64,000 nt of DNA, from NCBI RefSeq assembly GCF_042242105.1, contig NC_092028.1, positions 14,865,338 to 14,929,337 on the forward strand, read 5' to 3'. The stretch is from Pempheris klunzingeri. Its lineage: Eukaryota; Chordata; Actinopteri; Acropomatiformes; Pempheridae. The notes beneath the pieces were generated by a model that saw only the letters and a list, made by a program, of their open reading frames with translations, made no database searches and was not told the origin of the DNA. Numbering within the stretch: the first letter of the stretch is position 1; each line of letters opens with the position of its first letter. Positions 1 through 64,000 of this stretch are shown here, one piece after another. The position numbers were made by a program, and so were the translations under genes.

Positions 1-1167
1 ACAAAGACATACATGGTGAGACAGGGCCAAACTGAGTTCCTCTTAAGCCTAAGGCTGTTCTGTCAGCCCACCTGTGTCCAGCTGAGCAATGGGAGACCCT
101 CTCAGTCTGTTGCTGGGTAGAAGCACATCTCCACCCCTCACTGTGATTGGGTGCTGCAGTCTTTATGGCACCACCTCTTGGAACACTGATGTCTTCTCTG
201 ATCACAGTCGTCTGTCGCAAATCCCAACAACTGCTCTGCCGCCAGGTATTTGTGATCTGTTGGCTGCTAAAGTTGGAGCACATGCTGTTTGGTAATTTGA
301 TCCAACATCTGCCGGTATACAACTGTGCTCAACTCAATTACAGATCCATCCAAAAGCTTTACAAGCTAACTTTTGTATGAGTGAACTGCTTTTTTCCCAC
401 CTGCTCCATCTCTGTGGAAGTTGACAGACCCTTTAACTACTTTCTCCTCTGAGGACAGACTCTTGTATGTGCCATCAGTGAGGTTAACCAGACAGACAAT
501 GTGACCCTCATAAAAGGCACTTGACAGTGGGGAGAGAACATGGTGCTGTTAGTGGAGTTAATCATCCATGGCTTCTTAAATATCTGTCAGTATGTTTGTT
601 CTTCTGTTCCTCCCTCTGAGTTTATACAGAGAGGAGGTAGTGTGGTTGGGTGCTCAATTTTGACTTTCTTCATTTTCCTCTCCCTGGCCTTGAATAAAAC
701 TTATAAGACTGACAAACTCAAAACAATAATGATAAATTATGTATCACACTCTCAAACCAAAGTGAAAGTCTGACATTGGTATTGTTTTAAGGATACATTT
801 TATCACTTGCCACTCTTGCCTTCCATTACTGGTGATTAGATGAAGAAGACAAATCCAGTGTGAGAAATGTACCAGCTGCCACAAATCAAACCTGGTTCAC
901 CCCCCAGCTGCTGAGACAACTCAGACGATACATGAATGACAGAACGGCTGGGATGTGGAGGAGTCAAAGACTTGCACCAATGCAGATAGTGATCACAAAC
1001 TTGATCGATAAAAGAAGATTGCATACAGGTACAGCCAGGTTTCATCCACGTCCCGAACACAGCGTTAAATAGTTGTGGAGTTGGTGGAGACCAAAAGTAG
1101 AGCTAACAGAAAGTGAATGTTGGATTTACATTTATCAGGGATTTTTTCCGTATCTGCTAAATGTGTA
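1..1167. other. Intergenic, nothing recognised
   Basis: No family similarity in any reading frame and no RNA gene seen. The reading frames present are short and unconvincing. Confidence 0.6.
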
Positions 1168-1203
1168 AAGTAGTAGTAGTAGTGGTAGCAGTGGTAGCAG
1201 TGG
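1168..1203 (+). repeat. (GTA)n/(GTGGTA)n microsatellite split by the SINE
   Basis: GTAGTAGTAGTAGTGGTAGC before the SINE and GTAGTAGTGGTAGTAGTAGT after it (1577-1597) look like one array interrupted by the insertion. Confidence 0.7.
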
Positions 1204-1576
1204 TATCCATCCATCCATCCATTTTCTATACCGCTTATCCGTCAGGGTCGCGGGGGAGCTGGAGCCTATCCCAGCTGACTTCGGGCGAGAGGCGGGGTAC
1301 ACCCTGGACTGGTCGCCAGCCAATCGCAGGGCCACATACAGAGACAGAGACAGACAGACAACCTTTCACTCTCACACTCACACCTACGGGCAATTTAGAG
1401 TTACCAATTAACCTAATGTGCATGTCTTTGGATTGTGGGAGGAAGCCGGAGTACCCGGAGAGAACCCACGCTAGCATGGGGAGAACATGCAAACTCCACA
1501 CAGAAACACCCCGGGTTCAAACCGGGATTCGAACCCAGGACCTTCTTGCTGTGAGGCAACAGTGCTAACCACAGCA
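1204..1576 (-). mobile_element. tRNA-derived SINE-like repeat with (TGGA)n tail
   Basis: Read on the minus strand, it begins with tRNA-like A and B boxes (TGGTTAGCACTG at 1571-1560; GGTTCGAATCC at 1535-1525), continues through the GTTTGCATGTTCTCC and GGGTTCTCTCCGGGTACTCC blocks, and ends GATAAGCGGTATAGAAAATG followed by (GATG)n. This is a very widespread fish/vertebrate repeat. It sits inside a GTA/GTGGTA microsatellite. Confidence 0.75.
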
Positions 1577-3410
1577 GGTAGTAGTGGTAGTAGTAGTGAA
1601 ATCTCAGTCTAGTTACTAAAAATAAATACATCAATTACAATGATAAATTCAGCATATTCCTTATTTAGAGCGAAATTTGGTGTAATCATGGTGTAATTTC
1701 CTCTGAAATAACTAATCTGTGGCCGAATTTTCAATCTTTAGAGAGTAAACTGAGGCAGGCAAGCTTTACTGTGCATTCTTCCCCGAGGACATGGTCATCA
1801 ATTTACATTTTTTTGATGTTATAATAAACTGAGAGCAAACAGCCATTCATGAGAGCCGACCTTTAAATAAACCTTTTCACAGTAGACATTTTGTCTCATC
1901 ATAGTAGGATACAGGTGTTACCTGCTGAAGGTCTAGGGATCAAAATGTTGTACTTACAATAAAGGTTTTTGCAAGTTAGAGGACAGTGTGCGGGGGTTTT
2001 CCTTTTTTTGTCTCATCATAGTAGGAAAAGCACCGCTGTACCAGTAAGCTCTGCCATAACCCTGCACGTGCAACAGCACAGGCAAAGCTAATTGGAATGC
2101 AGGCATTATTAATAATGGTTCTAGTTACACCAGTGTTTGGCAGGTGAAAATATGTATTGGTTGACAAAAATCTGAGATGTGGGTGGTGATTCAGGGGTTT
2201 GGATCCAGGCTTTTTGATCCCTGCCTACACTGCTGCACTGATGTTCACCATCAATAGTACAAGGCTTTTTAAACCGGGGTGCACCCAGGTGTGAGATTGC
2301 ATAATGTAATCCTCCCTCAAACTGTATCTACTCCTGCCGAGTGAACAGGGCTTCATTTCTGTGAAAGAGGAGATGTTCCTGTTGTAAATTTTGTACACAC
2401 CGGCTCAGTCGACCTCTCAACGTATGCCATCTGCCCCTCCATCACGACATGCAACCACCCATGTCACCTCAAATACTCTCTCTTTTATCCTAATCCCTTG
2501 TTCTCTATCTCTAATTAGTTGGCATGAGTACGCCACTAATCTGTGTTGTATCACAGAGGAAAATGTTGGCTGTATGTTGATGTTGCCCTGAATTCCAATC
2601 TCTCAAAATCAGGCCAATGTTGATTTAAACAACTGATAATTATCTTACATCATGCAGTACATGGATGCACCTAATCTTTTCCCTTCCCCGTAAACCTCTT
2701 CCCACAAATAGAAATCTAATCATTTTTGCAGCAAATGCTTTATTAATTGGATAAACTCTTAATGCTTGTTTGTAATATCCAGTATACAGCAAGGGCACCG
2801 TTCATCTTCAGCAGGTTTGGTTTAACTCCTGATATAGTTGTCAGATGTATTTGTCTCACGCATTAACAAATTGCAGTCCTGAAAAAAACATAGCACTATT
2901 TTGCTACCTCATCAGCTGTAATCTCTACAAATACTGAATCTGAAAATTAAACATTTCAAACAGCACACTGGGAGGGAAGCCTGATCTACTAAACATACAG
3001 GGGAAATCTATTTGGAACAAACAGTGTCACAAATAAATGAAAAAAAAGACACATCTCATGCTTTGCACAGTGGTATATGTGTACATGTTGTAAAATGGTG
3101 CTCCGTCTATCTCAACAAGTGATTGTGTAAGAGAAAATGGAAATTAGGTTATGTGAGCCCAACTGTACACAGTCTTTATTGGTGAACAAGTGCCACACCT
3201 AGTGTCATATTTTGTCACGTTTGCATTAACAATGTTCATATAAATCCTCATTTTACCGTTAAATAACAGCCAGTGCCAAGTCCGTGTAATTGGAAGGTGT
3301 TCCCTGCTGGTACATGTTCTGCCTCCCTCCCCAGTGGGCCTGCTTCCAAACGATACTGCGTCCCTTGGCCTGGCACTGGCATGGTCTTCCCCCTAAACTA
3401 ACATGCACAC

Positions 3411-3414
3411 ACAG

Positions 3415-3437
<23 letters not shown>
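3411..3437 (+). repeat. (CA)n microsatellite
   Basis: Near-perfect CA run with one GA interruption on each side. Confidence 0.9.
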
Positions 3438-3446
<9 letters not shown>

Positions 3447-5260
3447 CTACACTTGCACACACAGAAATGGGCTGCCATAGTCCTGAAGCAAGGTATGACA
3501 ATATGAGAGGGAGGAGCAGCATCGCCAGGTTGTTCACAATTGGCAGCCTCAAGAATCGAGTCTTCCACCTCCCCGCACGAGAGCAGGGTAAATGAACTCC
3601 CCAGGAAGACGTCGTTTTTATTAACTACTCTTTATTAGCACAGTTTTTATTTGCAAGTGAGTGCCTTGGCCCATTATACGATATTGACCAAGCAACTGCT
3701 GTTATCTGGAAATCGGTTTCAACATACATTGATACAGTGCGTGTGTGTGTGTGTGGGTGGGTGGGTGTGTTTATGTGCACGCTAGCTGTCAGCATGGCTA
3801 CGTGATGAGATATCTTGGATCCCAAGCTAGAGGAGAGGAGGAGGGCAGTGGAAAATTTTCCTCTAACATTGTCAGAAAAGACAGAGGTAGGAGTCTAGAC
3901 AAAATACCATAGTGTTTAATGTAAACCCAACGCATTACAAGAGCAGTGTAATGCAGAGAAAAGCATTTGATCTTTGGACGACAGGGAGATAAAGCCAGCA
4001 GTCAGAATTAGCCATGACATCCCTCTCATGTTTTATTCATCTTGGTGCATACTATTGCTTTATAAGTTGAGACAAGGTTGTAAAAGCAACTCTTAAATCA
4101 TTTGAGCACTCACTAGTAGAAAACAGCCGCCCATTCTTTTAATGGAATTTAGATCAGGGAGATTCAAATGTAAAAAGAGCGTAATGAGGAAAAGAGGACA
4201 AGTGCAGGAAAACATCAGGTGATTTCTCAGTCGTCCACCACGAGCAAGGTCAAAGATCTGGAAAAATCCACGTGATTTTCCAGGGCAGCTCAGGGAAGGG
4301 TCACCGCTGTCTTATCACAGGTCGGAGCAGACCGCACTGCTGTGCCATGACCGCAGGAGCACACTTTGGCTTCCCCTCTTTCCTCCCACTCCATCCATCC
4401 CCCTTTCCCGTCCTCCCCGTACGCCATCAGGCAGCACGTTCCCCTTCCATCTGCTCTTATTCTCAAGCTGAGGAAACACTGGGGGCCAGATGGATGGATG
4501 AACGGGCTTGGAAAAATAGAGGAAGGAAAAGTAAACAGTCGGGTCAGCAGTGAAAGCAGCTGAGTATCTTTTATCAGCTTTAGATTAACAGAAAGCACTG
4601 GGCACTACACCATAGCACATGTGATAAGAATCTGAATTATTAACTTCTGGTTTGCGCTGAGGGAGGGGAAAAATAATCCTGTGAGGTCGAGTTTAAAAGG
4701 AAAGTCTGTCGCTTGCATTGCAACAGCATTGTCCAACTGAGACTGACTTGCATACCATTATATCTGTATTATTAGAGTACACCTCTCTCCTGCATATATG
4801 AGAAATGTACAAAACAAAAACAAACAAGTTGAAGCGTGCAGCCACAGCCCACCAACATATTGATTGATATTGATTCAGATTAAAGCACCTTTCCTATCTG
4901 ACAGCCATCTGTTATTTTTTATGATTCAATCCAAGAAAGTGGCTTTTCATTTTAATATGTCGAGGTCATGACCAGCATGTTTGTGCCTTGTTTCTTAATG
5001 AAGTGGCACTGACAGAGCATGTTGATGGGACCACATTGCTGTAATTGAAAATATATATATAAGCTAAACATAAGACATACGATCAATGTATGTTTTAGTG
5101 TGTTTGAATTATGTTGTCGGACATATGGTGAATTATTGATGTTAGCCTGGTGAATGGGTGATGGGTGGTGCAGTACACAAAGCTAAAGCAACAGCACTTT
5201 GAGAGGCACAACATGTACTGACAGTTGTTTACCGTAATCATTCAGTGGATGTCAACACAG

Positions 5261-5262
5261 AC

Positions 5263-5303
<41 letters not shown>
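5261..5303 (+). repeat. (TG)n microsatellite
   Basis: About 43 bp of TG with a single TTT interruption. Confidence 0.9.
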
Positions 5304-5306
<3 letters not shown>

Positions 5307-8300
5307 AATCACCATGAGGCAGAGAGACACAACCTGGCAGTTAAATGTCTCAATTAACGTGAGCAGCTCAAGAGATCTGTGCAGGAACAGTGTGCCACGG
5401 TAGTTTCTAAACCCTAACGTTCTGCAGCAGCCATAGAAATGTAAATAAGTCTAGGTGTAAATGCGTATATACACAGGCCGCACATTGAGGGATTTAGAAT
5501 ACCCATCTTTGATTGGATTGTCAGAGGTTCAGTGTGTCAGGTTTGTAGGATGATCAAAAGATAACAAGATCCATGGAGAGACAGAGGCTTTCACACTTTG
5601 TTTTTGCATAATGAATTCATTTTAGGTTTGGCTTTACCTTTTCAAGCCCCAGTGGCGGCACAGCACTCTCATTGAGTGCAGAGGTGAGAGGCCAGATCGG
5701 GCCATTTAAAGTAAAGCATGAGCTTACTGCTGAGGATACACACGCATTGGTTACAATTCAGATAAGGCAAATTTTTTTCCATCTAAGTCTCACAATTCTG
5801 CATGCTGTCATCTCTCCAGGCTTTGTGCTGCAAATTGGCTCGGAACCCACAACTGTGCAGGACTCTCTGCATCATCTTCAGCCCCTCCCTGGATGACTGT
5901 GGAATGCTCCAGAAATGTATGAAGGTTGAAATGACTCCTCCTGCATCTTTGACCTTTAAAATTTTTTTTTTTTCTTTTCTATTCATAGGTTTTCCAAGAC
6001 AGATGTGACTGTGCAAAATGTGTAACTTATTGTCACGGTCAAAGGTGGTGAAGAGACCCAAAGCTTACAGAGCTATGTGCAAAGATTTATAGTAAGGTAC
6101 AAAGCCTCTGCAGCAGCCCACATTTACGAGTCATTATATAAAATTAAAACCTGATCTGGGCATGCATTAAGCGGGCCCTGCAAAACTCATCCGCTCACGG
6201 TCTCGATCAAAACAAAAACATTAGTGAATTTTGCTTTAAACATGAAAAGGAAGTCCGCAAAACCAAGCGCTTTAATCTGTCGGTGTGTTATCTTTGTTTT
6301 GTTTTATTAGTCTGTTCGTTTTAGTTTTGAGACATCTTTGGTGATATATGATCATCGTTGTGGCTTTCCGGGCAGCATTTCCCAGTGATCACTTGGCAAC
6401 GGTGTTACCGCAATGTTGTTTTGATTCATTGAACTGACAGCAGCTCCCCAAACCTCAAACAAACAGCACTGATAACACCACAATAGATAATGGAATACCA
6501 AAACTGTACAAAACAAAGTAATACCTGCACACTACCAATATATCAAAGATTTTTCGGCTAGCAGCATTATTACTACCTATCTGTTACAGTTAATGGCTAA
6601 AATCAAATCTTACTTCTGGGGAACTTCTGCAGCTGCGAGGGGTTTTGTGGAATCTAACTCCACTAAACTCAACAAAAAAATATTTGATTTAATTTGTGAG
6701 TTAATTCAAAAGATGCATCCATATATTTTATAGAGGAATATATACCTCAATATAGGATTAACTTGTGATGCTGATCTGTAATAGGTTTGCAATAACCAGT
6801 AGCTGCTCATCAACTTAAGTCAATTGTCACCACATATTGCAATTAAGACAGTGTCTATGTCTGTACATCGCTGGTGTACAGCTTGACTGCTGGAACAGAC
6901 TAGAAGAAGAGAAGAAGAGAAATCTATTTCATTAAACTTCAGTAAAATATTTCACCTGAAGATTCTCCCCCAGCTGAATTAGAAGCATCAGAAGTGAAGT
7001 GGAAAGGATCGAGAGAAGCATACAAAAAACAGAAAGCTGTTTCTAGAACAATTAGTGCTTTCATTATCAATCAAATCAAACACACACAGGAGCCTGTTTT
7101 GGTTAATTTCACAGTCAGTCAGTCTGTTTGGATACGGGACAAGTGGCGTTGGACTCTTACCTCCTTTTCATAAATAACCCTGAACAGGACTGATCCAGGT
7201 GGTGACTCTGATGAACTAACTGGCTTTCCATACTTTCTCTAAACCTGCCAGTTGTCTGGATGAACAGGCTGCAACATAACAGCGTCTCCTTCGAAATCAG
7301 ACTGAACCTATTATTTTGTGCTATTTGCTGCATTCCTCAAGCTCGTGTCAGAGAATATGATTGGTCTGAAAATTCAATCTGTCGTCATTGGCACACATGT
7401 GATTTCTCATTTATGAAGTCATACATGTCTAGATCCAATTACAATTCTATGCAGTATAGAATAATAATGGTCAGCAGTTAATGTTTAGTCCTTGCATTTT
7501 TACCCTCCGTAATACACAGTGCACCCCAACAGGAACCTGCAGTAAAAGTAGAGAGATGGGCTTGCTAGAGGTGAGCCAGTGGACATATATTACATTCCCT
7601 ATGCTCTCTGCACTCCAACTCTGATTCATATTAGTGCCATAAAGCACAGGGTGAGGGCACTTTTAGACAGGGGTGGCATAAATCCCACAATACAGAGCTC
7701 ATGAAAATTAAAAGAAAAAAAAATCTGCTCACTCACACACAATCACTTTCTAAACATTCTGCTCATAACAGGCTCTTATTTGTTGTTTCTCTCTGAGGTA
7801 AAACACTGACCAAAAGTCTCCATCTATGTTATTCTTAACAGTACGTACAGAGTATATGTAGCCAGAGCCTGACGCCTGTTCCACCATGACACAAAGCAGA
7901 CACGGTGACCTTCGTGGTATTAAGGCGTGTCCATCCAATCTTTCGGTCTCCCCCGAGACCGTCATAAAGCACACGCTGCTCTGACACCTCAGGGTGTGAG
8001 GTGTAGGGACGAGAGTTATGATGTGCTGTAAAAAAAAAAAAAAGAAGATCTAAACACGGCTGCCTGTACAATGAGGGGAGCGTGTATGTTTATGTTCTAT
8101 TTCACACAGGCTTCACCCTCTATCAGCGCCCTACAGTGTTCAGCCGCTGACGCCATCACATCAGTGTGGGCTGAAATATACACTGAACTGGACGCACTCA
8201 ATCCTGTGGTGAATGTGAATATAGAAAAGGGGCTACTTTTCTTTAGTTCTGTCAGATAATGTCATACATTGCAGTAAATTGCAATTGTCAATGTTTTTGT

Positions 8301-9419
8301 GTTTTTGCATTGACAGCATTCACTCTATGGAATGTGCTTAGATGAGGCATCCCCTGTCTAACTCCTGGTTTTCCGGATGTAAGACAAGCCATTTGTGTTT
8401 GAGGGAGAGTAAAATAGGATGCACTTTCTCTGTCAAACATATCTAACAAATGTTTACCCAGTTAAGTCAGTCAAATTTTAATCAACATTGCTTATGTTTG
8501 CACTGGGCTCAGCGTCAGTCAGATGGCGTAAAGCAATCTGTGTTGAGATTGGGAAGGACAGTGTCAGCAAAGTGGTAAAAGCTGCTATCAGATACACTCT
8601 CTGAATATAGCACATCGCTATAGCATCTCAGTGTTCGTTATTGGTTTGTTAACGTGGTCATTTCTAGCATAGTATCAGCATCAGCACCCTGAATCCTCAA
8701 ATTTGACCTATTTGGAAATTACAGTAGCTCTGTTCCTGTGTGTGTTAAAACATAACTTTTATGCTGCTGATTATCAATAATGCACAGATGTATTGGTGCA
8801 CAGTGTTTTCCCAGACTAATGAGATAACCTACAGGCCTGATATAACTGTTAACCACTTCATTTCCCTTCATGTGTTTCACCCTCGGTAATCCCTGTCACT
8901 GATGTATTTCCTCTCAGCTATTTAGGGCACGAAGTTACTCATGAGCAGAGAGGTTTGGGCTTATTTTGGATCCGTGCTGGGTTTCTTAAGCACTGACAAG
9001 CAGCCATATTTACAGCTAATGTGGACAGAATTAAGAGCTCAACCAGGTCATGGCATTTACAGATGCCAGTGGCCAATATTCCCCTCATGTTAACCTTGCC
9101 AACACAGCACATGACTGCAGACTGTCTGCTGAAAATGTCAGATGTGTATAGTATTTTTCGGATGACTTGGTAATGACTTTCCCAGCATTACATTTGCAGC
9201 ATTTGTGCTTCACACTTATGTATGTTGTTTTACAGATTTGTTCATTGCTGATAAAATTATCCTGACACTCCCATTTATTTTCCTGTTGCCGCTCAGAACT
9301 GCTGCCTGTGAAGATTTGAAGTGTGTCCCACTCTCCTGTGGGCTCCTCCTCAAGTTCACTTCCACGGCATGAATATTTGCTTTATTTGAGAGCCAAGGCA
9401 GCCAGCAGCTTTCCCTTAA

Positions 9420-9720
9420 AAGGTTCATAGTGTCCAAAAAGGAAATGAGAAGAGAATGAGGGGAGAAAAAAAAGGAGCCAGTGAGTGATAGAGGGGGATA
9501 AGAGGAAGATTTTGACACAAAGATGGAAGATATTTGAAAGGGAAACAGATCTGTTGGGGCAAAGAGCAATGGAAATCAGAGAGGGAGGATGCTTAAGAGA
9601 GGAGAGGGCAAGACAGAAAAATTAGGAGAAAGACGAAAGAAAGAAGCCAAAAGAAGAGAGAGAAAGAGAGATGATGCAGAGAGAGAGAGAGAGAAAGCCA
9701 CCACTCTCTCTGCTGTTGAT
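9420..9720 (+). repeat. Purine-rich (GA/AAG) tract
   Basis: About 300 bp strongly biased to A/G on the plus strand, with GAGAGAGA cores at 9,655-9,695. No coding signal. Confidence 0.75.
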
Positions 9721-12334
9721 AATTCCTCAAGCACCCTGGCACACTGCTAATCTGAGGACGGACGGAGCTTAGGTAGTCGTTAATAGCTCTGCTGACTCCT
9801 CCCACTGTGTAGTGACCCGGCACATTCGCAGGTCACACTCCGGGCTAACAACCAGCCAAAAACAGCATCGCTATCCCTCCAAAATTAAGCAGGAAATTCT
9901 TGTTATATGAGCAATTATATTTCAGTGTTCTGCAAACATGCCTGACCTGTAATCTTCTGCAGCAGCAGCGGGGTGAGGCGATTTTTTTCTTTTCTTTTCT
10001 TTGTCTTTTTTTCAGCTCTGGGTGCGTTTGGTTGAATATGAATCATAGGCAGTGTGTGAGTTAAAGACAGAGCAAAGCCAGCAGAGGATCTAGCTAGACT
10101 CCACTATGAATTTGGTTTTGTTTTCCTTTTTTTTCCCTCCCCCTAGTACTCCTGAACTCTCTGCCATTTCTATTCAGGTCATTTCTCATATTCATGCACA
10201 GCCTCACAAGAGGAGGCAGACTTTTGCCAAAAGGTGCTTCTCATTACTACCCCTACAGCATTTCATGTTTCACAAAATTTGCTATGTATAAATTGATAAA
10301 GCCCAAGGCACCCAGTGTTGTAAGGTTGGGTTGTGCAAAAATCACATACACTTTTGATTTCAAAGAATTTCTGCAGGGTTCATGAGGATGGTGCTCATTT
10401 CAGTTGCTCTATGACCTACACACCCATACCCTTCATGAATTTTAACAGCCCCTTTACGTATCAGGAATATTGACAGAAAGAGTCAATACAGACTGAAAAA
10501 TTTATTGACAGTGACTGGGTAGAGGGGTTGAGAAGCCGAGTGCCCTCGTATCAGGTGCAGAATGACAGGATTCAATTAGAACCAACATGTTTCTCAAGTT
10601 GGGAGGTGATCATTGAAGGTCAGGTGCTGTTAGGTTTTCTTCGATCCTGAAGGAACTGAGCACCACTGGCTAATGATTTTCTTACTGCGGGTATTGATAT
10701 TCAGTACTAGTTCATCAGAAGAGAGAGTATTCAGTTTGTAGGCCTTCAAGGACAATATTTTGTGCAGATTGCTTTTTTTCATTGTAAGAGGCAACCAAAT
10801 TCCCCAAATAAAACATGATCAATGTTCACAATGATGGATTTTGAATATCTGCAAGTTGATTCTCATAAGACACCACCGGGGAGAAAGAGTTAAAAATCTA
10901 AATTGCAAGGGTATCCTTTGGGAAAGAGTCAGCAGTAAAGTGATTTGCAGTAAATGAACTAAAACATGCAAAAACACGGACGTGGTTCCCTTTAAGCGGG
11001 AGAAATGCTTGTCTGCAAATTCTGACAAACAAGCTGTGAAAGACAATATGACCTCACTGAGCAGAACTATATCTCTACTCTGCATATACATTATTAATAT
11101 ACAGCACTGCTTTGTGGTTCTGTATGCAAAGGCATAGGAAACTATTGCAGCAGGACAATGTTGTCAATACTAAGCCAGCAAATTTTCAAGTAATGGGCTA
11201 GTGTTGTTGCAAGCCTATATTGTTTGGGCTTTAGATCATTATAGTTCTCTGTTACACTTTCTATAAGCTCTATAAGTTCTATAAGTCTTTTACACATCTG
11301 GCTTGCACATACTGTACACTAAAATAACTTCTAGTGCTCCTTATTCCCCTTGTATAAGCTTGAGCTAGCTTTGGTGGCAGAAAACGTCAAGCTGACCTCA
11401 ATCCCCTCCCACTGTGGGTCACCGTCTTGCCGGGCAGAGCAGCTCTCTGGCTGTCACACGAAGCAGCAAGCCGGCATATTCTTAGCCCTGCAGCTAGCTG
11501 GTTCCCATGGCCTGGGGTGATTAGCCTTGCTATTCATACCCAACCAAAGCTACTCTCTCAAGCTCCCTGTCTCATCAGTTGCTCTCCTCGAGGACGTGAC
11601 TGGTCAAATGCCCTGGATGGAAATCTACCTCAGCTAAGCAGCTGATTAGGCCGTCAGAAACGTGTTTGAGTGTGAGTGAGGGTGCGTCCCTATGCATTTG
11701 CACAAATGACGTACAACCTAATAAAAATCAAGAGTTCAGTGTGACTCCTGCACCTTTGCGTTGTGTGTGAAATGTTCCTCTCCATCTCTTCAACAACCAC
11801 TCCTTCTGGCTTCTGTAGCAGTTGAAAACAATCTTGGACCATGGGGAATTAATTAAGACAGTCTAAATCTAAACTTAAAACGTACAGAGAAGAATAACAA
11901 AGGCTGGCAAAGAGCCGTGGATGAGAGCTGGAACGTGGAAGTACGTGAGAAGAGATGCAAAGATTTAGAGTGAGACAGGCAGGGAGGGCTGAAGATGGAG
12001 GGAAGGGGAGAAACAAGTAGAATTTTTCTCAGGTGTTCGACAAAATCCAGTTGTTGTTCTTTGTTCTTAACCGTCATCAAATGTTTCAGCATCATTAAGC
12101 TCATTCAAAGCCTCTGATCATTTCACATAAAAGCAAAAACAATTAAGAAAAGTCTCACACTTAAGTCGAAAAACTTTGTTTTTTCCTACTCCGTTAATCA
12201 TCTCATGGCACATTCAGATTTATCTTGTTACCCTTAGGTGGGCCCAGACTTAAGTCATTTGAACTACCTCTAATGCTAATTGCTCATTGTTGCATCAGAA
12301 TTAACAATCTAACAAAGCTATATAGGCAAATATG

Positions 12335-12482
12335 GCACGTACTTACTTTTCCTACAGTGCAGTGTGCTGATAATACTTTACTGTACTTATTTAAGTACAG
12401 TAGTAGTAAGGATTTTGGATGCAGGACTTGGAATTCATTGTATTTTACTTAAGTCAAGTATCCAAGGACTTCCTCTACTGTC
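12335..12482 (+). repeat. Teleost repeat fragment (CTGATAATAC...TTACTTAAGTCAAG)
   Basis: GTGCTGATAATACTTTACTG, GGATTTTGGATGCAGGACTT and TATTTTACTTAAGTCAAGTA, in this order, mark a common fish repeat; decayed. Confidence 0.5.
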
Positions 12483-15359
12483 AGGATCACTGTTCGATAT
12501 GGAGTTTGGGAAAGGGCCTAAAATGTTTTAGCTGAGTTCACATGAAATCTTTGCCCCATATGAAAACAAGTTTACACAACCAGATAGTGATATGGTTTAC
12601 AGCTGTGGAAGCATAGTGACATAACAAGCCTGCAGCCACTGCCTAGAAACCAATCCAGGCATACACAAACTTGCACACAGAGCTCAACGCAAAACTGGCC
12701 TGTGTAAAGGTCACGCCTCTTCTATTGACTGATAATGTGATATTAGCTGTGATATCATCACGCTGGTGCTCAATCAAGGTGGCATTCACTGAGACAGAGC
12801 AGGAAACTGAAGCACTATACTGAGCAAACCAACTGGAGCATTCCTGTGAGGTACAAGAGGAAAAAATGTTGTTAGAAAACTAAAATAACTGGTTCAGCAT
12901 TGTGAGGAGCAGTCACATTCGAAACTCAGCTCCCCTCCCAACAAAAAAAAGGTTAGAAAATGTATAAGTGATCGGCGCCCACATTCCTATGAAAGTAAAA
13001 TGTCCCTCGGGGTTGGAAGTGTTCCCTTCACCTCAGTGCACAAGAAGTTGCACAAACACTGGCATTTTCACACCCAACCAGCTCTCCTTCACTAAAAGGG
13101 CATTATGCAACATGCCAGCAGGACACAGGAGGAGTGGGCAAACAAACGAAGAGGGAAACATTGCAATGTCCCCACTACAAAACAAAACAGCCATGTAAAA
13201 GGGGTCTGTGGATGCTGCCATATTGTCCGGTTTGTAATATAGGTATGAAAACGAGATTTGATCAAACTGAATAGAAATTAGTTCGACATTCCCAGACTCC
13301 ACAGAAACACTAAACATGCATCAGTCTGTCACACTTCTCATATGACCCAGTTTCAATCTATCCTCACCAATTATTAAGTTTGACACGTTTGCTTGAAATG
13401 ACATCACATGAAACTAAATCTCAGCTCACCCTAACACCAGATCTGACACTGTACTGTATTGATTTCCAATCACTCATCAATCTACTCCGCGCAATCCTAT
13501 TACGTGCACCCTCGACCCTCGTAAAGACCAAGGTGCTATGTCGCATAAAAAATGGATGCGGGTGCACTCAGAAATGCTATTCTCTCCCTAAGATGTGCCA
13601 GTTCTTCACCTCAGCCTGTCATGGCAGAGACTGATGTACTTGTGGGTCGTCCCAGAGGTCAGGCAGCCACGTTTCACCACTGCAGGCCAACCTTGGCAGA
13701 TACATTAGTAAATTTAATTCCCCTCTGCCCTGCCGTATGTCTTTTAGCTGCGTGTAGCGTCCAGTAAAACTCAAGAAGCCGTTGTTCCCCCTGCTGTATT
13801 TCATATGTGTCGAGCAGGGAATGAGGAAGACACGGGTGAAGGGAGAGAGCAGAGATTAATTTGGTTTGACACGTATGAAATACAGGTTCACAACCCTGAG
13901 GGGGACGGTTTATAAACTGGAGTTTCAGAGAGATTGTATCTCAAAATTGCAACTTTGAAGATGTGCCTGGTCTTGCAAGAGTTGCGTGGAAATGGAGAAA
14001 AAAAAACTTGGAATACTTTAGAAAAAGATTTTGGTCTTCCATGTAATTTAGATATGAAGCAGAGAAGGAACAGGGTGAGAAGTTTGGCTGAGATGTAAAA
14101 GATAGAGGGAAGCGAAAGGTGGAGGGTGCGATTGAAAACAACACCTACAATGACAGAGAAAACGGAAAAAAAAGAGATGGGAGAATGGGCAGGAGTACAC
14201 TGTTGAGTGACTACTTCAGGCCATGAGCCGACAGGTGCCAGAAACATGTCACAAGATGATTTATTTCGCCACTATTCGCCACTATTTCGACACTAACCAT
14301 GACATATTTTTCAGCTTTCAATACCAACTAAACCCAAGATAAATGTCTGAGGCAATTATTATATGAGAGCTTAAAACTAATTGACATCATCAGTTAAATA
14401 TATATATGCAATTTCATAATCTGACATATATATATCATATTTACAAAGAGGTTTTCAAAGAGGATTTTCTTACTGCATAGTGGCTTAGCAACGCTTGGAG
14501 AAGTCCTTCACAGCTGAGCTGGACGTGACGCAAATAACAACACAAACACATCCAGCACAATCTGTCTGCAGGGATCTCAGCCTGCTACAACTTTGTTTTT
14601 GCATGCAATTGCTTCCAATTCACGAGAAATGAAAAAAAGGTGCCCTCTTGGGGAGTCAGGAAAGATTAGGAAAGATTAGAAAAGATTAGAAACGTTCGGC
14701 ATGAAGGTATATCTATATGCATGTGAGTACAAACTCAGTTTTACGATAGCTATATCAACAGTCCCCTTTCACCCACACATATACTTCACATTTATGTCCA
14801 AGTTTCTCTGTGCTTTATTTGAAATTGTTTCCACCCACATCAACTGCCTATTTCTCTCTCACCCTTTTACGCGCACACACACACACACACTTGGATATTT
14901 CCTGACACTTTATGTTGCTAATGCCGGATGGAGGTTGTCATGGGAACACATCTTTGACAGTTTTCTCGGCTCACTCGCAGCAAAAACACAGAAACTCACT
15001 CAGGAGGCAGAGGAAGTGCAGGCGTTAGGAGGAGAAAAGGACAGTAAGGCTGAGTGACGGGGCAACGAGGATCATCAGGGGCCATCAGTGAGGGACAGGT
15101 GAACTCTCTGAGATACGATAGCTGGTTGCTTTATTTGTGTTACGTTTTTGGACTGTTGACAATGATTACAGTCGGTGGCCTGATTTCACAGATCCCTACC
15201 TCTGAGATAGAACAACCTAGATTTCATTTTCTACACACGTTGCCAGTGACACATGCAATTTAGGGTTTTTTCAGCACAAAGACTGATGCCCCTCAAATGC
15301 CTGCGCAGTAAAAATGCAGCTGCAGTCAGCAGCTGGCTAGTTTGACTAAACACAAAGAC
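12483..15359. other. Intergenic, nothing recognised
   Basis: No coding similarity. A short three-fold GGAAAGATTA-type repeat is at about 14,658-14,693. Confidence 0.55.
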
Positions 15360-15735
15360 ATGAAACTTCAGTTCATCTGGCTCTGTCTAAAAGTAACAAA
15401 ATCTATTATTTCTGTTTCTTGGCTGGGACCAGTTGCCAGGCAACCAGCAGAGACACCAGGAAGTTACTGGTGCTGGCCAAGAAGTAGTCTGGCTCACATG
15501 CCTTCGTAAAATGACAAATAGTCCGTGTTTTGAGCTTGGTTAGATTTTGCTACCTTTAAACAGAGACAAGCTAGCTATTTCCCTCTGTTTCCTGTGTTTG
15601 TGCTAAGCTAAGCTAGCCAGCTGCTGACTCCAGCTACCTAGGGCCTATTTGGTATCTCATCCAATATAGTCTTATCCAACCCTCTATAAGCAAATAAGCG
15701 TAGTTTGCAAAACGTCAAACTGTTCCTTTAAGTTT
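15360..15735 (+). repeat. Teleost dispersed repeat (GTTGCCAGGCAACC...GCTAAGCTAAGCTAG...TTCCTTTAA)
   Basis: Contains CCAGTTGCCAGGCAACCAGC, CCAGGAAGTTACTG, GTGCTAAGCTAAGCTAGCCA and the end AAACTGTTCCTTTAAG, a known arrangement in many fish genomes. A second copy is at 16,960-17,265. Confidence 0.65.
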
Positions 15736-16161
15736 GTGAAAGCTCTCAGTGTGCTAAAAGCTCCATGTCTCCATGTGTGTTTGTATAGTTTTATTTGCTC
15801 TCTAACCCTACAGCATCCAGGATGTTTTAACTTAAGAGTCCCTGTCTAACAGTATGCAGTCTGCAGTGTAATCTACAGTCATGTTTACATTCAAGATCCA
15901 CTTTGCTAAGTTGTCCTGCTAAGTGAAAAAGACAAATCATCACACCAAAGCCACGCGGTGCTTTTACAGTGAATGAATTGCAGACTCAGTCTCTCTGCTC
16001 CCATCTGTCGGGTTGTCTATCTCTCCATCTCTCCCCCTGTCAGAGATTTATGACTCTGCCCCACCGCAGGCCCGCCACTGCACCCAAAGATGCTCAGTAA
16101 TCACATCATGGCGCACGACAGCAAAACATTTGCTTATGCATGTGTGCTGTGGTCATGCACA

Positions 16162-16186
16162 TGTGTGTGTGTGTGTGTGTGTGTGT
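16162..16186 (+). repeat. (TG)n microsatellite
   Basis: Perfect TG run of about 12 units. Confidence 0.9.
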
Positions 16187-16959
16187 CTGAGCAATGCAAG
16201 TATACATTTCCATCCACATCCAAGTTCACATGCAAGAGGATAAGCGCACTTTCATTTCCAGTTCCGTGTGTTATTTATGGACACCAGGAGTAGGTATAAT
16301 GGAACTACCTTTGACAAGTTATTTCTCTAGTCTCACTTCATCATCTCTTTACAGTGCTCGCACTGTTTAGAATTGCTTTTTCGATGAAATATGATCCTGT
16401 CTTAATTTTTTTTTTTGTTCTTTAAAATATATAGTCAGCATTGTTCTGCGCTTCAGGCAGTTTTATCAAAATACAGTAAAATGTCTCTCTCTAATACTAT
16501 AGAGGATACGCTCAACTGTGGGTTTCTCTTCACGATGTGTTTTTCCCATGCTTTCTTTTCCGTTTGGTCCTGAGGCATCCGAAATAAAAACTGTAGCCTA
16601 TAATCAAGTTTTCTCATCAATCACTGAGTTGTATGGGATGTAGCTGTAGCAAGCGTCTCTGTGCCAACAGCTGTCAGGTAAAGACAAACCATGATATACA
16701 GAAGCGTTGCAGAAATATAGATAAGTTAGAAAGGGGATAGTGGGAAACTACAGAATATCCCTGTACATGGTAGCAGCTGTGAGTGGCTGAAGGTGGGTGA
16801 TCAGGGAGGTATGTTTGGGTGAATCACATGATGTGGTGACTTCTGACAAGATACCACCATACTGTGTATTAGCAAAAGGCCTGTTCTTTCTTTAAACAAG
16901 CACGTATATGAATATCACCTTCTGGCCATGAACACCGCGGCCCCACTTTAGGTCCATTG

Positions 16960-17265
16960 CACAAAACTGGTCCAGTTGCCAGGCAACCGATGGAGATTCC
17001 AGGAAGTTACCACAGAACGGCAAATTGTCATTTTACAGGTATGTTTTTGTACAGATTTAACAAATAAGACCTAACACGTGCAGACTGGCAGATTTTGTTC
17101 CTTTTGGACAGAGCCAAGCAAGCCGCCCCCCCCCTCCCCTCCCTTTCCCAGTGTTTATGCTAAGCTAAATTAGCTGACTTAGCATGCAGACATGTGAGTG
17201 GTATTTTCTCACCTAATTCTCTTTGAGAAATTGTATAAGTGTGTTTCCCAAAATGTGGAACTTTT
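16960..17265 (+). repeat. Second copy of the GTTGCCAGGCAACC repeat
   Basis: Shares CCAGTTGCCAGGCAACCGAT, CCAGGAAGTTACCA and TATGCTAAGCTAAATTAGCT with the copy at 15,360; the 3' end decays around 17,265. Confidence 0.6.
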
Positions 17266-18173
17266 TATCTTTTTATCATAGAAAAAAAAAAAGGATTCAC
17301 GACTATTGTTAAACTTTTGTTAAATAGATTTTTGTAAAGTCTCCACAAGTAGGCCTACACACTAATAAAAAAGATAATTCTCATCCATCACGTTTAAGAC
17401 ACAGTGTTTGTAATAAAAGAAAAAAAAACATGTAAGCATCTAGGCTGCACAAGATGACCCCTAGAAACCAATTTCACAGTCACAATACAAAAATTCTTTA
17501 TGGAAATGGATTGTATAAAACACGTGAGGCGCTGTTCTCGTCACATTTTACAAGCACAGCTATCTTTTTTATGTCTCCCAGTTACCTTGACATCACAGTA
17601 ACAACTAACCCCACAATATCAGTCCTCAGATTCACTTATCTCTCTGTGGTCTGGCAAGGACATGGATACATTTCCTTGTGACAGACATCATTTGCAGCAG
17701 CCTGAGGACAGCATGATTGTCCGCTCTCTTCTGCACTTCATCAACATGAATACTCTTGATTGAATAAACATCCTGCTGAGCTACAAAAAAGCACAGGGCC
17801 GCTTTGTAAACTAGAATAAACATGTTACCTGACATCATGTCTGTCTAGTATTTCTGTTATCACTAATACTAAGACTACAGTTTGCACACACACATTTGTA
17901 TTTTAAAAGTAAAACAGCAACCACAATAGTCACTCCCCTGAAAGGATTCAGGCTATAGAGGTTACATTCAAGAACAGTCATTGTGTTAGTTGTTCTTATA
18001 GATTAGCAAATTTGCATTTTAATGAGTCATCCCTTGTGGAAGAGTATAGACCATTTATCACATTTCATTTCTCATGTGGCCAGCAAAAGACACGTGGGCA
18101 ATATTAAGTGTGTGAGTAGTGAAGAAAAAAATTAGCAGCACTTGATTATATTCTGTGACCAACATGCTATTTT

Positions 18174-18850
18174 ATGTTTGGTGCTGATCTATTAATCAGT
18201 GCCCTCATGTTTGTCTGCATTATTGATGATATTCTTTTGAACAACCAACAAAAATGTGTAAATAATCTTTCTCACAGTCACAGAAGAAGTTCCACAAGAC
18301 AACCTGAAAAGTTTACACACCGCCACCATTTCTGCAGGAAATGTTATTCAATGCATGGATGTTTCCATTGCAAAGGCAAGAAATCTCCAGTCGCTCAGCA
18401 TTTTAATGAGCATAAACATGATGTCAGCCATCTCAGGTTTATGGGGATGGAGGTGGTCAATATACCCAAAGTGGAGAGGGAACAGAGACAGAGACGTTTG
18501 CTCCAGAGAAGCTTTTTGGATTGATTTTTGCATACTCTTACACCTAATGGTTTGAATGGGGATTTTTCCGTGACATGTTTTTTGTAAAGATTCAACTTTG
18601 TATTGATTGTTTATTTCCTTGTGCTGCCATTGTGAATTTTCTATGGGCTTATCCTGGTCCTATTGGTTGTCCTGCTAGAAGTGTCTTGTTGACTAATCAG
18701 CCTATTCCTATGTGTTACGGCCACCCATGTGTGGTCTGATATCTAATAACTGCCACAGAGGGACTCGGCCCGAAATGTCTTTATGTCATTAAATAATATT
18801 TTCTGCAGAAGTCAGAATGTCTTATGTATTGGTTTTTAGGTTCCTGACAC
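18174..18850 (+). mobile_element. Decayed Penelope-like retroelement 3' end (GIY-YIG tail)
   Basis: Plus strand encodes SPVAQHFNEHKHDVSHLRFM and, after an in-frame stop, LHTLTPNGLNGDFSVTCFL, typical of the GIY-YIG C-terminus of Penelope-like elements. It is followed by an AT-rich tail with GGCCCGAAATGTCTTTATG. The N-terminal part (18,174-18,330) is doubtful. Confidence 0.55.
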
Positions 18851-21260
18851 CCGAGCACACATACATAACAAATACACTTAGAAACCTTATTATGGGCCAT
18901 TAATTAATAGCTTTTATGTTTCTAATTTAGCCCTACATAGGTTTGTCATATGAGTGAGTGTGCCCTTCCACCCAGAGAGGCAATGAGCTTTAGGACCCAT
19001 AAGGATGTCACCTCAATGAGCTCTAGACTAATGAGTATCAATCAGCTATGCATGACTTCAAAACAGACCTCTCCATCTGTAAGCTGTGTAGGGCACTTAA
19101 CACTGTATTCATATGCACACACACACAAAGACACACATAATTTCTGTAGATAGGGGATGAAGCGGGGGAAAAAATAAACATATTTGCAACACTACAAGAC
19201 AACAAGGAAAGCATGAATACACATTGGTCACACAAACACCCGCATGCACACATACTGCACAAATGTCAGCTGCTTTTGATGATAGGAGATGTCAATATTT
19301 CCCTGGGGCTCTCTTCAGGGCTCTTCAGATGAGCGTGACATGGAAGGACCCCTGGGAAAGGTCAGCACAGCTCAGAGCCCCAGTGGGGCCACATCAGATA
19401 TAACACTGTAGGATCAAAAGCTAGGATGTCGCCCACCAGTGAGACCTCACAGTGGGGCATCAAGGAGGGCTGATCCTGGGGAGGTGGAGGAGGTGGAGAA
19501 TGAGGAGAGACGATATGAAGATGTGGAAAAAAAAAAGGGACGGTGTGGTAGAAGAGCCTGACAGAGAAGGGGAGGGTGGGTGTGCGAGGGAGGATAGACA
19601 TGATAGACATGAGCAGGAAGTGGCAGCCTTGCACTGGTACGCATATTGCAAGTCAACTGTAAGTTAGCCGCTTCATTATTTTTGGCCTCGTTCAGTAGGC
19701 AACAACCCTCACATATCCTCTGTAGGCAAATTGTGTTTGACATACACTCAAGAAAAATCATAACCCATGCACGCTACTTCAAATTCTCTGGGTTCCACAT
19801 GTGTCAGTTTTTTTCAGTGATCATCATTTGGAGTTGACAAGTGCAGATGAGATAATTGTGAGTTCACTGACGAAACTGGCGCAGCTCCGGTGAACACGTC
19901 GTAACTACCGCAAGTGTGAAATTACCTCAGAAAGGTACAGGCGACAGTGTCACACCATCTCATCCAAAGCTCGGACCCACGCGCTGGTAGATAACGATGC
20001 CACGCCAACGAGTGCACACTGACTCACACACAGACGCAGTTAAACTGTGACAGGTGATTACACTCGGATATTGAAGGGGTGGACTGTCAGTGGACGTGCA
20101 TCCCTCTAGTCAGTGAGGTATTGATGAAGTGGGTTTGCACATAAGTGTATTTCCAGTTTCTACTAATGTTCAACAATCTGATTCAAATATTTTTTCAGTA
20201 GCTAGGGCTCCGTGTGTGTGATAATCGTGTGACAGTCGAGTGACAGTCTCTTGAATTTTGAGGTGATTAATGAGGCGGAGAAAGTCTTATTAATTGAGAT
20301 TTTCTCACTAGTAGCAGTAGCTCAGATCTCCTGTTTACATGCGTGCCTGATAGAAGATATAAAGATGAATCGCAGAAGTGGAGTGATTGTCAGACAGAGT
20401 ACAGAGTGCCTGGCAGCCTAAAGAGCCTCCTCAGAGACAAAACCACTGCCAGCCCAAATGAATCATAACATTCAAAGGGGAAAAAGAGAGTGAGTCATAG
20501 ACTAAAAACATCCAGTTGCTTCTTGCATATGAAAACACAATATCGCAAAAGAATGACAGAGAGCAAGAGAGGGATGAGGAGTGATAACAGCAGCACGTCT
20601 ATGGCATTGATGAAAGGGTAATCAGACTGGTGGAGCAGAGGGGGTGATAAAGGAGCGAGGAGTGTGGGTGATATTACCCACATCACCCTGCTGTTTGTGG
20701 CCCTGGTGCCAGTCGTGCTCTGCTGGGCAGTGACGTCACTCTGCCCCGATGTACACAAACACACAAGACCTGTGTGTAAAGACCTGCACGCACACACGCA
20801 CACACTGCAGGTGCTTCATTATTCAACACACCACGTATACACACACACACACGCACGCACAGGTGCACATGATTCCTCATCGATGTCCATCAGGTCAATA
20901 ATTCATGGGACTGTTAGTGGCTGCACTGTCGTCCAGATGCTGTGAACAACAACTCTCCAACATTTAGAGTCTAACTTCGGCACGCACACAGAGAGAGAAA
21001 GAGGGCATCAAGGTGGTTTAAAGTTTCCGCCTCTTCCACAAACAAGATTAAACCACACACGTGTACCTCAAAGGCTCGTCCTAAATATAGGAAAGAAGCA
21101 GGAGAGAGAGAGAGAGAAAGAGGACGGGGATCTGACTGGTTTGCACTCATATATAACCTCTGCCTCACTGCTAGCCAGCACATGGTGTCACACTAAACTG
21201 TGTCCCCACTTTCAACCCCAGTTCTGCCCCCTCAGCACGTTAGTCATTTGCTATAAATAG

Positions 21261-21298
<38 letters not shown>

Positions 21299-21303
21299 AC
21301 ACG
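21261..21303 (+). repeat. (CA)n microsatellite
   Basis: About 20 CA units with one AAA interruption. Confidence 0.9.
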
Positions 21304-22461
21304 CCACAGCCAACAGCCCATTTTGAGTGTCTACTTTTATTTTTTAGCTAAAGAGATTTAAGCCGTGTTGAGGCCTCACCCGCAGGTTGGTGTGTTGTGT
21401 TTACGGTGTGCACATTGCGCTCCGTGAACGTGTGTCGCTTTGCTGTGCTGGCTCAGAAAATGCTTAGCCCAGCCCATCAATGTGAAATACTGCGCACCTC
21501 CACGGGAGGCCAAAGGCACTCTCACCAGGACCGAGGGAGGCTATTAAATCAAATGCGATCATAGGTCCACACACCTCCACTCACACACAGGGTGCTAGCA
21601 GACAGGAACATGCTGTATGTTATAATATCATGTGTATGAGTCAGTGAACAAAAGGGGGACCGACTCTTTTTTAAACGCCCTTTCTGCTCATTTTATTTGC
21701 TGTATCTACAGCGTCTACTCTGGTCAAATAGCGTGTGAGAGGTTCAACTAATGTGTGGGATTGACTGCATATGTGTGTGTGTATTTGTCCTCATGCATAC
21801 TCGCAACTGTAGTAGTTTCGTAATAATTTCAGTTGGCTGGTCGTATTTTCCCACTTACGTTCCACACTCCTTCTGTGAGATTTTGGAGGAACAGGTTCAT
21901 CTGGTTGGCTTTTACTGGGAGAAATTCTCTGGCAGAGAGCGAATGATTGATTTTACATTTCTGGCAGCAGCATCGGGCGTCACTTGGAATGAGCAGAAAA
22001 GGATCCTGTAGTTAAAATGATGAATGAGCCACAGCGGCTTGACAGGAAAGGCAAGAGAGGTAGTATGAACGAGCACCAAAATCCTGGCATGGATGTCACA
22101 GCCCTGAAAATAGTGTGGTCTCGCGGAGATCTCAAAGGAACCCCAAAGCTCTGACTGCTAATGATCAAATATTTGAGGGCTTGTGCTGTTTCTCTCCACA
22201 GGACTGCAGAGACAACCATGCACTGGAATCAGGGAACTAAGGGGGGAAAAATGTAAAACACTCTTCCACAAACACATAAAAAGTGTGATGATGCAGACAC
22301 ATGCAAACACACAGACACCTCTCCTCTTGTTTCCCAAGCCTTTCAGCTGTTCTACTTGCGGGGAGGAGGTCCGGATAGTATTTAGCAGATGCGTCTCTTC
22401 CCCCTCACCACAGCCGCTGCCACATTTTTCACTCCAGTGTCATCTGGTGAGCGTCTTCTCC

Positions 22462-22466
<5 letters not shown>

Positions 22467-22502
<36 letters not shown>
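22467..22502 (+). repeat. (CT)n microsatellite
   Basis: Perfect CT run of 18 units. Confidence 0.9.
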
Positions 22503-22505
<3 letters not shown>

Positions 22506-24481
22506 TTTAGTCCCATGTTTTCTAGACTTCTCGGTTTTCTCCCTTTGCTTTCACCCAGCCGCAATCACTACTAGAAAGAATGGCTCTAATTTTGAAATCT
22601 CCTAAATAAATCAACGCACTGCTCCACACCACTGCTATGCTGACATACCACAGGCAGCCGTGAAAGTATTGCAACTATCGCATCTATGAACTTCGCCTCG
22701 TGAAAGCTTTCATAAGGACACAGCATGTGCTACACAAGCAGTGGCATTGTCCTGGTTCTTTGCCTCTCTTTCGACAGAAAATGTTCTGTATTTTTCTTCC
22801 CTTCTCTGAAGTTCTGCTCTGAGCTCAACATCACAGCGTGATCGCACCATTGATCTGGCAGCATTGTGTTGCATGTCACTGCTGCGTACCAAGCTGAAAC
22901 AAACACAGGTGATGATTCAAATGCAAACAGCACTCCAGGCCGTTTCATCAAACTTAAGGAAGAACACAAAAAAGGGTTAGTTAGCGAAGGTTTTTTGGGA
23001 TCAATGATAACTAACAGAAAAAAACACACCAAGAGATCTGATCTTTGACAGGGGATTGACTTCCATCAAGCAGAGAGAGAGAAGGAGAAATGCATTTGAA
23101 CCCTTAAGGCCTTTTTTTTTAATATTTTACTGTCACATAACTCACAGTCAAGCTACACGCTACACAATGAGCCTGGTGAGCGCAACACAGCAACCTAAAT
23201 CTCCTGTTTGTCCTGCTAGATGTAGATAAATCATCTCTGCTTACAAGTCTGAGGACAGAAACAAATGGAAATTGTATGTAGTGCAAAACAGCATTTGCTC
23301 TCTGGACCTGCAAGGGTATTTAATGTATTTATATTTAGATGTTATTTGAATTGTCTGCCATTTTATGTTTTAATTTGTAAAGCTAATTTGAGCTGCATTC
23401 TGTGTATGATAGGTATTGATTCAGCCTGTTGTTGAGTACACTCTGACACAGGAAGTCGGGATCAGTGTTTCTTTAGCAGCATCCCTGCTGTAACGTTGCA
23501 CAAGCCTGGCATGTGTAAAGAATCCCCTGTCTGGGCTACAAGACGCTCCGTGACGTCAAGAAACCTCTTTGTATGTGTGCGCAGGCCTCGCTGTCAGCCC
23601 CCGCATGGCTTCAGAGGAGGAGGGATGGATGAGGTGGGACGGAGGGACATAGGGAGAGACGGAGGAGGGAGGAGGGAGGTGGGCTTTAGGCTGTGATGTA
23701 ATTTCATGGAAACTGTTATGTGTAGTGATGCTGCATCCTACAGCAGCCCTGCATAGCGCAGCCTCCTACTGGCCAAGGAGAAGACCACATGAACAGAGAG
23801 CATCTGACTCGGAAAACATGATGTTTGTGTTGCCCCTTTAAATCTAGCAGCAGTGTTACCTCACCTTGAGCATTAAAGAGCCTTTGTTAATGCAGACATC
23901 CACACTAAAGCCTGAGGAGATCATCTAAGCAGACACTGGATGGATTACCATTTTTTCATCATTCAAATTCTTCGGTTGTTCTGCAACGTAAAAACCATGC
24001 GCACATTTTACACGAGCTGTAAGGAGGATGATGGAATAAAGCACAGGTTAATTAAAGTTTGGCCTGCAACGTCACGTCTTTTGTTTCCAGAGATAAAAAT
24101 CATATTTGAATATGGCCGTTGTAGAGCTGAGAGGACGCCTCCGGCTGTTTTGGAAAATACACATCTAGCACCACCTAGTGGTCATATGGGTCAATAATGT
24201 TGAGTCATGTGTTGCAGCCTACATGCTTAGTAAACTGGAACATTATCACTATTCTGTTCTTTTCTTTTAACTTGTTAATGGATGCCCAAAGTAGTGAAAC
24301 ATATATGTCACAGTTACAGAGGATGTAGAGAAGACAGCACAGGGCAGTGGTTAAAGTTCTGTTTCTTATGCAAATCAGTGTTTGTATGACCATGTTTAAA
24401 GGCAGGGTGTTCAACTTGTTTTAGAGGCATTTTCTGTTGTGTTTGTTGAAATTCTGGTCACACGAGACTGGCAGAGAAAAC

Positions 24482-24507
24482 CACACACACACACACACAC
24501 ACACACA
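24482..24507 (+). repeat. (CA)n microsatellite
   Basis: Perfect CA run of 13 units. Confidence 0.9.
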
Positions 24508-24896
24508 AGATGAGCTGAGGAACAAGTAACTATGAGCTAAAAAGTTATGTTACGTTCGTGAACTCGTCCTCTAGCAGTCACCAGGCAGTGCCAGGCTTTA
24601 AGGCCAATTTTACATAGTGGCCAAACCATGTATTTACAACAAAAGCGTCTGTCATGTGATGTCATAGTGCCCAAAAAGAGATGCTTGTAAATCAGCTGAT
24701 TCATTTTTTGGAGCGTCACAACCCCGCAAAATGACTTACTTAGTTACTAGATAACATTTGGAAAGTCTAGAATGACTAGCCGTATGATTAAATCATTTTA
24801 TCCCCATTAAAGTTAGCAGAGGGCTACCCAGAAGTTAGTAAGCTTGGCAGGCCCAAGACGGAAGGTCCGGGTACTTTTAGGCTCAGGAAAACTTTT

Positions 24897-24936
24897 GGGG
24901 AGTAGCTCATCTTGCTAGTAAGACTGGCTACTCCCC
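24897..24936. repeat. 40-nt hairpin-forming inverted repeat
   Basis: GGGGAGTAGC and GCTACTCCCC form a perfect 10-bp stem. Inside, TCTT pairs with AAGA around a 6-nt loop, separated by two 3-nt bulges. It lies between the SPAG9 3' region and the intergenic part. Confidence 0.6.
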
Positions 24937-25108
24937 AGGCTAGCTTGCTAGTTTTCTCCAGTGTTACAGACCCCGCCTTTAACGTTTTAACTCATGATTA
25001 CATGTCATCAGTGTACAGTAGGACTGTGGACATAAAGACTTGGCTTCATATCTTCAAATATTTCTTGACATTTAATATTGACTAAATAAGCAAAAACCAC
25101 AGTTACAA

Positions 25109-27593
25109 AAACATCTTTAATTATTATTCATGAAGAGTTTAACACTGGAAAACTTGTTAATCTGCTACATCGGGGCTGTGTTGGCGATGATTGATCAGAT
25201 CTGATTGACACATAAGTCCACGAAATCACATTTTCCTTAAGGAGCCTCGCCCCACTTCAATGCAGCATGGACAGCACAGAGAAAAAATATATAAAAATCT
25301 CCAATATGAAACAACAGAAAACAAGTTTTGAAAATGAAAATGAGACACACGATAACAGAAACTTGTCCATGAAACTGAGTTTAATAGATTGTTAAAAATA
25401 AGGCTACGATGCTGTTTTAACAAATATTGACCAGGAGGAACCACCGTTATGGTGCCCAGAGAATCCCAGTTCAAACAGGTAAATGTGACCAGTCTCCGGG
25501 GTGTTACAGATGGACATACAGTGAGCACACATACACCGCACATTTGCAGAATCAAACACACACTGACAAACATGTCTTGCGTTCAAACCCCAACATGTAC
25601 ACATGTACGGTACACACAAACACACACATAGACATCCAGCCCACCCAAAACGGTGGCAATAAACAGATTTAGCTGAAAACATAGCAGTGTTCTCTTAAAA
25701 AAAACATGCATAGCTTAGTACATATGAATGTGTTGTTCGAAAAACCACCAAGTTATTGTTTGCACACTTTGATCTCATGGTTTGTCAAAAAATTTCCAAC
25801 ATAATTACATGAATTTCTTTTATTTAACCATTATTAACAATCACGCAAACTCATTGGACTATTCTGTTTACAATAGCCTCCTGTTATGTTTTGCTCATAT
25901 AGAAAGTTACATTCTGAACCCAGATGGGCTCAATAACAAAGGAAATAAATACTGGAATGGCAAAAACACAATATAAAGTTACTATTTTGAAATGGACTGA
26001 AGACCAATCTTGGCCCAACTTTTGAGATATAAAAACAAATTAAAACAGCTGCTTAATAGCGGTATCCTACTATCATGGTACAGGCATCATCAAAATACTT
26101 ATTACTTAATAAAAGTGACGCATGAATATAAAACACTTGTGATGCCCAAACTAACAACAACAAAACTGACAATAGTTGCCTTCCAGGCCTCTGGATGTAT
26201 TTGTAACAAGAAAAGAAGGAATGATGAAGCAATCAGGAGACTCTTTAGTGCTGTGTGCATGTTCATTAGAAGGTGCCACACAAAAATGCTATTTTTAGTC
26301 CGATTCCCTTATTCAAGCTTATTTCCCAAAAAGACGAGACCCTGAAAATAACGTACACCCTCAAATTAATAGACTCACAATACGCATTAAGTTGCAAAAT
26401 AATCAAACAAACTGTCAGTTTCACGGCGCTTCTTCTTTCGTCCTTTGGTTACTGGAGTGACTACAAATAGTTTGTTCCCTTCATACAGTTACCACATAGT
26501 ACTGTAGTGCACGTTACCATGGGTGTTCTTCCAAACCTCAAGCTACTAACATGTAACATTTGTAAAGTGCCAATGAGCTGAAGCAAACAGGAAGCACCGC
26601 GCTGGTGGCACAGACGGACTGTCCTCACACGACGGACGAGGGGGTTTAACTTGAAGACGTTCGAGCAGGCACGCACGCTTGGACGAGGGTACAGGGTTTC
26701 CCCCACGCAGGCTACTGCTCACCTACAGCAACGTAAGCTGGTTCTTCTATCACAGGAAACCTTTATGTACCCAAACTGTTTAGATAGTCATATCACAAAA
26801 CATAGAGCTGTGGCAAATAGGGCTCGTGTCAGTCAATTTTAACACAACCTGCTCGAGCAGTGTTTCATCCTAATAAAAGCACATTTAAATTTACCACTGG
26901 TACGTGCAAGCTGCTTTTCTAATAAATCGGACAGTACAGTAGAGTAATCGTCCTCAAAAGGACACATTCAAGGAATTTAACCTTCTGAAATGTTGTCTAC
27001 ATTTTGAATAGCAGGTATCGTGACGTTTGGCCCTAATGGTGAAGATAATAAAGATGCTCAACTCAGGAAAGACCTCAGTGAATGCCTACACACACCTGAT
27101 GTTCACACACGTACAGACATGTGGTTTACAAATGTAAAAGTCTAATGTGTATAATATAAAATATACTTCCGTTCAACTAAAAAAAAACAAAAAAACAAAC
27201 CTGCTCCTTTTTTTAATGCTTCAAGCACTTTTCCCTTTTCTCTTCCACATCTAAAACCCTTTTTATCATTTGTGAGACGAACCACTCCACACACTACCTG
27301 ATCAAACTGACACCGCTAGTCGTGCTGACTTGGCCTTTTTCCTGTGTGCACCAGCTTCTCCAGCGTCTAACCAGCAGAAGGGAACACGCGGACCTTGGAC
27401 GGATTCTTTAAGTTTACGTAAACCTCGCCTTACCTATTTCAGATTCATAAAGAATAAACTGTACAAAACATGGACTAAAAATAATTGTTTTCTTTTACAA
27501 AGTAGTCAGCTACTCAGGCATTAAGAACAATCAGTAATATCAAATTATAAACGTCATGCAGGGGTCTGTTTTTTTCTTCTTTTTTTTTCTTTT
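25109..27593 (-). other. Probable SPAG9 3'UTR and downstream region
   Basis: AT-rich, no coding similarity in any frame, lying directly after the SPAG9 stop. A possible ATTAAA poly(A) signal on the minus strand is at 25,109-25,114 and an AATAAA at about 25,818-25,823, so the 3'UTR could be up to about 2.5 kb. The exact end is not determined. Confidence 0.4.
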
Positions 27594-27709
27594 TCAATCA
27601 GACATTGTGACCTGCCAGACAATGAGGTGGCTCTGCTCGACCTTGGTGGGTGCTGACTGCTGCCTGGCTGTTGGCTCTGATAAACCGTCCAACTCGCCAC
27701 CTTCATCAC
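27594..27709 (-). CDS. spag9: SPAG9 exon 30 (terminal, stop codon)
   Basis: Encodes [20 protein letters not shown] then [16 protein letters not shown] and TGA. The acceptor is CCTCAG. The end SHLIVWQV followed by a few residues is typical of JIP3/JIP4. Confidence 0.95.
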
Positions 27710-30700
27710 CTGAGGAGGAAGACGATGAGTCAAACCAGGTGGGTCACAGTGGAGACTTTTGGCCTTTTTGCACCAGTTTTAACAGTATATCACAAGATAG
27801 CTATAGTATAGCAGTATAGCTATATGACTAGAGCTGGGTATTAATCTAAACTTTTCTTGTCTTTACTTTTTTCCATAGCAATTTTTAAAAATCCATTTTA
27901 ACTAAAAGAAAACTACATCACATATTACGTTATAAGTCTTTTTACACACTCAAGGCAGTTTCATAACTAAAATATAGACCTAAAATGTGATTCAACTAAA
28001 GTTGTCTGACTTACCTCTGACTTAATTTTATGTTTCAGCACCTTAACATTTTCCACTCAAAACTGTTTTACAACATAAAAAGTGGTCTGGTAACATAGGG
28101 TCAATAAATAAAAATGTATAAAAGCCAGAATCAAAGTGGAAACCTTCAGGTTTCCAGACAACTGTAACTCCAACTACTGCCGTGCCGCCCCATCAAAAAC
28201 ACAGACAGATCTAACAGTGCGACCTGCGCCGTTTACACACCAGCACGGCCTCGGGGGGAGCCACAGGTTGGGCACCACAGTCCCGTAACACCCTTACCAG
28301 TGGTAACCGCATGGGCCAGCCAGAGCGTAATGCAGAGTGGCAGCTAACCAATGTTTTTCCTGCATGCCTCTACAGCATGTGACATCAGACAGCCAATCAC
28401 CAGCATTAACTTTGTCTAAAAGTATCAAAGTTTGATACCCATCCCTATATATTATCTTTTATGCGGATTCAAATGCAACCTTTTGCTTTTCACTCGGGGG
28501 AAACTTTACTTGGTAGCTCCACTTAAGTGAGGACATTTTGCTCTGTGGTGTACTCACCCATTCTGAAGTCTATGTAGCCTTCGCCTCCACTCATCACCAG
28601 GTATGTTTTGGGTTCAGATGTTGCGGTGTCAGAGGATTCAGATGGAGGGTCATCGGAGCCCGAATCTGCACTCCCTGGGGGGGGCATGGCCTGACCTGTG
28701 GCAGAAAGTCGAATTACCAACAGTAAAAAAAACACTTTACAATTCATTTTATTTTCTGTCAGCTAGTATTCTAATTACTGACATTCACAAAATGAACTAC
28801 TTTAATTATCAATTCATCTGCTGATTAATTTCCAGATGAATTGCTTAGTCCTTCCCTCTATTCTTCAGATGTCTTGTTTCGTCAAACCAAAAGATATAAA
28901 ATTTATGATCATATAAAAAAGAGAAAAGCAGCAATTTGTCACAAGTGAGAAGCTGCAGCCAACAGATTTTTGGCAGTTTTGCTTGAAAAATTACTGAAAC
29001 AATTCATTAATTATCATATTAGTTTCTGATTCATTTTATTTATTCATTTTTAATCCACTAATTGTAGCAGCTGCACATTAAAGTCACAAATAAATAGCGG
29101 AGACGGCTATTTCTGATCTCTGATGATATCTCATCAGATGTGAAATAATGGCGGTTACCGATGTAAGTAATGTGACCCATACAATTTTCAGTGGTTGACA
29201 GCTATCAATTTTACAGCATTTAATTTTGTTAGCACTTGTCACCCACCTGGCACAGTGACGAAAAACTTGACAGCATCTCGATGTCCATGGAAACACAGCT
29301 GGGCGTGAGCCATGGAGCAGTATGGCACGAAGCTGCCTGGCATGGCACAGTCTGAACTGTCGTCACTGTAAACCCGAACAGCGCTGCCGGGCCGATTTGG
29401 CACTACTCCGCTCGTCTTGTTGGCTGCAGAATAAGAAAGATATACATTAATAAAAGCTGTTGACATCACAATATGCATTTTATCTTGGCCTCTCTTTTCA
29501 GAGCCTTCAGAAACGTTTTGAGGGAAATGATAAATCCACAAGTAGATGAAAGAATAAGAAATTAGAAATAAAATAAGGCCAAAAAAGAGAGGCCAGCTGT
29601 GGGTGAAGTGGACTCTGCACAACACAAAAGGTGAGATAATGGGTGAAACGATCAAATCTCAGTCTCCGATAAGAGGTTGAGAGCAGGAAATGTACCAGAA
29701 AAGATCAGCGTTAATGGTCACAAGAGAGTGTGAAACTGATTTCCCATCAGAAAAACAGACAAATCAAGGTTATGAGCAGAAATGGCCTGCACACAGTCTC
29801 TCAGAGACACAGCGGAGCAGTCTGAGGGTTCATGTCAGTCTGACAACAGAGGAGTCTGTCTGCTGTCATTATTTTAGAAAGCATAAACAAAGTTCTTTCA
29901 TATTCACACTCCACGAGAAAGACACTCAAGATAGAAAAGAAGAGTCATACTGAAGTGTGCGGAAGAGAAAAAAAGGGAAAAGGAAGAATATGCCGATGAG
30001 GGAAGAGGACAGGCCCTCGGTCACCAGATGAGGACACCATCTTCCATGCTCAGAAAAGTTAGAAAGAGAGCAGCACTCCTCAATTTCCCCTGAGAACAGA
30101 GCTGTGCGGTGTGAACCTGCCAAATGGTGTCGTGTGAGCTACACAGTGACCGTCAGACCTGTATCCATGGCAACCCCCAGTTGTCTTTTATTCAACAAGT
30201 GACGCCAGGGTGGTGACAATCGCTGCTTTGTCCGAACGTGCCTCGAGAGAAAATGTGGGACGCAGATACATTGAGAGGCAACATGCAGACAGGATGTATG
30301 GCAGCCAGGATTTAAAGAGAGGTTACGATGTCGGAGAGAGGGAGAAAAGGAGACATTACGTATGGTAGCAGTGTAGCGGTGAAGTGTCTGTGCTGAGGGT
30401 CTAAAGTCTAAGGCAGAGTTGGATTGTGAAAGAGGAAGTGGAGGAAGCCGCAAAGAGAATGTGAGTTCGAAAAGAGCAAGCCACTTGTTTCCAACACCAC
30501 CGCCAATATGCTTTGATTTAAACACATAGATATTTATCGTACTGTTAAAGAAACACATTTCACAGAAATCCAGCCCCTGAAGCAGAAATGTGTGTCCAAG
30601 GGTGAGAATAAATCTCCACACTCACTCACGGGCACCTTAACCTGAGCGAGCTTCAATGAACATGGTGCTATTGTTATGCTGTTGCACATTTTTAGGAGAC

Positions 30701-33700
30701 TGGAGATTGTTGCATGGAGTAAACCTGAGTGGGCTGTAGATGCGGTGCAGGTGTGCGATACCTTCAGACAGCGGGATGGAGATGATGACGCCGTTTCCTG
30801 TCCCCACCCACAGTCGGCTGCAGGACACCATCAGAGCCGTGATTCTCACAAACGAGAAGCCCAGTTTCCCCGTGCCTGCAACACGCATAGAACACACACA
30901 CGTGTTTGCTGTTTCGATCCATGTGCACTCCGAGACCTGGAGGAAGAAGTTCGACGTCTCTCTAAATTATGCACATGCTGCTCTCAAAATGTTATCAGGC
31001 GGTTGTTCATGTAAACAATAGATATCATACGTATGCCACATTAGGTAGGTTTTAATCTGCTTACACAGTGTTTACTTCCCATGAAAGAGTAAGTAAAACA
31101 CAATAGTCTGATAAGATGAAAGTCAGAAAGGAGATTTATCATGTGTACCCAACATCTTGCTGACGTAGGGCTCAATGTCCACATCCTGGAGGTGCTGGTA
31201 GGTGTGGGCGTGAAACAAGCGTAGAGTTGAATCGAGCCGGATGGACACCCAGATACCGTCGCCGACCCAGGCCAGCTGCCGCACCTGGCTCTCCTTGCGA
31301 GGATGAGCGTCGAACGACTTCTGCTCGGACATGACGGATCGAGGTGATGTTAGATAACCGTGGAAATGTTAAATTCAATTCATTAAAGGTTTTTAATCGG
31401 CTGTGGTAAAAGGAGCACTAACTTGAGTGACAGAATGATTGTTAATTATAGTGTCCGCTGTACCTCTATCCTCATGGCCTTAGGCTGGATGACGTAGATC
31501 TTGTTCCTATAGCCGCACCACACCTTGTCATGGACTACTGTCATACAGCGGATCGAGTGGTGGGGCCGGCCAAGATCCAAGAGGTGGTAGTTGGTTAAAT
31601 CCCACTGGCCGTCTGCTTGGGAGAGACAGAGAGACTTCAGAACTGATCATCTCTGTGACATAAAAATAGCAGGGGAAATACCATGGAAAATGCTAAATAA
31701 CTAATAATTTAAGCTTCCTAACCCACGAAGAGCACGCAGGCTTACCAATGCTTCTGTGGAAAATTGCTATTGTCCCATCAGCCAACGCTACCAGGACTCT
31801 CCCTTTAACATGCCTGGAACAAGAGATAAAACACCTTTTACACATTCTTTTCCTCTACGTATAAATGCATGCTCGGTCTGTGTCCTTCAGTAACTACACA
31901 ACCGACTTTGTACTCACACTATGCTGAGGATGGAGTCTTTCAGTTTGATGGCATGGAGACATTTCCTCCATCGCGCCACAGACGAGTGGACATACAGACT
32001 TGAGAAGGAGAGACGGAGAGATGAAGAGAGTGCAACACTGGCTTTTGAGGAGTGGGTTTTAAAACGAAACAAGCAAACAATGCAACTGAATGGATACATT
32101 TACTCCTGGCTGACAAAAACAGAATCATTGCTGGATTAAAACTTCAAAGCTTGATTTCATCAACATCTTCCGTCACATATTAAAAAGCACAGTACGTGCT
32201 CACAAATGCCAAATGGGAAAAGCTTTCTGATAGGCCGTGTGAGTGACCCCTCTTTTATTTTCCTGCTGCATTAATAGCACCCTCTAGTGGCGGCTGTCCT
32301 CCTCACCATCCATTCTGAGCTCCCAGCCACATGGTGGGCAGGGCGCTGCTCATCCTCAGAACCTCCCCCTCTGATGGGTCTGAGTCTTCCGGCAAGGAAG
32401 CCACACCGTCCTGCCCGGAGCCCCTGGATCAGACACAGAGGATTCACCAGTTTTAGAAATGTACCCTTCATAAAAGAACATAACACTTGTGGCAAGTGCA
32501 GTCTCATTTAAAGGTCTTTTACAACAGTGTTACTCTTATTAACATTTCCTTTGTGAGCTAATATCCTGACTGACGATTTACTGGTGACAATTTTGCTGGA
32601 GACAGACAGGAACATTATTTGCTCACCTCTGTGTGTCAGCAGGAGAGGAGTCGGTGGGTCCCACCCCCAGTGGGTCGGTAAACACGTGCTCTGTGTAGAT
32701 TCCTGGCTGGTTTTGATCCGCTCCTTGGTCCTCTTCTCCATCTTCGCCCACACCAGCATTTGCCTCAGTGGCTTCCGTTGCCTCCTCTGCGGTAGGGACG
32801 CCGTCCTCTGCTGGACTGGACTCTCTGGACAGCTCAACTGTGGGCAGCGTGGATTAAGGGGTTAATCAGAGGGGAAATGACCAGCACACGGAGAGGTTTG
32901 GGTGGAGATTCAAACACAGGGGAATGTAAAGTAACTCTCTTTGCAAGGAAAAGGGTGGACTGTCCCTTATGATTTGGGTGGGAGGAGTGAAATAGGGTCT
33001 TGAGGATGACTCACTGATAACACTTTTGCTCTTTATTATTTATGACATTCTTGTAAACTCAGAAACTTTGTCCATGTCGGGATTCTGTAAGAATGTAAAT
33101 GATACTTTTCCAGTGAGCCGATTGGTCAGCAAAGAGGCAGTTGGCAGGTTTTGACCTCATCCTCTGTAGTTAATCTGCTCCATAGTAGGTTAGCCGTGCA
33201 GCACAGGTCACTATGGTGATCTACCTCAGTTAAAAGTGAGCCAGCTTCCTGATGCCAGTAAACCTGAGTTAAGGCTAAAGACAGCTAGCTAAGTCATACA
33301 GGACTCTGGTGGATCCTTAAGTTGTAGCCAGTGGCCCCCATTGTGTTCGATGCCAACAGTATGGCTGTATGGCAAACAAGGACGTTACCTGAGCCAGAGA
33401 CGCCGCTGTGCTCAGCCGGCTGGTCACTGACACCTGAGCTGGCCGTCTGGGGGATGGCGGTGGTCCCCTCTGCTGCCATGGCACCATCGCTGCCTGTTGA
33501 GCCCACACTCGCCACACTGCCGGCCAGTGACACCCCGTCACCTTGGCTAGCCTCCAGGTCTTGGGGTACCTCCTCGCCTGCCGGATAATCAGTCTCCAAC
33601 GCACCTGACAAAACAACAAACGCTACAGTCAGAATTCAGTGCTGATAGAACAGAGAACAAGTTCTGCAGTCATGGATGACAGAGACCCCACCAGCTAACA

Positions 33701-36700
33701 ATGATACCTCTGAACCTACCCGGCACACTGGCAATGCAGACCACGTGGGTGTTGCAGGCGTAGAAGCTGTCAAGTAGGTCAGAGGGTTGGCTGGCGTCCA
33801 GCACCATGACCTTGGTGGAGGAGTGGGTGCTGGTGCACACCCACACCCTACTGGATACCTCGTCCTGAAGGACCAGCTCCTTCTCCTGGTCCCCTTTCTC
33901 CTGCTCCTGACGGACAAAACAAAATCATTCGACTTAATGCAAACCAAAGCTTAAAGAATTTTCTGAACTCACCGGGTTCACAGAGTGGAATACCTGTTTA
34001 GACATTACAGTAAAATAAAAAAAACACAGCAGGATAAGCAGCCCACAGCCTCTTACCTTACTTTCTTGCTCTAACTGGTCCAGGCTACTCTGAGAACCCT
34101 TCGTCTGCTTAGTGAGCTCTGATGTGAGTAATGTCCTTCCCCCACACAGGTTGACCCCTGCAGCACACCACAGCTGGGGAACACAGAGAGAATATATAAA
34201 TATCCAGTTCTCTTCAGAACTAAAGGAAAGGTACAAAAAGTGTTATCTAGTTGTTGACTTACCTTCATAGAAGCATCTTTCTGCTCCAGAGGTCTCAAAT
34301 AAACCGGTACAGGCAAGTTCATTTTGTTCTCCACCTGTCCACCATTTGCCACCTGCCGGGGTATAGCCAGTACATGCAGAGGACACGGGCTTTTAAAACA
34401 GATTATAACTCAGATTTAGACAAAAAGGCAATGTAATCATCAGTGTAACATTCTGCTGAGGGTGACCATCTGCAGTAGCGATTAAGTCTGCACAAAAACA
34501 AGGGTCTTTGAAAGGTCGCAGAGGAAGAGACGATGAGGTGTGAGCCACAAATTGAGTCAAAAATTCAGTCATAACTCGGTTCAACCTTCTCCAGAACATC
34601 CATGGCTACGCAGCAAACCAGAACTGCTAATAGCTAATTCAGCATACTTATAAAAAAGGTGCCAGTTTACCAGAATGTAAACAGATACACAGTGCTCAAA
34701 TTACATCCCATAGTGTAACTCCTGAACTGAATTCATGGCAACATTTTACTTTCTTTTTACATCTCCAGAAGCATTATGGGAATTGTAATTCCAAAACATA
34801 CATTTACAATGCTCATTTTTGCATTATGCTGGTACTACATGTCTAATCACATGAGGTTGAGCTCCATCTGGTGGGCAATTTGAATTAGTGAGTGTGGTTA
34901 ACTGAACCCAGATGAAGACAAGTCTTGGTAAAATTGTCACTGATCTAATGAAAAAGAAAAAAAAACAGCCATATTTCCTTCCCACTTGATTCCTACTCAA
35001 ACTTTAATTTCCTACTTTGTATTTGCTGGGCAGGCTCCAGCCGTGTGCAGTGACTCGTCCATCCTCCTTCTGCATGTGGGCCTTGACCTGCCTGTACTGG
35101 GCTCTCTTCTGCTCTTTACGCGATGGCGAGCTGCACTGGTCCTTTCTGCAAGAAGGGCGAAAAGAGAGAGAAATGTGATCAGCTTACAGATACATCTCAG
35201 ACTTAACTTTAAATACTTACATGTGCATTATTGCAGGCCATTAGGGGGACAGAAAATTCCTAATTTTTTGTCAGCCATGATAGATATCAAATCCAAGGGG
35301 CTTGCACTACATTGACCCCCTAATTTTAGAAAAGAAATGAATACAAATCTAATTATTAAAATGTAATCAATGAATTTCACATTTATTTCTTAGGTTATTG
35401 GATTGAGATAAATTTCAAGTTTCACATATTGTGCCTTTTTGAGAATTTCCTTCAATATGTTCACTTTGATAAAATGTGATTAATGATTACTTTACTCACT
35501 CTTCATTGAGGAAGTCAAAAGTCTTGGACTTCTCTGTAGGGAACTGGGAGAAGGTGCTACTCCTCTTCACCAGGCTGCCCGGAGTGTTGTACTTCACGAT
35601 GGACTGGGACTCCACCTTCTTGATGGCGGGGGCACTGGAGGAGGAGCTAAACAGTCTGCTGAAGCTGCAGGTGGAAAAGTCACGGAGATGGAGCAGACGG
35701 GAGTGCAGGGAAAAAGCAAGGAAGGGGGTCACCAACCAGACGAGCAAGGAATTACCACCACCATTTACTCTACAGTGACGCAAAGCATGCTGGGGAGTCG
35801 TGGAATAGCTTAGCACCTCCTATCACATTTAACTGGGGCCGAGTACTGAACATCAATACTTATACTACTAATCAAACTGTCTTTTTAAGCAAGTATCAAG
35901 TTACAGTTTGACACTTTTATAAGGTAGTCTTGGAAATGGGTACTGAGACTAAGTTGCTATTGTAAAAAGTTGCATATATTTTGTATAAAAAGTATAAAAT
36001 AATTTATCCATTTAGCTTGTGTGAATAAAAATCTGAAAAAAGCAGATAAAACTTCACAGTGCAAGAAAAGCAAACAAAATGTCTAATTCATGATTTCAGA
36101 GTGGTGTTCAATCAACCTTCCATGCAGATGAGGAGAACATTGTTAAAATATGTCAACATGTTTCATTCAAATCACAGAAGACTAAACACAAATGTATCTC
36201 CAGCAATTTGTCATTTCCCATTACTAACTATTTGTGTGAAAACTTAAATCAAATAACCCATGAGACACTAGCTTACTGCTTAACTTTTTGGTCGATATTC
36301 TCTTCATGTCTACCCCAATAAGGTAAGATAACACAACTACTGAATCTATTAAAAATTCCTTAGAGTAACAAATCAAGCTACAACCTGAATAAAGACAGAA
36401 CATGTACATGTTTTTATGCTGCTTTAGCTCCCTATGAGCAGACAGAGTAGGAAAACATCAAAAGGCACACAGCAGGCAGGAGACAGGAAAGCCCGGGGCA
36501 CAAGGAGAGTCATGTCTGAGCAGTTTGTGATAACAACAACCACTGACGCACTGCACGGAGAGAAGAAGTTATGGATAAAGACACATCAAAGTTGGATCCA
36601 TTTGCAATGGAGGAGCAGCTCTGTGTCAATGGAGGGAAAGACAGGGGTTTGGCTGGGTGAAGGTTTATGAAACCATCTTTACCTAATGCTGCCAATTCAA

Positions 36701-39700
36701 TAGCACATCCAGGAAAAGAATAAGAAAAAAAACGTATTTGAATATTTGAGAGACAATGTCACAGGACTTAACTCGGAAGATGTGCAATGACCTCGACAGT
36801 CCGTCAAAACTAGAGCCCTGGCACGGGTAGTTTTTAAAAAAAAGAAACGGTAAATGTGGGAAGACTTACAACTGCCAGATGCTGGATTTCTTTTTTTCTG
36901 TGAGTGTTGGATTTTCTCTGGAGGCCCTAAAGAAAAGCACAAGATGATATCATGTTACCTGCCGCCAGTTGGACCTCATCATTCTCACTGAACAAATATA
37001 TATATTGTGTAAATGTCTTGGCTTTTGTTCTGTACCTGATCATCTCTGTCCACCGCACAGCTTCCTGTAGCTCCATCAGTCTCTCTTTGTACTGGTTCCT
37101 TTCCATCAGCACTCTGGCCATTTCCACCCTGGTGAAGCGCTTCCTCTGGGCTGTAGGTACATCACTCTGTGGCAGCGCACAATTAAACCCACACATTACC
37201 ATACAGGAATAAATGTATTATTGTGAGAATGAGCTACATCGCGACAGAAACAGGAGAAATGTATTACATGCTGTATGATGTATATTATATACTGTGTACA
37301 TATACTACATATAAATGCATGTCTGCAACCTCAGGAAAAGACTCACATCCTCTTCATCTTTACTTTTCTGTTTCACTTCCTCAACCTCCAGTCGCACTCT
37401 AGAAAAGAAGAAAAGATAAGTTAGTACACGTCCAAAATAAAAATAAAACTATTTTAATAAAATATGTTCTGTGGTTATTTCAGAAGTTTGTAATAAATAA
37501 TAGTACCAAACTTTGTGTATGACTGTTGACTTACTTTTTGAGTTCCTCCTCCAGCTCTTTGCTCTTGTCCTCCAGCTTGGCCTTGGCCTGCAGCACAGCC
37601 TCCAGCTCTCCCTGCAACATCTCTTTCTCACATGTCAGCTCGTCCACCTTCAATATCAAGTCCTTATTCACCACGTTCAGAGCATTCCTGCAGAGACGGG
37701 AACAAGGACATTTTAGTATAACTGTTGGCGCATTTTAACGACGGCAAAGGATCAACAAGTGACAGAAAAAAAAACGTGTACATGTACTTACTTTGTCTCG
37801 AGCAGTTGTGAATTCTCCTGAATGAGATTTTCAACTTCCCGGCCCATACCTGAACAGAATTGATAGTACAAATGTAATTTTTTGTTTTACATTTTAAAAA
37901 ACTATTTGACAACAAGCTGTGGCTGTATCTACATTACACTACATATTAAGATGAACTGATTATTCTTATTATGGTAAAATCCAACAATGACTACAAAGGA
38001 TGTGAAATATCTCCTAGTGAGATATTTGTCACTGTAGGTTTCACAGTACAGGAAACTAACACGACACACAAACCCACAGCACACGTCACATGACTGACAG
38101 GAGAAGGATGGATAGAGTGGGTGGGGTCTTACCAATCAAACTAAGGTCTGAGAAAACCATGCAATCCAAGTCAGGCGGAAAGAACAAGGAAGAGAGAGAG
38201 AGAGAGAAAGAAATGCGGATATAGTTTGAGACAGTGGAATGACCAAAATGATGAAAGAGCCACCGCTAAACTTGTAGCCGTTGACTCCACAAGCAAGAAG
38301 ATGTTGCTGGGTCTCTAAAGCTAGTTAGATACCACAATCACAGCAGTAAAGAGAAGGAAAACAGGAAGAATAAAAAAAAATAATTGAAGCTGTAAAAAGA
38401 ACAGTTAGGCCAACAAAGGAAGCATTGAAGTCCATCAGTCATGCACCAAACTTTGTCAAAAGTCAACTGTCAAACATAATGAAGAAGAAGCTGTGAGCTG
38501 GCGTATATGGCAGAAAGTGACTAATGAGGAGAGGTCAAAGAGACATCACAGAGGAATGTTTGGCTAAGGAAAGGTTTGAGGTCATACACACCAGAGTACT
38601 CCACTGGGATTATGGACAAAAGCCAGAGGATGAGACACGGGAGAAAGAGAGGTGATGTTAACATGGGCAGATGGCTAACACTGCGTACAACAGCTGGACT
38701 AAAGCAAGTGGTGTAGCGTTGCAGCAAACAGCAGGCGTGGGGAGTTACAATGAATCTGGTGCTATCAGTAAAACGCTTTGTAGTAAGTCTCAGTAAAAAC
38801 AGCTTTATCCATTATTTGAAAAAACGGAGAAAAGCAGCGAGTCCGGATATAAGACATATTCATACCTTCCAGAGATACATCAAGATAAAAAGTCACATAA
38901 TCATTTCAACAAGCTTATTTTCTCTTTTGTCTTTTCTACGTTTTCTATATCAGGACAGCACAAAATGACTTATTAAGTATATTATTATTATTCCATGGCC
39001 ATGAAAAACATGGGCTGTGTTGTCTTCTGTTTTTTAAGTGTTTAAATATCTTGCATCTTGCTCTTGCGAGGGGTTTTTGGCAGATTAATCACACATTACT
39101 TCTCAAATTTTTCTAAAGCTCTGCGATTGGTGGTCCCTCTATAATTTTTAGATGTATATTTTTTGCGATATAACTGAGACATCACATCACATTTTACCTC
39201 TTAGAGCGAAGCTGACAATGACAGCGGAGGAAAGTGACATTGAGGGTGCCATAAGTGGCATTCTGTATTTTTTTGCTTGTTAGTTGTCTGTTTTTTCGAG
39301 TTGGTTGGAGGGCTTAAGTCAATTGGTCAAGGCTCACCTCTGACTTTTATATATCTTGTGCAAGTAATTAGAACCGTGGTGACACTTTAAATCAACACCG
39401 TGTTTAAGATGCCTCAATATGCCCGAATGATTTCAATAGACACCTAGCAGCCAATTAGAAATGAGCATTTTCAATGGCCATGGTATAATTGTCACAAATA
39501 ACACCAATATGCAAGAAAACACTGGGAACAGAGCATTTCCACAACCCACTGCGTATTGTAAATACTCAAATACCAGGAATGTGTCAGGAGGTTCTTATCA
39601 CTTTCATCATTGAACCCATTTATAAATGAATCAAGGCATTTCATCACAGACTATTCCAACACATTCTTTATTAAATGTACTGAAAGGATTACTGCTACAT

Positions 39701-42700
39701 TATCTCATTTCTGTGTTGCATTGACACAATAAAGATAAAGTTTTTACTCACCCAGCAGGTCAGCCCCTTCATCCACATCCCCTATGAGCCCCGTGCCTGC
39801 AGACGACAGCTCTTCAAACAGAGAGTCTGTATTGCGGTCAAATGCCATGTTTTCAATGCCTTTCGTCGGGGTACTAGAAGAGTAATAACAACAGCAGGTG
39901 ATGTAATGCCACTTGATGAAAGTTGGTTTAAAGCTGGCCTGACAGCATGTTCTTTGTACTACCTGCAGGGCTTGTATCCAATGAGATCCATATCCAGCTC
40001 AGGGGTGGACTCAATGATGTCCTGCACATCTGAGCTGTCCTCATTTTCAGGCAAACCTGCACAGCCAAAATACAGACCAGAAGGAAGGATACTGTATGTG
40101 AGCAAAAATGTTCCATCAATCTTCACGTAATGAACCTAAGAGAGTTACCTCTTCAATACAGTATGCAAAACCTTTGTGTCATATTCTGTTATTCTGTAGA
40201 TAACAAAAACAGAGAAATGCTTGAAGGCCATCAGGCCCAGTGGATGACTATGAATGTCATTCTGTAGATAGTACAGTTTCATGCCCCTACCCACTGATAT
40301 GGATCTGGTCCCCGGTGCAGCCTGCACTTCCGTGCTCTTACTGTTCCCATCTTCCCTCTCCATGTCTGAGGCTGTGGTGGACATTGGCGTGGCCGATTTG
40401 GAGCCGGTGAAATCCGACAGTTCATCCTGTAATGAAAGGGGGCTTACTTACAGCATCATTACACGTAGCCATTCCAGGTCAAAGGTCAAAAAGACAGGTA
40501 GACATTAAATGAACCCGTATGAATATAGAAAAAAAACATACAGAAAACATACAGAGAACACAAAGAAAACACAGCGCAGCAGGTTTATATGGCTGGACAG
40601 GCTGAAAGTGCTGATCACAAACTAGAGAGTTCACTACATACATTACACATGCAGTAACAGAAGACACAGGAGTCCTATTTGTCTCAGCTCTTACGCTGTG
40701 TGTAGCAAGAGCATCGTAATTATCTTAAAGGGAAAATCTAGTAAGCTACAGGTTACATTTTTTTGTGAAACTGGATTTAATGAAAACACCAGGGAAGAAA
40801 CACTATAAATTCACATGAAAGAAAACATCAACGACACAGAGACAGAACACAAACACAGACAGGGAAGTCCGCACACAGCTACACAGATTACGGGGGGCTT
40901 CACACAACATCCACTAAAATCAAACATGGCCACAATGAGAGCTGCCATTCTACCGCAAGTACACAACACAAACCCACACATGATCCAAAAACTGTCTAAA
41001 AGAACCTGAACAGAGACTGAGAGTGTAAATCTACTGGATATTAGATCTAATATTACACAACTACAGGGTTAAAATACAAAACAATTCCAATGTATGACAC
41101 TATGTTATTGTACAATGAGTGATCAGAAATGTTATTATGTTGAAAATGAATTAAACAAAAATACGAAGAAGCCTGTGAAAAATGAATCTCATGCGTTTTA
41201 ACCAAAAAGAAAAAAAAAAAACTAATACAGACCAGATGCAACCATGTTGTTATTGATTTTAAAAGATGAATAATTAACCAGTTCCATCTGTGACACAGCT
41301 GACTGCGGTGCACACTTAGATTTTGAAAGACCTCAATGTAGCCGTCACACAGGACATGGTTGCATGTAGCCCGATCTAGCACAGGTGCTCTTTGAGGTGA
41401 GGGTCTGTAAATGCATAAAGTGAGAGGCGATGCTTTTGAAAAGATGAAACAGCATAGTGGAGGAGACTACTGAAGCCCACAGACACGCAGACACAAACAC
41501 TGTGCTGTCCACAGCCAATGCAGGCAGGCGTGCTGCTGCTGCTGCTGCTGCTGCTGCTGGCATTTCCAGCAGCCGCCACTCATCCAACTACCTTGCAGTC
41601 GTCTGCCAGTGAATTCCCCCAAGTAGAGTCCTGCGCACTCTTACCCTCCCTTTCCTTTGGGGGGTCGACATAGTCCAACTGCTTGGGGGGGGAGAGTAAG
41701 AATGAAGCTCACATGTGCAGAAGCAGTTCAGCACAAATGCATACACCCCAAAGTGTGCATGTCCGTGAAGTGAATGGAAAAGTGCTAGTGTCTGTGACAA
41801 AGTATCTCAATACAGGTAAGCCTGTGTGTGTGGCTAGCTCATAGTGCAGACTCTGTGGTCTGGACTATAAGCAACAAAGCAATAGATTAAACTTTGATCT
41901 GGTTTTTATTTAAATAGTAACTGAATGCTAACGATCAGAAACAATTAGTTGATTAATTATTAATTAAATATTGTTCCCATGTACATTATAGCATTAGTCT
42001 TTTTTCATTTGCATAAAAGCGTACTCCACCAATTCAGCACTGCACTCCTATAAATCTGTTGAACTGACAGTCGAACAACAGATGCAGTACAACCGGGTAT
42101 ATAGTATTTCATTCTACATTAATGTCCCATGCTAATGAATTTATGCATTTTTTTTTAACAAGTGGTCTTCAAACCGAGCCGACGTTTATCGGATTCTGTG
42201 CTCACCAAAAACTTTATACAGCTTTTTTCACATTTGCAGTGGTAAAATTGGTGGATTTCTCCTTTAAGTGACACTGCATCGTAAAGGTCTGTTTGAGTGA
42301 AACTAAAAGCAGTGATTTAGAAAATATAATTATGCCACCTTTAAAGGCAATGGGATGGTCTTGCTTATACAGTATGACTCATATTGTGGATGGAGAATAC
42401 ATCATGGCTGGCATGCGGGCATATGCACACAATTTACCTGCCTTTCCTTTCCACTTGAAACGATGCACACTCCCATAAATAAATATGACGTCTTTGTTTA
42501 ACTCTGAGAGCCTGTCTGCATATCAAAGCCACTCGTGTTCAAAAGGCTGTTGCTCAACAATAACCGTCCTGTAGCGCTGATTACATAAGAACCAATCACA
42601 CTGCAGCTAGCCCCTTTCTCCCTCGGTGACTGGCTGCGAGCCATACAGCGGCATCGCTCCCATCATGCATCGCGCCACAGAGCTGATGTCCCAGTTTCAA

Positions 42701-45700
42701 CAAAAACGCAGCAGTGGGATGAATTAAAATTGTCGCCCTCCAGGTCCTAACTGCCACAGATACAAGCATAACCCTGACCCACACAGCAAAAATATTTTGA
42801 AGAGATATTTAGCAGAAAGAACAGCGTAATTTTACCTGAGAAAGCATAACCTTTATAATGTCTACTTAGTAAACTGCTTTAAATACTAGAGGGAAGTAAT
42901 TTTCCCTGTGAATTGAAATCACTGAAAATGCACATCATATGATAAAGCTATCATCTGCCTGCATCAAATAGACGATTATTGCTGCTGTGAATATTCATGT
43001 GTTAAATTTAATGATCTCCTGTGACTGCTGCAACGGGGGAACACAAACGTTTGCATATTCATCAATGGTTAAACAGGAGGATGTCTGACAACAGGCATGG
43101 CCTTGTTGGGTGCCTACTAAAATTTGCCCACACGCCTGAGCCTTATCAAAGGCTCTCTATTTTTAAATGGTTCCAAAGCCAAAACTCCTCTATCTTGTAG
43201 CTCTGGCAGGAGGGCTGGAGACACTCAGCCAGGAAATGAGATTATAGCTATTGTATCATTCTCCATATTTCATTGGGGTTTTTTTTTGTACACTGTTGAC
43301 ACATTATTGATCAAGCAGCTAAAACACTTACAGTGTTCAGTAGTGTTTAATATTCAAGTATCAAATAATTTAAAATTGAATAATGATATGATCAGGTGAC
43401 ACAATAATTTTTAATCATTTAAGATAATCAATTCAATTTAACAATTTAACAACCACACAGGATGGGCTGATCTTTATTCCTGTCCACTTCTTCTATCTAG
43501 TTGTTACTAGCTGTTGGGGCCGGGCTGTTGTGTGAGTGAGGACAAAAGCGCTCATTCCAAAAGTTACATCACTCGTGCTTGAAATGTTCGAATTTTCTAC
43601 AGTGTAACATTTCCATTCTCTCCGATCTCTCTTTCTTCATCAGTGCTTGAATTTGCTGTAGCGACCAATGGAGAGCGAGCTGTGTCCTGCATGCTGTTCA
43701 GTGGTTTAACAGTTAACAAGGGTTCCCTTTAAATACACCGCACAGTTCATAATGCAGTACTAATAAATATGTCATGTAGATCTCGAGAGCTCACGCACAA
43801 CTTTGCAATATGTATACATTAAGACACAGACTCTTTCAATTTTAGTAAGATATCTTATAGTCTCAACCAGACATGAGTTTACTCTCTGAAGAAAAATCAC
43901 ACTGGAATAAGTCATTCATTTCTACCGACCGTGATAAAAGTTCACACGGAGGAGCCGTCCACAGTCCTACCTTGAGACTAGCGTTGGACCGTGGTTGCGA
44001 TGGGTCAGTGAACCTCCAGCCCTCTGTGCCCAGTGTCTCTGCCCTGACCTGGGGGTCTGGGGTTAGCAGAGACACCCCACCAGACGATGGGAAGATCCCC
44101 AAAGAAAGAGGCCGCTCTCTCCTGGAGGGCACAAGAAAAAGTGGCATTTGAACACATTTTCTCAGAGGCGCAGTGCACAAATCTTGCATCAGCTGAGCTC
44201 TTGTTAACCATGAAGTGTTTGCTGTAGTAGTGTTTTGATTTGAAGGTACTGATGATTTGTTTTGTATCTCTTAACGTTTAACTTTATATATTATATAAAG
44301 TTAAACGTTAAGAGATACAATATATAAGCACCGAAACTGCCTGTAATCTGAAACTGTGATGCCTTTTTTATGTCTGTGCTCTTTATAAATGTTTCACGAG
44401 CCCTCAAAGATCAGTCCAATTATGAGTTCACAAAAACATGCTCACAGGTTTGTCCATGGTGTTACAAAAGAAAGGGTTCCTCCTGCATGGCTTCACATGT
44501 GTTTCTTTTGCAGCGTTCATGTCATATTGCAGTTGGTCTAATTACAAATTTCAACCATGTAAATAGCTTTCATGTCAAGATTGAAGTCATAATAACGACT
44601 TCGATAACGACAAGATTTTCTGAAAGCTCTAATTTGTTCATGTTGACAACAACTAAAGCAAAAGTGTCTAAAAACTCTGTCAAACTCCGTCACTGACTGT
44701 AATTAAACCCAGATTTAATAGATATGTTGTTATATTGTAAATGCACAGCATTTTAACCCTCTCATGACCAACTATGTAATCATACTGTCTTGATGATGGT
44801 CGTCAATATAGGAATCTTTCCATCTCTAGCATCCATCCCATACGACATGAGCGCAGCAGTGATATAAACTTATCCGTTGTGGTCTCACCTGACTCGGCCG
44901 CCCGTGCCCGACTCCGAAGTCTCGCTAATCTGCTGCAATTTGATTCTCTCTACATGCTCCATATAGTTATGGATCATCTGCAGAAGTCAAACCAAACACC
45001 AAGAGGAAACCAGTGGTTAGCGATTAAAATTCAACATTACCATCATCCTTCCTTCCTCCCCTCATTCTTTCTCACCCCCTACCTCTGTGTGTCGCTGATG
45101 GAGGGAGTTGAATTCCTTCTTGAGTTCCAGTTCACGCTCTTCTAACCTGCCAACTGAAACAGAATACAACACTGATCAATTAAAGGTATTACACGACACA
45201 GGACAACACACCATGCTTTGTCTATCAACTATCTGTTAAATGATAATTAAAGAAGCAAAGAACTGGACATGACAAATTCAAAATCGTGCAAACAGGATCT
45301 GAGAATCCTTACCAGTGAAACAATACCTAAGTAGCATGGCTTCACTGCGGGTGCACATGACTTAGCATATCAAGGAACAGTTGCATGTTTTACACGATGT
45401 GCCTTTTCATTTTCGTGCCAAGTGGTAGATAAGAAGATTGATACGACTCTCATGTGTGTACAGTAGATATGAAGTTACTGTTCCTTAAAAAACTTTTAGA
45501 ACTTCATTGTACCTCAATATAGTGCAAACTTGTACATAAAAGAGTGCGCATGTGCCACCAGGCAGACACCGGGACTCAGCAGAGGAGGTAATCTCATTCA
45601 AACAGGTTTCAACGTTGGGCCGATTTACAAAGTAACAAAAACACCTAATCCCCTATTAGTGTGTCGGGTCTAGCATATAAACCACAGAGAGAGCTACTGG

Positions 45701-48700
45701 GGCAGACAGATATACAGTGTAAAGCCTGGATACTATCAATTACAGCAGCTAAAGCCTCTGCATGCTGTGTGGTGATGTCTTTGCCTGTGTGTGCATTTTG
45801 ACATTTGCAGGGGATTTCATTCTGCTATCGTGACTCATCAAATTCATGGAGTCATGCATGAAGTGAAGTGAGGAAGGCTAAAGACGGGAGAGATGGCTGT
45901 AGTCTGAAGTACATCCCTCCTCTGTGTGTGTGTGTGTGTGTATTAGTGAAAGCACTGGAAAGCACTGTGTGTGTTCAACGTGCGGCTGAACATTAAGACA
46001 ATGATATTGATTGCGTTAATAATATATTTACATTAAAAAAACTGTTCAACACTGACAAAACAATACCTTTCTGTCAGTAACATCCACTAGCAGGATATGT
46101 AACACAAAACACCACTTCTATGGTGTTACCAGCAGTGTTTCCTGGATCAGTGTGAGGAGCTGTGTAATCAGCCATTAAGGTCCATTCAATTAAATGTCAT
46201 AAATCTGCTGGGAAACCGGTATGAGAGACGTATGTCGGTGTATAAATCTTCATCATCAGATTGTTGGATGCCCTTTGCTTGACAAATGCAGTAGAAGTTT
46301 CTGAGACCGTATAAAAAATATTACCTAATCCTATTTTACTTTATTTGTAGGAGTGTCCCACATCCCAAAAATCACTGAAAATCTGAATATGATGACGAAA
46401 GTGAATGAATAAAAATGAGAGTTTCAATCGTCTCTAATGGGAGACACAAGCTAAAAATGCATCTGATTGATTACTGGTCTCTTCAGTGAGAGGCAAGGGA
46501 AAGTAAAGCAGGAGGACGGCTTAAAATGTGAACTACACTGCTGTTACCTATTAACAGTGGCCTCATTAACTCTGCAGTAGCTGTGGACTATGTCCTAAAT
46601 GCCTCTGAACGCAATCAGCTCAGGAGCTGCAACACACAATAATGAGTGAATGATTTACTATTTACCGGGAGAGGCAGACAGTCAACTGAACCCACTGACT
46701 AGTTGTATGAAAGATCTCCATTTTTCCAAATTGGACTTACGGCTGGTAATGGAGCAAAATTACAAAATGATTTATTCAATTTTCCAGAGTTAAATTTAAA
46801 TCGTAGCACTGAGCTACTTGTGTTTTCCTTATTAATGCTTCCTCTAAAAGTAAGATATGAAAGAAATTCATGTTGGCATTTTCATCCCCATCAAAGCTTT
46901 GCGTGTGTGAATGAATGACTCACTCTAACCAGCTGTGTTGCCTACTGAACCAGTCGCAGTGTGAATTCACTATTTCCAACAAGACCGCATTTAAGAGCCA
47001 ATCACTTTCTGTTCCTTAATCCACCAATAAGATGGGCGGTAATGCACTGCCGCATTAGGAGGATGGGAATAACAGAAATCCTTTAATCCCATTACTGTTA
47101 CCCCCGCAAAGAGAGAAAGAGCGCGAGTGTGTATGGTTGTGTAAGTGTGTGCGTGTGTCGAGACAAAAAGTAGGCATGACAAGCCATTAGAGAGACATCA
47201 AACTAGTGAGGAACGTTATTTATAGAGAGTAAAAAACGGCAGGACACAGAACAGCCTTGTACGTGGGTACAAACAGATAAATTAAATGTGTGTGTGTGTG
47301 TTTTTGTGCTTACTCTGGTCTGCGTAGTTCTTGATCTTGAGTTCCAGTTGCCGGGAGTGGGACTCCATTCTGTCCACATGGTTCTGCAGGTCCTTCTTAT
47401 CCTGTTCATGAGTGTCCTCAAACTCAATGAACTTCTACTCAGGAACACACGCACACACACACACACACACACAGAGCTTGGTCAGACTCATTGGCACTTA
47501 ATTAAAAACACATCAAAATTAATTTGTCGTTAATGGCCGGATGCTGTTTAAGGCGATAGCCAGAGAATTTCCTGCCGTGACTGTATGAGCTGTCTAATGC
47601 CAAGTTCCAAACATGAGCCTGCTAGTGATGTTACAAACGGTAAACAAACATTTAATGCATCAGCAAATGTTTTTGATTGCAACACAAGAGCAGAATTAGT
47701 ATAATGATAATCTGGAATAGAGGGACAGGATTTTCTGGTCCCTCCGAGTTTCCTTCCAGGAGGACCACTGATCGGAAGTGATCGGTGTGGGTGAGTGTGA
47801 GTGTGTGTCAGTGTCCACATCCTGTCCAGCTGAGCAAGCCAAGGCCCTAATGTGGCTGCCCTTCCTGCTCTTACTATACTATACTAGACAAATAAGGGAA
47901 TTATCTTATCTTATGAACATGTGTTCTGTGAATTAAAAGTGTTTTTTTTTTTTTTAAATGACTCTAAAATTCTTCCACACATCAAATGTTTCAGTATTTT
48001 CTGGCATTTTACAAACTATGCAATTAATCACTGGAGAAAATAATCGTCTGATTGAATGTTGATGAAACTAATCATTAGTTGCAGCCCTAAAATAATGCCA
48101 CTGGCAGTCCCATTGTCATTAAGAGCAATAACTGAGGGTATAGATGCGTGTAAGAAAAAGAGAAACCACAATGAAGGTTTAGAACCAATGAGAAACTGGA
48201 GATGGGCTGCGAATTACTTTTAATGATCTGAACAGCTGGCTCGGTACCTCAGACTTTCACACAGTCATCAATATCACAAGGAATGTTTACTTTTATGTAT
48301 ATATTGTCAAATTGCATTAAATACTAGAGGAAACAGAGCTGCAATAATGACAGAACAGGCAGCACGATGACACCATCTGTTTCAGGTCTTTGTGAAATAG
48401 TGAGTTAAGAAGCAGGGAACGGTCAATCCAGCCAGTAAAGGGTGAAAAAAAGTCAATATATGTGAAAGCTTGAGCTGTTCATGGCATGTGGTAGCAGCCA
48501 TGAAGCAGACTGATGGTCGGTCTGTGACGCCAGAATTTGAGACTTAAATCAAAGTCAGGAAAGAAGAAAAAAAAAAAATGCAAAGCTGAGGAACGTTCCT
48601 TTTCTGTTAGTTCCTCACAAAGGATCACATGACCTGGAAGTAATACCTTGCCTTTCCACGAGGCTCAGAGCGCCCCTGTTCACTCCTCCTCAGGGGTGTG

Positions 48701-51700
48701 GACAAAGACTTTTTCCCAGGACAAACCCGTGAACACTGCAGCACATTTATGGTTGACATTAAGTGTTGTAACAATGACGGGTACACTGGTATTGTCAGTG
48801 TGCATGCGTATGAGTGTTTGCGAGCCTGGCTGTCACTCTGCTTCAGTGTCACTGTGTGTAAAGAGGGGGTCTACACGTCCACAGCACACTGGGCCAGTGT
48901 CCCTGCTGTCCCGCTGCCCCGAGTCAAAGAGGCAAGCTGGGACAGAAGGTCTGAGTCACATCACATAGCCCTTCATGTGATCGCTCAGGGCCAGGAGGCA
49001 GCAGATTCACACATCTGAGGCAAAAAACCTCAACCAGAACACAAGATCCCTAATGCCCATACACACACACACAACAGGGTTTCTACTTTTGTTGGCAGTG
49101 TCTGATCAAGTAATGACTGAGAGCTGTTGCTGCAAAATGCAACCATGTGGTTGCTACTTGTTCCACAAAATAAACTTTGTCTACTAAGTCAAAGCCACTT
49201 TACTAGTCATGATAAGCACAACTCAGCCTGTGAAAATGGTTGAATAATGGCCTCTGTAGCTCTGGAGGAGATTTCTAAAGTCTGAAAAAAGAATTACCTA
49301 TAATTATACAAACGACATACAGTGGGGCAAAAAAGTATTTAGTCAGCCACCAATTGTGCAAGTTCTCCCACTTAAAAAGATGAGAGAGGCCTGTAATTTT
49401 CATCATAGGTACACTTCAACTATGAGAGACAGAATGGGGGGACAGAATCCAGGAAATCACATTGTAGGATTTTTAATGAATTTATTGGTAAATTCCTCAG
49501 TAAAATAAGTATTTGGTCACCTACAGACAAGCAAGATTTCTGGCTCTCACAGACCTGTAACTTCTTCTTTAAGAGGCTCCTCTGTCCTCCACTCGTTACC
49601 TGTATTAATGGCACCTGTTTGAACTTGTTATCAGTATAAAAGACACCTGTCCACAACCTCAAACAGTCACACTCCAAACTCCACTATGGCCAAGACCAAA
49701 GAGCTGTCAAAGGACACCAGAAACAAAAGTGTAGACCTGCACCAGGCTGGGAAGACTGAATCTGCAATAGGTAAGCAGCTTGGTGTGAAGAAATCAACTG
49801 TGGGAGCAATTATTAGAAAATGGAAGACATACAAGACCACTGATAATCTCCCTCGATCTGGGGCTCCACGCAAGATCTCACCCCGTGGGGCCAAAATGAT
49901 CACAAGAACGGTGAGCAAAAATCCCAGAACCACACGGGGGGACCTAGTGAATGACCTGCAGAGAGCTGGGATCAAAGTAACAAAGGCTACCATCAGTAAC
50001 ACACTACGCCACCAGGGACTCAAATCCTGCAGTGCCAGACGTGTCCCCCTGCTTAAGCCAGTACATGTCCAGGCCCGTCTGAAGTTTGCTAGAGAGCATT
50101 TGGATGATCCAGAAGCGGATTGGGAGAATGTCATATGGTCAGATGAAACCAAAATAGAACTTTTTGGTAAAAACTCAACTTGTCGTGTTTGGAGGAGAAA
50201 GAATGCTGAGTTGCATCCAAAGAACACCATACCTACTGTGAAGCATGGGGGTGGAAACATCATGCTTTGGGGCTGTATTTCTGCAAAGGGACCAGGACGA
50301 CTGATCCGTGTAAAGGAAAGAATGAATGGGGCCATGTATCGTGAGATTTTGAGTGAAAACCTCCTTCCATCAGCAAGGGCATTGAAGATGAAACGTGGCT
50401 GGGTCTTTCAGCATGACAATGATCCCAAACACACCGCCCGGGCAATGAAGGAGTGGCTTCGTAAGAAGCATTTCAAGGTCCTGGAGTGGCCTAGCCAGTC
50501 TCCAGATCTCAACCCCATAGAAAATCTTTGGTGGGAGTTGAAAGTCCGTGTTGCCCAGCGGCAGCCCCAAAACATCACTGCTCTAGAGGAGATCTGCATG
50601 GAGGAATGGTCCAAAATACCAGCAACAGTGTGTGAAAACCTTGTGAAGACTTACAGAAAACGTTTGACCTCTGTCATTGCCAACAAAGGGTATATAACAA
50701 AGTATTGAGATGAACTTTTGTTATTGACCAAATACTTATTTTCCACCATAATTTGCAAATAAATTCATTAAAAATCCTACAATGTGATTTCCTGGATTCT
50801 TTCCCCCCATTCTGTCTCTCATAGTTGAAGTGTACCTGTGATGAAAATTACAGGCCTCTCTCATCTTTTTAAGTGGGAGAACTTGCATAATTGGTGGCTG
50901 ACTAAATACTTTTTTGCCCCACTGTATGTATAACAGAAAGACTGTAAGTGAAAGATGTGGGTGTTCAGCAGGCATGGAGGGTTTCATGAGAAATGCTACC
51001 AGGAAATATCGGGGCTAATGTTTTTGAAGCCTGAACCGTAAGCACGAAGGATATCTATTTTTTTTTTTATCTCTCTCATAAGACCCCCAACTTTATGGAA
51101 ATACACTATTCAATCAGTGGAGTGCCACTTTAATTGAGAGGTACTGACTTAAAACCACAGTTTGTGGCCACTGGATAAACCTCCTCTCTGCTTCTGGGGG
51201 CCAGGGGCAATCCAAGGCCCTCAATGCACAGTGACTGTTTTAAATACTAGGACACTGTGGGGTGTTTTTTGCCCAACATATCTGCTTGGGTGAGTAACTG
51301 ACATGGATAAAGTGATTTGCACGGGAGTGAATGGTGGCGATGAAGATCTGCTGGCAGTGCAGGCTGTTGGCAGCAGTTGTGGATCCAAATAATATGATCA
51401 GCTTAGAGTACAGTTTAGGTGAAGCTGCAGCTTTGTGACATTTATTACTTTCTATGCTTACGTCTCCCTATTTTACGCAAATGTGTCGCCCTTCTGACTG
51501 CTTGTCTGTCTCCTTCAGTGTTTTTTTTTTTTAACTTATGTTACAGTGATGCCCCAAACTGCTGAGTCACTTCACCTGCCTTTCCTCCAGTCAAGGTCTC
51601 ACTGGGCTCAGACGTGACTTCACTATCTGATGCAATAGGCGAGCTGGTAGATTATAGGAGTGTTTGGTAGAGAGCTGGTTATGTTTGGCCTGTTAGAAAG

Positions 51701-52301
51701 ATGCCTTTGTCGGGGCAGTGAGTGAGTGCTGCCATGCTGGGATTAGAGATCCAGTGTTGTGTTATGTCACTGGCCGTCCCGCTACAGCACGCGCACACCG
51801 CTCATACAAAGAGAGGGCCATTTCAGCCATGACACTGCCTTGTTTACATCCCCAATGAGCGCCGTGGCAGGCGGGTGGGATGCTGCCCGGCCACGTGTGT
51901 TGGTTGGGTCACCACACAGGGCTGCTGGGGGGGGGGGGGGGACAAAACACCTGAGGCAGCCTCCTCTGAAGGACCCTGGCGACCATCCCAGTGCCGCTCA
52001 CCTCCTCTGCGTGTTTCCTCAGCGCTTTCTCCCGCTCGTACTGGGTGATGAGCTGCTCGTTGTCCTCCTTCAGCAGCTCCAGCTCCACTTCGTGCTCCTG
52101 GTTCTCCGCGAACACCGAGTCCAGGTTCTCCAGCACGGCCACGACCAGCGGCATCAGCTCCTTCACCACGTCCTCGTCGTATTTACCGATGAGCCTCTCG
52201 AACTCGCGGTAGATGGAGTTGGCCAGGCCCGATACCCGCTCAGACATCATCGCTGATGTGCCCGGGTCGTCCTGGTACACAACTCCGTCTTCCAGCTCCA
52301 T
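27594..52301 (-). CDS. spag9: SPAG9 / JIP4 (C-Jun-amino-terminal kinase-interacting protein 4), complete 30-exon coding sequence
   Basis: JIP4 is a cytoplasmic scaffold that binds JNK/p38 MAP kinases and links vesicles and lysosomes to kinesin-1 and dynein-dynactin. I assembled 30 coding exons by reading the minus strand against the known family sequence. All have GT-AG borders and compatible phases, giving 1,289 residues (the human protein is about 1,320). The N-terminus [14 protein letters not shown] and the exon 5 motif SLGIFP are SPAG9-type; the paralogue MAPK8IP3/JIP3 starts differently and has SLNVFP. Layout: RH1 region residues about 10-95, coiled coil 100-180, JNK-docking [12 protein letters not shown] about 193-204, acidic/Ser-rich linker, coiled coil 390-475, RH2 region about 480-525, beta-propeller-like half about 935-1250. 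Intron 1 is the longest and holds a Tc1 transposon. Which teleost co-orthologue this is (a or b) cannot be decided here. Confidence 0.95.
28558..28695 (-). CDS. spag9: SPAG9 exon 29
   Basis: Encodes a Pro/Ser/Asp-rich linker, then [17 protein letters not shown], the last conserved propeller motif. Exit phase 1, donor GTGAGT. Confidence 0.95.
28745..29075 (-). repeat. Teleost repeat in SPAG9 intron 28
   Basis: AAAGCAGCAATTTGTCAC, GAGAAGCTGCAGCCAACAGA and CTTGAAAAATTACTGAAACA are degraded forms of a very common teleost repeat. A short related end (ATTAGTTGCAGCCCT) is at about 48,073-48,090. Confidence 0.55.
29247..29423 (-). CDS. spag9: SPAG9 exon 28
   Basis: Encodes [18 protein letters not shown] ... 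[20 protein letters not shown] ... VKFFVTVPG. Exit phase 1, donor GTGGGT. Confidence 0.96.
30762..30875 (-). CDS. spag9: SPAG9 exon 27
   Basis: Encodes [20 protein letters not shown] ... [17 protein letters not shown]. Exit phase 1, donor GTATCG. Confidence 0.96.
31149..31320 (-). CDS. spag9: SPAG9 exon 26
   Basis: Encodes [20 protein letters not shown] ... [17 protein letters not shown]. The most conserved stretch of the gene. Exit phase 1. Confidence 0.97.
31464..31612 (-). CDS. spag9: SPAG9 exon 25
   Basis: Encodes [20 protein letters not shown] ... [21 protein letters not shown]. Strong family identity. Exit phase 0, donor GTACAG. Confidence 0.96.
31746..31813 (-). CDS. spag9: SPAG9 exon 24
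   Basis: Encodes [20 protein letters not shown] then RSIG, a propeller blade. Exit phase 1, donor GTAAGC. Confidence 0.95.
31918..31998 (-). CDS. spag9: SPAG9 exon 23
   Basis: Encodes [20 protein letters not shown] then DSILSI, nearly identical to mammalian SPAG9. The donor GTGAGT at ATAGT|GTGAGT is the one that fits exon 24. Confidence 0.95.
32307..32423 (-). CDS. spag9: SPAG9 exon 22
   Basis: Encodes [14 protein letters not shown] ... [16 protein letters not shown], the entry to the beta-propeller-like half. Exit phase 2, donor GTGAGG. Confidence 0.93.
32627..32837 (-). CDS. spag9: SPAG9 exon 21
   Basis: Encodes [20 protein letters not shown] ... [29 protein letters not shown] and [12 protein letters not shown] are SPAG9 signatures. 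Exit phase 2, donor GTGAGC. Confidence 0.93.
33389..33604 (-). CDS. spag9: SPAG9 exon 20
   Basis: Encodes [20 protein letters not shown] followed by a low-complexity Ser/Gly/Ala stretch. ETDYPAGE matches SPAG9, and the remainder diverges as usual for this linker. Exit phase 1, donor GTAACG. Confidence 0.88.
33720..33906 (-). CDS. spag9: SPAG9 exon 19
   Basis: Encodes [16 protein letters not shown] ... [20 protein letters not shown] ... VVCIASVPG. Matches the family block VWICTSTHSxTKVLIIDA. Exit phase 1, donor GTAGGT. Confidence 0.94.
34057..34173 (-). CDS. spag9: SPAG9 exon 18
   Basis: Encodes [20 protein letters not shown] ... [13 protein letters not shown]. Two tandem donors occur (AAAGTAAG and AAGGTAAGAG); the second keeps phase 0 into exon 19 and was chosen. 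Confidence 0.92.
34263..34352 (-). CDS. spag9: SPAG9 exon 17
   Basis: Encodes [20 protein letters not shown] then [10 protein letters not shown], 30 residues, phase 0 on both sides. Matches [16 protein letters not shown] of SPAG9. Confidence 0.95.
35016..35145 (-). CDS. spag9: SPAG9 exon 16
   Basis: Encodes [20 protein letters not shown] then [16 protein letters not shown]. The block ([20 protein letters not shown], GWSLPxKYK) is diagnostic for JIP3/JIP4. Exit phase 0, donor GTAGGA. Confidence 0.95.
35500..35664 (-). CDS. spag9: SPAG9 exon 15
   Basis: Encodes [16 protein letters not shown] ... [16 protein letters not shown] ... DFLNEE, a Ser-rich linker matching SPAG9 ([21 protein letters not shown]). 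Exit phase 2, donor GTGAGT. Confidence 0.93.
36870..36926 (-). CDS. spag9: SPAG9 exon 14
   Basis: Encodes [19 protein letters not shown], following RH2. Acceptor TTTAG, donor GTAAGT, exit phase 2. Confidence 0.93.
37036..37166 (-). CDS. spag9: SPAG9 exon 13 (RH2 domain)
   Basis: Encodes [20 protein letters not shown] ... [13 protein letters not shown], the RILP-homology 2 core, nearly identical to mammalian SPAG9. RH2 binds Rab8/10/36-type GTPases. Exit phase 2. Confidence 0.96.
37347..37398 (-). CDS. spag9: SPAG9 exon 12
   Basis: Short exon encoding [17 protein letters not shown], a charged coiled-coil end. Acceptor TCTAG, donor GTGAGT, exit phase 0. Confidence 0.88.
37535..37687 (-). CDS. 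spag9: SPAG9 exon 11 (leucine-rich coiled coil)
   Basis: Encodes [20 protein letters not shown] ... ELEEELKK, a heptad-rich coiled coil. In the family this region binds kinesin light chain, dynactin and ARF6. Exit phase 2, donor GTAAGT. Confidence 0.94.
37792..37849 (-). CDS. spag9: SPAG9 exon 10
   Basis: Encodes [20 protein letters not shown], the start of the second coiled coil. Acceptor TTCAG, donor GTAAGT, exit phase 2. Confidence 0.94.
38133..38147 (-). CDS. spag9: Candidate 15-nt SPAG9 microexon (DLSLI)
   Basis: Between exons 9 and 10 the minus strand reads TTTTCTCAG, then 15 nt, then GTAAGACC. Spliced in, it adds five residues (DLSLI) and keeps the frame, because both flanking junctions are phase 1 (GCTGACCTGCTG-G | ... 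| GT-ATG). JIP3 carries an insertion at this very place (LLG-x-GMG), which supports alternative splicing here. The short length makes a chance match possible. Confidence 0.45.
39752..39873 (-). CDS. spag9: SPAG9 exon 9
   Basis: Encodes [20 protein letters not shown] ... [16 protein letters not shown], a strongly conserved family segment just before the leucine-zipper coiled coil. Exit phase 1, donor GTGAGT. Confidence 0.94.
39963..40056 (-). CDS. spag9: SPAG9 exon 8
   Basis: Encodes [20 protein letters not shown] then [24 protein letters not shown] is conserved across JIP3/JIP4. Exit phase 2, donor GTAGTA. Confidence 0.92.
40291..40426 (-). CDS. spag9: SPAG9 exon 7
   Basis: Encodes [20 protein letters not shown] ... 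SISVG, the Ser/Thr-rich linker. DELSD and the SKxxTPxST pattern match SPAG9. Entry phase 0, exit phase 1, donor GTAGGG. Confidence 0.9.
41531..41560 (+). repeat. (TGC)9 trinucleotide repeat in SPAG9 intron 6
   Basis: Nine TGC units and a TGG, about 35 bp past the exon 6 donor. In the transcript it reads (GCA)n. Confidence 0.9.
41592..41678 (-). CDS. spag9: SPAG9 exon 6, 87-nt symmetric (probable cassette) exon
   Basis: Open in the gene's frame: [13 protein letters not shown] ... NSLADDCK, 29 residues, phase 0 on both sides, with CAG acceptor and GTAGTT donor. In the human reference protein as I recall it, exon 5 sequence (TSLK) runs straight into DELSD, the start of exon 7 here. So this exon is likely optional or tissue-specific. 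A (TGC)9 repeat lies about 35 bp beyond its donor. Confidence 0.7.
43971..44121 (-). CDS. spag9: SPAG9 exon 5 (JNK-docking motif)
   Basis: Encodes [16 protein letters not shown] through QPRSNASLK. The basic-then-hydrophobic pattern [11 protein letters not shown] matches the MAP-kinase docking site of JIP3/JIP4. The second arginine codon is split across the exon 4/5 junction. Exit phase 0, donor GTAGGA. Confidence 0.93.
44262..44320. repeat. Perfect 59-bp palindrome (29-bp arms, 1-nt centre) in SPAG9 intron 4
   Basis: The left arm (44,262-44,290) is the exact reverse complement of the right arm (44,292-44,320), with a single T between. AT-rich core, outer part TTGTATCTCTTAACG. It can form a cruciform or a 29-bp RNA stem. 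It is not one of the repeats recognised elsewhere in the window. Confidence 0.95.
44889..44977 (-). CDS. spag9: SPAG9 exon 4
   Basis: Encodes [16 protein letters not shown] followed by a Ser/Gly-rich stretch, ending in phase 2 before a GTGAGA donor. MIHNYMEH is the family signature at this place. The first bases of this exon are the breakpoint of the large tandem duplication. Confidence 0.92.
45083..45153 (-). CDS. spag9: SPAG9 exon 3 (coiled coil)
   Basis: 71 nt encoding [22 protein letters not shown] (given in two overlapping parts: [13 protein letters not shown] and [10 protein letters not shown]). Acceptor TTTCAG, donor GTAGGG, entry phase 1, exit phase 0. A degenerate duplicate of this exon lies at 58,970-59,040. 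Confidence 0.93.
45360..45490 (-). repeat. Same teleost repeat, internally deleted, in SPAG9 intron 3
   Basis: Matches both ends of the repeat at 59,264-59,520 but joins GTTACTG directly to TTCCTTAAAA. Confidence 0.6.
47287..47301 (+). repeat. (TG)n, i.e. (CA)n in the SPAG9 transcript, just downstream of exon 2
   Basis: Begins about 13 nt after the exon 2 donor. Confidence 0.9.
47314..47434 (-). CDS. spag9: SPAG9 exon 2 (coiled coil)
   Basis: Encodes [17 protein letters not shown] onward to KNYADQ (residues 101-140), ending in phase 1 at a GTAAGC donor. The acceptor is TAG, preceded by a long (GT)n run rather than an ordinary pyrimidine tract, and the donor is followed by a (CA)n run. Confidence 0.93.
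47452..47473 (+). repeat. (CA)n, i.e. (GT)n in the SPAG9 transcript, just upstream of exon 2
   Basis: Together with the preceding ACACACGC it fills the stretch 18-40 nt upstream of the exon 2 acceptor. Confidence 0.9.
49320..50924 (+). mobile_element. Complete Tc1/mariner transposon (Passport/PPTN-like type), TA-flanked
   Basis: 1,605-bp element in SPAG9 intron 1, opposite to the host gene. It starts CAGTGGGGCAAAAAAGTATT and ends with the inverse, with TA on both sides (49,318-49,319 and 50,925-50,926). The terminal inverted repeats match for at least about 165 bp with only about three mismatches by eye, and similarity extends to about 200 bp. The TIR start resembles that of the plaice Passport/PPTN group as I remember it; the family name is an inference. 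Near-identical TIRs and an open transposase suggest a recent insertion. Confidence 0.93.
49686..50708 (+). CDS. Tc1-family DD34E transposase, intact 340 residues
   Basis: Cut-and-paste transposase that excises and reinserts its element at TA dinucleotides in the nucleus. Length 340 residues, the usual Tc1 size. The N-terminal half carries two helix-turn-helix DNA-binding units (about residues 10-50 and 65-120), linked by [12 protein letters not shown] in the place of the usual GRPR-like hook. Catalytic residues are all present: D153 in WSDETK, D244 in FQHDNDPKH and E279 in DLNPIENLW. These are the same positions as in Sleeping Beauty and give DD34E spacing. The glycine-rich [11 protein letters not shown] box (187-196) is intact. 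No stop or frameshift is seen. Start chosen at [10 protein letters not shown], the typical beginning of this group. Confidence 0.95.
51927..51941 (+). repeat. 15-nt G homopolymer beside SPAG9 exon 1
   Basis: Uninterrupted G run 60 bp past the exon 1 donor; C15 in the transcript. Confidence 0.9.
52002..52301 (-). CDS. spag9: SPAG9 exon 1 (start codon, RH1 domain)
   Basis: Encodes residues 1-100, from [12 protein letters not shown] to [10 protein letters not shown], followed by a GTGAGC donor; phase 0. It contains almost all of the RILP-homology 1 region ([38 protein letters not shown]), which in this family contacts motor proteins. The ATG at 52,301 was chosen because the protein start matches SPAG9 and the upstream reading frame has no family similarity. 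The exon is GC-rich, and a run of about 15 G lies 60 bp beyond its donor. Confidence 0.95.
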
Positions 52302-52753
52302 TTTAGTCCCTCTCCCTTTCAGCAGACAGCACCAGTGTGGCTTCTTCCGCGTCACCCCGCCACTATGAATACCGGCTAATAGAAAGCAGCGTTTCTTCAA
52401 ATAAACGTACACATTGAGGACATTTCACGGCTGGACTATTACGATGCAAGACAGGCTACGTGGATGGATGTCTTCCTCTTTTTCCCTCACTTGTTCAATG
52501 CTGCCTTCAGGTGCCCTTCCAAAGCTTCTAATTCCCAGATTCATTGGGCTAAATCGACCGCGTAGTCCCGGCGGATATGTTTTATCGTATGGCAGTAAGA
52601 TATACAAGCTATGTTCCCATAACTGAAAACATAATAATCTATTCATAAAGATTGGTCACTTTGATTTTTTTTCCGCACCCGCTTGGCACCGTAATCCCGT
52701 CATACCCGACGGTACCTGAAGGCACCATCACAACAGCTGAGTTGTTGACCAGA

Positions 52754-52769
52754 TCACGTGATGACGTCA
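52754..52769. promoter_or_regulatory. Adjacent E-box (TCACGTGA) and CRE (TGACGTCA) in the SPAG9 5' flank
   Basis: Two 8-bp palindromes lie end to end about 450 bp upstream of the SPAG9 ATG. TCACGTGA is a bHLH/MiT-type (CLEAR-like) core and TGACGTCA is a full CREB/ATF site. The same 16 bp are intact in the duplicated flank at 61,723-61,738. Confidence 0.5.
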
Positions 52770-52889
52770 CATCGTGCCAATAACGTAAGTCACCGACACG
52801 CTGACGGCATGTACATAGTCTTATACTAAATTATTTTCCAGCTCAAAAGGAGAGAAAAGGAACTATAGCAACAAACAAAAACAAGAAAT

Positions 52890-53232
52890 AAATTCCTTAC
52901 GTTTCTCACAGCATTTTATTGCAGTACCAATCTATGACAAAACACTGCATTTGTTAAAAACTGTTTGACAAATAAAGCAACGTACAGGAGGAGGTTAATA
53001 TATCATGGCTTAATATTGTGTATTAATTCCCATGCTTATGCATTAAGCTCACATGCTTACACACTTTGGTTTTCCATACAAGTAAGCATTTTTTTAGCAC
53101 ATCCAGGTTTATAGTTGATAGTACATGAATCACGCAATAATGAAACCCCCCAAACTGCACCATGCAGATCACAGTTCAAAGTTGTTTTTTCATGCCCTGT
53201 TCCTTCAGTATTTGTTTCAGCAGTATGTGGGT
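52890..53232 (-). other. IFI44-like copy A 3'UTR with AATAAA
   Basis: Non-coding stretch after the stop, ending with AATAAA at 52,915-52,920 on the minus strand. The duplicate signal is at 61,822-61,827. Confidence 0.6.
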
Positions 53233-53394
53233 CTACAGGTTGCTCAGGTAGTCTTCTCCAAAGGTGATCATGTGTCTCAGTGCAGCCAGTATCTGAGTAT
53301 CCATGTCTTCGCTCATGCTGGTTGATGAATCATAGTTCTTCACAAGAAAGATGCAGTTCAGTGGGATTCCCAGCCACACGTGCACTTCGTCAAC
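53233..53394 (-). CDS. IFI44-like copy A, terminal exon
   Basis: Encodes [20 protein letters not shown] ... [16 protein letters not shown] and TAG. The clearest family match of the gene. Confidence 0.88.
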   Translation of the reverse strand, partial: VDEVHVWLGIPLNCIFLVKNYDSSTSMSEDMDTQILAALRHMITFGEDYLSNL

Positions 53395-56352
53395 CTAAGT
53401 TTTAAAGTAGCAGCATTTCAATTGGTCAGTAATTACAAAGTGGTGATCAAAGGAGAGTTTTGCACTTAAATTACAGTCCAAAAGAACAAATGTAAAAATG
53501 CCTTAAAGAAACTTACCAGTTCCTTCAGGTACTTGCTCCAATAGGCATTCTTTATGTCTCCTTGTGTACAAGAACAAGCTTCATCAATTCTGGTGAGAAT
53601 CACCATTTGGGGAATTCCTGCAAATACAAGAACTAAATCAGTATTTTAAAGAGACAGTTCACCCCAAAGTCAAAAATACTTTTCCTCTTACCTATAGTGC
53701 TATTTATCCATCTGGATCATTTTGTTTTTTTTGTATCTACTCATGGACGAGAGTCTAGTTCCTGTGACAGCGTCGGATGTAAAGTGTGATGGTGTCCTCC
53801 TCGGCTGAGCTGTAATGTTAACCAGCTCAGAGGTTCTAGGTGAGTTAGCAGCCACAACGACTACCTTCTCGTTCATGAGTAGATGCGCGATGAGACAGTT
53901 GGTAGGTGCAGTTCAGGAGAAAATAGTTCCTACATGAAACTGCTCACAGCAACGTGTAGGGATTATTTTGAGGAACAGGGTCATGATTTCTGGAAAGAGA
54001 CATTGCAGTTGAATTTTGCAAATTGTTTTTTTTTCGTTTTATGGAGCTTTGAGCATAACAAGTTGTCTGCCATCCCAGCTACATTGTATTTGAGAGAAGG
54101 CAGACATCTCTACTGTTGATATCCCCAAAACCCCAGCAGCTCACAACAAAACGATCTAGTCAGATAAATAGGAATACAGGTAAAATATGTATTTTTGATT
54201 TGGGAATGAGCTGTCCCTTTAAGTAAACAGTAAATGGTCTGTACTTGTACTCGACCACTTAAAGTGCTTTTACACTACATTTACATTCATCCATTCACAC
54301 ATCATTCATACAGGAGGAATCTAAGCTCTATTCTCTCACACACTGAAGCTACGCCTCAAGACCAAGTTGGGGTTCAGTGTCTTGCCCAAAGACACTTTGA
54401 CATGCAGACATGAAGGAGCAGATGTTCAGATTGATAGACGACCTGCTCTACAGCCACCCTGTTTGCTTTTTATTTCATCAGTGTGGCACCATTACTCCAC
54501 AAAGAGTAATAAACATTGTGATGTCAGCTCTTACCGATTTCCGAGGCTGCCAGTCTGACGTCTCTCATCTTCCTCTTAACATCGTCACTCATTATAGATA
54601 CTGAGTCGGCAGCGATGACACTGACCAGAACATGAACTCTGTCATTCAGATTGGGAGATGAGTTGTAACCTTGATCCTTCTCTGTCAGTGGATGTCCAGG
54701 TTTGAACTAGAAAAAAATAAAATACGGTGAAAAAAATTAATGTGACAATTAATGGGGGTTTGTTTTTGAACATGCAATGCATTGCAAGATGTGGAGATGT
54801 GCTTAATGGTATGCTGTGGAGTTTCTGAAAAGTGGGTCCCCATTTTGTTGGTTTGCTTTTTGCAGTTGTAAAAATGGTCGTAAACAATGCAGGATCCAAA
54901 CTTTCATGAAAAAGTTTGTAATTGTTGAATGGAAAAGGAAATGCACTGATTGTTTTAGTAAAACCCCAAGAATACACACATTGTGTTTGTTCACAGGAAC
55001 TTTCCACAGGACACCTCTGAATAATGACAAGGCTCAAAAGATTGTACCTGGTAACCTTCTGTGACGTGTCCCCTCAGGACCGATTTGACGTCTTCCACAT
55101 GAATTCCTCTGTTGATTTTCATCTCATAGCCCATGACGTAATTGAAAGTGAAAGAGTAAAAACTCTCTGGATCCTTGTGGAATTTGTAGGTCGTGTACTG
55201 GAGAGCAGATGGTGCAATTATTTACATTGTTTTAGCAAATCACAGATAAATATGCAATTAACACAACACAAATATCTGCAATTCAACATTCATTTTATTC
55301 AGCAAATGAACAGTGTGACTGTCCCAAATCTGCCTTAAATTTTAGAAAAAAATACTAGAAAAATATTATCTGACTCCAAATACACCTGCCTTAAAAAGAT
55401 ATAAATTCTGACACTCTGTAGGAAACAGGAAACAAACAGCAGACTTCTTGTTCCCTGACATGGTGATATGAAAGTACCTTCATGTTATACATCTGTACAC
55501 TCTGGACTGTCCTTGTCTTGTTCGCCCTGCCTCCACCTGTGCTATGGCTGCCGCTTGCTAATCCTAAATGCCCCTTGTAGAGCCTCTAATATGATCCTTT
55601 TCAGTGTTGAGTTTGCTTCCCATTCTGCTTGTTTCATGTTAAATATGGTCGATATTCCAGCAAATTAAATGCATGCTTTTGCTGCCACTGTCACAACACA
55701 GGTACTTGGTGCAGCACCAGTTGGTGGGGCTGAGATGACGGCACTTTTTTTTACATTTTTGCTACTGGTGCAGTGTCCAGGTCCTGTTCAGAACATAAGT
55801 TCATTGGGACAGGCCTCCTTGTACTGCTGCTTGCAGCATTGTCAACGGGCATGCCTGTTTAAAGTGGGCCGATTGCTTGGTCACTGAAAGACCTTCGTGT
55901 AGAGACCTCGAGAAAGTGCTCATCTGACCAGTTTCACCATCAAAACTGCGCTCGTTTAGATCCTCAGAAATCCACCCACAATGTCTGAAGTCGATATATC
56001 TCAAGATATGTGTCAACTTTTTGATATGTTTTAAACTGAAATAACTGAAATGATTAATTATGACATAATTTGCTTAACATGAATGAGCTGTTCATACCTT
56101 TAGCGTAAAACTGTCCCCACCGAGTGCATCTGTCGAAGCTCGACCAGTAATTTGTTGTTGTAAAACACTGTCGACAGAGTTGATGAAACTGGACTTGCTC
56201 TGTTGTCTCCACCAACAACACCAACACCAACCAGTCAGCAGAAAAACAAATCACTTGAGTTATGTGTTAAAGAGCAGAACTGAACATCGAGGCCACAATG
56301 ACACCACACTGACTTTATGTTTACTCATACTCACTTGGGCAAAGGCCTCCAT
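53233..56352 (-). CDS. Interferon-induced protein 44-like (IFI44/IFI44L family) gene, copy A
   Basis: IFI44-family proteins are interferon-induced cytoplasmic GTPase-like proteins linked to antiviral defence. I read six coding exons on the minus strand, all GT-AG and in phase: 56,335-56,352; 56,098-56,199; 55,048-55,197; 54,535-54,706; 53,517-53,617; 53,233-53,394. They give 234 residues. The C-terminal part ([36 protein letters not shown]) aligns with the human ending SNYSSEWELDP...ALRRMLWAADDFLEDL. KSSFINSVDSVLQ matches the human P-loop end KSSFFNSVRSVFQ, but the glycine part (GPxGAG) was not found. The human protein is about 444 residues; the N-terminal TLDc-like part is absent here. Strong Kozak context (GCCATGG). 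Poly(A) signal AATAAA at 52,915-52,920. Confidence 0.82.
53517..53617 (-). CDS. IFI44-like copy A, exon with [11 protein letters not shown]
   Basis: Encodes [20 protein letters not shown] then IKNAYWSKYLKEL. LTRID is the G4-like position (human LTHVD). Acceptor TTGCAG, donor GTAAGT, exit phase 0. Confidence 0.85.
53646..54222. mobile_element. Teleost MITE-like element in an IFI44-like intron
   Basis: About 577 bp with imperfect terminal inverted repeats (TTTAAAGAGACAGTTCACCC at one end, the inverse of CTTAAAGGGACAGCTCATTC at the other). The internal sequence is of a non-autonomous DNA element common in teleosts. The same insertion is in copy B (about 62,549-63,125), so it predates the duplication. 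Confidence 0.75.
54228..54465 (+). repeat. Dispersed teleost repeat (TAAATGG...CTTGCCCAAAGACAC type)
   Basis: Directly follows the MITE in the same intron. Motifs CACTTAAAGTGCTTTTACAC, CATTCACACATCATTCATAC and TCTTGCCCAAAGACACTTTG are typical of a widespread fish repeat. It is also present in copy B at 63,131-63,368. Confidence 0.65.
54535..54706 (-). CDS. IFI44-like copy A, exon with [12 protein letters not shown]
   Basis: 57 codons plus one base: [20 protein letters not shown] ... [17 protein letters not shown] ... [10 protein letters not shown]. Matches human SLKDRIHCVAFVFDAS...IRRELVNAG. Acceptor ACTAG, donor GTAAGA. Confidence 0.85.
55048..55197 (-). CDS. IFI44-like copy A, exon with central GTPase-like domain
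   Basis: 50 codons starting YTTYKFHKDPESFYSFTFNY and ending RGHVTEGYQ; acceptor CTCCAG, phase 0 both sides. Corresponds to the human RTYSIRDGKDGKYLPFILCDSLG... region; the switch DxxG residues are not conserved. Confidence 0.8.
56098..56199 (-). CDS. IFI44-like copy A, exon with P-loop end (KSSFINSV)
   Basis: 34 codons: SKSSFINSVDSVLQQQITGR then ASTDALGGDSFTLK; phase 0 both sides. The sequence upstream of the acceptor is a G/T-rich repeat where the glycine-rich Walker A codons would be expected. Confidence 0.75.
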
Positions 56353-56854
56353 GGCTGACTAAGATAACCTTAAGGGCAAAATACGCATGTTTAGATACAG
56401 TTAGACAGAGACATTATTATACATTATTTTGTATGAATGTTCATTATCATTACTCAATTGGCATTTTTGTAACATTTTAAGAGAAAGTTAAAGTGTGACA
56501 TGGCAAGACTTACCTGCCATAGATGTAAAGTAAGACATTTACATGTAAATGTGAATGAATTAAAGAAAAGTAAAAGTTACCAAGTTATCAAATTCCTACC
56601 TACGCACAGAGGTATTGTCAGCAAAATCTTTGTATAGAACCAAAAGCAGAGGGTGACAAAAGTAGATTGTTCAATAGAACAATAAATAATAAACTAGTGG
56701 ACAGAAATACAAGACAGGGAGGAGATATATTATTTTTATATTCTTATATACTATTTTGACTTTTAACTTGTTTTTTCACTGTTTGTTTTTATCTGTGTGT
56801 TGTACTGTGTCCTTGAGTGCTTTGAAAGGCGCCTGTAAATAAAATGTTACTTAC

Positions 56855-56961
56855 TGTTGTTGATGTAGCTCCAGAATGTGCCTCTGCAATATTAACAGGG
56901 AGGCAGTGTTTTTATAGGCTCTCCTACTTCTACTACTACTTCTGCTTAAATTTTCTGTGTC
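56855..56961 (-). promoter_or_regulatory. Proximal IFI44-like promoter with decayed ISRE and non-coding exon 1
   Basis: TATAAAAA on the minus strand at 56,909-56,916; a short non-coding exon would end at 56,855 before GTAAGT. Upstream, the place of the interferon-response element (56,952-56,961) reads GACACAGAAA instead of GAAACAGAAA, and the third GAAA is lost. Splicing to the ATG exon (56,335-56,368, acceptor TTAAG) is plausible. Confidence 0.55.
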
Positions 56962-57303
56962 AGTTGACTTACAATAAATCCATGATGCTTCCACAAAGTG
57001 TCCTGGTTAGACCTTAAACATGATGGAGGAAATGATCCAAGAAGGATGTCAATCTTCCAAGGTGATCAGGGAAGCTTGAAGATATTGACAGGAAAACTCA
57101 GATCAGACAACTTTGCTTTTTTTTTTCTTAAACATTTTAGCGAATCTGGATCAATATTAATCAATTCTGGCGGTGTAATATATGTAGTATATGAATTCAA
57201 AACTACATTTCGCGTCTTCCCGTCACTCAAATAAATTTAGGAAAAGTCAACGGAGAATGAGGTCTGGACATCTTTTACCCAAAGGATGTTTACTCATACT
57301 CAC

Positions 57304-57354
57304 TTCGGCAAAGACCTCCATGGCTGACTAAGATAACCTTAAGGGCAAAATACA
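57304..57354 (-). pseudogene. Second copy of the IFI44-like ATG exon (MEVFAE)
   Basis: Duplicate of 56,335-56,368: acceptor TTAAG, then GTTATCTTAGTCAGCC, ATG at 57,321 and MEVFAE before GTGAGT (copy A: MEAFAQ). No further IFI44-like exons lie between it and copy A, so it is either a stub or an alternative first coding exon that splices into copy A at 56,199. Confidence 0.55.
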
Positions 57355-58205
57355 CGCTTAGATACAGTTAGGCAGAGACATTATTATACATTATCTCATA
57401 TGAATGTTCATTATCATTACTCAAATTGGCATTTTTGTAACATTTTAAGAGAAAGTTAAAGTGTGACATGTAAAGACTTACTTCCTCCCATAGCAGTAAA
57501 GTAAGACATTTACATGTAAATGTAAATGAATTAAAGAAGTAAAAGTTACCAAGTTAACAAATTCCTACCTACGCACAGAGGTATTGTCAGCAACATCTTT
57601 GTTTAGAACCAAAAGCAAAGAGGGTGACAAATGTAGATTGTTCAATAGAACAATAAATAACAAACTAGTGGATAGCAATGTAAGACAGGGAGGAGATATA
57701 AAAACATACAATTTAAACAAGAGGAACAATATATAATATATAAAAGAAAGGGTAAAATATAAAAAAGTATAGTATATTGAGAACTGAGGTTGCTCTGAAT
57801 AAATATATTGCACAGTTGTTGTACATTATAGTGTTGTTACGGTCAGTTTTGCTGGTTTAATGTTTATGTATTTCTTCAGAGGAATCTGAATATGTAGATT
57901 TAGCTAAAAATAAAAAATAATAATGTCATGTCAGTAATGTCAAATCATGCTAAATTTAAGTAGAAAGTCAATATTCACTTTCTACTTCAGTATCTAATTC
58001 AGTATCCAGTGAATAATCAATAGAACAGATGATAACACATTTCTTCTTTAGTGTAAATTTTGTAAAGACACAGACACTAAATTGGCCCAAATAAATGAAA
58101 TGAATAAAGCATTACCCCAAATAAACCAATAGAAATTTAGTTTCACAATCTCAATATCATATTTTACTAATACATCTTAGGAGAGATACAATAGAAAGTC
58201 CTTAC

Positions 58206-58297
58206 TGTTGCTGATGTGGCTCCAGAATGTGACTCTGCAATATTAACGGGGAGGGAGTGTTTTTATAGGCTCTCCTCTTACTTTCATTTTCTGTTTC
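58206..58297 (-). promoter_or_regulatory. Distal IFI44-like promoter with intact triple-GAAA ISRE and TATA box
   Basis: On the minus strand, GAAACAGAAAATGAAA lies at 58,282-58,297: three GAAA units each spaced by two bases, the classic IRF/ISRE arrangement. TATAAAAA follows at 58,260-58,267, then a short non-coding exon with donor at 58,206/58,205 (GTAAGG). It is homologous to the proximal promoter at 56,855-56,961 but better preserved. Confidence 0.7.
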
Positions 58298-58850
58298 AGA
58301 TGACTTACAATAAATCCATGATGCTTCCAGGAACTGTCCTGGTTGGACCTTAAACATGATGGAGGAAATAATCCAAGAATGATGTCAATCTTCCAAGGTG
58401 ATCAGGGAAGCTTGAAGATATTGGCAGGAAAACTCAGACAACTTTTTTTTTCTTTTCAACATTTTAGAGAATTTGGATCAATATTAATAAATTCTGGAGG
58501 TGTAATATATGTAGTATATGAACTAAAAACTACATTTCCTGATTGTTGCTTATTTAATCAGAAATATCACACATTAGTGTTACACCAAGCATAACACAAA
58601 GAAAGTGACTCCTCTCTTTCCCCACCCTCAAAGATGAGCCGTGCTACAGCAGATTCAGTCCAAAAAAAACACATTTATTGTCAGATAGTAAATAAACAAA
58701 ACATTCCACAAAGACATCAAGTAACTTACCAAACTTAACCCTTTCATGCATGAATTATGATAACCTCAGTCAGGGTTTTTTACCAAGCGATTTTATTCAT
58801 CTTTAGGCACAAAAAACAAGGTTTGAACTTTAGTTTTTTCAACCAATATT

Positions 58851-59040
58851 TTCTATGGATCATTTGCAGAAGTCAAACCAAACACCAAGAGGAAACTAGT
58901 GGTTAGCGATTAAACTTCAACATTACCATCATCCTTCCTTCCTCCCTTTCTCCCTTTCTCACCCCCTACCTCTGTGTGTCACTGATGGAGGGAGTTGTTT
59001 TCCTTCTTGAGTTCCAGTTCACGCTCTTCTAACCTGCCAA
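58851..59040 (-). pseudogene. Duplicated SPAG9 fragment: exon 3 copy and an 8-12-nt exon 4 stub
   Basis: 58,970-59,040 is a 71-nt copy of SPAG9 exon 3 with both splice sites kept (TTTCAG, GTAGGG) and one changed codon pair (EFNS to ENNS). The exon 4 copy is cut after about ATGATCCATA, and its acceptor is changed from CAG to CAA. It cannot encode a working SPAG9 part. Confidence 0.88.
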
Positions 59041-59263
59041 CTGAAACAGAATACAACACTGATCAGTTAAAGGTATTACACGACACAGGACAACACACCA
59101 TGCTTTGTCTATGAACTATCTGTTAAATGATCATTTAAGAATTCAATTAAATTAAAGAAACAAAGAACAGCAAATGACAAATTCAAAATCTTGGATCTGG
59201 ACGGTAAAATCCTCACCAGTGAAATAATACCTAAGTAGCATGGCTTTACTGCGGGTGCACATG

Positions 59264-59520
59264 ACTTAGCATATCAAGGAACAGTTGCATGTTTTACACG
59301 ATGTGCCTTTTCACTTTCGTGCCAAGTGGTAGATAAGAAGATGCGACTCTCATGTGTGTACAGTAGATATGAAGTTACTGCCAGCAGCAGTGCTAGCTTA
59401 GCATAAAAACTGGAAAGAGGGAGAAACTTGCCAGCCTGATGCCATCCAGAGTACCGTGGCCTCAACTGTCCACCACAAAGCAAATAAAAACATCACACAA
59501 ACTGTTCCTTAAAAACTTTT
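59264..59520 (-). repeat. Teleost dispersed repeat, fuller copy
   Basis: On the minus strand it reads ...TTTATGCTAAGCTAGCACTG ... ACATGAGAGTCGC ... AACTGTTCCTTG, the pattern of a fish repeat also seen at 15,360-15,735 and 16,960-17,265. The counterpart at 45,360-45,490 lacks the 124 bp corresponding to 59,381-59,504. Confidence 0.65.
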
Positions 59521-59946
59521 AGAACTTACTTTTAGAAGGTACTTTTAGTACCTCAATATAGTGCAAACTTGTAAAAAAAAAAGTGTGCATGTGCCACCAG
59601 GCAGACACCAGGACTCAGCAGATAGGGTAATCTTATTCAAACAGGTTCCAACGTTGGGCCGAAGTAACAAAAACACCTAATCCCCTGTCTTAGCCTGTGT
59701 GTGTATTTTGACATTTGCAGGGGAATTCTTTCTGCTATCGTGACTCATCAAATTCATGGAGTCATGTATGAAGTGAAGTGAGGAAGGCTAAAGACAGGAG
59801 AGATGGCTGAAGTCTGAAGTACATCCCTCCTGTGTATGTGTGTGTGCGTATGTGTATTAGTGATGTGCATGTTTGGAAAGCACTGTGTGGAGAAATTCAA
59901 CGTGCGGCTAAACATTAAGGCAATGATATTGATTGCATTAATAATA

Positions 59947-60842
59947 CACTGCCTGTCCAAAAAAAAAAAAGTCATCACCTGGATTTAACTAAGCAAATAG
60001 GTAAGAGCCTTCCATTGGATAATTACTGCAGTGATGAATATGTTTTAACTGGCAACAACTTATTTAACCCTAGCTGATGAGTAGCTTCTCTTTTCTTAAA
60101 CAACCATATTGGAAGACATATCCTGTGGTCGTGGAAAGGGTGAGGGTTTCAGAAGGGTCAAATTATTGGCCTGCATCAAGCAAAGAAAACAACTAAGGAG
60201 ATTGCTGAAACTACTAAAATGGGGTTAAGAACCGTCCAACGCATTATTAAAACACGGAAGGATAGTGCTGAACCATCATTTTCGAGGAAGAAGTGTGGTC
60301 GGAACAAACTCTTGGATGATCGTGATCGGAGATCACTTAAACGTTTGGTGAAATCATATCGTACGAAATCAACAGTGATAGTGAAAGTAAGAGCATTTCC
60401 ACACGCACAATGCAAAAGGGAACTCAAGGGATTGGGACTTAACAGCTGTGTAGCCCTAAGAAAACCACTGATCAGTGAGGCTAATCAGAAAAAAAGGCTT
60501 CAATTTGGTAGGGAGCATAACAATTGGACTCAGGAGCAATGGAAGAAAGTCGTGGTCTGATGAGTCCAGATTTACCCTGTTCCAGAGTGATGGGCATATC
60601 AGGGTAAGACGAGAGGTGGATGAAGTGATGCACCCATCATGCCTAGTGCCTACCGTACAAGCCACTCTCCCATCATCAATACAAGATCTTGGCAGAAAAT
60701 TAATGCAACTCTGGATGGAAATAAATGATGTGACATTGCAGAAGCTTATTGAAATGATGCCGTGGCGAATGTGTGCCGTACTCAAAGCTAAAGATGGTCC
60801 AACGAAATATTAGTGTGCGACTTTATTTTTGGACAGGCAGTG
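59947..60842 (+). mobile_element. Defective Tc1-like transposon in the duplicated SPAG9 intron 3
   Basis: Ends CACTGCCTGTCCAAAAA and its inverse; left flank TA, right flank CA. The region matching 46,014-46,028 is interrupted exactly here. Internal sequence encodes pieces of a Tc1 transposase of a different subfamily from the one at 49,320, with frameshifts and a deleted centre. Confidence 0.88.
60130..60813 (+). pseudogene. Broken Tc1-like transposase
   Basis: The N-terminal HTH part is readable in one frame (GLRTVQRIIKTRKDSAEPSF, then LQFGREHNNWTQEQWKKV). The reading then shifts to a second frame with WSDESRFTLFQSDG (first catalytic D), and the C-terminal tail is LMQLWMEINDVTLQKLIEMM. The segments for the second D and the E are missing. 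Not functional. Confidence 0.85.
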
Positions 60843-61059
60843 CATATTTACATTAAAACACTGTTCAACACTGACAAAACGATACCTTTCTTTCAATAAT
60901 ATCCACTAACAGGATAACAGCTTGTCAAGGTCCGGCAACAAAGCCAACTTTTTGTAATTTAGGAGCCGATTTTAGCACTAATTTAGTGCTTAATAAGTGT
61001 GTGAAGTACAGCTCAGCCAAACTTATGGACATTAATGACAGTCAGCCATAACACTTTCA

Positions 61060-61533
61060 CCAGGACTGAAAACCACTCTTTGGCAGACTGCAGCTCCTGA
61101 GAACAACGGAGTGGTGCCAGAGCTCACGGGGACAGGTATGCAAGAGGAAGAGGTGCAAGCAGAAGAGAGGCAAATGGGCTGGCTGGCTGGTCCAGCTGAG
61201 GGCCAGCAGACCGCCGATTCCGCCACTCTTTCTGGCCAACGTTCGTTCCCCGGATAACAAAATCACTGATCGGGAAAAACTCGTGGAGGTGGACTGTGTG
61301 TGTACGTGAACAAGGACTGGTGCACAAACTGTGAGATGGTTAAAAGCCACTGCTCCGAGGCAAAAGAATATCTGACTGTTAAATGCCGGCCACACTATTT
61401 GCCTCATGAGTTCACAGCTGTGTTCGTCATCATTGTTTACATCCGGCCGAGGGCAAATGCTAACGCTAATGCTAACGACGCATTAAGGGAGCTATATAAT
61501 ACCATTAGCTCACAGCAGACCAAGCACCCGGAA
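61060..61533 (+). mobile_element. LINE (L2/CR1-type) endonuclease-domain fragment
   Basis: Plus-strand translation gives RASRPPIPPLFLANVRSPDN, CTNCEMVKSHCSEAKEYLTV and KCRPHYLPHEFTAVFVI ... LRELYNTISSQQTKHPE, in two frames. This order is typical of the apurinic endonuclease part of fish L2/CR1-clade LINE ORF2. No reverse transcriptase part follows. Confidence 0.7.
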
Positions 61534-61567
61534 ACCAGCGGCATCAGCTCCTTCACCACGTCCTCGT
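61534..61567 (-). pseudogene. 34-bp fragment of SPAG9 exon 1
   Basis: Identical to 52,144-52,177 in exon 1 (codons around VVKELMPLV). On the left it joins a LINE fragment abruptly; on the right it leads, after a gap, into a copy of the SPAG9 5' flank (61,590-61,760). Confidence 0.85.
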
Positions 61568-61589
61568 ATACAGTTTATTATTTCATTTA

Positions 61590-61765
61590 TTATTTTGGTA
61601 GTAAAATATACAAGCTTTGTTCCAATAACCAAAAACATAATAATCTATTCATAAGGATTGGACACTTTGATTTTTTTCCCCACCCAGTTGGCACCATCAC
61701 AACAGCTGAGTTGTTGACCAGATCACGTGATGACGTCACATTGCCGACACGATGACGGCATATAA
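61590..61765. repeat. Duplicated SPAG9 5' flank
   Basis: Homologous to about 52,590-52,810, with short deletions. Shared stretches include CATAATAATCTATTCATAA, ATCACAACAGCTGAGTTGTT and the E-box/CRE pair. Confidence 0.85.
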
Positions 61766-62135
61766 AGGTTTTCTCATTTGGTCAATTAAAGTGTTTTAAT
61801 TCCTTACGTTTCTCACAGCATTTTATTGCAGTACCAATCTATGACAAAACACTGCATTTGTTAAAAACTGTTTGACAAATAAAGCAACGTACAGGAGGAG
61901 GTTAATATATCATGGCTTAATATTGTGTATTAATTCCCATGCTTATGCATTAAGCTCACATGCTTACACACTTTGGTTTTCCAAGTAAGCATTTTTTTAG
62001 CACATCCAGGTTTATAGTTGATAGTACATGAATTTCGCAATAATGAAACCCCCCAAACTGCGCCATGCAGATCACAGTTCAAAGTTGTTTTTTCATGCCC
62101 TGTTCCTTCAGTATTTGTTTCAGCAGTATGTGGGT

Positions 62136-64000
62136 CTACAGGTTGCTCAGGTAGTCTTCTCCAAAGGTGATCATGTGTCTCAGTGCAGCCAGTATCTGAG
62201 TATCCATGTCTTCGCTCATCCTGGTTGATGAATCGTAGTTCTTCACAAGAAAGATGCAGTTCAGTGGGATTCCCAGCCACACGTGCACTTTGTCAACCTA
62301 AGTTTTAAAGTAGCAGCATTTCAATTGGTCAGTAATTACAAAGTGGTGATCAAAGGAGAGTTTTGCACTTAAATTACAGTCCAAAAGAACAAATGTAAAA
62401 ATGCCTTAAAGAAACTTACCTGTTCCTTCAGGTACTTGCTCCTATAGGCATTCTTTATGTCTCCTTGTGTATCAGAACAAGCTTCATCAATTCTGGTGAG
62501 AATCACCATTTGGGGAATTCCTGCAAATACAAGAACTAAATCAGTATTTTAAAGAGACAGTTCATCCCAAAGTCAAAAATACTTTTCCTCTTACCTATAG
62601 TGCTATTTATCCATCTGGATCATTTTGTTTTTTTTGTATCTACTCATGGACGAGAGTCTAGTTCCTGTGACAGCGTCGGATGTAAAGTGTGATGGTGTCC
62701 TCCTCGGCTGAGCTGTAATGTTAACCAGCTCAGAGGTTCTAGGTGAGTTAGCAGCCACAACGACTACCTTCTCGTTCATGAGTAGATGCGCGATGAGACA
62801 GTTGGTAGGTGCAGTTCAGGAGAAAATAGTTCCTACATGAAACTGCTCACAGCAACGTGTAGGGATTATTTTGAGGAACAGGGTCATGATTTCTGGAAAG
62901 AGACATTGCAGTTGAATTTTGCAAATTGTTTTTTTTTCGTTTTATGGAGCTTTGAGCATAACAAGTTGTCTGCCATCCCAGCTACATTGTATTTGAGAGA
63001 AGGCAGACATCTCTACTGTTGATATCCCCAAAACCCCAGCAGCTCACAACAAAACGATCTAGTCAGATAAATAGGACTACAGGTAAAATATGTATTTTTG
63101 ATTTGGGAATGAGCTGTCCCTTTAAGTAAACAGTAAATGGTCTGTACTTGTACTCGACCACTTAAAGTGCTTTTACACTACATTTACATTCATCCATTCA
63201 CACATCATTCATACAGGAGGAATCTAAGCTCTATTCTCTCACACACTGAAGCTACGCCTCAAGACCAAGTTGGGGTTCAGTGTCTTGCCCAAAGACACTT
63301 TGACATGCAGACATGAAGGAGCAGATGTTCAGATTGATAGACGACCTGCTCTACAGCCACCCTGTTTGCTTTTTATTTCATCAGTGTGGCACCATTACTC
63401 CACAAAGAGTAATAAACATTGTGATGTCAGCTCTTACCGATTTCCGAGGCTGCCAGTCTGACGTCTCTCATCTTCCTCTTAACATCGTCACTCATTATAG
63501 ATACTGAGTCGGCAGCGATGACACTGACCAGAACATGAACTCTGTCATTCAGATTGGGAGATGAGTTGTAACCTTGATCCTTCTCTGTCAGTGGATGTCC
63601 AGGTTTGAACTAGAAAAAAATAAAATACAGTGAAAAAAATTAATGTGACAATTAATGGGGGTTTGTTTTTGAACATGCAATGCATTGCAAGATGTGGAGA
63701 TGTGCTTAATGGTATGCTGTGGGGTTTCTGAAAAGTGGGTCCCCATTTTGTTGGTTTGCTTTTTGCAGTTGTAAAAATGGTCGTAAACAATGCAGGATCC
63801 AAACTTTCATGAAAAAGTTTGTAATTGTTGAATGGAAAAGGAAATGCACTGATTGTTTTAGTAAAACCCCAAGAATACACACATTGTGTTTGTTCACAGG
63901 AACTTTCCACAGGACACCTCTGAATAATGACAAGGCTCAAAAGATTGTACCTGGTAACCTTCTGTGACGTGTCCCCTCAGGACCGATTTGACGTCTTCCA
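62136..64000 (-). CDS. IFI44-like gene, copy B (3' exons; 5' part beyond the window)
   Basis: Exons at 62,136-62,297 (terminal, TAG), 62,420-62,520, 63,438-63,609 and a partial exon from 63,951 to the window end. All are open with the same splice sites as copy A. Residue differences from copy A: E to K and S to R in the last exon; C to D, W to R and L to Q in the preceding exon; the 63,438-63,609 exon looks identical. The poly(A) signal is at 61,822-61,827. Whether copy B has a full 5' end and its own promoter cannot be seen. Confidence 0.8.

Follow-up and report, generated by a model that had tools for sequence, protein, structure and literature searches.

The start of SPAG9 and the adjacent IFI44-like gene of Pempheris klunzingeri are found in a tandem array of three units, which was very probably built in two main steps, an old duplication (step 1) and a recent unequal crossing-over (step 2). 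The array begins in the window, i.e., the whole stretch of 64,000 bp that was analysed, and continues into the next 30 kb; coordinates above 64,000 extend the window numbering into this downstream DNA, 94 kb being read in all. The result is a single SPAG9 gene, colinear throughout, alongside three IFI44-like copies (A, B, and C). The units are direct repeats, arranged head to tail, with the same left edge at 44,968, 58,854, and 68,313:

44968..58853: unit 1, 13,886 bp, from the start of SPAG9 exon 4 to the 5' flank and IFI44-like copy A (self-alignment and right-edge mapping)
58854..64000: unit 2, the part within the window (to 68,312 in full), with a SPAG9 fragment and IFI44-like copy B (self-alignment)
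68,313-75,939: unit 3, beyond the window, with IFI44-like copy C and a SPAG9 fragment

Self-alignment of the window and the following 30 kb confirms the repeat reported in the preliminary description and reveals the third unit. That description had the sequence at 44,965 reappearing at 58,851, with a unit of ~13.9 kb and a breakpoint at the start of SPAG9 exon 4; self-BLAST places the correspondence at 44,968 and 58,854, 10 nt inside this exon on the minus strand, and the unit measures 13,886 bp. The order of the pieces in the second unit had also been read correctly. Unit 2 is colinear with unit 1 in 58,854-59,380, 59,501-59,686, 59,686-59,946, and 60,844-60,916 (exon 4 start, intron 3, exon 3, and the start of intron 2), followed by 61,534-61,567 (34 bp of exon 1), 61,596-61,741 (5' flank), and 61,798-64,000 (the IFI44-like gene), with E-values from 6e-10 to 0. 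Units 2 and 3 have the same breakpoint in exon 4, both are without exon 2, and both contain a Tc1-type element and the scrap of exon 1; ~565 bp to the left of the Tc1-type element is absent from unit 3. Among 40 scored of 547 genome candidates, the SPAG9 fragment is found at three places, namely SPAG9 itself, unit 2, and unit 3. Rfam searches show nothing at gathering scores within the window, and Tandem Repeats Finder identifies two short arrays within 43-64 kb. Beyond the array, in the downstream segment L011, there is a reverse transcriptase-like frame (L011:234-944) and a pair of tandem open frames (L011:3690-7790), the products of which presumably resemble MARVEL/myeloid-associated differentiation marker proteins.

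SPAG9 and its derivatives in unit 2 comprise the following features:

27609..52301, minus strand: SPAG9 (JIP4), first codon at 52301, colinear over its length
~52002-52301, ~47315-47434, ~45083-45153, and from 44977 on, minus strand: SPAG9 exons 1, 2, 3, and 4
58854..59946, minus strand: SPAG9 fragment of unit 2 (10 nt from the beginning of exon 4, all of intron 3 and exon 3 as far as kept, and the beginning of intron 2)
59947..60843: Tc1-type element in the SPAG9 fragment, with a TA target; also present in unit 3
61534..61567, minus strand: 34 bp of SPAG9 exon 1 retained in unit 2, 100% identical to 52144-52177

With a human SPAG9 sequence as the query, tblastn matches run colinearly from residue 1 to residue 1315 of 1320, in line with the initial statement that one complete SPAG9 is present. 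Its RH1 domain (PF09744, E = 1.3e-17) is found once in the array. In the fragment of unit 2, exon 3 contains an internal stop. Exon 2 and nearly all of introns 1 and 2, as they now stand in unit 1 (46,098-52,143), are missing, and a mobile element has entered, both as described at the outset; the element is of the Tc1 type (~59,947-60,843). It has 24-bp inverted ends that are 92% alike, and the corresponding site at 46,024 in unit 1 is empty; this element entered the SPAG9 fragment after step 1. A stretch recognised by eye as a piece of a LINE-like open frame (61270-61755) lies between the SPAG9 intron and exon 1 scraps of unit 2, is also found in unit 3, and has no match in Pfam. A Tc1/Sleeping Beauty-type element is located in intron 1 of SPAG9 (49315-50929). 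Its inverted ends measure 205 bp and are 95% alike, a TA flanks it on either side, and an open frame of 361 codons encodes HTH and DDE domains; the element looks complete.

The first junction of the array can be read from a dispersed repeat:

58854..58855: step 1 junction, TA in both parent sequences (from a comparison of the junctions with the two flanks)
58735..58855: dispersed repeat, cut at the junction of units 1 and 2; its continuation, ending at 76,326, is found at the right edge of the array (75,820-76,326)

This repeat stops after 121 bases at both internal junctions (58,855 and 68,314), and the sequence that is cut there resumes at the outer edge, the arrangement that a tandem duplication leaves. 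It is found at 36 further places among 40 scored of 547 candidates. Alignments of 15 of the 16 fetched copies run unbroken across 75,939-75,940, although those of L015 and L021 extend only 13 and 19 bases past this point; in copy L024 both sides are aligned, in two pieces. Eight of the 16 copies end exactly at 76,326. The repeat is cut at the internal junctions and continues across the right end, and the parent sequences have TA in common at the junction, which is direct evidence for step 1. In this step, a break-repair or replication-slip event would have linked SPAG9 exon 4, across a 2-bp TA overlap, to a position ~13.9 kb away within the dispersed repeat. Approximately the first 30% of SPAG9 would thereby have been copied along with the IFI44-like gene next to it, and SPAG9 itself would have remained whole. 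The proposal that an IFI44-like gene was multiplied by carrying along part of its neighbour SPAG9 is upheld. The spare piece of SPAG9 would then have decayed, acquiring the stop in exon 3, the Tc1-type insertion, and the LINE-like piece and losing ~6 kb relative to unit 1 as it is now.

Sequence divergence between the units falls into two age classes. Units 1 and 2 differ by 4.0 to 8.2% substitutions in their SPAG9-derived, mostly noncoding pieces, with the 34-bp exon 1 piece identical, and by 14 of 2,203 positions (0.64%) in the 2,203-bp IFI44-like piece. The aligner matters here, as two of the SPAG9-derived pieces show 30/508 (5.9%) and 14/146 (9.6%) substitutions with a second aligner and 20/500 and 11/146 with the first. 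Counting exon 3 and the 10 nt of exon 4 and leaving out the exon 1 piece, 63 of 1,137 SPAG9-derived positions differ, as against 7 of 1,718 IFI44-like noncoding positions (Fisher p ~1e-18). The SPAG9 parts of units 1 and 3 are similarly distant, with 27/508, 6/73, and 15/146 substitutions. The SPAG9 fragments of units 2 and 3 differ at 5 of 2,100 positions (0.24%) in 59,948-62,048 and at 8 of 543 (1.5%) in 58,839-59,382, together 13/2,643, or ~0.5%. Copies A and B differ at 39 of 5,958 aligned positions (0.65%), divided by stretch into 17/3,301, 21/2,342, and, in the last stretch up to the junction, 1/315, where B and C show 7/314; within 53,795-58,296, A and B differ at 17 of 4,500 positions. 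Over most of the gene, C is ~1.3 to 2.4% apart from both A and B, despite SPAG9 flanks that are 5 to 10% apart. The two steps are thus insufficient to account for these values, and at least one further, earlier homogenising exchange is needed; smaller exchanges between the two steps may have homogenised the copies.

The second step is marked by a change in the relationships among the three copies. Sites informative in three-way comparison, with misaligned or replaced stretches left out, unite B and C against A in 52,891-53,387 (5 sites, versus 1 uniting A and B and none uniting A and C) and A and B against C in 53,663-56,196 (45 sites, versus 2 uniting B and C and 4 uniting A and C). This switch (Fisher p 4e-5) is the pattern expected of a crossover between the first and the last IFI44-like genes, and it maps the probable exchange to a short interval in copy B:

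62235..62314: putative step 2 crossover interval, ~80 bp, in which B turns from C-like to A-like (three-way informative sites)

The middle copy is chimeric and the intervening segment is repeated, as in a product of non-allelic homologous recombination; there is one contrary site, just left of the switch interval (53,314 in A coordinates). Step 2 would accordingly have been a recombination of this kind between two IFI44-like genes, inside the last exon or the last intron, by which the third unit (~8.9 kb) was gained. Such a crossover would make B a chimera, with its 3' end from the C lineage and the rest from the A lineage.

One tract of copy B, adjoining the putative crossover, is predicted by neither step. 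In 53,388-53,662, B has 5 private sites and one three-state site in 215, while A and C mostly agree; only 4 of 2,096 sites are private to B in 53,663-56,196 (Fisher p 9e-5). All four codons changed in this tract now encode a different amino acid; Q221 and K224, as found in B, are the most frequent residues among 119 homologs. The idea that copy A carries private missense changes was rejected, as W214, L221, and E224 of A are also found in C; the states of B at these positions are therefore the odd ones in the array.

Repeated gene conversion among pre-existing copies, with no recent second duplication, would be an unlikely source of the likeness between A and B. It would accommodate the mosaic of AB, AC, and BC sister topologies along the gene, the uneven divergence between SPAG9 fragments 2 and 3, and the shift in A-B divergence at ~53,662, which is equalled in 23 of 2,000 shuffles. 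However, the likeness spans IFI44-like copy A, the junction, and the SPAG9 fragment, as duplication of an 8.9-kb unit predicts, and conversion alone would not easily explain the deletion, Tc1-type element, and exon 1 scrap that are common to fragments 2 and 3 at a divergence of ~0.5%. Less probable still is an assembly artefact in which haplotypes were placed end to end, even though the likeness of A and B exceeds 99% over ~5.6 kb. Each unit has private features (a 176-bp deletion in A, an insertion of ~375 bp in B, and a 60-bp inversion and a single 5' part in C) and the same repeat is cut at both internal junctions, which makes an artefact unlikely; in addition, the SPAG9 divergence is older, and the 94 kb contains no N. 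The assembly, at 645.9 Mb, is larger than the 591 Mb predicted in the genome report that probably describes it (PMC12488967), which would suit an artefact, but this report also describes a phased HiFi plus Hi-C assembly, with haplotype assemblies of 646 and 632 Mb. Finally, the preliminary description explained the window by one 13.9-kb tandem duplication with ordinary later divergence, an account that fits the conserved order and the one common breakpoint within the window but is refuted, and left with scarcely any probability, by the third unit and by adjoining stretches of the same unit pair that are more than ten-fold apart in divergence (63/1,137 versus 7/1,718), the IFI44-like parts having been made alike by a much later event that is best read as an unequal crossover.

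The IFI44-like copies within the window are organised as follows:

53233..56366, minus strand: IFI44-like copy A, a probable pseudogene, with an open 194-aa reading over exons b to e
53233-53394, 53517-53617, 54535-54706, and 55048-55197, minus strand: copy A exons e, d, c, and b
~56098-56196 and 56337-56366, minus strand: remnant of exon 3 and exon 2 of copy A
56196..56198: point at which copy A has lost 176 bp that B retains (~65,101-65,276)
61798..64000, minus strand: in-window part of IFI44-like copy B, with exons e (62136-62297), d (62420-62520), and c (63438-63609) and part of b

When spliced, copy B, including the DNA beyond the window, encodes letter for letter the P. klunzingeri protein P0001, annotated as interferon-induced protein 44-like isoform X2. 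The GTPase fold of the IFI44-like family, with the P-loop GxxxxGKS and a DxxG motif, is found as well. Exons b to e of copy A retrieve 191 proteins with E up to 0.001, and most names among the matches listed (120 of 191) are IFI44 or IFI44-like. The spliced copy A protein matches no Pfam family, and a sequence search of the PDB gives no relative with E < 0.5; the IFI44-like identity thus rests on protein homology and on the exact match of B to P0001. Of the 36 matches to P0001 across the genome, the ones on contig C17 are the three copies (61 to 97% identical), and the others, on C18, C6, and C13, are all at most 51% identical. A second cluster of IFI44-like exons, 35 to 51% identical to P0001, is located at C18:857261-878059; C6 and C13 carry another four and two matches, respectively.

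The 176-bp deletion in copy A, which has a 3-bp GCA overlap, removes the exon 3 acceptor and most of the P-loop that are present in B and C, so that the first half of exon 3 is absent. Judging from the missing splice acceptor and P-loop, copy A is most likely a pseudogene that has lost its function, and the annotation should not count this copy, the one nearest SPAG9, as a gene. The initial count of at least two IFI44-like genes was right in recognising multiple copies; there are three, not two, and the only whole copy within the window is this probable pseudogene. Most of the P-loop of A would have been lost after the exchanges described above, with B and C retaining open full-length frames. 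Copy C, which lies beyond the window, is open throughout and is identical to P0001 at 252 of 274 aligned positions. Copy B keeps the P-loop and has Tyr100 in place of the conserved G3 aspartate, which 115 of 119 homologs possess. It is conceivable, if rather doubtful, that B might be a nucleotide-binding partner of C with altered hydrolysis, under selection for a new role rather than redundant; if so, the crossover would have made a new chimeric immune GTPase.

Upstream of exon 3, the 5' part of the IFI44-like gene is duplicated:

56317..57211, minus strand: R1, one copy of the 5' part (exons 1 and 2 and upstream sequence), with exon 1 ATGGCAG at 56514-56520
57286..58538, minus strand: R2, the other copy of the 5' part, with exon 1 ATGGGAGGAA at 57482-57491
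58282..58297, minus strand: triple GAAANN motif in R2, GAAACAGAAAATGAAA on the gene strand

Matches between R1 and R2 are 92% and 87% identical. The 5' part is doubled in A and B and single in C, where its left part is nearer to R1 and its right part nearer to R2, the arrangement expected after a recombinational deletion. The triple GAAANN motif, presumably IRF/ISRE-like, is found at only three places on both strands of the 94 kb, upstream of A (in R2), B (in R2; 67,360), and C (75,368); at least one such motif appears in 2 of 60 order-1 simulations of 94 kb. In A, TATAAAAA is located ~15 bp downstream of the motif on the same strand. R1 does not contain the motif, and its loss there fits the P0001 transcript, which starts in R2. 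The region of the triple motif is a likely candidate promoter.

The size of the IFI44/IFI44-like family varies among teleosts, e.g., in anchovy and other clupeids, according to one study (PMC13403563). The expansions described there involve the same gene family; here, the copies adjoin SPAG9 and have SPAG9 fragments between them. Literature searches found no paper combining SPAG9, IFI44, and synteny and none on IFI44 gene conversion and paralogs; in those on IFI44 duplication, expansion, and GTPase, this array appears in no title or abstract start among the matches listed. The array described here leaves the knowledge of how gene families grow unchanged. Its value is that a single haplotype displays each copying step (the first junction, the later crossover within the gene, and the loss of one copy) and that a fragment taken along from a neighbour can tell in which order the copies arose.

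Tandem segmental duplication followed by non-allelic homologous recombination, with unequal crossing-over and concerted evolution, is a known process, and the event is of this kind, ordinary in nature, clear, and well resolved. As in other such cases, there is a first junction with a 2-bp overlap, a subsequent homologous exchange, a chimeric middle gene, a conversion-like mosaic, and one decayed copy. Differences from the general case are confined to particulars: the stretch carried along belongs to SPAG9, and truncation of the repeat makes the first junction directly readable.
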